A program made the translations under genes and the position numbers. Under the pieces are notes generated by a model. The model was given only the letters and a program-made list of their open reading frames with translations, made no database searches and was not told the DNA's origin. DNA of 64,000 nucleotides from Polytrichum commune (lineage: Eukaryota > Streptophyta > Polytrichopsida > Polytrichales > Polytrichaceae). Below are positions 1-64,000 of the stretch, in pieces; the first letter of the stretch is position 1; each line of letters begins with the position of its first letter. The stretch is from the NCBI GenBank assembly GCA_950295325.1, contig OX485803.1, positions 19,778,001-19,842,000 on the forward strand, in the 5' to 3' direction.

Positions 1-139
1 GTGGGAAATCTTTATGTCAGAGTAGATGTCCAAAGACATATCCTGCCGACAAGGTGTATGTCACGCAGAACATCATTGAGGACGTCAACATGAAGAACGA
101 CTTAGCCCAGCGTTATTAACAAAATGCCCTGTATGAATT

Positions 140-1934
140 TTAGCATAGGGTCTTGGTCGATGTTACCTGCTCCGGGTTGGCAATGTCTTTGGGCACATCC
201 GCAATGCCCTCAACCTCGGGCTGCCCTTCGTTGACCTCCTCCACGGCACACATATGCACATCCTCTGATTCGGGCTCTGCTACGTCCTCAGTTGCTTGTG
301 GATCAATAGATTTTTTACCCTCTTCGTCTAGGATATCCTCAATGATGGACTCTATAACGGTGTCATCGCTGTTGTGGACTCCTTCGTTGTTTGTGGCAGC
401 CTCGGTCGCAGCGTCTTCGGCGACGTCACAGGGAACATGAACCTCAGACGCCAATCACGTGTCCGCAACGGCCAAGGCGGTCACTAGTGCGGCGGGGACG
501 GGATGATGTGGCAACGTTGTGGGCTCTGCCATGGTGGACGTCAGAGTAGATGTATCCAAGATCTTCGCAGATGACGAAGGTTCTGTAATGTCCTCACCTA
601 CATTCGCGTGCTTCTTGCCTTGATTATGAAGAATCAAGTGCATCATATCCTCCAGGCGTTTATGGGACGCCGTCACGTTCTCCCCGAGGCGTGTGACGCT
701 GCCCTCCAGCTCTGACACACGAGTGCGCACCTCATCTATCTCGCGGCCATGATCTGGTTTCACCCTGCGTTTTTCCTCCTATAGGCGTTGGTATTCTTTG
801 GCGACTTCTGCGTTGACCTCAGCATCATACGGTGGCCGGCCTTTCAACATCGTCTGCAAAAACCGCAACTTTTATTTTTGATTACACGTGACAAAAAAGG
901 CTTGACTAGAACATGTGAACGCACCAAGTGCCACCAGAAGGCCAACCTCACATGAATGTATGCTCCAATGAATTCAAAAATTAAATGAACATCTTCCACT
1001 TCAAGCAAACACTACGCTGAGTCAGACGCAGCTCATCAAAAATGACGTCGTTCTTGATGGATGAGGTTACATATATGGACACAATTGATGTCAACACCAA
1101 CATCTGCTTCAACAAAACCTCGTTGGTTACTTACCAATCGTGACACGACTTCCCTTTCAATTGCTTTCATCTGAGCTGTGGTCGACCCTTTCCCTTTTGA
1201 GATAGTTCGCATGTGGTCAGACTTTACCTGCGCAGCCTCGGTACCGCGCATAGATACTAGTGTCTTCCAGTGCTCTGCATCCACGTCAGCTGGTTTGGCG
1301 GCATTGTTGTCAATAAGCTGATTTAGTCTCCAACGAGTGTTGATGAGGACCTTTGTGATGATTGGCCGTATCCACTTCTCGCAGATTTTGTCGCTATGCC
1401 CGCACAGCTGCCATTATGGTGTGCAAAGGATACCAACAACATCTCATTCTTAGAAACAATGATTGCTCATGCAGAAAGAGGGATTAAAATACAAACGCAT
1501 TGCCGTCACGGTGGATGTTCCAAGCGACGTCTTCGTGTCCCTGCACATGTTCCTAGCGATGACGGTCTGGACACAGATCTGAAGGACCAGCGTTAATGTT
1601 TAAAGAGACATGAGCCCAAGTACTTTGGCATAAATCATGTGCTACGCTTACCTGTGTACAAGCGGCGGAATAACCGCTTTCTCTCATGCCGTGGTTGGCC
1701 TTCCCACCCCGTCGTGGGATCCAAATCCTTGGCATACTTCTTGATATCGCTGGCGAGTACGGCCTTCATTGAGCCAAAAGGTTGTCCCTGTGCGTCCAGT
1801 TCCACTCGTTTCTTCATGCCCGTGCTCCTTGCTCCTTTTCGTGATGGTTTCCGCTGCGAGGTTTCCACCGCATCACTATTGCCTCCCTCAGAGTCTTCTG
1901 TGTCCGAATGTGTTGCGTAGCTTCGGCTGCACAC
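140..1934 (-). pseudogene. CACTA accessory ORF (plant transposase Ptta/En/Spm type), broken
   Basis: Exon pieces read on the minus strand. A first piece near 1934-1650 has the phrase LDAQGQPFGSMKAVLASDI followed by KDLDPTTGWEGQP, the style of the PF03004 accessory proteins of CACTA elements; it ends at a good donor (ACAG then GTAAGC). A second piece (about 1350-1130) contains NTRWRLNQLIDNN and KTLVSMRGTEAAQVKSDHM. A third (about 850-140) has YDAEVNAEVAKEYQ, then a heptad-like coiled coil (ELEGSVTRLGENV, KRLEDMMHLIL) and an acidic tail. A stop at about 454 separates coiled coil and tail. Such proteins are thought to bind CACTA subterminal repeats; function here is inferred from family. Divergent orientation to the transposase fits CACTA layout. 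Confidence 0.6.
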
Positions 1935-2405
1935 ACCACATTCCCTGGATCATTACATCCTATCTGTGTGTAGATGATGTCTGAGATAGCGCCAGGGCAG
2001 CAACATACATTCAGGTGTTTTCCTTAGTCACCGACGATGGCGTTACCAAACGCCCCCTACCCAGTTGGACATCAACATAGACATCCTCGCGTCCATGCTG
2101 TCAAGTGTTGGACTTGTTTGTGACTCACTTAAACCAGCACGTGAACCCTACCCAGTTTACCCAAATCACTCATCCCTGGATCATTCGCTCTGCCTGCAAC
2201 GAACCTACACTACACGAAAACGTGAAGGTAGCCAACTGAAAACCAAGTAAACTCTGTTGGAAGTAAGAGGAAACATCGCCTGCAAAGCCAGATGCGTATG
2301 ACGGAAGGACATCCACAACGACGTCTGACGAGGTTTATGATGTTCTTGTTGGACATGGTACCCGGAGGTCTTTGAGGAGTTGGCGTTCACTGCGTTGGCT
2401 TTACA

Positions 2406-4644
2406 TTGATGGTACATGTCATGTGTCTTGTGCAGCATCTGCTAGAACGGCACATCCTCGATGTCATGCATTGTGAGAAAAATTTGTGCGAGAACATATT
2501 GAAGACTCTCTTGGGCATGAATGATAGTCCCGGAAGCAGGGTAGATGCTGAGGACATGGGCATCCGCCAAGAGATATGGTTGCAACCCCCCCCGGCGAGA
2601 ACGTGATGGGTACTATATGCCGCATCCTCCCTATGTATTCAGGGCAAATGAACGCACACAATTTGTGGGAATCGTCTCCAACATTCGGACACCCACAAAC
2701 TACGTTGGTAGCATTCACAAGCGACTTGCGGATGGCAAATTGCAGTACATGAAAACACACGATTACCACGTTCTGATGCAGCAGGCAAGCTTTCTCAAAT
2801 TCTAGTACGCCATCCTGTATCAATGCGGCTTAGTTGTGAAGGCAGACAACACTTGACGTCGTCCATGACGTCATACAAACGTGGTTGAGGTGAGGTCGTC
2901 CATGTAGACGTTCATCGGACAGTGCTCCAACAGCGATGCATGCTTATCGCTGTGTTTTGGGTGATGTCTGTCAGGAGGAGACACAATGTCAATCTGAACT
3001 ACAATGTGATGCATGATGCAGATTTTACCTTTGGCTATACGGAACGTACTAGACGAAAGCGTGCGCGTTGCTATAATTAAAATGAGCAGAGTTTTCCAAA
3101 GACTTTGCGCCAAAGAGGTGAGGGAAGGAGACGCATAGATTATGATGTTGGACGTGGTGATGGCGACGTGTGTCTTGGAGAAAGAGTTTCCTCCGACATT
3201 TATGAACGTTATGACGCATCTTCCCGTGCATTTGGTGGAGCAATTGTTTACGTGCGGTCCAGTGCACTGTCGGTGGATGTATCCAATAGAACGATACATG
3301 AAAACATTGAAGGACTATGTGAGAACACTTGCACATCCGGAGGGCAGCATAGCGGAAGGTTATCAAATGGATGACACGCTAGGTTTTTGCACCGAGTACA
3401 TGCATCAGTACAGAGGATCAACACATCGGGTATGGGATGTTGAAGAAGACGCAATCATGAATGATGAGATTCTTCGTTGCAACGCACAACAAAAGCGGAA
3501 GATGTCCGATGAGTTCCGCGAGTATGCACATGCATTTGTTTTGGACAACGCCTCTTCCTTGGAGACTCACCGAGAATGAGTGGAACCCCTGAACATGTGT
3601 CCATGCCTCCATGTTTTATATTCCCTGGCATGCTTTGGTCACCCTGAGGATGTGTTGGAGACGGTGTCCCTTGTGACACCGGTATTGACAGAGACCGTTG
3701 CATCTGATATACAAGTTGATGTGCAATTTTGTTACGTGTTCATTTTTATTGCTTATGAGGTGGAAACACAATCGCAATAACTTGACACTTGGTTATTTGT
3801 AGGGAATACATGGCGGCTAGTAGAGCGCTGGAAAGAGAGGGAGGAATTTCGGCGCATGTTTCGCCGCCGCCATCCTTCCGTGGCAGTGCGCTACCCTTCG
3901 GAACTGCAGGATCTACCACGTTTTGCATCATGGCTAACGTCGCGACTGACTTTTCAACGCCAGGCAGGCGAACATGTCGACGATGATGTCCTCCAGTACG
4001 CGCAACCTCCCGAACGATATGCTATCTCACACCGGAAAATGTATGCATTTGGCATGCACTTCCGGGTCCGTAGAGCTGAGGGCGGCCTCGTCACGCGTGA
4101 TTCATGTGTTGTGGCCTCTTTCACACGGCAAGTACCGTGGGGCTTGCGAAATGGGGAACCCATAGAGACAACCGAGGAGTATGTGGGTTACATTGAGGAG
4201 ATTTTAGAGTTGGACTATAGAAACCATTGCACGACTGTGCTAGTATGCGATTGGGTCCGCACAAGCCAGGATTCTCGACATCCAAACATCGAACGGGATC
4301 GGTATGGCTTCACTGTTGCCAACTTCAACCGCATGGATGGCAAAGTGCACTCAAATTCTTTTGCATTTCCATTGCATTGTCAACAAGTCTTCTTTTCCAA
4401 CGACCCGACGAGGCCAGGATGGAAGGTTGTATGTCGAATGGACGTGAGGGGTAGACGGGGAAAACTACAAATCAACCACCCTATGCCAAACATAATAGAT
4501 GTGGGAAACGACACTGACTTCTTGGGTTTACAGCCACAGCTGGAAAACGTGGAGCCCACTAGGGAGCCTGCAACAGACGGCGGGGTGTACATCCCAGCAG
4601 CAGCAGACGATCGTGGGCCAAAAGACCATGAAGAAACACAGTGA
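2406..4644 (+). pseudogene. TNP2-type CACTA transposase with DUF4218 and DUF4216 parts, frameshifted
   Basis: Three homologous blocks on the plus strand. At 2406-2606 is the TNP2 signature around RHILDVMHCEKNLCENIL and EDMGIRQEIW; the frame then breaks at a C-run (2586-2594) and resumes in another frame (RERDGYYMPHPPYVF, DGKLQYMKTHDYHVLMQQ to about 2790). At 3142-3579 is a DUF4218-like block (LEKEFPPTFMNVMTHLPVHL, RWMYPIERYMKTLKDYV). At 3856-4644 is a DUF4216-like block (FGMHFRVRRAEGG, GYIEEILELDY, DRYGFTVANFN, VFFSNDPTRPGWKVV). The upstream DDE part is missing or unreadable in this window. The 2810-3140 stretch may be an intron or decayed coding DNA. It would mobilise CACTA ends by cut and paste; this copy cannot make a complete protein. 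Confidence 0.8.
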
Positions 4645-5505
4645 AATGGCGACGACCCAAAGCACCTGAAGCAACGTCATAGCGCACGTGGCATCCAATG
4701 TACTGAAGAGTGTCACAACGCATGTCATGCAGGACAGGAACCCAATGTCAAAGCTGACGTCTACTCATGCGTCCACAGAAATGTCCACTACAGTTGACTG
4801 ATCAACGATGTACCAACAGATGACAATATGTTTCGCGCATTATTTTCAGCATGAGCGGGTGTTCATTTCACTATGTAATGTGGCCATGAGCCTCTGGATA
4901 AGAGCAAGAAAAGTTCCACGCATGTATTTTCGGGATTTTATGATGAATAAAGTGCCACATTTTTCAATGATTGGAAGATTCTTCGTGTATTTGAATTTAA
5001 ATTATAGGCCGCAAGCTCAAATGAACACATGAAAAGCTTATAAAATTAAAAACAATGTACGCCTACAATGTCGGTACTGCCACAAACACAAAAGGGAGTC
5101 GTGCCCTTCATGTCTTACATTGTTTACCGAAGATGTGGACATTATGGCAAAGACATAAAGACACTATAAACCTCAAAAGTCTTTGTTCTCTTGTTCACAA
5201 TCAGAAAATATTTCAATGGGTACGGGGATAATATGAAGCTAGCAAATCACCATATTCAGCGATTATGCGGACTTTATGTGGCATTCCCTAAATTGTTTAG
5301 GAAGAAGTTCCATTCCCATAGCTAACCGCACGTAGCTGCCCATTCCCCTACATTTTTTTTCCCGAGCAGCTCTGTAAGTCTGCCCATCGCGACCAGTGTG
5401 ACTATACATGCACAGAGGCTGACCTGTGGGGATGACGTGGCGTGCTTATGTTTCTCGCACACGTTGCCGGAGAACGTCTACATGATTGAAATGACATCCA
5501 ACAAA
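4645..5505. other. CACTA interior without recognisable gene
   Basis: AT-rich sequence downstream of the transposase. It includes AATAAA-like signals near 4947 but no open frame with recognisable content. Probably 3' untranslated and subterminal DNA of the CACTA element. Confidence 0.4.
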
Positions 5506-5510
5506 ACATG

Positions 5511-7254
5511 TGTGAGCCCAAAAGGGTGCCCACATTTAGTCTTGGACCCTTGAAACGTTAGTTGATGCACTTTGAAGTAGCATGTTACTTCACAAAAATA
5601 TAAAAAGAGTGAAATGTTAGTCTTAGAAGTACCATGTTGTAAGAGGCTAGGATGTGAGTTGTTATTTTACCTTCGGAAGGATTTGAGTGAATGAGGATAG
5701 GTAAGGAGAACTTGGATTGAGTAGTTAGTGAGTAGGCTAGTACAAATGGATGGAGACAACCAAAGTGACTCAAGAGGCAAGTGCATTCGAATTGGGATGA
5801 ATGGAGGATCACATGGAGCGCACAAGTGGACCACCTCATCATGGCCACTTAATGGGGAAGGCCCAAGGAAGAATGCAAGGTGGAGGATAAGCAAATTCTC
5901 AAAGCACCAATCAAATCACGAGTTAAGCATCGTGGTTTGAATTAAGTGGTGAGCGACGATTTGGGAAAGTAAGGGGAGAAAGTTATGGCGGCGGAAAGCG
6001 AAGGAGGCTAAGTTTGGGTTGAAGCATCCCAAGTTTGGTAAAGTGTGGTAGGTAGAAAGCCAAGGCTAGTTAAATGTTCGAATTAGGATCCTTGTTGATC
6101 ATTTGAGGGAGGAAGGCTTAGAAGATAGGATTGGCGCCTACTAAGTAGGAGGAAATCTCAAGGGCTTATCGTGAGCCTTGAGGGTGCTCACCCCCTCAAG
6201 CTTACTATATAATCCCTCATTCTTCCCTCACTCATCCTCTTTTTCCTTTGTGCTCCAAGGCACCCCACGAGTTATAAGTGTGGGTGTGGGAAGCCATATT
6301 GGAGCACATGTGTGTGCTTAGTTTTTAGTTTGAGAGCCAAGGCTTGTTAGCCTTGAAGAGGGCTTGACCTCTTGGTAGAATTAGTGTTGACGTGAAGGAT
6401 TTTAAAGTTAATTCATGATTCCAATTTGTGGTACTTAAAGTTCATGTTTTGAATACACGTGGTTGCAAGTTCCATGTTTAAGAGTTGAGCACTTGATGTT
6501 GTGATGAGTGCAAAAATATACTTGTGTGGATTAGTTAGTCTTAGTGAAGTTAGGAAATTCTCTCTCCCCCTCTCCTCTCTAGGATTTTAGGATTTTAGGA
6601 TTAGAGAAGAATTGTGTGATTAGAAAGGGGTTGTTAGTAGAATTAGGGAAATTAGGTAGGAAGATTAGTTAAGGGCTTGAATAATTAGTGAGGTAGTTGG
6701 GGATTACAACTACAAAGTTGTGGGTTCATGAAGGAGCTGGGTTTGTTTAGTTAGAAAGAAAAGAGCTGGGTTTATGAAGGACCTGGGTTTGTTTAGTTAG
6801 AAGCTAAGGAGCTGGGTTCATGAAGGAGCTGGGTTTATGAAGGAGCTAGGTTTATGTAATTAGAAAATAAAGAGATGGGGTCATGAAGGAGCTTAGTAGA
6901 TAGCCTACCTAATTAGCTCATAGACAAGTAGTTAGTTACATTATGCTAGTTAGTGTTATGTGTGGCTTTCACAAGTAAATGTATTTGAGATTGACTATAG
7001 AGAATAGTGTTTTTTTTAACACTTGCATCCTCTCTTTAAAAATAAACCACGTGCACAAATTAATGGAGAATGTGGAGCACTCTCGCGATGGCAAGACAAA
7101 GGAAGCAAAGACCAAAGTTAAATCCAAGACCACTTGAAGGGTGAACCTTGCACTATGGACTCATCCAAGTCCAAATCCAATACCGCGGAGGAATGTGAGC
7201 CCAAACCCACTACTCGGACTACGGACGCTTAAGGGTGGGGGGTTTGGCCTCACA
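5511..7254 (-). repeat. Solo LTR (1744 bp), same superfamily as the 30-kb element, nested in CACTA
   Basis: Starts TGTGAGCCCAAAAGGGTG and ends GGTTTGGCCTCACA, the inverse of the LTR ends at 25092 and 53854 (TGTGAGGCC... and ...GGGCTCACA). It is flanked by a perfect 5-bp target duplication ACATG (5506-5510 and 7255-7259). No internal region or second LTR follows, so it is a solo LTR in minus orientation. It is older than the LTRs of the 30-kb element because only the ends and short blocks still match. Confidence 0.88.
6716..6900. repeat. Degenerate short tandem repeat in the solo LTR
   Basis: Repeated phrases of the type GGGTT(C/T)ATGAAGGAGCTGG and TTTGTTTAGTTAGAA recur about six times, with variants, inside the LTR. 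Confidence 0.7.
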
Positions 7255-7433
7255 ACATGCCCATCCTTCACAACATCTACATGTCGTGAATAATTATGTT
7301 ACATGTTTCCCGCAACATCCATTTAAATTTACAATACTGAGCGCGTTTTTTGCCGGACACAATGACATCTGTGAAAACAAAACCCGTTTACCTAAAACGA
7401 CCCCAAAAACGCAAGTTTCTTATAGTGACATTG

Positions 7434-7453
7434 CCACGGGTGAACACCCGTGG
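7434..7453. repeat. A palindrome next to the CACTA insertion
   Basis: Arm CACGGGTG, AA centre, arm CACCCGTG, extended by flanking CATTG/CAATG-like inverted bases. The CACTA end is only 6 bp away. The equivalent site in copy 2 is 50643-50663. Confidence 0.9.
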
Positions 7454-7696
7454 GACAATGCCAGACGTTCACTGTGGTTGGAAATAGTCGGGTATTCTCT
7501 AACACCGCAGTGTCGCAAAGTAGTAGAATCCCAGTGAGATACATTCATGACCATGACATGTTTGCATGAAGAAAATCCACAAAACCAAAATAAGTTTCAA
7601 ATGAAGTTGAAAGGCAACAAAGTTTCAGATCCACTTATTTCAAATACAATGTACCAATAGTGCAAATGTGCACTATAGGCGGCCCCAATAGGGAAT

Positions 7697-8479
7697 CTAC
7701 ATTGACATCTGAGCCTCTGGAACCATACGGGCAGAAATCAGTATTTTATGTCTAGCTAATGATTGCTTATAAATCTGAGAGCTTGGCAGCTCTAGATTGA
7801 AGGGTCCCTGTCCTGATGGATAAAGGTTGCTCCCCACAAAATCTGGCACATACTGTTGAGAACTCAAGAGCCTTTGCAGGTAACTATGCAGAGTATCCAA
7901 GCTTTGGGTTGACATAAATGGGGGAGGGTTAATGTAGCTCCCAGGAGGGTTTGGGATGCATTTGTAAGGGGAGTCATCAACAAGTAATGTAGTTCTATGA
8001 CTGGGTTGCTTCGTATGCGGTATTGGATGCGTCCGGCTCTACTCAAAAAATGCGCACAGATCTTTCATGAAGAAGCTTGAATCAACATTCATAGGACTAG
8101 GAAGAATTTATCCTCTCTCATCCTTCAGAGTGTGACACAATTCTTGCTTAAACACATACTCTGGATGTCTACAACCATTGAAGAAGTGCCGGACAATTGG
8201 CTGAAGATTCTTCATAAGCTTTGACGACTAGATGACAACATGGAAGTTTGCAAGAACAAAACGCAGAAAGCGTCCCAGTCCTCTCCTAGGTATGAGGGCA
8301 CTATATGGGAGAAAGAGTGGAGCCAACTCCCTAGTTATCTGAGGGCTATGTTGTGATTCAAGAGTCTTCCTGGTGTTGACATTGTCGTACTTTGTTGACC
8401 TCACCAGGATCCCGTTCACATCCAGCACTAACCATATCTTCTCTCTCCGATGGACAACAGTGGTTGGAGAGGTGAAGAT
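7697..8479 (-). pseudogene. FCP1-like HAD phosphatase exon of A copy 1
   Basis: After a good acceptor (GTCATCGCCAG) the frame reads IFTSPTTVVHRREKIW then LVLDVNGILV, the HAD motif I of the plant FCP1-like (NLI-interacting-factor) family. Motif II-like FHVVIWSSKLMK and motif III-like TTLLVDDSPYKC follow in copy 2; here the frame breaks near 8230 and 8040 so that the domain is in pieces. The canonical DxD is DxN in both A and B genes: the nucleophile Asp is kept and the second Asp is Asn, as I recall for plant relatives with DLNG motifs. Activity of such proteins is not assured. Confidence 0.75.
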
Positions 8480-8739
8480 CTGGCGATGACAAAATTGAAA
8501 GTCATTGTAAAGGATTTCTATCTAAGGAAACAGTAGATTCTACATGATTTTTATCGAATGAAACGACACGTTGGGTAGACATGAGTATGCAAGATAAAAG
8601 AATGCCTGCACATTTATTGATTAGTTTTGCGAGCTCGGGTAGAATATCGTACTGAAGGTGGTATTCCGGCAGTAGCTGTATGACCTGTAACCACATGCAC
8701 ACACGACTTATGAGATCCACACGCTCAAACCCATATTCT

Positions 8740-8761
8740 CCCACGGGTGAACACCCGTGGG
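8740..8761. repeat. A palindrome, intact, in intron 5 of A copy 1
   Basis: Perfect 10-nt arms (CCCACGGGTG and its complement) around AA. Equivalent to 49336-49357 in copy 2. Confidence 0.95.
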
Positions 8762-8840
8762 CACAATATCAAAAATCCTTTATATAAATATTACTCGAGA
8801 GATAACAAATTGTATGGAAATTAAAAAGTATAAACAGGTG

Positions 8841-8857
8841 GTCCCACGGGTGGGACC
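8841..8857. repeat. Collapsed A palindrome
   Basis: Reads GGTCCCACGGGTGGGACC-like, whereas copy 2 (49233-49254) has the full palindrome with identical outer flanks. The inner bases around the centre are missing, as expected from hairpin-mediated deletion, or else this is a pre-expansion state. Confidence 0.8.
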
Positions 8858-8888
8858 AATTGCATTCAAATAACACTATATATGATAC

Positions 8889-8979
8889 CTTGAGCTTGGC
8901 TTAGGGGGGGATCCCCATCATGTGCAGGGTCGTCATGAGAACTCGGTGGAATGACATTCCGTTCTGCCGCAACCAACAC
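8889..8979 (-). pseudogene. Short proline/aspartate exon 5 of A copy 1
   Basis: Bounded by acceptor TTTGCAACAG and donor AAG then GTATCATA, in phase 0 with exon 4. It encodes VLVAAERDVIPPSSHDD followed by a GDPPLSQAQ-like end. In copy 2 the acceptor AG is mutated to AT at 49107. Confidence 0.6.
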
Positions 8980-9064
8980 CTGTTGCAAAGACACTTTTAG
9001 AAATCTTGACGACTTTGCTTCCAAGATGAACACAATATTGAATTGGGAAGGGAGTATGTATTAC

Positions 9065-10826
9065 CATTTCGGACGATGCCGGTTGACCCTCAGCAAAACG
9101 ATCGACATGAGGGCTTGAGGACTCCGCAACTGCAACATTGACTTCCCTCCTTGGAGACTCTGGCACTCCACTAATGTCAATGATCTCCAACATCGAGTCC
9201 ACAACACTACCGGCTTGAACGGCCGAGGACCCCGCGAATTGACCTCGTTCTTCACGATGTTTGGGAGCTTCGAATGTTGTCCATCTCTTTCTCATTTTTT
9301 TTAATGCAGCGGCATGAAGAATATGTTTCACCTTCACTGCTTCACAAAACGCTGGTGTGGAGAGATAAGCGAACATCTTGTGATAGTCGTACGACTTGTA
9401 CAAATGCGCAAGATTCAATCGCACGTTCTCGGGCACATCTACCAAATATTTGTCCACAAATGGGGCAAAATGCACCTTGTCCTTCCCATCCGATTCCTTG
9501 CCCATGTCAGGTCTCCCAGCAAACACCGGGTGAGGGTCATTAACAAAGTTGAGTTTCACTCTGTTGTACCCGGGCTTCCCATAATCTTCATCTTCGGAAT
9601 CATCTGTCATGTAGTCAGCAAACGTCCCCCGAACCCGATGTGGAACTCGATCTCTCACCTTCACCCTCACGTCTAGTTCTACGCATCTTTCGGGCACATC
9701 GTCATCACTATCCAAGCATATGACTTCGGTTCGAATAACCTCCTCTGCTTCATTGGATGGTGCCATTACAGTAGGCTCTTCTGCAACCACAACATTAGGG
9801 GAATCACGGTTTTGATCGCCCATGGCCTAGCACCTCGAGAACGGCAACGGCAACGTCCTCCACAGGTGAGATGACGTTCAAATCTGTGTTTGTCCCTTCA
9901 ACATGCACAGCTTCAGACATGATTGCATCCCGCGGAACATCCTCCACATCCGCTACTTGGCCAGATTCAACCTTGCGATAAAGACCAGAATGCTCCATTG
10001 CCTCCGAAGACTGCGAGTGATCTCCAACTCTAGGGGGACGTAGAGATGACCTTCCCCTTCGAGGAGCTTTCATTTTCTTCCTTGCAGTCGGTTTTGCTCC
10101 AGACCTTGCAGCAGGATTAGCTAACTGCGGACGCTCATCCTCCTTAGATTCTTCCGTAGGTTGAACATCTAGTTCTTGACTTCGTCTAGATGTATCAAAG
10201 GGTACAAACCCGCGGCCGGGTGTAGATGGGATCCCAAACGAGAAAGATCCCACAGGGTGATGGACATTGTGCTTGGCTTGTGGACGACCAACTTCCTCTA
10301 AGTTGGAAGCATCCTCTTGCCGCTCCTCCTCACCCTCCCCCTCCCCCACGGGTGAACACCCGTGGGGAACCTACTCCGGGGACATGGCCTCCGCAGACGC
10401 CTCCGCCATGGCCGACGCCTTGAAATTGAAGGCCTCCTCCTCCTCCTCTGCCATGGCCTCTGCCAGTGCATCGTCCATGACCACCTCCTCTTCCTCTTCC
10501 TCTTCCTCTTCGTCGGCCTCTTCCTCTTCCTCTGCAGACTCCCCTAGGACAGCAACTAGGTCATCTTCCTCCTCCACGTCTTCCTCCTCCTCCTCTTCCT
10601 CTTCTACCTCCTCTTCATGTGTGTCATTCGCACGCTTTCTTCCAATCTTGCGCTCAATGATGGAATCCACATCGATATGCCCTTCTTCCTCTTCTATATC
10701 CTGGGCAGCGACTTTTCCTTCTTCATTCCACCTTTGTATGCTCCAGTCAACTGCGGAAACCATTTTCGTCTTTGCCACCTCTAGCATCTCTACCGGCACA
10801 ATATTCACCACCTTCATACCCAAGGC
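9065..10826 (-). pseudogene. Acidic exon 4 of A copy 1
   Basis: Starts after TTTTTGCAG with ALGMKVVNIVPVEMLEVAK, followed by a very long Glu-rich run (about 10440-10620), then a Ser/Pro/Lys-rich part and a folded-looking C-terminal block (KLNFVNDPHPVFAGRPDMG, LVDVPENVRLNLAHLYKSYD). Ends at donor ATG then GTAAT. A TAG at about 10371 precedes an in-exon palindrome (10344-10367) and a 1-nt insertion near 9815 shifts the frame. Copy 2 is open through the same stretch. The acidic block suggests a flexible or chromatin/histone-binding linker, which is inference from composition only. Confidence 0.7.
10344..10367. repeat. A palindrome inside coding exon 4, copy 1
   Basis: Arms extended to CCCCACGGGTG around AA. 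In copy 2 (47726-47749) it is read in frame as PHGCSPVG on the coding strand. Confidence 0.93.
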
Positions 10827-11004
10827 CTGCAAAAACCAAGGAATGAGAAAAAAACTTCTCAATCAAATTAGTCTATATCCAAAAGCGAAAAGAAAATCAA
10901 TAAACCAATAGTCCCAACTTGTTGATTGTCAACCAACTAATTGTCAGGAAAGCTATCAAGCAGGTGGCTATCAACCAGGTGGATATAAAGCACATGGATG
11001 TCTA

Positions 11005-11030
11005 GGCCCACGGGTGTTCACCCGTGGGCC
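11005..11030. repeat. A palindrome in intron 3, copy 1
   Basis: Arms extended to GGCCCACGGGTG around TT. The equivalent in copy 2 is 47045-47070. Confidence 0.95.
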
Positions 11031-11133
11031 TCCCAACCTGGTTTATGGTTAGATTATCCAATACACCATCCAAACCAATGATAATACTCGGAAATTCAAG
11101 AACCACTTAGGGGAAAAGATGCTCATTACTTAC

Positions 11134-12426
11134 ATGTGCCACTTTGTGCGCCTTATTGCCTCTAGAAATATTGAGGAAAAAAGACCCCTCAAGACATGAA
11201 GGCTTGATGATATCTATGTAGGTCTGCATCCTCAACTCCCCCTTGAATAAAGACTTGGCCTCCTCATTGGAATACGCCCTTTTCACTGAATAACGTTTAT
11301 ATCGCCCCGGGTCATGGACGTCCAACATCTTCCGGCCTCCACAGAGCCGCACAGCCACCTCCAAGCTTGATTCGCCCCTATTGGGAAAAATGCAGGTTGT
11401 AACCCGAAGAGCATTTGATTCGAAGAAGCAATCGCGAGATGCAATTTTCTCCTCTTTAGTGCCATAGTATAAGGCGTCACAAAATCTGACGTTGCTCGGC
11501 AGGTGCGTCTTCAGTACATTGTGAATGAAATGCCGATCCGGATATTCGGAAATCACAGTCCACAATTGGGGGGAGTTTAAAATGCCTGGGAAATCACGAC
11601 GAAGACCTTACAGAGTGGAATCCATAGACTCCTTCACACGCCCCCAAGTGTCTATTCCCGCCTGGAATCCGGGGAGAAACCTTGTGTCCATGTACGCGTA
11701 CGGGACTGGTGCAAGCACTGTCCCACCACTGAACTTGTAGTTATTGTCAATAGACAACACGACATGCTCTGGTGTAACCTCGGTGTTATGCGTACCTAAT
11801 ATGTTCCTCACTTATTCTTTAAACCGGTCATGAATAGGTATTATTTTCCTTGCGGGGTTCATAGCGCCAAGAAGGTACTCCGCTCCAAGCAAGTCTACAA
11901 GTTGTTCTCGCTGGAATTTACCAAAATTATTCGCATACTTCCATACTCTCCAACAATCACGATCAATGGTCTCTTTCTGATCAACGTGAACAATGTACAA
12001 TGGAATCGGGTTTAGACACTGTGCCATGGCGATATAAATTTCATTCTTCTTCTTTCTATTCACCGCCCATTTGCGCACAGTCTTCAAGGTATGTCGAGGG
12101 TGCTCCTCTCCATCTCTGGTGGTGAGGATTTGATCCGCTGCCATGTCGAGCTCCATCTCTGTCAAGCCCCGAAATTGCTTCAGGTCGTTCTTGACCACCT
12201 TCTTCGACTTAAACCCCTTTGTCTTTTTCATAAGAGCTTCGGTCTTCGGGTCTACATAGTCACCATTCTCGTAATCCTTGAATATCCGCTCTCACTTCCT
12301 CCATATGTCATCGCTCAATACATGCAAGACGTGCTCCATGATCAGGTTGTTCTCCTTCTCCACGCGGAACGTCCATATGACGCACGTAATGAATGTCTGT
12401 ATCAAACACCGGCAATGTATCAATCT
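11134..12426 (-). pseudogene. Middle exon 3 of A copy 1
   Basis: Begins after TTTTTTCATAG and ends at GGCACAT then GTAAGTAAT. Conserved blocks: DDIWRKxERIFKDYENGDYVDP; GLTEMELDMAADQIL; KETIDRDCWRVWKYANNFG; and near the end KSLFKGELRMQTYIDIIKP then SFFLNISRGNKAHK. The last block aligns with DELRMEFYLRILRALTRRG...FNVFGGSKPIYAGM of the B gene and looks faintly like the motif I end of an N6/N4 DNA methylase, with the glycines degraded. Three stops interrupt this copy. Role unknown. Confidence 0.7.
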
Positions 12427-12478
12427 CTATGAAAAAACCTCCATGTATTTCTATCAATCACCAACAACATGATAGTCG

Positions 12479-12500
12479 CCCACGGGTGAACACCCGTGAG
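12479..12500. repeat. A palindrome in intron 2, copy 1
   Basis: One mismatch in the right arm (GTGAG for GTGGG). The equivalent in copy 2 is 45574-45595. Confidence 0.92.
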
Positions 12501-13175
12501 AGTCACACAAATGAGAAATTCAAAAGTCACAGGTTTGAAATATACCTTCCACTTCTTAAAAGCTTCCGTGTTGTTGGACTTCTCGCGTACAGTTCGGTCA
12601 GGTCTTCCTCGCCTAATCCAAGTCTTCCTAACGTGCTGAATGCACTCCGTAAATGATGGAAAGTGCTTCCTGTATTCACTATCCAGGTTCAGAACGCCAG
12701 AAAGGTGGAACAGAGGGTCATCATCACCTTCAGGGGCCCAGACCACATTACAAGGCCATTTCGAGAAAAACCTCTTCACCTCATCTGTGCTGCTGGGGTC
12801 ATTCACATACTCCAGACAGGCTGCTAACGTGTGCTGTCCATTTACCACGTGGAATGATTTGTCTTTCACCTCCTCAAAATTGAACGGTTTAGTTCGCCTA
12901 TCCGAAGGAACGATTGTTAAGAAGTTGGGATGAATCTTCGGAATGAAGGCATAGTTGAATAACCATGTCTTGATTTCCTTCAAATACGCCTCGGATATGG
13001 GTCAGTAATTATACCCTGCATCTCCCCGCTCTATATTGTAAATACTAACATATCCATTCACGTCTTCTCCGAATATCCACACCCTTTGGTACTTGTTCTT
13101 GAACAACTTCATATCCATCAACATGTCTCCAACCGATTTGTCTGGAGGCCCATGCATTGATCGGTTGGGAATCTT

Positions 13176-13504
13176 CTCGGGGGGGTAGTCATTGGTTGGA
13201 GTAGCAATATACGTGCGAACAAATGATAGGGTATTTTAAAAACATGGGGGCAAAAATTTATAATTGGACTTCAGAGTAATATAGGGTATCAAAAATGACA
13301 TTGGACATCTTTAAAGTACTATAGGGTATGGAATAATAGGTAATTTGGAATTATAAGTAATGCAAGCCATTTTTCTATTAACCCAAAGTAGAAATTTGCA
13401 TAATGATAGCATGTGAAAAAAAAAAATTGAAAGTAATACCCCCCTATAAAATAGTGGTTGTTCGCACCTATATCCTTAACTTTTTAACACACTGCCCCCC
13501 CGAG
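13176..13504. mobile_element. hAT-like MITE (329 bp) inserted in A copy 1
   Basis: Ends CTCGGGGGG... and ...CCCCCCGAG, with an 8-bp target duplication GGAATCTT (13168-13175 and 13505-13512). Copy 2 has the uninterrupted sequence with one GGAATCTT-equivalent. No coding capacity. The 8-bp duplication places it with hAT-type elements. A second copy lies inverted at 59423-59778. Confidence 0.92.
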
Positions 13505-14239
13505 GGAATCTTCTCGAGTTCAAAAAATGGACTATCCTCGGATGTTTTCTTCTTGCCTCTCTTGGAGACAACTGTGGGAGTCCAAATTCGACGGAAAGAC
13601 GGAAATACAGAAATACGGATTCAATTTCCGTATTTTACCTTGCTTATCTGAGGATAATAGGGTTTATTAGGACAAAATTAATGGTACTAGGAAATAGAGT
13701 AGTCTAACCCCGCCTTGTGCGGTAAAACGACTCTAAATAAGTACTATGACCGGTCCGTCAAATAGGATGGGCGGACCATGTAATCATGGTCCAAACCCTT
13801 GGTCCGGACCAAGTGACGGACGCGCCAAGATTACCCAACGGCCCGGAAGTGGCGGTTACAACGGGCCTTATGGCGGTTGGGGGAAAAGAGAGCCGTTGGT
13901 GAAAATGTTAGTAAAACCGTTGGTGGGAACCGCCGGAAAACGGTTGGTAACCGTTTTCCGTTAAACCGAACGGTAACAGGGGAAGGAAGAGGGAGGAAGG
14001 ATATTTAAGGGTCCCTTCCTTCTCCCTCACACTCTTTTCTGGAAAAAGGCAACCTGTTGAGAGAACGAGTGGTGAGGTGTTCCTTCTTTCGAGCCGCCAG
14101 CAGTTGGATTGCTGGGACTCAACACTTTTCAGTCACCGGCAGTGGGCTTGCCGGGACTTTGTGGCACTTAGACGGAAGAGAAGGACTCCGGAAGAGAGAG
14201 AGAGAGGTTGCAAGCCAAAAAAGGTGAGAGGAGAGGAAA

Positions 14240-16312
14240 ATGCCGGAAGCACGGGAAGAGGATCAGCGGGAACCCATCCCGATTCCGCTGAAAGCCCTCA
14301 CCCCTGCAATTCCGAGGGAGGATAGAGAGCTGCAGGAGCTCGCGGAGGATCTCAGGGTCATGGGTTGTGCAGGATTGCTCTCCAAACCCTGGAATCTCAG
14401 AGCGGAAGATACCCTCCGCGAGTTTAAATTCGAGAGGGGAAATCAGTGGCTAGGCACAAAGAGGAGGGATCCGGAACATTGGACTCCGGATACGTGGAAC
14501 AGGGTCTACGGGTTTCCCAGGGGAATCACGGAGGGGTGGGCCGGCCGCCGCGACGGCCTGTTCGCCGGGAAATTCAGAGGGGACGCGGATCCAAAGGACG
14601 GGTTTCACCCAGGGAACTGCCGGAATATTAGGGAGCGGAGAGTGCTAGAGTTTCTCCTGCCCATTCTCAATCCGGACAAGCCGAAGCGGATTAGCCTCAC
14701 CATGGCTAACACTCTGTTTGGTGCAATGTCCGGAGTCCGGCCGGTGAATTGGGGCCTGATCATCCAGGAGATAGTCGGACGGGCCCTCCCCCATATTGGC
14801 CAGAAACCCTCCTTCCTCTCCCCCTTCATTTTGCACCTCTACCAGCATTTCGACTGCATCACGGCAGAGGAGGAGGACCTGCTCACAATAGCGGCGGATG
14901 AGGTCACCTACAAGCTGCTCCCGGAAGCCGGAGACGTCGAGACGGAGACCTCCAGCGACCCTATTCTTCCGGAAGCACCTCCCTCGTCACCCGGAAGCCC
15001 GCCACCAACCGTCTCGAGGCCACTCTCTCCCCCTCCCCCGCACCAACATCCGGAAGCCGGACCCAGCCGGGAGACCCCATGGCGAAATGTGGACCTATCC
15101 GCTTGGGACTTCCCGGAGAATCCATTCAAGCGGTTCCAGGAGGGGATGGAGGACCTCAAGACCCAGTACTACCGACTGGAGCACATCGTCAAGGGGGCGA
15201 ACCATGCTCTGGACGACTGCGGACCCGGAAACATTCTCCGGGAATTGGCAAAGAGGGCGGACCGGAAGGAGCTGGAGCAGGCCAAGATGGAGAACGCCCA
15301 CCTCACCGCACATGTAGCGGCTATGACCCAGGAGCTGAGTCAGAAGAGTGAGGAGATCCGGAAGTATCATGCGGAGCAGGCAGTGCTCTTCAGCCGGATC
15401 CGGGAGCTGGTGGGTCATCCGGCGGAGATCGTGAACAAGGCACATCTCTACGACCGGATGATGGAGTCAGGAGAACCGGCTTCCGCCAGGCAGACCCTCC
15501 CCATCCTCGTGAAGTATTCACGGACGATGAAGGATCTCCTGGCGGAAATCCAGAGGGTGGTCCCGCCAAGCGGAACACCGCGGAGAGTGCTCTATCCGGG
15601 TCCGCCAGGGTCACCAACCGGAACCCTCTACGAGGTGGTTGGTGAAGTAGCCCTGGTTCAGAATCCGCCGGCCTCTGCAGGACCCAGCCAGCAAGGAGGC
15701 GGCTCTCGGCCTGGTCATTCCGGAGGGGCTCCGGAAAGGGTCCATTCTCCCCAGGTGAGGCGGAAGAGCACCGGGTCGGTCCGATCCGGAAGGGGCCAGT
15801 CCCCTGTTCCGCGGAACTCGGATAGGTCCCGGACTCCGGATAGGGCTCGGACGCCGATCCGGCACCAGACTTCCGATCGGGAGGCCACTCCGAGTAGGGG
15901 CAAGGCTCCTATGACCCACGCCTCGCCATCGTCTCCACGGGACTGCCAAGTGGTGAGTCCATTTCCTCCGCCACACTCGAGAGCGGCCTCCAACAGGGAT
16001 CCGCGGACGGCTTCACTCTCGGGTGGACGGAATCCGGAGCAGGGCACCGGAAGCGATCCTTCTCCAGTCCGAAGCATCCGGATGGGGACAGCTTCCGGAA
16101 CCCCAGGGACAGTCTCCGGGACACCAGGGACCGCTACCCCACGGACCGAGAGGGCAGCGGATTCAGAGGACGAGGTTGCTCCGTCTCCGAACATGAGGAG
16201 GATGCTCACGCGGCTACAGAAGGCGTCGCCGGCCGGGGGCTCATCCGCCGTCAGCGGATTAGGGAGTCACTCAAAGGAGGGATCGGCTCCGAAGAAGCAC
16301 CGGTCTTCTTAA
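14240..16312 (+). CDS. 690-aa ORF1/gag-like protein of the 4.1-kb element
   Basis: Uninterrupted frame of 690 codons from ATG at 14240. The N-terminal third looks folded: LREFKFERGNQWLG, TWNRVYGFPRGITEGWAG, RRVLEFLLPILNPDKPKRI, LTMANTLFGAMSGVRPVNW, FLSPFILHLYQHFDCI. The layout recalls the plant 'putative transposon protein' ORF1 domains of LTR elements, but I cannot name the family. A proline-rich linker follows (about residues 235-270), then a helical, coiled-coil-like part (KRADRKELEQAKMENAHLTA, SQKSEEIRKYHAEQ), and a long Ser/Arg/Pro-rich, disordered C-terminus with many SGRGQSP- and RTPDRARTP-like phrases that suggest RNA binding. No protease, RT or integrase is present. The open frame implies recent arrival or selection. 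Confidence 0.65.
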   Translation: MPEAREEDQREPIPIPLKALTPAIPREDRELQELAEDLRVMGCAGLLSKPWNLRAEDTLREFKFERGNQWLGTKRRDPEHWTPDTWNRVYGFPRGITEGWAGRRDGLFAGKFRGDADPKDGFHPGNCRNIRERRVLEFLLPILNPDKPKRISLTMANTLFGAMSGVRPVNWGLIIQEIVGRALPHIGQKPSFLSPFILHLYQHFDCITAEEEDLLTIAADEVTYKLLPEAGDVETETSSDPILPEAPPSSPGSPPPTVSRPLSPPPPHQHPEAGPSRETPWRNVDLSAWDFPENPFKRFQEGMEDLKTQYYRLEHIVKGANHALDDCGPGNILRELAKRADRKELEQAKMENAHLTAHVAAMTQELSQKSEEIRKYHAEQAVLFSRIRELVGHPAEIVNKAHLYDRMMESGEPASARQTLPILVKYSRTMKDLLAEIQRVVPPSGTPRRVLYPGPPGSPTGTLYEVVGEVALVQNPPASAGPSQQGGGSRPGHSGGAPERVHSPQVRRKSTGSVRSGRGQSPVPRNSDRSRTPDRARTPIRHQTSDREATPSRGKAPMTHASPSSPRDCQVVSPFPPPHSRAASNRDPRTASLSGGRNPEQGTGSDPSPVRSIRMGTASGTPGTVSGTPGTATPRTERAADSEDEVAPSPNMRRMLTRLQKASPAGGSSAVSGLGSHSKEGSAPKKHRSS

Positions 16313-16729
16313 TTAGGGGAGTGGCTAGATCGATTAGGCAGAAGGGAGGTAGGCAGGTAGGACTTAGGAGTTTTTGAAGACGATTAATAAAATTTTCCTT
16401 TGGTAGTGTCAGCGGAAAACCCGGATCTGGATCCGAGAAATCCGGGAGACCGGGGGTAGTTAGGGTTTTCTTGAGCGGCGGCCGCTTGGGCCGCCGCCCT
16501 CAGTTTAGGGATTTTTGAACCTCTACTTAAGGCTGAATAAGGAGCTTGGGGGGGGTTCCTTCTCCATTGTTGTATTGTGGTTACTCCTACCCTGAATAAA
16601 TGTCTTTGCTTCTCACCCCTTGACTTCTCTTGATTGATGTGTGTGTGAATGACCCGGAGATCGTTAGTGGAAGAGAAAGGGAGGGCATGAAGGATAGGAG
16701 TTCCGGATAGGACATGAGAGAGGAGACCC

Positions 16730-17290
16730 GGATCAGATCCGGTTACCGCCTTGTAGATCCTCTCTGAGTGTAGTGGGAGGGAAACTAATCCGGTAGGTTG
16801 GGTAACGTCTAGGTGGGATAGCCGCTGGGAAGATTGGGTGAGATCCGGAAGGAATCTGGACTTATGCCAATCTGATCTTCTGAAGAGGTCCCACCGTCCT
16901 TAGACGGACCTGCCCGGATTAGTGGTACGGATCGCCTATTTATCTCAGATTGAGTAGAATCCAAGGTAAAGGTAGCCGGACAGATCCGTCGGACGGAGAA
17001 GGAGAGGTCCGGATCAGTAAGGATTCCGATAGGAGGCCACCTCCGGAGTGCAGTAGGAAGAGATCCTCATTGTTCCGAATGCCTGGGTAACGTCCATGTG
17101 AGATAGCCGTCGTTAGGACTGGGCAAGATCCGGAAGGTGCCGGACTTACGCCATCCGACCTTCTGAAGAGGTCTCACAGTCTTTGGACGGGGTAATCCGG
17201 AAAGTGGTACGGGTCACCTACTCATCCCGTCGAGTTAGATCTCCGGTTGGAATCCGGACTCCTCTGGCCACTTTGGTCCCAAGAAACAAA
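16730..17290. repeat. Two diverged tandem repeats (about 280 bp period)
   Basis: Shared blocks in the same order: GGGTAACGTC, GATAGCCG, AGATCCGGAAGG, CTTCTGAAGAGGTC, and GTGGTACGG. Copy one about 16730-16965, copy two about 17008-17245. Confidence 0.75.
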
Positions 17291-18613
17291 CCAGATCTCT
17301 CTGCGTGACCTGCCAGGACGGACCTGATCAATCCGGATTGGTTGTGAGGGAGTTTCCGGATTCTAACCTTATCAAGGACGTCTTCACCGGAAGAAACCAA
17401 TTATTCTAGAGGGTAGACGTAAAGGGGTGGGTAAGTATTATAAAGAGGACCTAGAAATAACATCCGGAGAGGTACCCTCCGAAAAAAGGCTAAGAATGTC
17501 ACCAAAGACCAAATATCCGGAAATTAGGATTTCCGGAAATTTGGCTAAGGAAGAAGAAATAAGCAGGTACGGAGAGTTTTAGACCTCCTACACTTCACAG
17601 AATCCCTGGACGATACTAAGGTCACCCGGAAATATCCGGATTTGGCACAAAAACCCGCCAATCCGGAACTTTTGGTGTTTGTGGGTTCCCACAACAACAT
17701 CCTGGCCGGGAGTGTCTTCGACAATCAGTGGTTGTCCTTCATCGGGTCTCGTCTTCTTCCTAGACGAGGTGGCACGGACATCAGCAGGATCCTTCCTCTT
17801 GCCATCGCGGATTTCCTTCTTCTTCAAAGATGCTTCCAACCTTGCCGCCTTTGCCTCCTCAACTATAACCTTCACTCGTGCTAGAGCAGACTTGTAGTCA
17901 TGCTCGATCATTACTGATCTCTCCTCCACGGTTTTCGTGTGCACATTGGTCTCGCAATATTTTATACAATAGGTGAGGAATTCACCGTTCAATAAGCAGA
18001 TGTTCTTTCCCTCATTGTTGAGCTCTTCATTCACATCCGCATATGAGAAAGTCTCCAAGAGTGCTGCAACCTTGAAGTCCTTCTTCCGTTCAGACGACTT
18101 GCACATTATCAATACCCGGCTCCCATCCGCTTGAATATCCAGTACATGTTTTGCTTTCATGTATTTTCTCCATGTGGAATTAAGCCCAGTCTTCGTGTAC
18201 AGCGAAAGTACCGTTGTCTCTCGGAAACCACTGTACTGCATGAACCATTGCAAATCTGGGCCCAAAACTTCGACATTGTAATTCACTCGTCTGCCCACGC
18301 CTCCAGATACTGCAAAAGACAATGCACGTGTTAGTACTCAGCATAGCCCAATATTATCACGGATTCTATAACTCATATAATATTGGCATGCACATAGGTA
18401 TTGTGGTTATACCTTTACGAGTTGTTTGCTTAGTTCTTGCCATCTCAATTCAAATGAGAGAACACTTCGACACCTCTATGTACCTAAATGAAACACCAAC
18501 TATCTATCACATGTTTATGTCTAAAACCTTCAAAAGACATACCAAATTTGTCTATATAAAAAAATCCAAAAGACATTTATCAAACAAAAAATCCCAACCA
18601 GATGAGTGCAAAG

Positions 18614-18872
18614 GCCCACGGGTGAACACCCATGGGCACTCCTAACCAGGTGGGTGTAAGGCCCCACGGGTGTTCACCCGTGAGCCTCCCCACGAGGTTA
18701 GTGCCAGGGCTCACGGGTGTTCACTCGTGGGCCTCTCCACCTAGTGAGTGCAAAGGCCCACGGGTGAACACCCGTGGGCACTCCCAACCAGGTGGTTGTA
18801 ATGGCCCACGGGTGTTCACCCGTGGGCCTGTCCACCTGGTGACTGCAAAGGCCCACGGGTGAACACCCGTGA
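18614..18872. repeat. Array of six A palindromes, 46-47 bp period
   Basis: Palindromes begin near 18614, 18661, 18707, 18754, 18801 and 18848. Spacers of about 22 nt are themselves alternating near-complements containing CACCTGGTG or CCAACCAGGTGG, so the true unit is about 94 bp with two palindromes. Centres alternate AA/TT. Several members have one arm mutation (e.g. CCCATGGG, ACTCGTGGG). Located in intron 1 of the A gene. Confidence 0.93.
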
Positions 18873-18959
18873 GAAATGCTGACTGAGAAAAAAATGTTTC
18901 TCCGGTGAGTACCACTTTCAGCCTCATATTAATGAGACTTCATACATTAATATAACGAC

Positions 18960-19500
18960 CCTGAATAAAAGACTAGGTCAAAAGCAACAATTGTTTCTAA
19001 AGAAAAAAAGAAAAATGTTTTTTTAACCCAAATTAGAATAATTTAAGAAATTTAATAATTTTAGTGTATTTTCTTTAGAAAACTTTAAATTTAATGAATT
19101 TTTACTGAAAATGTTTAAATAATTAAAATAAAATTCTTGATTTTCCCATACATAGAAGAAAAGAGTGTTATTAAAATATTTTTCAGAAATCTTATCATTT
19201 TCCATAAATCTTAATGGGTAATTTTCTATAAAAAATGGACAACTTTTGTATAGTTTGTAATTGTTTTGAAAAGTCTGATTTTTTTTGCTTTGTTTTTTTA
19301 TCGAAGATTTAAAATAATGGCTTTTTGATTTTGAGTAAGTTTTCTGGTTTGCGCTTTGCGAAGCGGGGCACAGGCATAAGAAATCTAGGGCACAGCTGCC
19401 TGCGGCCCTTATCTGATTAGGGCACCACTCTCTACTTATTAGAATACAAGGCGCAGCGAAATATTTTTCTTTTTTTCGGCCAAAATTATATTCCATGGTT
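18960..19500 (-). other. AT-rich insert of organelle-like composition in intron 1
   Basis: Very AT-rich block between the two palindrome arrays. On the minus strand a frame runs through KYFNNTLFFYVWENQEFYF and NFLNYSNLG with heavy Asn/Lys/Phe use. A GC cluster GCTTCGCAAAGC sits near 19355, a type of palindrome I associate with organelle genomes. It may be a fragment of mitochondrial or plastid DNA; no organelle gene was recognised. Confidence 0.35.
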
Positions 19501-19523
19501 GTAAGAACGCAGATGAGGGGAGA

Positions 19524-19691
19524 GGCCCACGGGTGTTCACCCGTGGGCCTCTCCACCTGGTGAGTGCAAAGGCCCACGGGTGAACACCCGTGGGCACTTT
19601 GAACCAGATGAGGGGAGAGGCCCACGGGTGTTCACCCATGGGCCTCTCCACCTGGTGAGTGCAAAGGCCCACGGGTGAACACCCGTGGGCA
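19524..19691. repeat. Array of four A palindromes, 47 bp period
   Basis: Members begin near 19524, 19571, 19618 and 19665, alternating TT/AA centres, with spacers TCTCCACCTGGTGAGTGCAA and CACTTTGAACCAGATGAGG-like. Same spacer words as the array at 18614, so both derive from one 94-bp unit. Confidence 0.93.
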
Positions 19692-19765
19692 CTTCAAAAT
19701 AACCAGTTTGAAATAACCCCTTTCACACTAACAGCCAAACTGGGAACTATGTTATGGAAACTCAC

Positions 19766-19818
19766 CAGGATTCTTTGGTGGGACCATGGAGAATGTTCTT
19801 CAATATCAATGTGGGTTC
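19766..19818 (-). pseudogene. First coding exon of A copy 1
   Basis: Acceptor GTTTTGTGCAG, exon with ATG at 19787 (MVPPKNP), donor CCTG then GTGAGTTT. The 22 coding nt join in frame to exon 2. The start resembles MAPKKRPG of the B gene, which also begins next to an acceptor. Confidence 0.55.
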
Positions 19819-20289
19819 CTGCACAAAACAAAACACAAGAGCATGTGTTTCAAAATATGCCTACATGTGCAATACATTCATACTCTCAAACATCTAAACA
19901 TGTAAATTTTGGTCTCACATTCTTATGAATATAGCCTCCACATGTCATTCTTCTTGCATTATGGTTTGAGCATTCTTCTCACATTTCAAACCCTAATGCA
20001 TCAAAGATTCAAGCAATTCTTCAAACAATTATGAAATTCTAGCAATTCAAACCCTAATGCATCAGAGATTGAGCATCAAATGCACAATCTCAGACAACAC
20101 ATTCCAGACATTCATCATTTATCTCTGATTCACCACATACAACAACTTATAGCCTCAAGCATTACAATGCAAGCAAGAGCATGAATGAAATTGAAAGAGA
20201 TTGCAAAAGAATGAAAGAGAGTGCAAAACATTGAAAGAGAATGCAAGATTGAAAGAGTTCATATACTTAAAAGATTGTGGATTCTCAAC

Positions 20290-20660
20290 ACCTCATGATT
20301 TGAACTTCCTTCTACTTGCTTCCTTGTCTCCTTACTCTTCTCCACATCTCACCACTACCACATTCTAGATTGAGCAAGAAACAACTCTCCTTGCCAAGAA
20401 ACTAACACATCTTCTAAGAGACTACAACCTGAATCTATTCCAGGGTTTTCTTGAGAAGAGGAGCAAGACAAGGAGTAGAAGGAAGAGAATTAAGAGAAGA
20501 AAAGCAAGTGCAGAATTGAGGGAGTAGAGGTTTGCAACTACATTCCAGAAAAATGGAGAGTGGTGAAGGAAACAGAGGAAGAATTGGGAGAAGAGAATGA
20601 GAGAGAGGGAGAGAGAGGGTGCTAAATGTTGCCATAATGACGAGCGGGTGGAAGTAACAT
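20290..20660 (-). promoter_or_regulatory. Possible 5' leader of A copy 1
   Basis: Read on the minus strand, a CT-rich leader-like stretch (TCTCTCTCCCTCTC near 20610, then CTTCTTCC-type runs) lies upstream of the first coding exon. No TATA box was found. Assigned by position and composition only. Confidence 0.25.
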
Positions 20661-20819
20661 GACACATAATGCCTCATTAGTACGAAGGGACATGACGGAG
20701 GAAATCTCGGGACGTGAAGAGATATGCGATTTGGCGGCTAAAGTACGTTTTGAGGAGGGGATGGGCGGTATGATGGTATTAGGAGGTAGCGATAAAAAAT
20801 TATTGGTACTTTGTAAGGT

Positions 20820-21300
20820 TCGCCCTATTGGTATGATAATTATTAGCACTTAGTAAGATATCTAAGTATTAGTGAGATAATTATTAGTAATTAGTAAGAT
20901 ATCTAAGTATTAGTAAGACAATTTTTAGTAATTAGTAAGATAACTACGTATTAGTAAGATAATTATCAGTACTTAGTAAGATAACTCATATTAGTAAGTT
21001 AATTATTAGTACTTATTAAGATAACTCATATTAGTATGATTGATATTATTTTTATTGTTAGTAAATTGTCATATTCACTCTATTGTTAATATTAGTAATA
21101 TTAGTAAAAATGATTTATAGTAATTAATAGTAATTACCAGTAATAGTAACTAATAGTAACTAATAGTGAATGCTAGTGCTTCATAGTTCATTATAGTCAT
21201 TAATAATGTTTAATAGTGATTAATAATTATGAATTACTAATGGGTGACTAGTAGTGATTAATAATAATAATAATAATCACTTTCAATCGATAAATGGTAA
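20820..21300. repeat. Degenerate AGTAAGAT / TAGTAATTA tandem repeats
   Basis: Phrases such as TTAGTAAGATAATTATTAGTA repeat about eight times to 21050, then TAGTAATTAATAGTA-type simple sequence to about 21290. No gene. Confidence 0.8.
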
Positions 21301-23325
21301 TAGTATTGATAATGCTTAAAATAGATTTATATTATAACATAGATTCCATACTTTAACATTCTACTCTTTAACATAGATTCCTATTATAACATACCAAAGT
21401 CAATTGCACATTCTCATAATATGCGTGTAAGATGCTCAATCGCGCTTGACATCAAGCATAGCTATGATTTCCAATTCCTTATTGATGAAGTCGTGAGCAT
21501 CCATAATAGGCCCACTTTCACCATAGCCCATGAACTCAAGTTCGATTGTTCTCTTGTTTTCTCTTGGACTATGAACCATTTGAGTTCCAACAATTCAAAA
21601 TTTTAAATATAACATATATTATGGCAAAGAAAATAACGGCATGACATAAGAAGCCATGGATAATTATAAAGCATCAAAGTTGCTGGCCATTAGAAACCAT
21701 CACACATAATACTTGCCGCGCATAATGGGTACATGCCCACCTCCCATACCCAATAAACCCTACTGGATAGGTAAATACTACTAGGAATTAACATATATCG
21801 TTTAACATAAAAAATATTTAGGCAATTTTAGCATAAATCTCTTTGTGGCTTTGCCCTCACCCCCATGCATTGAGAATCACTTCATAACTTGGTTTTAAAG
21901 TCATAATTCTCCTAGCGTTTATTCTTGTAATTGTCTCTTAAGTTATATTATTACTAGATTCATTATGTGCTCTTCATTGGCTAAGATTTTTGATGTTCAT
22001 AGTTGACATCTAATATGAACACACATGCTTGCGAAAACACAAATTCAAGAATGACCTTCTCAAAGGCACTAGAGTTATCATTTATCCCACTCAAATTTTT
22101 GATTGGGGGTTGGTTGTTTTGCATGCAACACATATGGACTTAGCCAAAATTAGCGGTCAACTAAATAGAAAGGACTTTGGAAACTAACATATTGAAGTAC
22201 AAGGTGATATGCAAGGCCGCGGGAGACATCGGAATCGAAATCATATTGAAAGGATGACAAAGGAGGTAGCCAACGAGTGGGCCACATCAAGCACCACATG
22301 AATCTCGAGCAATATTAAGATTGCATCTCCATAACCATACCTCATCAATTAAAGGGAATTCTAAATGATGGCATAAGATTTACGGAAATGAGAACTTGAA
22401 TAGGAAATGGGTCAAACACTTCAATGAATGAATTCATGTAAATCATGTGTACTCTATGAATTGAATGGTTTGTGGAATCTCGTAAAGATACTTTAGCGAG
22501 GAGTAGGTTTGGAATACATAAAGTCTTGAGACTCTTTCAAATTGAAATATTGAAATATTGAATAAAGGAAGAATAATAAATAGGTCATTCAATCCATGAA
22601 AGAGATAAATATAACTCTATAAGTTATTAGAGATGAGAATGATTTACATGCATGAACACTTAGCTTTGACATTAATGTTTTAGGGAACATCAACTTGAAT
22701 TCTAAAGGCACTGACTCACTTAAGAATTATTGGACAAGGATATCATATTGACATTGGAAATTAGTAAATATATGATCATAGATCCTCAACATAGTTCACA
22801 TGCCAAACCATACCCCATTGTATGCCAAACTATCTCTTCATATGCGAACGCTACATGAGGTATAACTTAGAGCCATGTCATGATGATGGATGAGTTCATC
22901 CATTGACCTTCTCATGTTAGCAACTTGTGATGCAACATTGTCATGGATGATTGCTATATTGTCTACTGTGATATAGTGATAACGTACATGTTCATATTAA
23001 ACGGTTTTCTTTATTCCCACTACATTCCCAAGGGTAAGATACTTAAGCTCACTATTGGCAAGTGTCATGTGTTTCATTTTAATATTTAAGAGGAATACAT
23101 CCTTAAGCATACTAATGGCATGTCATGTCAAGATATTAATAAGTGCACTCAAACACCCAGTGTCATGTGACGACACTTACGGTGTTGTTGTTAATCTGCA
23201 ATATAACATAACATACCCTTCAAAATAGGGGTTTCCATTATTGTGGGTTTTTCATCTGCATATTTGGATGAAAATCCAATGTAAGGCAAGGAAAGTACAA
23301 TAATATTACAGTGGGCCACACTAAA
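21300..23325. other. Intergenic DNA, no gene seen
   Basis: AT-rich, many stops in all frames, no recognisable domain, splice pattern or transposon end. It may be old retroelement debris. Confidence 0.5.
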
Positions 23326-23329
23326 AATG

Positions 23330-23515
23330 AACAACAGGACTTAGAATAATATAAGGTATCAAAAATGGCAATGGACATCTTTAAAGTACTATAGGGTATG
23401 GAAGAATATGTAATTTGGAATTATATGAAATGCAAGGTTTTTTTCTATTAACCCAAGGTTGAAAATGCTAATGAAATAAATAACCCTAAACCCTAAACCC
23501 TAAACCCATTAGTGT
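23330..23515. repeat. MITE relative ending in telomere-like repeats
   Basis: Matches the core of the 13176 MITE (AATGGACATCTTTAAAGTACTATAGGGTATGG) written here in part only, then GAAATAAATAACCCTAAACC followed by three CCCTAAA units. The same structure recurs at 57383-57642. Confidence 0.75.
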
Positions 23516-23619
23516 GGTAGTCCACTTAGTGTTGGACCTTCTTAGTTGCTCGCCATCTATTTGTGTCCTACTCATATGCAATTAGGAGTCTAGTAACAAC
23601 TAATTCTCTTTTATCGCGC

Positions 23620-23862
23620 ATCCATGTGCAAACAACCACTATTTTATATGGGGTTATTACTTTCAAATTTTTTCTTCACATGCTTTGATTATGTAGTTTT
23701 CTTAGTTGGGTTAGTAGAAAAGGGCCTTGCATTAATTATAAATCCAAATAATCGATTTGTTCCATACCCTATAGTACTTTAATGATGCCCAGTGTCATTT
23801 TTGACACCCCATATTATATTTGCTTTAACATGGGCGGACGTTAAATACCCCCTCACGAACTT
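23620..23862. repeat. Inverted partial copy of the same MITE family
   Basis: Reads ACAACCACTATTTTATATGG ... CCATACCCTATAGTACTTTAA ... TTTGACACCC, the reverse orientation of the 13176 element, without the G-rich end. With 23330-23515 it forms an inverted pair. Confidence 0.7.
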
Positions 23863-25086
23863 TTGGAGGTATCAAATCCGGGTTGGGGCAATCTTGTAGA
23901 GAAAATTTCTAAACCCGACCAAAAATTGCATTCTTGAAGGCCGCTTGACTACAAATCCCATATTGAGTGCACTAAAATCCGCTTGACTTACCATTTAAAA
24001 TTATATTTGTCATTCTAATGATAGATTAGTGCAAGTGTTTATAAGAGAATAAGGTATAAATAAATGATATGTTATTTGGAATTAGACTCGTGGGACAACG
24101 TTATGGATGGGGTATACTCAGAAAATCATAAGTTTCTGACTATAGCCTATCTGAATTATTTAATAATTTATCCTCATCACATATTGTATTATGTTTAAAA
24201 TCACATAGTGTATATTAGTTACTTTAAAATAAAAATAATTATATGATACTAATACTAATACTAATACTAATACTAATAATAACAATACTAATACTAATAT
24301 TGAATTGAGTTTTTTAGTTCACCAATTTATCATAAGGTGATATATATTATTTTGCCATATTACAAATGTTTGAACAATCACACATGTGCAAAATAAATGA
24401 ATTATGAACAAAAAAATGTCTATGACAACACTTCATAATTATATATTGCACACATTGATATCTTACGATATTTATCAAAATAACCATGTGAAATTCAAAG
24501 CCACATCATGACCTTGGAAACATCTCATGGGAGGTTAGAAAATAGGCTTAGAGCATCCAAGGCCACATCATTGCCCCTTGCCAACTAATTAATATTTATA
24601 AAATAACTATGAGGGAGAAAATAGGTCTTACATGCCAACTCGGAGGTATTTCACTAAAGTAAGCTCCATCCGAGCTTCTTGATGGACTCATCCGATTTTT
24701 GTTACCGGATGACTTTACTTGAGTGCCACGAATCCCCGGCCCTTTCAAGTGGGCTTGTACGGTTAAGGTATTTGTTGACTTTCATATTTACGGCCTCGAA
24801 TGTCCTTTCCAAAGTGCACATCTAAAGGTACTCATGTAAGTATAACCATGCTATCACATAGAGCCTTATTATAACCTAACATAGTCAATCGCACACTCTC
24901 AAAATATGCTTGTCATTGTAGGGTCGATAGTGCACATGGATTGACAACCTAAGTACCAAAGTACTAAATTTGAGCAACAACAAATCCCACATGGATGCAA
25001 CATCTATGGCTACACGGTCCAAAATTGAGCTTTTATATTCTCCTTAAAGGTGATTTCAAAAATACTTTATGGCAAGTCCACAAGTC
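23863..25086. other. Intergenic DNA up to the retroelement target site
   Basis: No gene seen. Contains an (ACTAAT)n microsatellite at about 24250-24290. Confidence 0.5.
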
Positions 25087-25091
25087 GTACC

Positions 25092-26559
25092 TGTGAGGCC
25101 AAACCCACCACCCTTAAGCGTCCTAGTCCGGGTGATGGTGTTGAGAATCACATGTATTGTTTGTATCGAAAGAATGATCTCTTTGCATCCAAAGGCGTTC
25201 ATGTCATTTTGAATCACTTTGTTTATTAGTGGTAGCCTCTTGGCTTTGGGCCGCGTTGGCCTTCTCAAGAGTCCAACCGGCGGCCTTGGCAACACAAGCT
25301 CTCAAGGATATTCCCCTTTGGCCTTTGATTATCCTCTTCGTTACTTGAACCTTGCTAGAGTCTTCCGCTTTCTCCGTCGGCCTAACCTCCTTTGTCTCGC
25401 CAATGTGGATGTCCTCCGCTTTCTCCATTAATAATGCAAGTGATTGATTTTTACCAAAGAGGACGTAAGTGTTAAAAAACACTACCTCAATGGTTACTCA
25501 AAAATACAATTGCCTTAAAGGCCACACGTGAATCTTAACTAGCTTAATGAGCCTAATTACTTATCTATCACTAATCACAACCTAATGTTGTTTCTGCCTC
25601 ATGTGCCAATACCCACTTTCGGATTAGTTTGCTAATCACCTAGTCCACCCTTGGCCGATCGATTACCCGGTCTCGGTGCAGCCTGGTACCCGGTCTCGGT
25701 GCAGCCGGTTACCCGGCGGCCTGACCAACTTCGGCTGCCCAGCAGCTTAGCCTTTTTCGGCTCAGATTTAGACACAATCTAACCCGGACCTCCTAGCAAG
25801 GTCCTCAACCCACACTAATCAAGGGCATACTAACCACACCTTAAGTCACACTATAATGTGCACCCTTAACTACTAATCGGATGTTTGTTTCTAATTTCTT
25901 TTTGTGTTTTTTTGGCTACTCAACTAACATTACTCCCTAACCTTACTAAGACTAACTAATCCACACACGTGGCTTTCAAGCTCTAAGAGCTAGCCCCCTT
26001 TAGAACACTTGAGAGAGAGAGCTTAACTAATTAACTTCACTAAAAACTAATAACCCACACACGTGGCTCAAGCTCTTAAGAGCTTGCTCCCTTGAGAGCG
26101 CTTGATGGAGAGAGAGGTAAATGAGAGAAAAAACACCTTAAGTAGCAAAGAGGGAGAGAGGGAGAGAGGGAGAGAGGGAGAGAGGGAGAGAGAGGTGAGG
26201 ATAGGGTGAGAGGATTAGCACCTCCAATCACAATCCCTTAACCTTCTCCTCCAAAGTAGGGACTAATCCCCATCCACCAAGCTTCCTTCTTCCTAAACTA
26301 ACAAGGTGGATCCAAAAGTGGGCATTTAACCCGCGGAGCTCACTTTGCCTCACCTTACCCCCTACTCACATAATCAAGGCATCCTGTTATTGAAATCAAA
26401 CCTTGAAATAACCACTCAACACATTCTAATGCCTAAACTTAAATCCACACCACACTTCACTCTTTTTATGTTTTGTGAATAATCATAACACATCAAAGTC
26501 AAACTAAAATTGGTTTCGAAGAGTTAATCACCACATGTGGGCACCATTTTGGGCTCACA
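25092..26559 (-). repeat. 3' LTR of the gypsy element (1468 bp)
   Basis: Begins TGTGAGGCCAAACCC, ends TTTTGGGCTCACA. Differs from the other LTR by only a handful of substitutions and by the copy number of a GAGAGAGG microsatellite (26147-26190), so insertion is recent. Confidence 0.93.
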
Positions 26560-26619
26560 TAATTGGCGGCCATCGGGGGGTGGATCCAAAATCGTTTGCT
26601 TCGAAGGTAAATGCCGAAT

Positions 26620-27011
26620 TCACGCCCGGTATTGCTTACAACGACTTCCCGAGGTCCGCGTCGGAAAGAATTCGCCATTCAAGGTTTCTAATTGGAGTGA
26701 GTTGTTGGAGAATACCTCGTTCACTAGGTAATTGCCTAACCACACCGCATCAAATTTTCTAGGGAACTCAAGTTTTCGCGCGTCTTGTATCATTACCATC
26801 ATTCCCGGTTGTAGTGCCTTTTTCTTATGTCTTTTGTCGAAGATAATTTTTCTTCGACGTTGAATTGCCTCGATGTGTTGAGCCGCCGTTCGCTTACGCT
26901 CGTCAAGCTCTTCCAAGTCGGTGAGCCTATTTCATAAGGATTGTTTTTCGGTAAGTCACGAATCAATGGCCACCCTAAGTGACTCCACCTCATACTCAAT
27001 CGGAAGCGTGG
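26620..27011 (-). pseudogene. Integrase C-terminal part of the gypsy element
   Basis: From EATLPIEYEVESLRVAIDS (one TGA follows) to KIIFDKRHKKKALQPGMMV and RKFDAVWLGNYLVNEVF, the GPY/F-like module at the end of gypsy integrases, ending with FFPTRTSGSRCKQYRA and a stop. It continues the core at 29844 after removal of the 27017-29838 insertion. Confidence 0.8.
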
Positions 27012-27016
27012 CCTCC

Positions 27017-29838
27017 TGTGGTACTTTTGGGCCACCCCCTTTCGAGGGAGCCTAAAAGTATCACACAAGCCCTTCGGTGAAGGTGGCCTGCATTTGCAGG
27101 CGCCCAAGCCGAACCCGGATGATAGGTGTATAACGTGAGTAGTTAGATTTTTAAGGGAGATTAAATATGCGTCGTAGTACCTCCGGAGGTTAGGCCTTAG
27201 TTTTTTACTAGTGTGGCTTTAAACTCCACTAACCAATTTCATATCTAGTTCTAACCTTAACCTACAACCTATTCTACGCGCAGACGCACCAGCCTTGAAA
27301 CCAAGGCAATCCTAATTTGTGAATTGGGATGGTTCTGATACACCCAACCGGGTGTGACTCATACCACCCTAACTCAACGAACGGAATAACGACAATTTGA
27401 TGGACCATTCAATTCTTCTTATTTCTTTATTTAGTTCTATTTAGTTTTCTAAGCGGAGGAACTTGGCCTAAGTCCCACCCTTCACACAAATTCCTTCTTA
27501 ATTACTTACTTTTGTTTGCACGTCCTAACTTACTACATTAATATATTAGGCATCACCCCTTACTTCGGGTCTTTTGCCAACAAGGGTTTACGATTTATTT
27601 TGTATGTTTTGATTGTTAAATGTGTTTACACTGGATAGACCACGAAATGCAACTCAATGGGACCAGGGTGACGGGCGACCTGTAGGTTCAACCTGTTGCG
27701 CAATCTTCATAAATTGGGGCCATTACTCCCAATCTATGGGGCCAACAACATAATAGTGGATTCGCGGGTCATTAACCCCACCTTTCCACCAACAACATTC
27801 AGAGTGGTCGTGTCGGTGATTAATCCGACTTACCACACACGAAACTTGCTAATAAATGAAGCTACTACCACAAAACATACCAAGGGCCCCGAAAACAATG
27901 GAATTGGGTACTCCCTTGGCGGTCAAGTGGTCAAGCCACTTGACCTTACGAGATAGGTGAGTGGGTTTAGAGATGCGTACCTTAGCCGTGCTCCCTCCGA
28001 TCCTAAATGGAAGGCTTAAGGTTAGTTAATTTACCTCAATTTTCCTCGGTTGATTTGGGCTTGATGTAGGCCGAGCCGCTACCTCCTTCCTTGCTCCACT
28101 TTCCGAGCGACGACCTTGCCTCCTTCTTTGTAACTAGTTTGGTAGTAAGCGTACCTTAGTTAACAATTAAAATATAAAGTGTTATTCTGCCCTGTAATTT
28201 AATCCTAAGCATAATATTTATACTTAGTGCACCAAATTATCTTTCCAATGATCTAAAAATCACTCTAATCGGATAAGAAATGCAAAAGTTATGAGGGTTG
28301 GAAGTGTGAGGTCGATTCAACCGACCCTTCCAACCCACCTATCTACCTTCTAACTTCAAAAATTCATAGCACATTCCTTACTACTTGGATCTAGGCTTTC
28401 CTTATACCATTGGAAAGCTATGAACAAGCTCTAACTAGAAAAATTATGACATCAACAGGTTAAGCTAATAGAAATTCAACGGACTCCTTGTAACACAGCA
28501 GTCAATCAAGAAGGCTTAAACTATGTATCTCGCCTTCAACAATTCATATCTAATTCAAATCTTAGTCAAATCAAACGTTCTATATGACCCTGGAGAGATA
28601 TTAAAAATATGTGATTAGAAAGGTAAGCCGAAGTGAACCCAGCAGGTCCTCTGTAATGCAGCAGTCAACCAAAAGTTCTCAAACTATGTGTCCCATCTTG
28701 CACAATTCATATCTAATTCAAATCATGCTCAAATCAAATGTTCTAAGCCATTTTGGAAAGCTACACAAAAGTTCTACTTGGGAAAAATATAATTTCTTGG
28801 AATTAAAATTCCTATTGGGCTCGCAGGTCTGATCCAGCAGCCGCTACCCACAAGACCACCCAGTTTTTCTACTCCATCTTTGAAAATCCATAACTAATTG
28901 TCATCTCAACCAAATCACAAATGGGAAACGGCTATGGATAGCTATATGAAATCTCTCTAAGACAAAAATGATAAGTATCTTGTTCTAGCTTTTGAACTAA
29001 GCCTTCAGGGCATTGGCAGATGAGGTCTATAATGCCTCTATTCAAAACTCTACCATCCAACCTACCTCTTACAAAAGAAGGAATAATTTTGTTGGTGTGT
29101 TAATAAACACACAACCTAACTAGGAGAGAGAGAGTAGAGGAGGTTCTCAAGCCTTTCTTTTAGACCATTGAGAATACATGCTAAAGGATTTTTTCCTAAC
29201 TACATTGAAGCAGGGCTTCGCCCAAAAACTAGAGAAAGAGAAAGAGCTACAAGGTGGAAGGAGGGGTTTTTAAACCCTCTCACAAAAGGGTTGGACCCCT
29301 CCTCCACCGGATCCATTTTTCAAACCCTTTCCCGAAATTTTGGCTCGGGGGTTTTCCCGGTTGAGGTTGCCACCCTCTCGCCGAGGTGGCTCCGACAAAA
29401 AACCTTTAGAAATCTTTCTAATTTTTCCGCCATCGAGTTGGCAAGGGGGCAAGTGGGCAAGTATCCCCCTTGCTTTTTTTTTTTTTTTCTTCAAAATTCT
29501 TCACGCCGATTTTATCTTCTTACGTAAAACACCTCCAACAGTCTTGTGTGCCTCACACTAACTAATAAACTAACACTTGCTTAGCTAGCATCTACTAACA
29601 TTTGCTTAATAACTAGCATCTACTAATATTTGCTTAGCTAGTTGTTTTTACTAGCTAGCACATTTTTTCTACTTTGCTATCTTCTAGCACTACTTAGTTT
29701 CATTTTGACCTTCCTTCTTCTAGGCTAAATGCTAAATGAACTAATTTTTCCTAAATTCCCTATCAATTCTAACTTTTAATGCTAACATTCTAACTAAAAG
29801 TGATCCCGCAGAGTGGTGGACCACTCAAAGGGTTCACA
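27017..29838. mobile_element. Solo LTR (2822 bp) nested in integrase
   Basis: Starts TGTGGTACTTTTGG, ends AAAGGGTTCACA, with a 5-bp target duplication CCTCC (27012-27016 and 29839-29843). Removing it joins SLVYGLE to ATLPIEYEVE, the expected integrase sequence. No long ORF, no second LTR. It must be younger than the host retroelement. Confidence 0.85.
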
Positions 29839-29843
29839 CCTCC

Positions 29844-32800
29844 AAACCATATACCAATGAAAAAGGTGTAGCGTGGGTAGTCACCTTGTATGTTGTCCGG
29901 TATGCCCATAGTGCCGCTGTTAATTTCGTATCCCAATCCCTTTTGGAGTCCAAAACCGTTTTGCGTAGGATACTTACCAAGATGCCATTGACTCGCTCCG
30001 TTTGACCATTGGTTTGGGGGTGATAAGGGATAGTCTTGCAGTGGTCGATTTTAAACTTGTCGGTCATTTCTCGAATTAAAGAATTCAAAAAATGCTTACC
30101 CCGATCGCTCACAAGTATTTTCGGCACCCCGAGATTATGTTTTCGTACATAAAGGTAGCCGCGTGTTCCGCCGTATCGGTCTTCACCGCCTTAGCCTCCG
30201 CCCATTTAGTAAGATATTCGGTCGCAACCACAATATACTTCATCCCTTTCGAAGAATGGGGGTGGACCTCGCCCACGTAGTCGATGCCCCATTTTTCGAA
30301 CGGAACTAGCGGCAACAACACGTGGAGCGGCATCTCCATTCGGAGGTCGTTCCGAGCATAACGTTGGCAAGCGTCGCACTTCCTCACGTAGTCGTGCGCA
30401 TCCTTAAATAGTGTGGGCCAAAAGTAGCCCGCCCTAAGGATTTTTTGTCCAGTAAGTTGGCCCAAGAAGTGTCCGCCGCACGCGCTATCGTGGCACGCTA
30501 TTAGAATGTCTTCAACCTCCGTTTCGGACATGCATCTTCGTAGTAACCCGTTGGCACCTCTCCTAAACAACCTATGACCTACGATAACAAATTGCCTACT
30601 ATTAACCCTCACCTTTCTTCGCTCTTCTTTCGTCCAATCGCCGGGCAACTTGTGGGTTGTTAGAAATTCCACAATGCCCGCGTACCACTCCGGTGTTGAG
30701 GTAACTAAGAAAAGACCATCATCCACTAGCCTATCGTCCACCGGGTTCTCTCCTAGGCTATCCGTCAATCTTGACAAGTGGTCCGCTTGCAAATGCATGC
30801 GACCGGGCTTGTATTCCACCGTATAATCAAATTCACTTAGCAACAAAACCCACCTAGCTAGCCTACCACTTAGCTCCGCTTTGTTAACTAGATACTTAAT
30901 GGCCATATGATCAACGAAGAAGACTACCGGATTACACAACAAGTAGTGTCTAAACTTCTTCACCGAGAATATCATCGCTAGGCATTCGCGTTCCGTGGTT
31001 GAGTAATTCCGCTTGGCCGGCGTCAATTGCTTACTCGCGTAAGCGATTGGTTGATCCTTCTCCATTTCTCCCGTTGGTTGACAAAGCGCGCTTCCCACGG
31101 CCACATTGCTCGCGTCACAATAAACATGAAAAGGTTTGTTCCAATCGGGTGGCCTCAAAATGGGATAAGAGCTCAACTTGTCCCGTAATTCTTCAAAGGC
31201 TTTTTGACACGCCTCCGTCCACTCAAACTTGACATCATTTTTGAGCAAGTGTGTGATAGGCACCGCTATCTTCGAGAAGTTCGGAATGAGCTCTCGATAC
31301 CAACCCACATGCCCTAGTAACTTTGAAATCCCTTTGGAGTTAGTCGGAGTTGCTAACTCACTTATAGCTACAATCTTGTTCGGATCCGGCTCCCGCCCCT
31401 TTGAACTAACGACATAGCCTAGTAACACTCCTTTATTGACCCCCAAGAAGGTTTTGTCCGGGTTTAGGGCCAACCTCATTTTCCTACACCTAACTAACGA
31501 CCCTCTAACACAATGCAAGTGTTCACCCACGTCGCTTTGAGTGCTAAAGTCGTCAATGAATACGGTCATGGACTTATACAATAAGTCGGTAAAAATATAT
31601 ATTACTAACCGTTGGAAAGTTCCCGGGGCGTTACACAACCCGAAGGGCATGACGACCCACACAAACGTGCCCCAAGGTGTTGTGAATGCGGTTTTGTGGA
31701 CGTCTTGGAGTGCTATTGAAATTTGATTATACCCCGCATATCCGTCCATAAAAGTATACCTAGCGTGTCCTCCGACTTCCTCTAATAACGTTGTTATAAA
31801 AGGTAAAGGAAAATGATCCTTTTGAGTATAAGCATTTAACTTCCGGTAATCCACACATACTCTTAACTTCCCGTTCTTTTTCTTCACCAAAACCATCGGC
31901 GACACCCAATCCGTAATCTCGACCGGTTTAAAGAAACTGGCGTTCAACAATCGTTCTAATTCCGCCTTAACCAACAATTGAAGTTGCGGGTTCATTCTTC
32001 TTTCCTTTTGTCGAATCGGTCTCGCTCCTGGAATCAACGGTATACGGTGCTCCACCATCTCTCGCGGAATTCCCTTAAGCTCATCGTAGGACCAAGCAAA
32101 CGTATCGCTAAACTCTTCAACTAAGTCGCTATATTTCTTAACCTCTTCCTCATCTAGGTTAGACCCCATTTTTATTTGGCGGATCTTTCCATTCTTCATC
32201 TTCACGTCCACGTGCCGCCAATCTCCCTCCGATACGTGAGTTTGTTCGTCCTTGTTCCTATACCAATCCGCCGGCACGTTCGGGTAGTCTTTGATATCGT
32301 GCCCCACAATAATATCCGTCGATGTTGTCTTAAAATGTAATGGTTCCTCTAACTTAGAGGCCTCCAAAATAGCTTCGTCGTCTTGCGTACCATCCACGTG
32401 TATCGCATTAATTTCACCCTCGTCTACACTATCTACCCAAGGAGTTAACCCTCCTAAAATCCACTCTTCTTCGGTAAGAACCTCACACGGTTCCAATGAC
32501 AAGTAATCCTCACCTCTAGAACTAAGTCTTTCGTCACTCAAGCATAGGTGGTGAGACATGGTCAAAATATCACACTCCGACTCGGGATACTCTTTTAACC
32601 ATTTGACGTATTCACCATCATCTTTATGGTGGTAAAACTTAGGACCTAAGCTTCCCGAACTTGGACTTACAATTGTGCTTTGACCTTCGGGTTGAACAAC
32701 TCCCACTAAAGCCTCATCAAGGTTATCCTTAACCTTATCCTCAACTACCTCCTCCGATGGTAGATACAATTCTTTCTTCATCCAACTTCCTAGTGACCCA

Positions 32801-33081
32801 ATCGACACTACGACTCTATTGTCCTTAGGACCATAAGTGATGGATGGCTTCGCCCCTCCCCAATTTACTATGGCATCCGACATTCTCAACCAAGGCCTTC
32901 CCAACAATATGGGGAATGTATTCTTGTTAGAATGCATCTTAATCACATGGAACGTGACCAAATACTCTTCTCCGCCGGTTGTCATTCTACAATCCTTAAT
33001 AACACTATATTCGTTAAATTGAGACTTTTTGGGCATTTTGAGACATTCACATAAATAAGAACAAGGATAAATGGAACACAT
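29844..33081 (-). pseudogene. Pol polyprotein: protease end, RT, RNase H, integrase core
   Basis: A frame of about 990 residues starts in the protease C-terminal part (TFHVIKMHSNKNTFPILLGR). Reverse transcriptase follows: VCVDYRKLNAYTQKDHFPLP, TPWGTFVWVVMPFGLCNAPG and the catalytic VFIDD. RNase H: FHVYCDASNVAVG, YSTTERECLAMIF. Integrase zinc finger: ACGGHFLGQ ... RKCDACQRYA; core: WGIDYVGEVHP, then after a 1-nt frameshift near 30120, ILVSDRGKHF and HPQTNGQTERVNG, giving D, D and E. It would copy RNA to DNA and integrate it; the frameshift, the nested LTR and the missing N-terminal protease make this copy inactive. Confidence 0.92.
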
Positions 33082-33119
33082 ATTGGAGAAAGTTGTAAGA
33101 TGCGAACACTTTGTGTCGG

Positions 33120-33430
33120 GTGTTTAGAACAAGAACCCCATTAATAACTCATATTTGGGATTGTTTAGGGTGAGCAATCCAAACCTTAGGCCAAGTTGAA
33201 GGGGAAATCTTAAAACATTCATATTATCGCACACGAAATATGAGATCTTGTATGAATATGGTTTAGGTAGGGCACTCCAAACCCTTAGACCATATTGAAG
33301 GGGAAATATATGAACCAATATAATATAACATACAAAATATTCCAAACTCATATTTGTGATGGTTTAGTTAGGGCAATCCAAACCTTGGACCATATTGAAG
33401 GGGAAATCATGTGACACTTATATTATTGCA
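33120..33430. repeat. Three tandem repeats (about 100-120 bp) beside pol
   Basis: Each unit has CTCATATTTG / GG(T/A)TTAG(T/G)TAGGGCA-like, CCAAACCTT, CCATATTGAAGGGGAAAT. It marks the junction zone between retroelement and gene B sequence. Confidence 0.75.
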
Positions 33431-33548
33431 AAAAAAACATACAAAGCATGGCATGTAAAATACATAGCATGCTAACACCACACATCCATTGGATAGTGCG
33501 ACCCAAAATGATGTTGCCTATGGCCCAAAACCCTACGCCTACTATGGC

Positions 33549-33836
33549 CTATCTAGCCTCCGAGATTGCCTCTTTTTCTTTTGCCTCTTTTTCTTTTGCT
33601 GCGGCTTCTTTTGCTCGCATTGCTTCAACATTCCTGAAAATCTCCGCCCCGCGACTATAGCCATTCTTGGGGTGACCGCCATCAATAACACATTTTGGAT
33701 TCCGTCGGCCGCCCGAATTATACGACGAAGAATTCGAATACGATGAAGTGGACTGTCTTGCATTTCTGGTCATGGAGTAGAAACGCTCCAACTCGACGGA
33801 CGCACTAGCCCGCATAGGTCTACGGGTGGGAGCAAC
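33549..33836 (-). pseudogene. B tail exon (Lys/Glu/Ala-rich)
   Basis: After acceptor CGCGTTGCAG reads VAPTRRPMRASASVELERF, a Ser/Asn stretch, and ends with a coiled-coil-like block of RAKEAAAKEKEAKEKEA. Comparable in place and composition to the A tail at 51083-51469. Confidence 0.5.
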
Positions 33837-33966
33837 CTGCAACGCGTCAATGCAAGACCACATGTGTTAGTTTAGAAAGGAAGACCCAAACGTGTCACAC
33901 GTTCATTTTTTAAGTGCAAAATGATTGTAATGCGCGGTTAACCATGTTTGGGGGGGGGGGGGTCAC

Positions 33967-34320
33967 CTTGTCACCGGGGGCGTTCCCGTCGGAGTTGGCG
34001 AGGAGGGGCAAGGCGTCCCGCAAAGGAATAGGAAGGGTTCCACTCTTCGTTGGCCGTGCGTCCATCCGTAGCCGCCGTTGAGGTGTAATACTGCCGCCGG
34101 GCCGAGAGGGGGACGTCCGGACGCATTTGCGATCTATGCCCTTGAGCGGCGACGGGGACGGAGATCTCCGTAAGATCTGCTTGGGTGGGGGGCTATCGAC
34201 GACGCCGGCGTCAAGAGGCTCCTTGGAGTAGTCAATGGTTGACGCGGCGTCGTAAACGGTCTCGTAGAAGAAGCTCCCCAAGTTTGACTCGCTGACGATC
34301 TCAATCGAAGGCTCCAAACG
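33967..34320 (-). pseudogene. B exon with Ser/Pro-rich basic sequence
   Basis: Between acceptor TTGCGCCAG and donor CAAG then GTGACC. Contains SNLGSFFYETVYDAAST and Ser-Pro repeats (LRRSPSPSPLKG) followed by RTSPSRPGGS. Unknown function. Confidence 0.5.
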
Positions 34321-34463
34321 CTGGCGCAAAAAAGGAAACGAAATAAAACCCAAGGGAGGAGGATTTGATAGAGCGCGTGAAAATCAAGATACATATGAAG
34401 CATATATTACACAAAGTGGGCGGGCGCATACACACACACACACACACACACACACGTACTGCC

Positions 34464-35276
34464 TCAAATGAGCTTGTTAAATTTTGCGTGAGAGAACAAC
34501 TCTCTGTACAAATGGTCTCGTGGATCCAAGTATCTCTCGCCTATCGGATTATTCCTAACAAAATTGTTTACAGGTAGTCCGCTTCCCCTGAGCGCCTGCA
34601 GGTATTTACTAAGGTCTAACAAAAATCGGTCCCGGACCTTCTCGACCGTCCACGTAGGGCAAACTATCAAGTTGGCCGTCGGGTTCAACATGTTCTTTGC
34701 GGCGCTGTCGTCCACCATGAGCGTGTTCTCCCGGGTGGGATGGACGTCGTAGGGGACACCTATCAAGGACGGTCGCTGGTCCCAAAAAATGGGCTTCAAG
34801 ACCTTGAGGTATTGGGGGGAAGTGGGGTTGTTTGGTTTTTTGACAATTTTGCCGTCCGGTGTGTACAATATTCTACAGGCTTCCTGTGCTAGGACCATGC
34901 AGGGGAGCTCGATGCCCTTGAAGATGAACTCCACGACTGCATTGGTGTTCTCGGCCTTCATGGAGCTCCACACGACCACCCACCATCGTTGTTGGGCGAT
35001 CTGGAGGAAGGTCCGAAGCCATGGGCGGAGGTGAACTAGCTTGCTCTTTATGAACGTGGGTGGCCCGTCGTAATTCGCGTCCTCGGGCTTGCAAAAGGGC
35101 ACCGTGGGGGTCCTCGGGCAATGAACGCATTGGACGAGGACCCCGTTGAGGTCTAACACCAGGAACCGGGTCTTAGGCGGCAAAGGTGGAGCGGGTAAAA
35201 TGGGGGGGACCATCGCGCTACCTTCCTCGCTTCTTGGAGAGGCCCGGCGGGGAGCCGCGACGCTATGCTCTGATCC
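34464..35276 (-). CDS. FCP1-like HAD phosphatase exon of gene B
   Basis: Open from acceptor CTCCACAG to TGA at 34464. Motif I is FLVLDLNGVLV (Asp kept, second Asp replaced by Asn), motif II region WWVVVWSSMKAEN, motif III TLMVDDSAAKN, followed by a conserved C-terminal part ending YLDPRDHLYRELF. Members of the FCP1/SCP fold remove phosphate from Ser/Thr proteins such as the RNA polymerase II tail, but plant DxN members are not characterised to my knowledge. This is the best preserved domain of the gene and aligns with the A copy at 49618-50400 (VVIWSS, LLVDDSPYK). Confidence 0.8.
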   Translation of the reverse strand, partial: GSEHSVAAPRRASPRSEEGSAMVPPILPAPPLPPKTRFLVLDLNGVLVQCVHCPRTPTVPFCKPEDANYDGPPTFIKSKLVHLRPWLRTFLQIAQQRWWVVVWSSMKAENTNAVVEFIFKGIELPCMVLAQEACRILYTPDGKIVKKPNNPTSPQYLKVLKPIFWDQRPSLIGVPYDVHPTRENTLMVDDSAAKNMLNPTANLIVCPTWTVEKVRDRFLLDLSKYLQALRGSGLPVNNFVRNNPIGERYLDPRDHLYRELFSHAKFNKLI

Positions 35277-35701
35277 CTGTGGAGACGAGCGACATAAGGC
35301 GGGGGAAGACTATCTCATGCTATGTCCACTTAAAGTGAATACAATATTTTCTGTGAAAAATACAAGAACCACTATGCATAGGCGGCCATACAAATCCAAG
35401 AGGGGGCAAGAGGACAAAATATATATTTGAACACGAAAACAAACATATGAGCACAAAATAATAATTTTATTGTTTGCAATGCTCTATGTACAAAATGTCT
35501 AGGGGTGCGAAGCCGCGTTGAACGATCCGTTCAAACTATCCTAATTGAACATCTACAAAATTGTGTGCACGCCTCCAAGTTCGAGTAATCGTCGCGAAGA
35601 GGGGGGGGGGGCTGAAGGGATGCGAGAGCGGATGGACGGGGTGGGGGCAGTTCCTCCTAGCTAGGGGGGACACGACCACGGCAACAAGACAATAGACCAG
35701 G

Positions 35702-35725
35702 AGTTTGGGTCGAGCGACCCAAACT
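35702..35725. repeat. B palindrome in intron 4
   Basis: Arms AGTTTGGGTCG and complement around an AG centre. Confidence 0.93.
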
Positions 35726-36025
35726 GAGGAGGTCTCAGTGTATTACCTCTCCCTGGTCATGCCTGGACGCCATGGAAGCCTCCACCGCCTCCGCTTGTCG
35801 TTCTCTCTCGCCACCGCCTTCTCCGACGAGGTCAGCACCCCTATCCTGCAAGTGCTCAGTGTCAAGACCTTGTCCTAACCCAACCTCCGCATGTGCATCA
35901 TGCATAGGTTCATCGATTGGGATAGGAGTAGAAGTATCACCAGGCCCTTGAGGACCTTCAACATCAGGCATGGGTGTGTCTCTTTCAGACCCATGCTGGT
36001 CCATTGAAGACTGAGCGGTCACGGG

Positions 36026-36047
36026 GTTTGGGTCGGCCGACCCAAAC
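36026..36047. repeat. B palindrome within coding sequence
   Basis: Perfect palindrome with GC centre; read in frame on the minus strand as FGSADPN. Confidence 0.93.
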
Positions 36048-36094
36048 TCTCCTGCACCATGAGATTGGCCTTGTTGCACTGTAAGGGGGGGCGG

Positions 36095-36116
36095 GTTTGG
36101 GTTGGACGACCCAAAC
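36095..36116. repeat. B palindrome within coding sequence, one arm mutated
   Basis: GTTTGGGTTG in the left arm (C to T) with intact right arm; read in frame as FGSSNPN. Confidence 0.9.
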
Positions 36117-37325
36117 ATGTGGGGGTCGTCCTCTTGATGAGGCGGGGGCATCACCAGGGGCGGCCGAAGTGGTGGGGGGGTCAGAGGTCTAGAAGACCCG
36201 GGAAGGCGCCATATATTGGGGTCATCCGCTTGTTGAACCGGCGGATACGGACGGACGTGGGGGGGAACCATGTGCTGAAAGCTGAAGGAGGATTGCGGCA
36301 CGGGTTGCGGAGGAATGTTTTGGGAAGGGAAGCCGGGGGGCAAGTGTGGAAATGAGCCCGGGGGAGCCACCACCAAACCCTGCGCCCACATGCCTTGAAT
36401 CACTTGCGTGATCAAGTCCGCGCTAGATGGAGGTTGGGCCAATGCCCGCAGTCACTCTTGCTCCAATAAGAGAGCCCTTAGCTGTGCCACTTCATTCCGC
36501 ATTGAGGGTTCTTCAGCAGCGGCCTTTTGCAAGCAGACGCGTTGTTCTTCGTCCCTTAACCTCTTCTCGTTGGCTTCTTGCACGGTGAGGACTTCCGGCT
36601 TCACCTTCACCATCCCTGCGAAGGCACCTGGAGAGGGAGGGTCCGACCTGAGCCGTTTGGCGAGCTCCATGTCGTCCTCGTCTTCGCTGCTAATGGCAAT
36701 TGTCTCCTGGATGGCATAGTCGCCATAGAGTTTCTTGCCTTTTAGTTTCCTCCTCTCCCTGAACGCGGCAGTCGCGTCCCTGGAGTACATGTCGCGGGCA
36801 TCATCAACCGTCAGGACGGGCACCAACTTACTTTGTGGAGTTGCTGCCCGCATTGCCTTCTTTCGTTGAGGGGCTTCGGATTCCTGCGTGTAACCCGTTG
36901 CTCCTTCTTCGACCTCCCCTTCGACCTTCTGGTCCTCTTGTTCCTCTTGTTCCTCCTCCTCCTCCGCCTTGTCACCTGGCCCCCGAGATGAGGTACCCGG
37001 ATGCAATCCGACGAGTGGTTCAGGTGCTCCAACTGGAGCCCTCGTGGCAAATTCTGCAGGGTTGACACGCCTTGCCATATCCATCGGGTTTTCACCCCCC
37101 TCTACAATCTCCTCAACGTAGCTCCCCGGGATCCAATCGAGGATGTCCATCTTCTTGGCTAGGGATTTTTGGGTTTTGTAAAATTGAAGATCATTGTCCT
37201 CTATATAGGAGTACATCTTCAAACCCAACATCTGCACATTCCAAAAACAACTTGGATCAGAGATATGCTCATTAAATTACACCAAGAACAAGAAAAAAAA
37301 ACAATAAGAGAAAACCAATACAAAA

Positions 37326-37385
37326 GGTTTGGGTCGGTCGACCCAAACCATCACTGCGTCAAGTTTGGGTCGCTCGACCCAAACT
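37326..37385. repeat. Two B palindromes in intron 3
   Basis: Members at 37326-37349 (GT centre) and 37362-37385 (CT centre), each with extended arms. Confidence 0.95.
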
Positions 37386-37413
37386 ATAAACCAACTATTT
37401 TGAAGTTACTTAC

Positions 37414-38745
37414 CATGCCAGCATAGATAGGTTTGGAACCCCCGAAGACGTTGAAAATAGAATCCCCTCTTCTTGTCAGGGCCCTCAATATCCGTAAGTA
37501 GAACTCCATCCGCAGCTCATCGGCAGTATAGTTCGCGTACTTGGCCTCGTCGTAGAGGCTCTTGCTGGCACCCAACCCCTCTGGTACTTGGAAGAGTTTT
37601 TCCATCCGGTTTATGGGGTGGTTGTCGACCTTCAGCAAGTTCGCTTTGTACACAAAGTACAAACACAATACGTCGACAAGCTTTGTTTTTTTGTCCTTCA
37701 ACGTCGAGTAAGACCCCTCCGCCGGTGCAACAATGTAATGAGATTTAGAGACAGCATAATCAGGTTGCAATTTCCTCGCAATCTCATATACCTGCTCCGC
37801 CCTCCTATCCTCGACTATCCACAACCAAATGTCGACCTCCCTAAATTTGGGACTTGCATAGTCGACGAACTTTGATAGGAAGGGCTCATAGAAGGGGGTG
37901 CTCATAGTACCCTCAAACGAACTTCCAGGAATGTTCCTGAAGTCTATCATTCCAAAGGGGAATCGATCCCCAGCATTCGTCCTTATCGTCTTGCGAGCCT
38001 CAACGCCAGGCCACCCCTGGATTTTTAGAGGCTCCAGGGTGACAAGGTTGAAATGCGCGTCCCCCTCAAAACTGACAATTCTCTTCTCCTTTATGAAATT
38101 CGAGAAGACACGTGCTGTGTGATCGGGAAGCGCCCGATTCTTCCCACCTTTCACCAGCTTGGACTGTAGGAAGTCTTCCCCCGCTTCCCTGATGAGAGCC
38201 GCCATAGATGCACTTGTGAACTTGTACTCCGCCTTGAACGCTCTCCAGTTTGCGTCGTGGACCTCCCCATCCACAAAAATGTTCATTTCGGGGACTATCT
38301 TGTGCAACTCTTGGACGATGGTGTTCTTCTTCTTCTTATTCTCCGTCCATTCCTTCATGGTGTAGCATGAAGGAACGAATGATTTAGGCTTGGAGAAGAC
38401 TATCTTTGGGTGCGCCCAACATTTCTTTGCCGTGGGCTCGACGTGCAGGATGTGCATGGCCGCCTTCCCCATGTCTGTCTCCGAAAGCCCTTGGAGTTAT
38501 CGAAAGAATTCTCTCATCAAAGGCTTGAGCTGCTTGAAACGTGCGGTCGAGTTGAAAAGCAGGCCTGTGTCGGGATCCATCAGGTCCCCCGTCTCGTGCT
38601 TCTCGAACACGTTCTTCCACTTCAACCAGACATGGTCGGATGCTGTTATCAAATAAATTTCTCCTCGCAACTCGTTATATTTCTTTTGCTTGTGACTCGC
38701 ATTGTCAATGGAGGAGAACTTATTGATCATTTGGTACTTGAAGTA
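37414..38745 (-). pseudogene. B middle exon 3
   Basis: From acceptor TTATGTGCAG (YFKYQMINKFSSIDNAS) to donor GGCATG then GTAAGT. DHVWLKWKNVFEKHETGDLMD and LQGLSETDMGKAAMHIL align with the A exon (DIWRKWERIFKDYESGD; GLTEMELDMAAHQIL). One TAA at 38497 lies between these blocks. The end, DELRMEFYLRILRALTRRG then DSIFNVFGGSKPIYAGM, resembles the last part of N6/N4 DNA methylases (LDPFGGSGTT-type), but the GxG is lost and I see no DPPY. Possibly a methylase-derived, inactive domain; uncertain. Confidence 0.7.
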
Positions 38746-38772
38746 CTGCACATAAACATGGAAACGCATGTT

Positions 38773-38776
<4 letters not shown>

Positions 38777-38809
<33 letters not shown>
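38777..38809. repeat. (TA)n microsatellite in B intron 2
   Basis: Uninterrupted TA repeat of about 16 units. Confidence 0.95.
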
Positions 38810-38812
<3 letters not shown>

Positions 38813-38864
38813 GTTGGTTGGACATACGCTTATGTGGAAATTGTGAATATTAACCCCTATAAGA

Positions 38865-38886
38865 GTTTGGGTCGATCGACCCAAAC
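38865..38886. repeat. B palindrome in intron 2
   Basis: Fully self-complementary member, AT centre. Confidence 0.95.
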
Positions 38887-38895
38887 CATACTCAC

Positions 38896-40215
38896 CTCCC
38901 ACTTTGGATTCTTGTCCTTCGCATTCTCCCTCTCCTTTGGAGGCCTGCCGTAGAACTCCCACACCTCGCGTGACACCATTATGTTGCGAATCCAAGAAGC
39001 TTGGTATGCCCGTTTCTTGTTCCCCATATTGAAGTAGCGGGAAATGTCGCTGAGTCTGGTTTCGTCATCTGACCACACCACCAAGGCCTTCCACACCTTC
39101 AACTTCTCTTTCTGGTGATTGGGATCATCCCACTCGGTCATAAGTTGGATTTTCTTTGACGCTTCCACGCTGTGCTGACTGTCAATTAGCCAAAAATCGC
39201 CTTTCTCAATTGACTGCCACATATCTGGGGTGGGCATTCGTTTGTGCCCCTGGGGCATGACTACGATAGTTTGCCTATCGTCTTTGAATTGCTCGCTCAC
39301 TATCTGGGCGATTATCCAATCAACATAGGCATCTTCCTTTGCCCGAACACACTTTTCAGGCGGTGCTAAGTGGCACTGAGCAATATTGACGTCAAACTTG
39401 AAATCCCCACCCATGAAGAAACAATGAGAGCACTTGGTCATGAAATTGTTCACGATCTTTTGGATTTCAGTTGCATCAACCTCATGCCCAGGCTTTGGCA
39501 TGCGCAGCTCCGGGGAAACTGGCTCATCAGTCATAACTGATAACGATTCTCGAGCCCTTTTTGAAGGCGTTGTCTGTCGACTGTTTGAGGGCGTCGGTGT
39601 CTCACTATCAGCCGGTGTTGTAGTTCTTCGTGAGTCAGCTGGAACAGCCCGCGGCTTCCTCACTGCTTGAGGTCTCGACGAGCCTGCGCCTTCTTCGGTT
39701 GTGGCCTTCCTCCTCACCGGTTGTTGTGATTTGGATTTGCTCTGTTGAGCCTTGTTTAAGGCATTGATTGTGTGTTTGAGCTTCGTAAACCTGGTTGCCA
39801 CCTTCGTGTTTGAAATGCTTGCATCTATGAAGATAGACTCGGGTTTAATAACGTCTGGCTCAACGCAAGAGTCCTTAACATACAAGGGATCAAACGGCTC
39901 GGAGAATTGATGCATGAACATATGTGCAGTCTGCATTGCAGAATTCTCGAGAATGACGTCGACATAGTCACCTAGAGCCTGGACTGACGCCACCTCCCAC
40001 CCCGACAGAGTTGCCCATGTGTTTTGATCCACTGTCCCAACTTTGACCACAAAGAGGATTTTGAACTGCGATGCCTTAACAACTTGGAGGGACCACACAA
40101 TGACGAGCCCGTCCTTAGGCACGTAAGACTCATCTTCAGGAGTTTCGTGTTCCTGCCATACCACATCTGGTGCCAGCATGAACCATCTTTCTCCAGGTCT
40201 CTTTTTTGGGGCCAT
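38896..40215 (-). CDS. ParB/Srx-like exon 2 of gene B
   Basis: Open from ATG at 40215, directly after acceptor ACTCTCTTGCAG, to donor GGGAG then GTGAGT. N-terminal: MAPKKRPGERWFMLAPDVVW and a beta-rich region. A Ser/Thr/Arg-rich, basic linker sits near residues 170-260. The C-terminal part has YVDWIIAQIVSEQF ... TIVVMPQGH ... FWLIDSQHSVEASKKIQL, matching the ParB/sulfiredoxin strand plus DGQH-type motif, then SRYFNMGNKKRAYQASWIRN and REVWEFYGRPPKERENAKD, which align with A (HARKTWIRRGRPDRTVREK). ParB-type domains bind palindromic sites or act on nucleotides; which applies here is not known. Confidence 0.7.
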
Positions 40216-40240
40216 CTGCAAGAGAGTCATACCACAATTA

Positions 40241-40484
40241 GTTTCGGTCGGGCGACTCAAACTATTAAAATTTTAAAATGCTTATGTCTAATAAATGTCA
40301 ATAATATATGGGGTTTGGAATTAGCTTGATCGTTTAATATGAATTTTGAATTAGTTGGTATCTTGGGTTTGGGTCGCTCGACCCAAACCAGGTCTTAGGT
40401 TTTGGTCGCTCGACCCAAACCATGTTTTCGGTTTGGGTCGCTCGACCCAAACCAGGTGTTGTGTTTGGGTCGCTCGACCCAAAC
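40241..40484. repeat. Cluster of five B palindromes, 32 bp period for four of them
   Basis: Members at 40241-40262 (decayed), 40367-40388, 40399-40420, 40431-40452 and 40463-40484. All four intact ones share the CT centre, spaced 32 bp with about 10-nt spacers. They lie in the intron just before the B start codon, as the A arrays lie in A intron 1. Confidence 0.95.
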
Positions 40485-40686
40485 CAGTTTCCGTACATTC
40501 AAACAACAAAAATTAGTTGTATATTATATGTATTTTCAAGTAATTATTGTTCTTTCAATTTTTGATCGCTAATGATACGGTGCTTATTATAAATGTTTAT
40601 TAAATAATTCTTATATTATAATAAGATAGTATGCAATGCTTATGATAATCATAAGAAAAATATATTTATGCACGAAGGAAATTACC

Positions 40687-41760
40687 TGTTCTTGCAAGCT
40701 TTACAAGAAGTTGTTCTTGCAAGCTTTATAAGAAGTTTTTATTGCAATCTACTGTTGCAATTTGAATCTAAGACGTAGTTGTGCTCTAATTCCAGAAGCA
40801 CTGAAGACTCTGATGAATCTTAGAGCGCTGTACAGACTCTTTGAAATACACATTCAATCTCACAACATTCTGAATCTATAGCTATCAAGACTCTTAACAT
40901 CATAAGGTCTCCAAACTCTGAATCTCACATACTCAGAACCCTCTCCACTCTGTTGCTAATTCCTTCTAGCTATGACAATCCGAAGCCCCTAAATCCTCAA
41001 CAGTCAACACTCTGAATCTCCGACCTTCAACACTCTAAACTCTCAAACCTTCATGCTATTAACACTCTGAAGCTCCTCAACACTCAACACTCTGAATCTC
41101 CGACCCTCAACACCCTAAACTCTCAAACCTTCAAGCTATTAACACTCTGAAGCTCCTAAATCCTCAACACTCAACACTCTGAGTTTCCAACCCTCAACAC
41201 CCTAAACTCTCAAACCTTGAAGCTATTAACACTCTGAAGCTCCTAAAGCCTCAACATTCAAGACTCTGAATCTCTCACCCTCAACACCATAAACTCTTAA
41301 ACCTTCAAGCTATTGACACTCCGAAGCTCCTAAACCCTCAACACTATGAATCTCACAACGCTCAACACTCTGAAACCCACAAACTATCAATACTCTGAAA
41401 GGTAAAACAAATAGAGTAATCTCAAATGATTCTATAACATCTATGCCACGAAACTACAAAAACAGAATGTGGAACTGAGCTTACTGTCACGCTCTAGCAA
41501 GAGAAAGGAGGGAGGAAGAGAGTGTGAAGGAACGCGTCGGTTCGTGGAGGCGGCGCTTCCAAGAGCAGCGCGGAGTTGCACTTGGCGCGGAAAGGAGAAA
41601 AAGACCCGAAAAGGGCAACCTTTCGGGTTTTGTTCTCCTCGGGAAAAGGCCCCACAACACGGCTTTAGGGCGCCCATCGGATTAGGGCACCCGCGCAAAT
41701 AGGGTTACGGGGCAACCCTAATCCCTAAACCCTTACCGCACTACCGTATCGGCATTTAAT
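40687..41760 (-). promoter_or_regulatory. Probable 5' leader of gene B with tandem repeats
   Basis: On the minus strand a donor (AAGAACAG then GTAATTTCC, 40687) closes a long non-coding leader. From about 40860 to 41400 it is built of units near 100 bp (AACACTCTGAA(G/T)CTC, CTCAAACCTTCAAGCTATT, CTCCGACCCTCAACACC). Upstream, GC-richer sequence (41480-41700) looks like a promoter-proximal region. No TATA box seen. Confidence 0.4.
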
Positions 41761-44180
41761 TTTTTCCGAAAAAAGTACATAGCCTAAGGTATTGCACAGT
41801 TTTTTCAAATTTTCAAGGTAGTTGAAGTTATTGTCTCTTAAGCCGTTTAGGGACTTTAGATAAAGAACACAATTCATTTGACATTCAACTATGTCATCTT
41901 AGTTGAACATCTTTCCCAACTCCGATTTTCAATGTATTGCATTGAATGGTCCTTAATTGGAATGCTCAAAGGCAATTATACGGTTTAATATTATAAGTAT
42001 GATAACCATTTACATGGTTTGATAATATGAATACATATTGTAATTCCTATGTTGGTTAATGTTGGAGGACAAGGCTATAGCCTATCATAGATCCCTTAAT
42101 AAGTAGCATTACACTAACTCAATTACACAAGTTTATGTATTGTCAATGATTGTAATAAGGAATTAGGCAAAATGTATTGACAACTTGTCATAGTTTTTTT
42201 TGTCAAAAACAAAAAAAATGGTTGTTTGATATATATCATGAAACATTAATATATTTATATGGAAGTTGATATTTAAAGTAAACACGAGAAGCATAATGAT
42301 TACAAATGGAATCCCTACACCCCCATGAGTTCAACATCATTTGAAGCCATTCAAGTAAACACTTTATTGGTCAATGGTCGCTCCACATACATTAAACAAC
42401 ATATATTAGGGTTTAGGGTTTAGGGTTTAGGGTGAGTTGACATAGGTAAAGCAAGTTCAAATAAAAACAATAAATTGGGACTTGTTGCACCACAAACCAT
42501 AAATGATTGGCACATATGTCAAATGACGGGGCCTCATGGCTTGTAAATTTAAATACAAATGTTTTTAGTCATGACAACATTTTAATTAAAGGATGTGGAA
42601 TATGGTTGTGTGGATGCTTAGGGTTTAAACTCACTAAAGCGAACATGTGATCTAGTGGTCATAATGAGGTCATCCTTAGTACGTGGAGACTAATAACAAG
42701 GTTATAGTACATACAATCTTTATCATGTGAATATGTTATTTGAAATAATTACACATTATATACTAATGAAAGGTACATTTGATTTTGTGAATGTTAATTA
42801 TGAGGACATACATTCCCAACTTTATATGTTTTGCTCATAAACATTGCTAAAATTGAAATGTCTTTGAGGATAGGTTCAAACATCCTTGGAAACATGAACT
42901 AGAATGTGACATTTGTGCTTGAAATTTCATTAATGACTTCCACAAAGGATATATGTAGGTGCTAGCTGCTCATATTACTCTAGATGAGCTTTTTTTTTTT
43001 GCACAAAGAAGTAAACGAAGGGTGGGCAATGATAGTCATATAGTATCTTTAGTGTTTTTTAGCACTCACCACATTTGTAGTTAATGTTTCGTGTTTTTTA
43101 ATACTCACCATAGTAGTAATGCATATTGAGGCACTAGTTTTTTGATTCTTTTGATTTCAGTGGTTACAATTTTGCTAAGCTCGTTTGTTTTATGTTGCTT
43201 TCTAGTTTGGTTCAAATATGCTTATGTACATCACATATGTCCACGCCAAACCCTAAACCCTAAAACCTTTAATGTCCATATGAGCAAATGCCCAAGTTAT
43301 ATAAGTACTATAGCATGCCAAGAATTAGGCTACATTTTGACTTAGAATAGCCTATGGGGTACTCGAAATGAAGACCAAGTAGTTTTTTCTACTAAAAGGG
43401 TCTCTTAAAATCATATTGAGTACATAAATAGCCCCTAAACAAATACTTGGTTAACGCACATGATTGGTCACAATTGCATGCTTGAGAATGGAGTAACGTT
43501 GTGTGCACACTTTACAAATGACATATTGTGAGCTTTATTAATTTTTTTCATTTGCACAATGTCATGTTTGTTTTTTGTTGTTAATATCATATACGTCGTC
43601 TTCTGATGGTCTGAATAGCTACTTTAACTGTTGTATTTAGTGACTTTTACCATATGGATTAAACGATGTTGCCACATTTTTGTCTAAATATTTGTTAAAA
43701 TATATTATAATGTTTGAGTTCAAGTACAGTAATATCTTGAAACATAATTTATTATGTTCCTTAGATGGATCAAAGGGAAGTTGTTGGGAATGATTTTGTA
43801 AATCACATATCTGATATTCATATCCTTTAATGCACTTGTTAAAATACATCCCGCTACTACCCTTCCTACCAATGGTGGAAGTCATATTCACTTAAAAAAA
43901 TAAAAAACCGCTAATTTTTCTCAAATAGTGACAATACATATTTATTCTACACAGAAAATATGTCAACTCAAGTAACTTCATGGTTGGGGCACCGAAGAGC
44001 AGGGAATAAAATTAAAGGGCTATTACCCTTATTTTGGGGTCAAGCCCTTCACATTCCCTTCAAAATATTTTGCAACCCTTCAAAAAGGAAGGGGTAATTT
44101 TCTGTAAACCCTTCAAAATGAACGGCAAAGAAAAGTAACCGGTCCCTAATAATACTTTGTGCCATGCTAATTGCTACATA
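41761..44180. other. AT-rich DNA between B and A copy 2, telomere-like repeats
   Basis: No gene seen. TTTAGGG units at 42411-42433 and CCCTAAA units at 43246-43263. Confidence 0.5.
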
Positions 44181-44407
44181 CAAACAGACAACATCTTCAA
44201 AAAAGCAGCCGCCCCATCAATGATGGTGGGCTGGTGGCATTGTAACAAACCATTCAAATTTATTCCATGCCGAGCCGCCACGCTAAGTACACATTTTCTA
44301 TTATAAACACTAGGCGGGAAAGTATGTCAGAAGGTTTCAATTACCGGCTAAAGGGGAATCAAGCGGGAAAGGTATCCAAGAGGAAGCAAGGGAGCGGATG
44401 CGGACAG

Positions 44408-44414
44408 TATAAAG
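44408..44414 (+). promoter_or_regulatory. TATA box of the chimeric A copy 2
   Basis: TATAAAG after ATGCGGACAG, followed about 30-100 bp later by a CT-rich leader and a possible donor (TTGCAAG then GTTAGAG, 44502). It points to the fused gene starting at 44801. Confidence 0.5.
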
Positions 44415-44629
44415 GGCCAGCCTCCCCGAAAAGTCGGTCTTTTTTGCTCATCTCCCGCTCCAAAAATTGTAGCAAACTCTCTCACTTGGAGCTCTATTGC
44501 AAGGTTAGAGCATGCTCATAGTCATGAGCAAGCAATCACAACATCCATCCACGACTGTTATTTCCGTACTAAGCCTATATTTAGTAGTCACTATATTCAC
44601 GCCTCATTATACGGCGGAATTTACGGATA

Positions 44630-44800
44630 GTTTGGGTTGACCGACCCAAACCTATCCCCACAGGGGGCAGGTACTTGGGTTGACTTAGAGCCCACCTCCC
44701 CTACATAGTTTGGGTCGGTCGACCCAAACCCTTTCCCACATATTGCAGGTATTAGGGTGGACTCGGAGTCCATCCCCCCCTACAAGGTTTGGGTCGGTCG
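44630..44800. repeat. B palindromes upstream of A copy 2, the last one cut
   Basis: 44630-44651 (one mismatch), 44708-44729 (GT centre), and a half member 44787-44800 that stops after GTTTGGGTCGGTCG and continues directly into family A exon sequence. Confidence 0.93.
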
Positions 44801-45528
44801 GACAACCACTGATTGTCCAAGACACTGACGGCCAGGATGTTGTCTCCAAGAGAGGCAAGAAGAAAACACCCGAGGATAGTCCATTTCTTGAACTCGAGAA
44901 GATTCCCAAGCGATCAATGCATGGGCCTCCAGACAAATCGGTTGGAGACAGGTTGATGGATATGGAGTTGTTCAAGAACAAGTACCAAAGGGTGTGGATA
45001 TTCGGTGAAGGCGTGAATGGCTATGTCAATATTGACAATATAGAGCGGGGAGATGCAGGGTATAATTGCCGACCCATATCCGAGGCGCATTTAAAGGAGA
45101 TCAAGACATGGTTATTCAACTATGCCTTCATTCCGAAGATTCATCCCAACTTCTTGACAATCGTTCCTTCGGATAGGCGAACTAAACCATTCAATTTTGA
45201 GGAGGTGAAGGACAAATCGTTCCACGTGGTAAATGGACAGCACACGTTAGCAGCCTGTCTCGAGTATGTGAATGACCCTAGCAGCACAGATGAGGTGAAG
45301 AGGTTTTTCTCGAAATGGCCTTGTAATGTGGTCTGGGCCCCTGAAGGTGATGACGACCCTCTGTTCCACCTCTCTGGTGTTCTGAACCTGGATAGTGAGT
45401 ACAGAAAGCACTTTCCGTCATTTACGGAGTGCATTCAGCACGCTAGGAAGACCTGGATTAGGCGAGGAAGACCTGACCGAACTGTACGCGAGAAGGCCAG
45501 CAACACGGAAGCTTTTAAGAAGTGGAAG
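44801..45528 (+). CDS. ParB/Srx-like exon of A copy 2
   Basis: Begins QPLIVQDTDGQDVV, then RSMHGPPDKSVGD, VWIFGEGVNGYVNIDNIERG, KEIKTWLFNYAFIPKIHPNF, and FHVVNGQHTLAACLEYVND; ends EKASNTEAFKKWK at donor GGAAG then GTATTT. No stop in this exon, unlike copy 1. Confidence 0.72.
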
Positions 45529-45573
45529 GTATTTTTCAAACTTGTGACTTTTGAATTTCTCATTTCTGTGACT

Positions 45574-45595
45574 CCCACGGGTGTTCACCCGTGGG
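45574..45595. repeat. A palindrome in intron 2, copy 2
   Basis: Perfect arms, TT centre; flanked by GACT on both sides. Confidence 0.95.
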
Positions 45596-45648
45596 CGACT
45601 ATCATGTTGTTGGTGATTGCTAGAAATACATGGAGGTTTTTTTCATAG

Positions 45649-46941
45649 AGATTGATACATTGCCGGTGTTTGATACATGCATTTATTACGTGCGTCATGT
45701 GGACGTTCCGCGTGGAGAAGGAGACCAACCTGATCATGGAGCACGTCTTGCCTGTATTGAGCGATGACATATGGAGGAAGTGGGAGCGGATATTCAAGGA
45801 TTACGAGAGTGGTGACTATGTAGACCCGAAGACCGGAGCTCTTATGAAAGAGACAAAGGGGTTTAAGTCGAAAAAGGTGGTCAAGAACGACCTGAAACAA
45901 TTTCGGGGCTTGACAGAGATGGAGCTCGACATGGCAGCGCATCAAATCCTCACCACCAGAGATGGAGAGGAGCACCCTCGACATACCTTGAAGACTGTGC
46001 GCGATTGGGCGATGAACAGGAAAAAGAAGAATGAAACTTATATCGCGATGGCACAGTGTCTAGACCCGACTCCATTGTACATTGTCCACATCGATCAGAA
46101 AGAGACCATTGATCGTGATTGTTGGAGAGTATGGAAGTATGCGAATAAGTTTGGTAAATTCCAGCGATAACGACTTGTAGACTTGCTTGGAGCGGAATAC
46201 CTTCTTGGCGCTATGAACCCCACAAGGAAGAGAGTACCTATTCCGGACCGGTTTAAAGAAGGAGTGAGGAACATTTTAGGTACACATAACACCGAGGTTA
46301 CACCCGAGCATGTCGTGTTGTCTATTGACAACAACTACAAGATCAGTAGTGGGACAGTGCTTGCACCAGTCCTGCACGCGTACATGGACACAAGGTTTCT
46401 CCCCGGAGTCCAGGCGGGAAAAGACACTGGGAGGCGTGTGAAGGAGTGTATGAATTCCACTCTGCAAGGTCTTCGTCGTGATTTCCCAGGCATTTTAAAC
46501 TCCCCCCAATTGTGGACTGTGATTTCCGAATATCCGGATCGGCATTTCATTCACAATGTACTGAAGACGCACCTGCCGAGCAACGTCAGATTTTGTGACG
46601 CCTTATACTATGGCACTAAAGAGGAGAAAATTGCATCTCGCGATTGCTTCTTCGAATCAAATGCTCTTCGGGTTACAACCTGCATTTTTCCCAATAGGGG
46701 CGAATCAAGCTTGGAGGTGGCTGTGCGGCTCTGTGGAGGCCGGAAGATGTTGGACGTCCATGACCCGGGGCGATATAAACGTTATTCAGTGAAAAGGGCG
46801 TATTCCAATGAGGAGGCCAAGTCTTTATTCAAGGGGGAGTTGAGGATGCAGACCTACATAGATATCATCAAGCCTTCATGTCTTGAGGGGTCTTTTTTCC
46901 TCAATATTTCTAGAGGCAATAAGGCGCACAAAGTGGCACAT
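45649..46941 (+). pseudogene. Middle exon 3 of A copy 2
   Basis: From TTTTCATAG to CACAT then GTAAGTAAT. Blocks DDIWRKWERIFKDYESGDYV, GLTEMELDMAAHQIL, RDCWRVWKYANKFG; a single TAA at 46168; then GAEYLLGAMNPTRKRVPI, LWTVISEYPDRHFIHNV, VAVRLCGGRKMLDVHDPG, and GELRMQTYIDIIKP. Same order as gene B exon 3. Confidence 0.72.
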
Positions 46942-47044
46942 GTAAGTAATGAGCATCTTTTCCCCTAAGTGGTTCTTGAATTTCCGAGTATTATCATTGG
47001 TTTGGATGGTGTATTGGATAATCTAACCATAAACCAGGTTGGGA

Positions 47045-47070
47045 GGCCCACGGGTGAACACCCGTGGGCC
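47045..47070. repeat. A palindrome in intron 3, copy 2
   Basis: Arms extended to GGCCCACGGGTG, AA centre. Confidence 0.95.
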
Positions 47071-47248
47071 TAGACATCCATGTGCTTTATATCCACCTGG
47101 TTGATAGCCACCTGCTTGATAGCTTTCCTGACAATTAGTTGGTTGACAATCAACAAGTTGGGACTATTGGTTTATTGATTTTCTTTTCGCTTTTGGATAT
47201 AGACTAATTTGATTGAGAAGTTTTTTTCTCATTCCTTGGTTTTTGCAG

Positions 47249-49021
47249 GCCTTGGGTATGAAGGTGGTGAATATTGTGCCGGCAGAGATGCTAGAGGTGG
47301 CGAAGACGAAGATGATTGCCGCAGTTGACTGGAGCATACAAAGGTGGAATGAGGAAGGAAAATTCGCTGCCCAGAATTTGGAAGAGGAAGAAGGTCGTAT
47401 CGATGTGGATTCCATCATTGAGCGCGAGATTGGAAGAAAACGTGCGAATGACATAAATGAAGAGGACGTAGAAGAGGAGGAGGAGGAAGAGGTGGAGGAG
47501 GAAGATGACCCAGTTGTTGTCCTAGGGGAGTCTGCGGAGGAAGAGGAAGTGGCCGACGAAGAGGAAGAGGAAGAGGAAGAGGAAGAAGAGGAAGAGGTGG
47601 TCATGGACGACGCACTGGCGGAGGCCATGGCTGAGGTCATGGCAGAGGTGGAGGAGGAGGCCTTCAATTACAAGGCGTCAGCCATGGCGGAGGCCTCTTT
47701 GGAGGCCATGTCCCCGGAGCAGGTTCCCCACGGGTGTTCACCCGTGGGGGAGGGGGAGGGGGAGGGTGAGGAGGAGCGGCAAGAGGATGCTTCCAACTTA
47801 GAGGAAGTTGGTCGTCCACAAGCCGAGCACAGTGTCCATCACCCTGTGGGATCTTTCTCGTCTGGGATCCCATCACCCGGCCGCGGGTTTGCACAATTTG
47901 ACACATCTAGACGAAGTCAAGAACAACTAGATGTTCAACCTATGGAAGAATATGAGGAGGATGAGCGTCCGCAGTCAGCTAATCCTGCTGCAAGGTCTGC
48001 ATCGAAACCGACTGCAAGAAAGAAAATGAAAGCTCCTCGAAAGGGAAGGTCATCTCTACGTCCTGCTAGAGTTGGAGATCACTCGCGGTCTTCGGAGGCA
48101 ACGGAGCATTCTGGTCTTTATCGCGAGGTTGAATCTGGCCAAGCGGATGTTCCGCGGGATGCAATCATGTCTGAAGCTGTGCATGTTGAAGGGACAAACA
48201 CAGATTTGAACGTCAGCTCACCTGTTGAGGACGTTGCCGCTGCCGTTCTCGAGGTGCTAGGACATGGGCGATCAAATCGTGATTCACCTGGTGTTGTGGT
48301 TGCAGAAGAGCCTACTGTAGCGGCACCATCCAATGAAGCAGAGGAGGTTATTCGAACCGAAGTCATATGCTTGGATAGTGATGACGATGTGCCCGAAAGA
48401 TGCGTAGAACTAGACGTGAGGGTGAAGGTGAGAGATCGAGTTCCACATCGGGTTCGGGGGACGTTTGCTGACTACATGACGGATGATTCCGAGGATGAGG
48501 ATTATGGGAAGCCTGGGTACAACAGAGTGAAACTCAACTTTGTTGATGACCCTCAACCGGTGTTTGTTGGGAGACCTGACATGGGCAAGGAATCGGATGG
48601 GAAGGACAAGGTGCATTTTGCCCCATTTGTGGACAAATACTTGGTAGATGTGCCCGAGAACGTGCGATTGAATCTTGCGCATTTGTACAAGTCGTACGAC
48701 TATCACAAGATGTTCGCTTATCTCTCCACACCAGCGTTTTGTGAAGCAGTGAAGGTGAAACATATTCTTCATGCCGCTGCATTAAAGAAAATGAGAAAGA
48801 GATGGACAGCGTTCGAAGCTCCCAAACATCGTGATGAACGAGGTCAATTCGCGGGGTCCTCGGCCGCTCAAGCCGGCAGTGTTGTGGACTCTACGTTGGA
48901 GATCATTGACATTACTGGAGTGCCAGAGTCTCCAAGGAGGGAAGTCGATGTTGCAGTTGCGGAGTCCTCAAGCCCTCATGTCGAACGTGTTGCTGAGGGT
49001 CAACCGGCATCGTCCGAAATG
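47249..49021 (+). CDS. Acidic exon 4 of A copy 2
   Basis: Open from GGTTTTTGCAG to donor GAAATG then GTAATAC. Starts ALGMKVVNIVPAEMLEVAKT; Glu-dominated block about 47460-47690; in-frame palindrome (PHGCSPVG) at 47726-47749; Ser/Lys-rich middle; C-terminal block RVPHRVRGTFADYMTDDSED, FVGRPDMGKESDGKDKVHF, VDVPENVRLNLAHLYKSYDY, LKKMRKRWTAFEAPKH. About 590 residues with no stop. Longest intact piece of family A. Confidence 0.7.
47726..47749. repeat. A palindrome read in frame in exon 4, copy 2
   Basis: CCCCACGGGTG arm, TT centre, full complement; translated PHGCSPVG. Confidence 0.95.
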
Positions 49022-49232
49022 GTAATACATACTCCCTTTCCAATGCTATATTGTGTTTGGCGGTGGAAGCAAACTCGTCAAGATTTCTAAAAGTGTCTTT
49101 GCAACATGTGTTGGTTGCGGCAGAACGGGATGTCATTCCACCGAGTTCTCATGACGACCCTGCACATGGTGGGGATCCCCCCCTAAGCCAAGCTCAAGGT
49201 ATCATATATAGTGTTATTTGAATGCAATTGGT

Positions 49233-49357
49233 CCCACGGGTGAACACCTGTGGGACCACCTGTTTATACTTTTCAATTTCCATACAAATTGTTATCTCTC
49301 GAGTAATATTTATATAAGGGACTTTTGATATTGTGCCCACGGGTGTTCACCCGTGGG
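49233..49357. repeat. Two A palindromes in intron 5, copy 2
   Basis: 49233-49254 (one C to T in the right arm) and 49336-49357 (perfect). Confidence 0.94.
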
Positions 49358-49617
49358 AGAATATGGGTTTGAGCGTGTGGATCTCATAAGTCATGTGTGC
49401 ATGTGGTCACAGGTCATACAGCCACTGCCGGAATACCACCTTCGGTACGATATTTTCCTCGATCTCGCAAAACTAATCCATAAATGTGGAGGCATTCTTT
49501 TATCTTGCATACTCATGTGTACCCAACGTGTTGTTTCATTCGATAAAAATCATGTAGAATATACTTTTTCCTTAGATAGAAATTCTTTACAATGACTTTC
49601 AATTTTGTCATCGCCAG

Positions 49618-50400
49618 ATCCTCACCTCTCCAACCACTGTTGTCCATCGGAGAGAGAAGATATGGTTAGTGCTGGATGTGAACGGGATCCTGGTGAGGTC
49701 GACAAAGTGCGACAATGTCAACACCAGGAAGACTCTTGAATCACAACATAGCCCTCAGATAACTGGGGAGTTGGCTCCACTCTTTCTCCCATATAGTGCC
49801 CTCATACCTAGGAGAGGACTGGGACGCTTTCTGCGTTTTGTTCTCTCAAACTTCCATGTTGTCATCTGGTCGTCGAAGCTTATGAAGAATCTTCAGCCAA
49901 TTGTCCGGCACTTCTTCAATGGTTGTAGACATCCAGAGTATGTGTTTGGGCAAGAATTGTGTCACACTCTGAAGGATGAGAGAGGACAAGTTCTTCCTAG
50001 TCCTATGAATGTTGATTCAAGCTTCTTCATGAAAGATCTGTGCGCATTTTTTGAGTGGAGCCGGACGCATCCAGTGCCGCATACGAAGCAACCCAGTCAT
50101 AGGACTACATTACTTGTTGATGACTCCCCTTACAAATGCATCCCAAACCCTCCTGGGAGCTACATTAACCCTGTACCATTTATGTCAAACCAAAGCTTGG
50201 ATACTCTGCATAGTTACCTGCAAAGGCTCTTGAGTTCTCAACAGTATGTGCCAGATTTTGTGGGGAGCAACCCTTATCCATCAGGACAGGGACCCTTCAA
50301 TCTAGAGCTGCCAAGTTCTCTGATTTATAAGCAATCATTAGTTAGACATAAAATACTGACTTCTGCCCGTATGGTTCCAGAGGCTCAGATGTTAATGTAG
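49618..50400 (+). CDS. FCP1-like HAD phosphatase exon of A copy 2
   Basis: Open from GTCATCGCCAG to TAG at 50400, about 260 residues: ILTSPTTVVHRREKIW, motif I LVLDVNGILV, GRFLRFVLSNFHVVIWSSKL, then LLVDDSPYKCIPNPPGSYI and LQRLLSSQQYVPDFVGSNP. Motif I has Asn at the second acidic position. It is intact here while copy 1 is broken. Confidence 0.8.
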   Translation: MLTSPTTVVHRREKIWLVLDVNGILVRSTKCDNVNTRKTLESQHSPQITGELAPLFLPYSALIPRRGLGRFLRFVLSNFHVVIWSSKLMKNLQPIVRHFFNGCRHPEYVFGQELCHTLKDERGQVLPSPMNVDSSFFMKDLCAFFEWSRTHPVPHTKQPSHRTTLLVDDSPYKCIPNPPGSYINPVPFMSNQSLDTLHSYLQRLLSSQQYVPDFVGSNPYPSGQGPFNLELPSSLIYKQSLVRHKILTSARMVPEAQMLM

Positions 50401-51082
50401 ATTCCCTATTGGGGCCGCCTATAGTGCACATTTGCACTATCGGTACATTGTATTTGAAATGAGTGGATCTGAAACTTTGTTGCCTTTCAACTTCATTTGA
50501 AACTTGTTTTGGTTTTGTGGATTTTCTTCATGCAAACATGTCATGGTCATGAATGTATCTCACTGGGAGTCTACTACTTTGCAACACTGCGGTGTTAGAG
50601 AATACCCGACTATTTCCGACCACAGTGAATGTCTGGCATTGTCCCACGGGTGTTCACCCGTGGCAATGTGGTAGTTGATTCAATGAATGTATCAGGCCAC
50701 TTGGATAATGTTAGTTGTGTTTTTGGGAATTATGGTTGTCATAGCGAATTTTAATATGTAGGACTTAGTCGGCTATAATTCATATGTTTTGAACATGTTC
50801 ATCTTTACTAAAGGGCAACGGACGGGCTCCTCTTGCACATAATGTCCTTCTTCCATGGACTCTTATGTTATTGTATCCTAACATCATTCCCCATTCCAAA
50901 CGCAACCTAAGAACTATATTGCCAGTCTACCATGTCGACAACGTCCTCCGGATGCTAACGCCGACTTCGCCGAAGTGACATCTCCATGCCCTAAGGTAAT
51001 TCATTTTCCACATGAATCCCAATTTTTTTAGTTGTGTTTCATCCCAGGGATTCTAATATCAATTTGTCGTTTGTTGTGGTAG
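50401..51082. other. Intron or 3' region of A copy 2
   Basis: Homologous to copy 1 down to 50663, then unique. Holds an A palindrome at 50643-50663. No other gene seen. Confidence 0.6.
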
Positions 51083-51469
51083 ACACATATGCTCCAAACA
51101 CACTATGTTGCGCTCGCGGTTGCGGTGGCTGTTCCGGTCGCGGTTGAGGAGGCTGTTCCGGTCGATGTTGCGGGTCCGGTCACACGCGCTCGGGTGAAGA
51201 GACACCTTTCTCTCCAAACCACTCACCCCAATGAGCCCACGGGCTCGGGAAATAGTTCTGGATGTTGGAGGTGTAGTTCACCCAATACCACCTCATCCAT
51301 GTCTGATTACGTGGCTGCAAGGGTGAAACAACTTCGAGAAGCTACAGTTTTGATGGAGGAGAAAAAACGGCTTGAAGAAGTCAAGCGCAAGCAATGTACT
51401 ATAGCTCAAAGACAACCTCATGACAAGATGTTGAAAATGATTAAGGATTCATACTCCTCTTGTAGATAG
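51083..51469 (+). pseudogene. A tail exon (low-complexity then coiled coil)
   Basis: After acceptor TTGTTGTGGTAG: a Val/Ala/Pro-rich start (VALAVAVAVPVAVEEAVPV), RARVKRHLSLQTT, and a charged helix (VKQLREATVLMEEKKRLEEV) with terminal KDSYSSCR. Position and charge match the B tail exon. Confidence 0.45.
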
Positions 51470-51494
51470 CCGGACCTTTATAGTGATAGATTTT

Positions 51495-52047
51495 CCACGG
51501 GTGTTCACCCGTGGATACAACAATTCATATACTTTGTTCACATTTTTTGTGCCCACTGTGGCATCTATGATTCAATCAAATGATTTTTTGACCCTCATTT
51601 GTGTAGTCGGATATGACATGTAGACCTTCCTTCATGTGTTATGGATCTTGCATCGTGTGTTGCATGGCGTTGATTGGTCACGGGCGTTCACTCGTGGTTA
51701 GATGTATTTGTATTCTCTGAGTAGTATTAAGTGCCCATGATAGCTTTTATGATTAGACCCATTATATTTGCATACAGTTGTTGATATGCGCATGGTTGTT
51801 CCTTAGTGGTATCGACTTATGTTGTATTATGGATATACTAGGCTCATCTGTTGCGGGGTGTTGGTTGGTCACGAGTGAACACCCGTGGTGACAACTGGGC
51901 TAAGTTTTTATGTGGGCTAGAATAAGCATTATTTTAGCTTATATATATACACCAATGTGCATGAAATAGTGCCCTAGTCTATGTTGATGACCTTCCTCTT
52001 GTTCTAAACCTTGTCAATGATGGCAATTCACGGATATTTACTCGTGA
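51495..52047. repeat. Four A palindromes of increasing decay
   Basis: 51495-51514 (intact), 51678-51697, 51870-51888 and 52029-52047 (progressively mutated). They follow A copy 2 down to the gag junction. Confidence 0.8.
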
Positions 52048-52111
52048 ACCACGTTCCCAATGCACGTTCCCATTGGTACGAATTGTCTCATAATGGCCCA
52101 ATTGGCTCATT

Positions 52112-52897
52112 TTAGTTAATATCCCCATAATAATGTTTTAGTGTGTCGTTGTTAAGCATGGTACCCACGAACCGCGTACACACTAAATCAAATATTCTAA
52201 TATAAGCCGAAATCTCTTCCTCCCTACCTTGCTTCAATGAAGCTAACGCTCTCAAGGCCGTGCTTTGACCAACTTCCAGACGGAACTCGTTTAAGAACTC
52301 TCTTTGTAGTTGATCCCAACCTCTAAAATGACCTTCGGCATGATCCCTATACCACTCATAGGCCTCGCCCTCTAAGGTGGTGGGAAACCACACTAACCAA
52401 TAATCCGGATTCGTCACGAGGGAGCTAGCCAACCTCTCCATATACCTCTCCATGTACCTTGAAGGATCCTCATTCTTAGTTCCATAAAACTTAGGAAGGT
52501 GGGACGGTATATCCACCACTTGTAAGTTTTGTGGAACTACAATGGATAAGCCTCTCGGCCTAATCAATGGATCAATAGGCGGTATAGGAGGTATAGGTGG
52601 CGGATCCATCCCTCGATCCCCATCCATAGTGATCGGTGAACTATCTAACAATCCCCTATCAACTCCTATCGGAAACTCCTCCCTAGGTGTATAATTTTCC
52701 GACGAAGGTTCACCACTCAACTTGGAGGGAGTGATCTCTTCTTCAAGTTGAGCTCCTAATTCTAATGTATCTAAAAATGATCTAGTTCTAGGTTCAACAT
52801 TTAAGCAACTCTCTATTCTAACATCATCTTGTTCTAATCTATCACTAATTCTAGAGGATCGCCTCTTTCGCGTAGATTTTTCTAATCCTACTATCAA
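52112..52897 (-). pseudogene. gag of the gypsy element, 3' truncated
   Basis: Frame of 261 residues. The retrotransposon gag core is clear: PSHLPKFYGTKNEDPSRYME, WLVWFPTTLEGEAYEWYRDH, WDQLQREFLNEFR, and AYIRIFDLVCTRFVGTMLN. Homology ends near KHYY, where foreign sequence begins; the zinc knuckle and the start of protease are absent. Confidence 0.88.
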
Positions 52898-53853
52898 GCT
52901 TGGTTTTTGAGAACGTGTCTTACCTTACATTCTATGAGCATCGATCAACCCTTACTTGACCCAAGCACAATCCTCACATTTCCCCTCTTAATCTTTCCAC
53001 TTATCTTGGTGTAAATAATTAAAAATTATGGAGGTGAGGAACAAGAACCTGCAAGCCAACTTAGGTGAACAATCCCAAACAGGGGATATGCATGTTCATG
53101 CCCATTCTCGGTCAAGTCGGAGCATCACCTCCGTTCTTTCCTTCGAATGAGCACTCACCACAATACCGATAGTAAGGGGCTGACCGTCGCCATACATCAT
53201 ATCGAAAACCAAGGTATTACCCTTAAGTTTCCAATATAATGCTATGACTAAGGAATTACCCTCTACGTCGGATAACGACAATGACGAATACAAAAATCGT
53301 TCCTTAATTACTTAAAGATTCAATTGGAAGAAAGTGCTCGTACCTTAAGCTATCGCTTCCCCCTGCAAGTTAGCACTCCCCTCAATCGCGGTTCAATCGT
53401 GATATAACCATTACCAAAGCCTAACTAATAATTCTAATTATGTCATCACTTACAAGCCCCGAGACTTGGAGACTCACCCCGAGGTGAGTGTCAAAGTCGA
53501 AAGTCCTAAATTAATTATCCATCTAAAAATTTAATTAGCTACCGATCTTAGGTTCCTTTTGATCTTTTTATCAAAATTCCAAGAGGGTGGCGAACGCACC
53601 TTCGCCGTGCTCCTTCCTCAAGAATGAAATTGTATAAATCACAATGCAATTCATTCCAAGGAAATAATTGAGAATACAACTACTCTAATAAATTCAATTA
53701 TAAAACCCAAGAGAGGATACTTACCGAGCCTCGAGTGCTCCTTCCTCTCTCTCAAGTTTGTATCTCCACATCTCTTACTTGCCTTCAAGTCTTCTAGTTG
53801 CCTCCAAGTCTTCTAACTACTACCCGCTTCACTCCCGGCGGACGCACCGTTTA
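52898..53853 (-). other. Untranslated leader of the gypsy element
   Basis: Lies between the 5' LTR and gag. Next to the LTR, on the minus strand, GGTGCGTCCGCCGGGAGTG could be a tRNA primer-binding site 4-5 nt from the LTR end. No gene. Confidence 0.5.
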
Positions 53854-55337
53854 TGTGAGGCCAAACCCACCACCCTTAAGCGTCCTAGTCCGGGTGATGG
53901 TGTTGAGAATCACATGTATTGTTTGTATCGAAAGAATGATCTCTTTGCATCCAAAGGCGTTCATGTCATTTTGAATCACTTTGTTTATTAGTGGTAGCCT
54001 CTTGGCTTTGGGCCGCGTTGGCCTTCTCAAGAGTCCAACCGGCGGCCTTGGCAACACAAGCTCTCAAGGATATTCCCCTTTGGCCTTTGATTATCCTCTT
54101 CGTTACTTGAACCTTGCTAGAGTCTTCCGCTTTCTCCGTCGGCCTAACCTCCTTTGTCTCGCCAATGTGGATGTCCTCCGCTTTCTCCATTAATAATGCA
54201 AGTGATTGATTTTTACCAAAGAGGACGTAAGTGTTAAAAAACACTACCTCAATGGTTACTCAAAAATACAATTGCCTTAAAGGCCACACGTGAATCTTAA
54301 CTAGCTTAATGAGCCTAATTACTTATCTATCACTAATCACAACCGAATGTTGTTTCTGCCTCATGTGCCAATACCCACTTTCGGATTAGTTTGCTAATCA
54401 CCTAGTCCACCCTTGGCCGATCGATTACCCGGTCTCGGTGCAGCCTGGTACCCGGTCTCGGTGCAGCCGGTTACCTGGCGGCCTGGCCAACTTCGGCTGC
54501 CCAGCAGCTTAGCCTCTTTCGGCTCAGATTTAGACACAATCTAACCCGGACCTCCTAGCAAGGTCCTCAACCCACACTAATCAAGGGCATACTAACCACA
54601 CCTTAAGTCACACTATAATGTGCACCCTTAACTACTAATCGGATGTTTGTTTCTAATTTCTTTTTGTGTTTTTTTGGCTACTCAACTAACATTACTCCCT
54701 AACCTTACTAAGACTAACTAATCCACACACGTGGCTTTCAAGCTCTAAGAGCTAGCCCCCTTTAGAACACTTGAGAGAGAGAGCTTAACTAATTAACTTC
54801 ACTAAAAACTAATAACCCACACACGTGGCTCAAGCTCTTAAGAGCTTGCTCCCTTGAGAGCGCTTGATGGAGAGAGAGGTAAATGAGAGAAAAAACACCT
54901 TAAGTAGCAAAGAGGGAGAGAGGGAGAGAGGGAGAGAGGGAGAGAGGGAGAGAGGGAGAGAGGGAGAGAGAGGTGAGGATAGGGTGAGAGGATTAGCACC
55001 TCCAATCACAATCCCTTAACCTTCTCCTCCAAAGTAGGGACTAATCCCCATCCACCAAGCTTCCTTCTTCCTAAACTAACAAGGTGGATCCAAAAGTGGG
55101 CATTTAACCCGCGGAGCTCACCTTGCCTCACCTTACCCCCTACTCACATAATCAAGGCATCATGTTATTGAAATCAAACCTTGAAATAACCACTCAACAC
55201 ATTCTAATGCCTAAACTTAAATCCACACCACACTTCACTCTTTTTATGTTTTGTGAATAATCATAACACATCAAAGTCAAACTAAAATTGGTTTCGAAGA
55301 GTTAATCACCACATGTGGGCACCATTTTGGGCTCACA
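53854..55337 (-). repeat. 5' LTR of the gypsy element (1484 bp)
   Basis: Same ends and almost the same sequence as 25092-26559; longer by extra GAGAGAGG units near 54910-54970. Confidence 0.93.
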
Positions 55338-55342
55338 GTACC

Positions 55343-57380
55343 CATGGATTGGAGCATGACATTATGGAAAGGTTACTTAAAGGTTACTCAAAGGTATTTG
55401 ACCCCAATTTTAAAGAGTAGTTTAATAATCTCTAAATAGAAATCTCTAGTCCTATTGTTACCAATGCTTTCGACTTCCCCTCCCTTGGTCTCCCTCCCCT
55501 CAGTAGATGTTGTATTGAATCATCCCATGATACCTACCTATGGTGCAACAATTAGAGTTTATTGCATTGAGTACTGACTGTTGTTTTGAGAGCTCACATG
55601 CTACATAACTAAATAAATTCATTTTTTAATTTTAGCAATTAGTTAACAAAGACAATTAGTTAACAAAGATAATAAATTCATGTTTTTTTTTTTTTTTCCC
55701 AATGCGGGTCACGGGGGCTTATGAGTGGGGCTATGTGCGTACATGCACATGAAGGATTTACAGGGGCATGGGCATATGGTTTGCATGGGTGTATGTGGTT
55801 GGGTTCATGCAAGATATGAACCCAAAATGATTCATACGGACTGGTGTAATAGGTCAGGATGGCACATGCCCAAACTAATAAGGTATGTGGGGCTCATTGA
55901 TAGTTGTAGTTTGAGGAGGGAAACTTGACTAGCTCTATATTCTAGCACATGGAAATTGATTTTCATTTGAGCGGAGAAACCTTGGTTTTTATATACATTG
56001 TTAGTGTGAACCATAATTTGTTGTATTTACATTGAGAGTTCATGATGCCATGTTCTTACTATTCAAACCTTGCCCAAGTTTTCTTAATTTATGGAGATTT
56101 TGTTTTTCATTTTTCTAGCATCCCATGATTAAAAATCAATCAGTCTAGTCAATCAACAACTAAAGTGCGTCAGTACAAGGATGGCCACGTTTCAACTTGT
56201 GTTTTGGGCAACGAGCCGAATCTGCTACCCCCCCCCCCCCAACCACCACTGCCACTCCACATGGGAGTGCTCAGTCCAAAAGATGCTTGAAGATACCGGC
56301 AAAACCTTCACCAACGTCAGAGAATTCTATTTTGTTTCACCAGAACGATTGGTACATGAAAGTGTGCCCTAACTTGGGCTAGACTAATTTGGGGTCAATT
56401 AAACTAAATAGGGTTTCCAATAAACTTTGAAAAATAACCTCCTTACTACATACTAGTTTAAAGTTTCATTGTTGGATGAATGAGAGTAATATGCTCGTAT
56501 GCGATAATCCCATTTCGTTGGCCAAAAAAACATTGATATGTATATAGGGCCTCACATTAGAAGCCCAAGCCCTTGAGGATGTAAATGCTATCACAAATTC
56601 CCCATGCGTAGGCAAAGCCTATCAATCCGAGGGCAAAGACAAAAAAACCTGCTCACATACAAGCACACCCAACATTCATCCAAAAACATTTTATTTAAAA
56701 ATTCAATTGGTTTGACACCATAATTAGCTTCAAAGTTACGGAATTAGTCTAAACCAAGGGGGTTTAGTTTTATATTTTCTGTTGGATCGATGAGAGGTAC
56801 TCTTGAATGTGAGGTTTTTCTCCACATATGGAAGAGCACATCCTGAAAAGGGGAAGAAATTTTTTTTAGGAAAAATTGAGTATGTTTGCTCTATAATGTA
56901 CATGAGTCTGGGGGTGGTGGGGGGGGGGGGCTCATTATAGGGCTTATTTCCTTTTGGAAGCCGGGCTATGTTGGGTGTGACTATCTATTTGGGGCATCCA
57001 AGTTTGGAAGAGGGGGTTCACATTGCAACCATTGTATCTCATTGCATCTATTAAGGGGTTGTATGTGTTTGTTTTGTATTGTTGTTTCAATGTATGTGTT
57101 GTGGCATAAGGTTTAGGTTAAGGAGTATATGTCCTCTAGCTGCATTGGGAGTTCCAATCACACACGTGGTATCCAAACTAAGTCTACCCAAACATGTGCA
57201 TTATCCAAGGACATGTCAAATGATTGGAGTCGCGTTTTTCTATAGCCTTGTCGATCGGTCAGCCTTAAGCCATCATTTCAACATGGGATCTCAAAACGGT
57301 CATCCAAAGGGGATAAGTGGTGGGCCCATAAGTATATAGCGTAAAACCTAGGAAGTGCAGCTAGAAATGTAGTGGACAGA
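55343..57380. other. Intergenic DNA, no gene seen
   Basis: Poly-T (55682-55698), C-run (56229-56240), G-run (56922-56931). No supported frame. Confidence 0.5.
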
Positions 57381-57382
57381 TA

Positions 57383-57642
57383 CCGGGGGGGGGGGGGGGG
57401 GTTGTGATGTATTGGAGTAGAAATATACGTGTGAAAAATTGAGAGGGTATATGGGGACGTAAAATGAACAAAATGATTTAGAATAATATAGGGTGTCAAA
57501 AATGGCGTTGGACATCTTTAAAGTACTATAGGGTTTGAAATAATAGGTAACTTGGAAATATAAGTAATGCAAGGCCCTATCCTACTAACCCAGTGCTGAA
57601 AATGCTAAGGAAATAAATAACCCTAAACCCTAAACCCTAAAC
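57383..57642. repeat. MITE relative with G-rich start and telomere-like end
   Basis: Starts ACCGGGGGG(n), shares ATTGGAGTAG and the GGACATCTTTAAAGTACTAT core with the 13176 element, and ends in three CCCTAAA units like 23330-23515. Confidence 0.75.
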
Positions 57643-57737
57643 CGGTTTATAAATGGATCAACATCTCTAGCGTAGTGCTATAAATTTGATGATTTTCCCC
57701 AGTGTAAATAGGGCATTGACGCCCGAGTTGGCCACAT

Positions 57738-57934
57738 ATATATATATATGTATATGTATATATATATGTATATATATATATACATACATACATATAGACA
57801 CACACACACATATTTGTGGCAAAGGAACTCTATGGTATGTTGCTACATGTCCAACATCATGATTGATAAGAATGACAAGTGATGCTAAAAGATGAAAAAT
57901 GGGTTGTGCAAATCAAAGAGGTGCCATGAAAATG

Positions 57935-57983
<49 letters not shown>

Positions 57984-57985
57984 GT
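57738..57985. repeat. Microsatellites
   Basis: (TA/TATG)n with CACACA at 57738-57810 and (CT)n at about 57936-57980. Confidence 0.9.
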
Positions 57986-58264
57986 GGCATTTTGCATGTT
58001 TCAGTTAGTACATGCAAATTCATTTTGTAACATGTGGCGCTTTCAAGTCAAAGATGGATTAACCCTAGGCTTGAGCTATTGGGACAAGGGTCGAATTGTC
58101 AAATTGTGTATAATGCCATAGTAGGAGTCTAGGTAGGTATTGAGTCATCACATCTTATATGATACTATTAATGGGGGTGGGCGAGGCAAGGTTGAGGCAA
58201 GTTGACAAGGCCGGGCATGGTCACAAATCATTGGTGCTAAGGTTGAGGTCACATGAGAAAGTTA

Positions 58265-58540
58265 TTAAATGGGCATCTTGGATAACTTAACTTGATAAAA
58301 CCACCACAAGCCATTGTGAACTGTTGATGATGAGGTTGAGGTTGTTTGGGAAGAGTGTTCAACAGTCATCTTGGATAACTTAACTTGAAAAAACTGCCGT
58401 GAACCATCGGGGTTGAGGTTGAGTTTGAAGTTAAGGTTGAGATTGTTTGGGAAAGGTGGTCCACTTAACTTCATAATTATAAATTCAAGGTTTTATGTTT
58501 TGATGTAATAATTCTCAATGGTCATCTTTGATAACTTAAG
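58265..58540. repeat. Degenerate direct repeats (about 110 bp)
   Basis: CATCTTGGATAACTTAACTTG and GAGGTTGAGGTTGTTTGGGA recur two to three times. Confidence 0.7.
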
Positions 58541-59422
58541 TACATGATTGTGACCTTAGGGTTTTGATGTTTAATGTTTCAAAGTCATGAACAAAACCAA
58601 GAGGTTTATAAAGGAAAGTGACACATACTCCTTTGGTAAGATGAATCCACAAAAGTGCAAACTCAAATTCATGATTTAACAAAGCAATTTAGCGATAGGT
58701 TCTACCAATTTCATTGGAAATATGAACCAAGTTCATTATTTAAACAACCAATTTCAGTACATGTTGTGAACAATTTCATGATTTGGTACCCATATTCAAA
58801 ACTTCACAAAATCAATTTTAGGAAATGCATAACTCTATTTCACAAAGAACATTACATCATGTATAGGATTATCCTAAACAAATTGCTCCCTATTCTGCAC
58901 AACTATACACTACACTCCAAAAACGTTATGCGCTTTGCTCACGCTACCAACACTCTTCCCATAATCAAACCCCCAACTACACTACACTCTCAAACCCATG
59001 AGATTACGCACTCCAACTATGTTGGGTATGAGTTGTTTGCTTTGATGTACAATAATCGAAGACCAAAGGAAAAATGACATTGCTTGCTTCTAACTTCAAG
59101 GTAGTGTAATGAAGACCAAAGAAAATTTGACATCAAGGCTAGAGGCTTCCAAGTAAATACAAAACAATGAGAAGGCAAAGAATGCGAAATGAGGCGGCGA
59201 GAATTTGAGAAATAAAAAAACCATAAAGTTTGAACTTGATATGGAAGATTCACAAAGTTGCTAAAGATAAATGTCCACTATCATGAAATTGAGGTGTGCC
59301 ACATGTCAAGTCGGTTAAGAAGAATGATTATGGGGATACAACAAAACATTTGCTCATGAAATACAACATTGGACAATGGGGTGGAGCGAGGCAAGTTGAC
59401 GAGGCTAGGAAAGTAGAAGTAT

Positions 59423-59778
59423 CTCGGGGGGGGGGGGGGGGCAGTGTGTTAAAAAGTTAAGGATATAGGTGTGAACAACCACTATTTTATAGGGGGGGGG
59501 GTATTACTTTCAATTCTCTTATTTTTCTCACAATGATGCTATCATTATGTAAATTTCTACTTTGGGTTAATAGAAAAATGGCTTGCATTACTTATAATTC
59601 CAAATTACCTATTATTCCATACCCTATAGTACTTTAAAGATGTCCAGTATCATGGTTGATACCCTATATTACTCTTAACTCCATTTATAATTTTTAGCCC
59701 CCATATTTTTAAAATACCCTATCATTTGTTCGCACGTATATTGCTACTCCAACCAATGACTACCCCCCCCCCCCCGAG
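59423..59778. mobile_element. hAT-like MITE, second copy (356 bp)
   Basis: Reverse orientation of the 13176 element. Ends CTCGGGG... and ...CCCCGAG; 8-bp target duplication AGAAGTAT (59415-59422, 59779-59786). Differs mainly in the length of the terminal G/C runs. Confidence 0.92.
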
Positions 59779-59786
59779 AGAAGTAT

Positions 59787-60894
59787 ATGAAACTTTTCCG
59801 AAGTTGCAACACAATGGGCCACAATGCTAGTTGCTCTAAAAGGAGCAGGCTAGTGTTGAGCTTCAAACCTCGAATTTGGGAGCCCTTATTCCCAAATTAG
59901 ACTGCAAACATGAAAGTTAATAGTAGCTTTGACCGGGTTATCCTTGCACCTTGCCCACAAAATAGGCATCCTATTCACAATTATAAAGTATAAAAGAACT
60001 ATAACTCTGGTGAGAGAAGCCCATGTGGTTGTTAACTCTTGCGGATGAAACAATACCTAACCTTCATACTATTCATTTTGCAAGGGTGCCCATCATAAGT
60101 GGTGGATAATTCCTACATTCCCCACACTATGGGTGATCACCTAAGTGATGAGTATGTATGGTAGGCACCAAGACATTGTATTGGCATTTGTTTGTGCTAT
60201 CCGTTTGAGTTATGTTGGGCCACCTTTTGCATGGGATAAAGTGCTTCTTAAATTACATGTGATGACCTTGACTCCCCCTTGACTACAAAATACAACCTCA
60301 AGATTGTGATAATGTGGGACCGCAAGTGACATGCTACACTTTGTTTTTAACAACTACATAGTCACCATTAAATTTAAAAGTTGGCAACTCCACGACCCTA
60401 TTTGTGTTAGAGGTTCTATTCACTTGCTTCTCCCTTGCTTGTCATTTGTCACCATCACAATGTGGCACACAATGGACCTGTTATGTGTGCACATGTCCTT
60501 AATTGTCATGCGTCAACGGAAGAATTGTGCAACTCTACCAATTTCCCCTCGTCGTAGGTTACTTACACATGATCCTTGTGCTTGTAATCAACTATATTAT
60601 TGTTTGGCTTATGTAATTTTGGCATGAGTATGCTCGGTAGTGGTATGAGGTGTATGCAAAGGTTACACAATGATCATTGGTACCGCAAAGACTCTCGTTC
60701 GCCTTGTAACAAATTTTCACTCCATGTACATACGATGTAGAACCCCACTACCGAAGGTCATCATTATTCAATATGAGGAAGGTTAGTACGTGATTAGCTA
60801 ATAGCGATAGGAATTGGAGGGAATGACGTCTATGTACTTACGAATTTGGAGGGAATGCCTTGTACTTCCTCATGTGAAGTTGACGGCCATGCTC
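59787..60894. other. Intergenic DNA, no gene seen
   Basis: A 98-codon frame at 60331-60627 has no recognisable content. Nothing else. Confidence 0.45.
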
Positions 60895-60900
60895 ACGACC

Positions 60901-61810
60901 TATATAAAGGCCACCATTTGGAGGGTCATTTCTTTCTCCTCATTTGAGTCCATCCCCCTTCACCCTTGAGGAGCAACCATGGAGAGCGTGCCTCACATGA
61001 GTGAAGAGGTTGGTTGTATAACCCTAATGTGCATCCACTTTCCCACAGGTGCACCCGTGACAACACTCTGGCCGTACCCCTCCTATACGGCCAGTTTGCC
61101 ACGGGTGTTCACCCGTGGGAGCTTATGGTTTTTATTTCAGTTATCCTAGCATATGTTAGAATAGAAGTTACCCATATGCTCATGTGTGTAACAAACTTTC
61201 TAGTAGTAGATGTCAGCATGGTAGCCTCCCACGGGTGAACACCCGTGGGAGAATCCGGCACCAACATGGAAGCCCCCACGGGTGTTCACCCGTGGCAGCT
61301 CATGATTTGTATTTTAGTTCTCCCTACATATGTGTGGTTATAAGATAGCCATATATCATGTGTGTGACATACTCAATAGTTGTAGATGCAATTATGCTTA
61401 TTTGTAAATTTCTTGCTGAGTATGTGAAATATGTTGTCAATGGGTAATTGGTACATATTATTACGAGTTGGGAGTTTCGTGATGCATTATGATATATGAT
61501 GACGATGATATTCGTTAAACTGGAATGTTGACACTATCCTGAATGGCAACTATTTCGCTAGCACTTGGGCCAGCAGATGTGACACCTACATGCATAGTAA
61601 TAATTGTACACAAGTAAGTGTTAGGGGTGATAGTTTTGGTGTTTGGGCTTTGTGGAAACTGGTAATAAGGGTCATTCTCCCAATGGGGATATGATAAGTA
61701 ACACATACTTCACTTGAGTTGTGCGAAGTGAGGTGTAGAGCTCACCCCTATATGAATGTAAATATTCTGCTGAGATGTCAATGTTGTCCCCCACGGGTGA
61801 ACACCCGTGA
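60901..61810 (+). other. Possible start of a third A-type locus
   Basis: TATATAAAG at 60901-60909, a CT-rich leader, and ATG at 60979 (MESVPHMSEE then GTTGGT, weak donor). A palindromes follow: 61043-61059 (decayed), 61099-61118, 61228-61249, 61276-61295 and 61788-61809. No ParB or FCP1 exon is found before the retroelement sequence at 62111, so it is a truncated locus or scattered palindromes. Confidence 0.4.
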
Positions 61811-62110
61811 GCTTCTGGTCAATGTGTGTTGACATACTTTGATATCGATGTTCAGATTCCAGATAGATAGAAATAGATAGAAACTCCAGTCCCTTTTTAG
61901 CAAGGGGTCGGCGTGAATAAAGTGTCCGTTCGTAATGCCAATGACCCGATGCCCACTGGACAAAGGGACATTGGGACAATACTACTCTCCCCTTTCGAGG
62001 ATGGACACTATAGTGACACACTATACTAGTTCCTAGCTAGCCACTAGTGCCTTGAAGATACCGGACATGGTATCCCCCCAAAGGGCTTTGAGGTACCCAT
62101 ACAACAAGGT

Positions 62111-63773
62111 GTCACGTGAGGTGACATCGGGGGCTAAGTTACGTCAATTTAGGAGTAAATGGACTCCATTAGGAGTCCATGTGTGTTGGGATGAGTAACG
62201 GACTCCATTGGGAGTCCTAGTTAGTTGTTCATCCACTCCATGGATGAACTCCACATAGGATTGGGGTTGTATGGAGAGGAAGGCCTCTTGACTTGCCATT
62301 GTTGTCAAGTCAAGTCTTGTGAGTGTGTTTTGAGAGAGAGAGAGAGCTTGTTGTTGCTTTCTCATGGCTATGGTGTAGTAGATTATGAGTAAATCCTTTG
62401 CATTCTTTCTCCACCACTTGCACTCTTGGATTCTCCCTTCGTGGAGTGAGAGATAGCTTGACTCTTGTGTGTGAATTTTAGAGTTTCTTAAGCTTTGTAA
62501 GGAGACATTTTAGTTTCTTAAGCTTGGAGAGAGAAACCCTCATACTTGACAACAATTGCTCAAATTTTTCATTTTTTGGTTGTATTTCTGAGCCAGAATG
62601 GCCCAGTAATGAGAGCAAATGAGTGATACAAGTGTTTGAAAGCTTAGTTTGTCATTTCTTGCAACCCTCAAGAAGATTTTGAGAGAAATCTTCCCATTTT
62701 TCTTTTGTTGTCTCTTTGTGTTTTCTTCAAGTGTTGATGGTTGAATCTTGAGATTCCATTTGGTCTTAAGATTCTCAAGTCACATCATTCTTGCTTGCAA
62801 TTTGTAAAAGCAAAGTTTAATTTTTTTTTAAATTTACAAACAAACACAAACCAAACTTAAAATCCGAATTTTTTTTAATTTTTTTTTTGAGCTCCGGAGC
62901 TCCACGGACACTCTTGGAGCTCTTGGAGCTCCAATTCTGAACCCCGGGGGCGGCAAAATCCCGGGGCGGGGGCGGGCGGGCGGTAGCCAAGCCCAGGTGG
63001 CGGGCGGCGCCAGCCTGGCCCCCCCTTGTTTCAAGGTAAGCCTCCCCCTTAAGGTTAATTAAGTTAGTTATTTAATTAGGTTAGTTAACTTAATTAGTTA
63101 ATTAAGTTAGTTAAGTTAGTTAATTTAGTTAATTAGTTTAAGTTAATTAAGTTAGTTAATTAAATTAATTAGCTTAATTAAATTAGGTTCATTAATTTAA
63201 GTTAATTAAGTTTTTTTTTTTTTTTTTTTGGTTTTTTGGTTTAATTAAAAAAAATTATTTTATTTTATTTTTCACATTTTTACTTTCACCTTTCAAACTT
63301 GGCATCCAATTCTCACAAACTTTGAGGTTCAAATTTGGGGGCATACTAGCTCCGATTGGAGTGAAATTTGAGCCTATCTTGTGTGAAATTTGCCAAGGAA
63401 TCCAATGGTGTAATTGGATTGTTGATTGGAATTCAAAATCATTGCTGAAATTATTAATTTCAACGCTGATTTTTGTTTTTGGGAGCAAATTAACTCCGAT
63501 TGGAGTGAAATTTGAGCCTAATTTGTGTGAAATCTTCCTAGGAGTCCATTGGTGCACTTAGTTTGATGATTGGAGTCCATAATCACCTTGGAAATGAGCA
63601 TTTTCAACGCTGATTTTTAATTTTAATTACCAATCTCAAACCTTTGCACAATTTTGGAATTCTGGAGGCATATACATTTGGCATTTGGCAAGGGATTGCC
63701 ATTTAGATAGCCCGCAACAGGTGCAGGTTGCCATTACCTTGTAGATAGTTGCAGGTAATCAAGTGATTATTTT
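62111..63773 (+). repeat. Putative LTR and leader of another retroelement
   Basis: Candidate LTR start TGTCACGTGAGGTGACA (itself a palindrome) at 62111; GGACTCCATTAGGAGTCC-type inverted repeats near 62160-62216; long non-coding leader before a gag-like ATG. The LTR end and the primer site are not identified; the element runs out of the window. Confidence 0.4.
63320..63625. repeat. Two direct repeats (about 150 bp)
   Basis: CTCCGATTGGAGTGAAATTT, GAGCCTA(T/A)(C/T)TTGTGTGAAAT, and TTTCAACGCTGATTTTT occur twice. Confidence 0.85.
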
Positions 63774-64000
63774 ATGGTGCAAACTAGGAGCCGATATTAT
63801 CGATCTCCATCACCAAATTACTTGGAGGACGTGCATACCACAAATCTTGAGCCAGAGGTAGATACCAACGAGGCTTTTGAGCCTATTTCGGCTTTGGACA
63901 CTACTAGTAGGCTTCGGATTTGGAGTGTCGGCACGTTCGACGAAATGGAGGACGATCGCCACAATTCAGTGCGTGATCGGTTTTCAGGTCGAGCTGGGGG
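63774..64000 (+). CDS. N-terminus of a probable gag protein, cut by window end
   Basis: Open from ATG at 63774 to the last base (75 codons): MVQTRSRYYRSPSP, NYLEDVHTTNLEPEV, RIWSVGTFDEMEDDRHNSV. Similar in style to the disordered start of plant gypsy gags and located downstream of a long leader. Identity is inferred from context. Confidence 0.4.
   Translation, partial: MVQTRSRYYRSPSPNYLEDVHTTNLEPEVDTNEAFEPISALDTTSRLRIWSVGTFDEMEDDRHNSVRDRFSGRAG

Follow-up and report, generated by a model that had tools for sequence, protein, structure and literature searches.

Lineage-specific 22-nt palindromes at shared places in two subfamilies of a ParB-like, FCP1-like gene family

In the 64-kb window (the whole stretch of DNA analyzed here), two palindromic words lie mostly in or beside the copies of one gene family, and the words of the two subfamilies are different. 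Because the palindrome version varies from one branch of the family to another, a ParB-like protein of the family may recognize its own DNA. Three copies are present, none of which is intact (exons read by eye). The damaged copy A1 (7428 to 19787, minus strand; recognized by identity to A2, tblastn, and reading) comprises first exons, a 5′ palindrome array, a ParB-like exon split by insertions, middle, acidic, and FCP1-like exons, and an end palindrome. Copy A2 (44797 to 51515, plus strand; identity to A1, tblastn, and Pfam NIF at E = 5e-11) has a 5′-truncated ParB-like exon, a middle exon with one stop, and acidic, FCP1-like, and tail exons. Gene B (33600 to 40513, minus strand; reading, NIF at E = 3.8e-16, and ParB fold) consists of a ParB-like exon with an ATG near 40213 followed by middle, acidic/proline-rich, FCP1-like, and tail exons. 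Judged from their sequences, one multicopy gene family divided long ago into two subfamilies, and A and B are its ancient paralogues. A1 and A2 are 94.8% identical over 7428 to 13179; since they are near-identical duplicates, the window offers two independent cases of shared places, not three.

Both words have 10-nt arms and a 2-nt center (22 nt in total), as originally predicted, and both are real. Word A (CCCACGGGTG NN CACCCGTGGG) occurs 26 times in the 64-kb window against 0.00 copies expected (up to 3 mismatches), and word B (GTTTGGGTCG NN CGACCCAAAC) 13 times against 0.01 expected. The word A center is AA or TT in 26/26 copies; 8 different dinucleotides fill that of word B among its 13 copies. 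By word count, and without assigned strand, five A words lie in A1 (7433, 8740, 10345 in the acidic exon, 11007, and 12479; span, 7433 to 12500). Ten form an array in the intron 5′ of the A1 ParB-like exon (18615 to 19689), in two groups (18615 to 18873 and 19526 to 19689) with copies ∼47 nt apart. Seven are in A2 (45574, 47047, 47727 in frame, 49233, 49336, 50643, and 51494; span, 45574 to 51515), near which decayed copies lie at 51679 and 51870. The remaining four (61098 to 61811) have no recognized family exon nearby, and tblastn of 98 relatives placed neither a ParB-like nor a middle nor an acidic exon next to them. Eleven B words lie within gene B or immediately 5′ to it (35703, 36026, 36095, 37327, 37363, and 38865 plus a 5′ group of five at 40241 to 40484; span, 35703 to 40484). 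The other two (44630 and 44708) lie directly 5′ of A2, and with them a half palindrome (44787 to 44800; span of all three, 44630 to 44800) ends at the junction where A2 is truncated (about 44797 to 44800). At the 3′ end of B are three tandem units of ∼100 nt each with decayed B-like palindromes (33146 to 33430; up to 5 mismatches). A search of Rfam at gathering scores gave no match. Exceptions in the window to the predicted link of each word to its own genes are the A words at 61 kb and the B words abutting truncated A2.

As the exons were read, the places named in the original prediction hold for both genes: words A and B both occupy the acidic exon as well as three introns, one that follows the ParB-like exon and two that precede the acidic and the FCP1-like exon, respectively. 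The 5′ array is known for family A from A1 only, because A2 is without its 5′ part. The A acidic-exon palindrome translates in frame as PHGCSPVG; the two B copies (FGSSNPN and FGSADPN) lie in an open reading frame divided from the acidic one by a TGA. Whether this sharing is unexpected varies with the null, the simulated odds running from 0 trials to 4.3% (200,000 trials; limited to copies located between the ParB-like exon and the FCP1-like exon; exon borders set by eye). The original prediction was that random insertion does not produce such sharing. Under a uniform null, both genes filled exactly the same four places in 0 trials. The frequency was 0.25% when only introns and the acidic exon were open and 4.3% when the acidic exon was also down-weighted fourfold; tolerance of insertions in introns and a disordered exon may suffice for the shared places. 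Any identical set of places arose in 3.6%, 15.8%, and 17.5% of trials under the three nulls, respectively.

Placement at tolerated sites, with its frequencies of 4.3% and 17.5%, is also what would be seen if the palindromes were small self-perpetuating repeats, a possible but doubtful reading. Here, hairpin-templated correction and gene conversion would match the arms and homogenize the word in each gene, introns and a disordered exon would tolerate the copies, and no protein would recognize them. The tandem arrays with ∼47-nt steps are consistent with this, as are words that differ between B sister rows and the existence of half-changed copies (see below). Complementarity also extends beyond the word in 11 A copies (a set that omits the array and the duplicates of A1), with 21/44 flank pairs at distances 1 to 4 against 0.24 expected per pair; however, the 13 B copies gave 15/52 flank pairs, near the 0.26 expected. 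By itself, such a process leaves unexplained both the clustering of the window words on one gene family and the ParB fold.

We consider it unlikely that the palindromes are instead RNA hairpins in the transcript (acting in splicing, as double-stranded RNA, or as small RNA) kept by base pairing. In 5/6 folded pieces a single hairpin was the minimum, the sixth pairing two neighboring copies, with z from −2.8 to −5.5, and the imperfect A pairs on the gene strand comprised 9 G-U versus 4 A-C (24 copies). This lean, however, is small and includes array duplicates, whereas word B showed 7 G-U, 4 A-C, and 12 other mismatches (16 copies). Nor would hairpins need identical letters in every intron of a gene.

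Relatives were collected as 98 exon-level proteins, usually one exon each, in which words were read through the peptides they encode; these do not amount to 98 genes, since several may come from one gene. In one of the searches, scoring was limited to the 7987 candidates sharing most words. A-type words were found in 21 and B-type words in 22 of the 98, many of them just after the ParB-like exon. This recurrence in relatives of both families, together with the location of all 13 B words either within gene B or immediately 5′ to A2, makes it very improbable that we are seeing two dispersed genome repeats that are here by chance and only coincidentally linked to the genes, even though the A words at 61 kb would fit such repeats. 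Mixing of A and B words within single genes, which the original prediction named as evidence against itself, was seen by peptides in 0/98 of these proteins. Peptides of word A occurred in 11/98 and those of a changed word, A′, in 10/98, with both in none; 9 of these 21 proteins have at least two word copies, i.e., are ones where mixing could have shown.

The acidic-exon tree contained one 100/100 split, with 8 A′ rows on one side and 7 A rows plus 3 wordless rows on the other, and family B contained a 100/100 clade of four with changed words. From these peptide readings we infer that the words drift with the genes. The prediction that word and gene change together, with one private palindrome per clade, is partly supported. 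Speaking against its strict form, neighboring B rows differ in word in three pairs (P0045/P0052, P0068/P0069, and P0060/P0061), and of the six B proteins in which at least two copies can be read, two (P0050 and P0068) contain a copy altered in a single arm. Complete replacement of the word is seen between A and B, but within a family words differ by only one or two letters per arm (changed words read from peptides).

A′ and the changed B words are known from peptides alone, not as DNA. For many peptides, a palindrome able to encode them will exist by chance: a reverse-translation scan gave 62 matches against a mean of 50.2 in five shuffles for A, 97 against 53.8 for B, and 85 against 50.4 for the acidic exon. 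Such a match alone was not counted as evidence; we used recurring window words and their small variants, chosen by eye. Compensation in the second arm mostly leaves the protein unaltered; among A′ proteins it can be seen in P0093 (PTGVRPW) and, in imperfect form, in P0037. The relatives contained 0 instances of PRA.ARG, which would display both A′ arms, and 0 of the corresponding peptides for the changed B words. No DNA of relatives was confirmed in viral or genome contigs, each scanned with between two and six short peptide patterns; exact words were absent from the viral contigs, and the matches of a short query to plasmids were at chance level.

For B, structure supports the ParB-like reading: Foldseek on the predicted structure of the gene B exon returned the ParB/Noc/KorB N-domain fold, of the ParB/sulfiredoxin (ParB/Srx) type, with weak E values (best, 1.4e-3; none ≤0.001). 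The family A model was poor in the ParB part. The best explanation is that B encodes a protein with this predicted fold and A its homologue. Pfam ParB had no match at E up to 1 among the proteins scanned, and a sequence search of solved structures gave nothing below E = 0.89. GERR(xR), the CTP motif described for ParB (PMC12207404), is absent, the position aligned by eye reading IDGQHS in B and VNGQHT in A. The FCP1-like domain scored 43.0 bits in A and 59.6 bits in B against Pfam NIF (cutoff, 21.8). Phosphatases of the FCP1/NIF type have a catalytic DxD motif, for which A has DVNG and B has DLNG, with Asn in place of the second Asp.

A1 also contains an exon encoding MARTKQTTRK (18413 to 18443, minus strand; GT donor, phase 1), a mimic of the histone H3 N-terminal tail predicted to be spliced to VSGGVGRRVNY at 18309. 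It matches 8/9 residues of ARTKQTARK (best of 20 block shuffles, 6/9), and the relative P0011 matches 9/9. An alternative first exon, MVPPKNP (19766 to 19787, minus strand; phase 1), lies just 5′ of the array. The middle exon was suspected by eye to be a DNA methyltransferase, a reading for which the searches gave no support. A phage origin was likewise rejected, PHROGs matches being only weak (best E = 0.0051, for P0080, to a family of unknown function).

Our leading explanation, held tentatively, is that the ParB-fold protein of the family binds its own palindrome and coats its own copies, perhaps as an anti-silencer, with protein and site drifting together. The protein would have a ParB fold (B, with A as homologue) and an FCP1-like domain in both subfamilies, and at least some A copies would begin with the H3-mimic exon. 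The 10-2-10 palindrome would serve as loading site for the protein's dimer, and its repetition at the 5′ side, within introns, and inside a disordered exon that tolerates it would let the protein find and coat its own gene copies. Joint drift of protein and site would give different words in different lineages. The likeliest use, by analogy with VANC for VANDAL elements and VirB in bacteria, would be to keep family copies expressed. Counting against this explanation are the change of GERR to GQHS (B) or GQHT (A), the weak Foldseek values, the poor A model, the lack of a Pfam ParB match and of an intact copy in the window, the word differences between neighboring B rows and the one-arm changes in P0050 and P0068, and the 61-kb array. 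With greater reserve, we suggest that a eukaryotic transposon-like family may have its own ParB-parS-type code, in which an H3-mimic/FCP1-like ParB-fold protein loaded at a private palindrome shields the copies while word and protein coevolve by lineage.

VANDALs are Mutator-like elements. For VANC21/VANDAL21 (and VANC6) of Arabidopsis, a self-recognition motif is described as repeated in introns and other noncoding DNA of its own family, with motif types that differ between subgroups and a coevolution with the protein proposed by the authors (PMC5735166). The family here similarly carries its motif in its own noncoding DNA, differing between subfamilies (A and B by DNA; A′ and changed B by peptides). 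It is unlike VANC21 in that the B protein has the predicted ParB fold and an FCP1-like domain and the palindrome is also exonic; the VANC21 motif is a 9-mer whose arrayed copies share a single orientation, and the term “palindrome” is absent from the main text (PMC5735166). ParB uses a palindromic site, the 16-bp parS, and VirB is described as an anti-silencer sliding from its site (PMC12207404, PMC10770331). Common to ParB-parS, Noc, KorB, and VirB-virS and the present family is, in the B model, a ParB-type N-domain fold; the palindrome recalls the site of ParB. The 22-bp length, the missing GERR, the eukaryotic setting with introns, and the FCP1-like partner domain set the family apart. Rickettsia palindromic elements are palindromic repeats tolerated in frame inside proteins. 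The in-frame palindrome resembles these, but the words here are shorter, clustered in the window on one gene family, and different between lineages. Among the titles and abstract openings listed from the open-licence literature (8 of 63 for streptophytes), we found no description of a ParB-palindrome gene family or of an H3-tail mimic in transposable elements matching this family.

If true, self-recognition by the ParB-fold protein would add another, unrelated example (the second) of selfish DNA recognizing itself by a coevolving word, via a bacterial chromosome-partition fold in a eukaryote. Single-letter word differences between close relatives would then make protein-DNA specificity mappable from natural pairs, and the H3-tail exon offers a testable link to chromatin. 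Even without protein binding, lineage-specific letters in the same places would make a clean case for how palindromes stay perfect.

The family is best explained as eukaryotic and mobile or mobile-nested. Pfam scans of its open reading frames found no transposase, and clean transposon ends for the A2-B block were rejected, since the 13-nt inverted match there (33122/51997) is not accompanied by a target duplication. A2 and B sit between the gag (52115 to 52924) and pol (30112 to 33123) of a Ty3-like LTR element (25092 to 55337, minus strand), whose LTRs (25092 to 26559 and 53854 to 55337) are 98.5% identical and which is flanked by GTACC at 25087 to 25091 and 55338 to 55342. The window's domain content, which we regard as plant-like, includes by Pfam retroelement reverse transcriptase, RNase H, integrase, and gag domains, as well as DUF4218 above the cutoff, whereas DUF4216 fell slightly short of it (29.5 versus 30.6 bits).

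The original prediction held that two paralogous gene families each carry a private palindrome at equivalent places and that word and gene change together. The palindromes (words A and B, each 22 nt with 10-nt arms and a 2-nt center) and their equivalent places were confirmed: allowing ≤3 mismatches, word A occurs 26 times in the window and word B 13 times, compared to 0.00 and 0.01 in shuffles. The window was also scanned for inverted repeats that are perfect and have spacers of 0 to 4; those with arms of at least 10 were words A and B, three AT-rich repeats, and one more repeat at 13934-13960. Because the flanks of the words vary from place to place outside arrays, it is the palindrome alone that recurs. 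A 5' group of words is present in A1 (minus strand), one of two copies of the family A gene, and in B, the family B gene (minus strand). Both genes also carry words at four internal places (three introns, of which one follows the ParB-like exon and the others precede the acidic and the FCP1-like exon, plus the acidic exon), and their ParB-like, middle, and FCP1-like exons are without words. In 200,000 random placings under three null models, both genes filled exactly these four internal places 0 times under the uniform model, in 0.25% of placings when only introns and the acidic exon were open, and in 4.3% when the acidic exon was, in addition, given a fourfold lower weight; the two genes shared some identical set of places in 3.6, 15.8, and 17.5%, respectively. 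These data suggest, though not overwhelmingly, that the shared places of A and B words are more than coincidence.

Exons were read stop to stop, with borders that are our own reading, and those named in the original prediction were recovered. A1 shares 94.8% identity with A2 (plus strand) across 5.8 kb, so the two count as one case. As judged from exon alignments, B is an ancient paralogue of A: an alignment of the ParB-like exons spans 270 columns (hhalign probability 96.6; E 5e-10; 21% identity), and identity is 31% between FCP1-like exons and 22 to 25% between middle exons. The FCP1-like exons of both families match Pfam NIF, with DxN in place of the phosphatase motif DxD (49576-50397, plus strand; 34467-35309, minus strand). 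None of A1, A2, and B looks intact. The A1 ParB-like exon is interrupted by an LTR-like insertion (13573-17693; TGTGGGA...TCCCACA, GTTGT on both flanks), and A1 is additionally split by a small repeat; A2 is truncated, with a stop within the middle exon; in B, stops separate adjoining ORFs.

Three protein searches yielded 40, 41, and 17 relatives (98 in total). Many of these are exons read through into the following intron, so that palindromes are readable as peptides. Word A peptides were found in 11 of 98 proteins and those of a changed form, A' (HGR.PV, PTG.R[PL]W), in 10; the two occur together in 0 of 98, and 9 of the 21 A or A' proteins have at least two copies. B-type peptides, counting changed forms, were found in 22 of 98 proteins, with an A-type word alongside in 0 of the 22. 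Changed words were deduced from peptides, in most cases from a single arm, and chance hits are frequent when peptides are scanned for any palindrome. For the acidic-exon tree, the palindrome stretch was left out and P0086 was labeled A from its intron; a 100/100 split separates the 8 rows with A' from 7 with A and 3 wordless ones. In the ParB-exon tree, a 99/95 split sets the only A' row apart from the 6 rows with A, the other 28 rows being without a visible word. The B tree (29 relatives) has word B in 14, a changed word in 6, and none in 9; a 100/100 clade of 4 carries VSGDRPK (3) or ISVDRPK (1), peptides that fit word GTTTCGGGCG or GTTTCGGTCG. Adjacent rows of this tree differ in word (P0068/P0069 and P0045/P0052), and P0050 and P0068 each show a one-arm change in one copy. 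The core of the original prediction, that words track gene lineage, holds up in these relatives, cleanly for A versus A' and more loosely in B.

The best-supported reading is that each word is a site for a putative dimeric DNA-binding protein, because the arms are kept, the center is free in B, one word is used throughout a gene, and other lineages have a changed word. Alternatively, the words may act as RNA hairpins, which do form well, or the palindromes may keep themselves perfect through templated correction. It is plausible that each putative family protein recognizes its own word. ParB proteins bind palindromic sites (PMC12207404), and the ParB relative VirB loads at virS and slides, and in this way counters silencing (PMC10770331). 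The closest working parallel is Arabidopsis VANC21, whose recognition motif recurs in the introns and further noncoding parts of its own element family (PMC5735166); the motifs of VANC6 targets are different (PMC5735166, PMC10398659).

Two LTRs (98.5% identical, GTACC on both flanks) frame 25092-55337, a 30-kb Ty3-like element whose gag and pol read on the minus strand. A2 and B sit between gag and pol; therefore, the A2-B block most likely entered after the LTR element. A search for the ends of this block gave none that could be assigned. Tandem units 3' of B (33146-33430) carry decayed B-like palindromes, and A2 is followed on its 3' side by decayed A copies (51679, 51870). A2 starts at a B-word half palindrome (44797-44800), and A1/A2 similarity stops 5 nt past a palindrome (7433 and 50643); breakage at palindromes is possible. 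At 8839-8858, A1 has a counterpart of the A2 palindrome at 49233 with the center missing (TGGTCCCACGGGTGGGACCA), as if hairpin-deleted. Four A words lie within 61098-62015 without a recognized family exon; 61833-62015 (minus strand) resembles residues 33 to 88 of the relative P0005 (62% over 61 columns), a stretch that for the most part precedes the P0005 family exon. Inverted and direct copies of a dispersed repeat, ∼330 nt at the longest, lie at 13179-13501, 23324-23817, 57389-57643, and 59435-59775. At 3139-4641, DUF4218 scored above the cutoff and DUF4216 just under it, a pairing known from plant CACTA elements.

The predicted first exon of family A, in A1, reads MARTKQTTRK (18413-18443, minus strand), has a GT donor, and is phase-compatible with the following exon, VSGGVGRRVNY. 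This predicted exon encodes a mimic of the histone H3 N-terminal tail (ARTKQTARK): it matches at 8 of 9 residues, compared to ≤6 in 20 window shuffles. P0011 starts with MARTKQTARK (9/9) and is the sole relative among the 98 with a match of at least 6.
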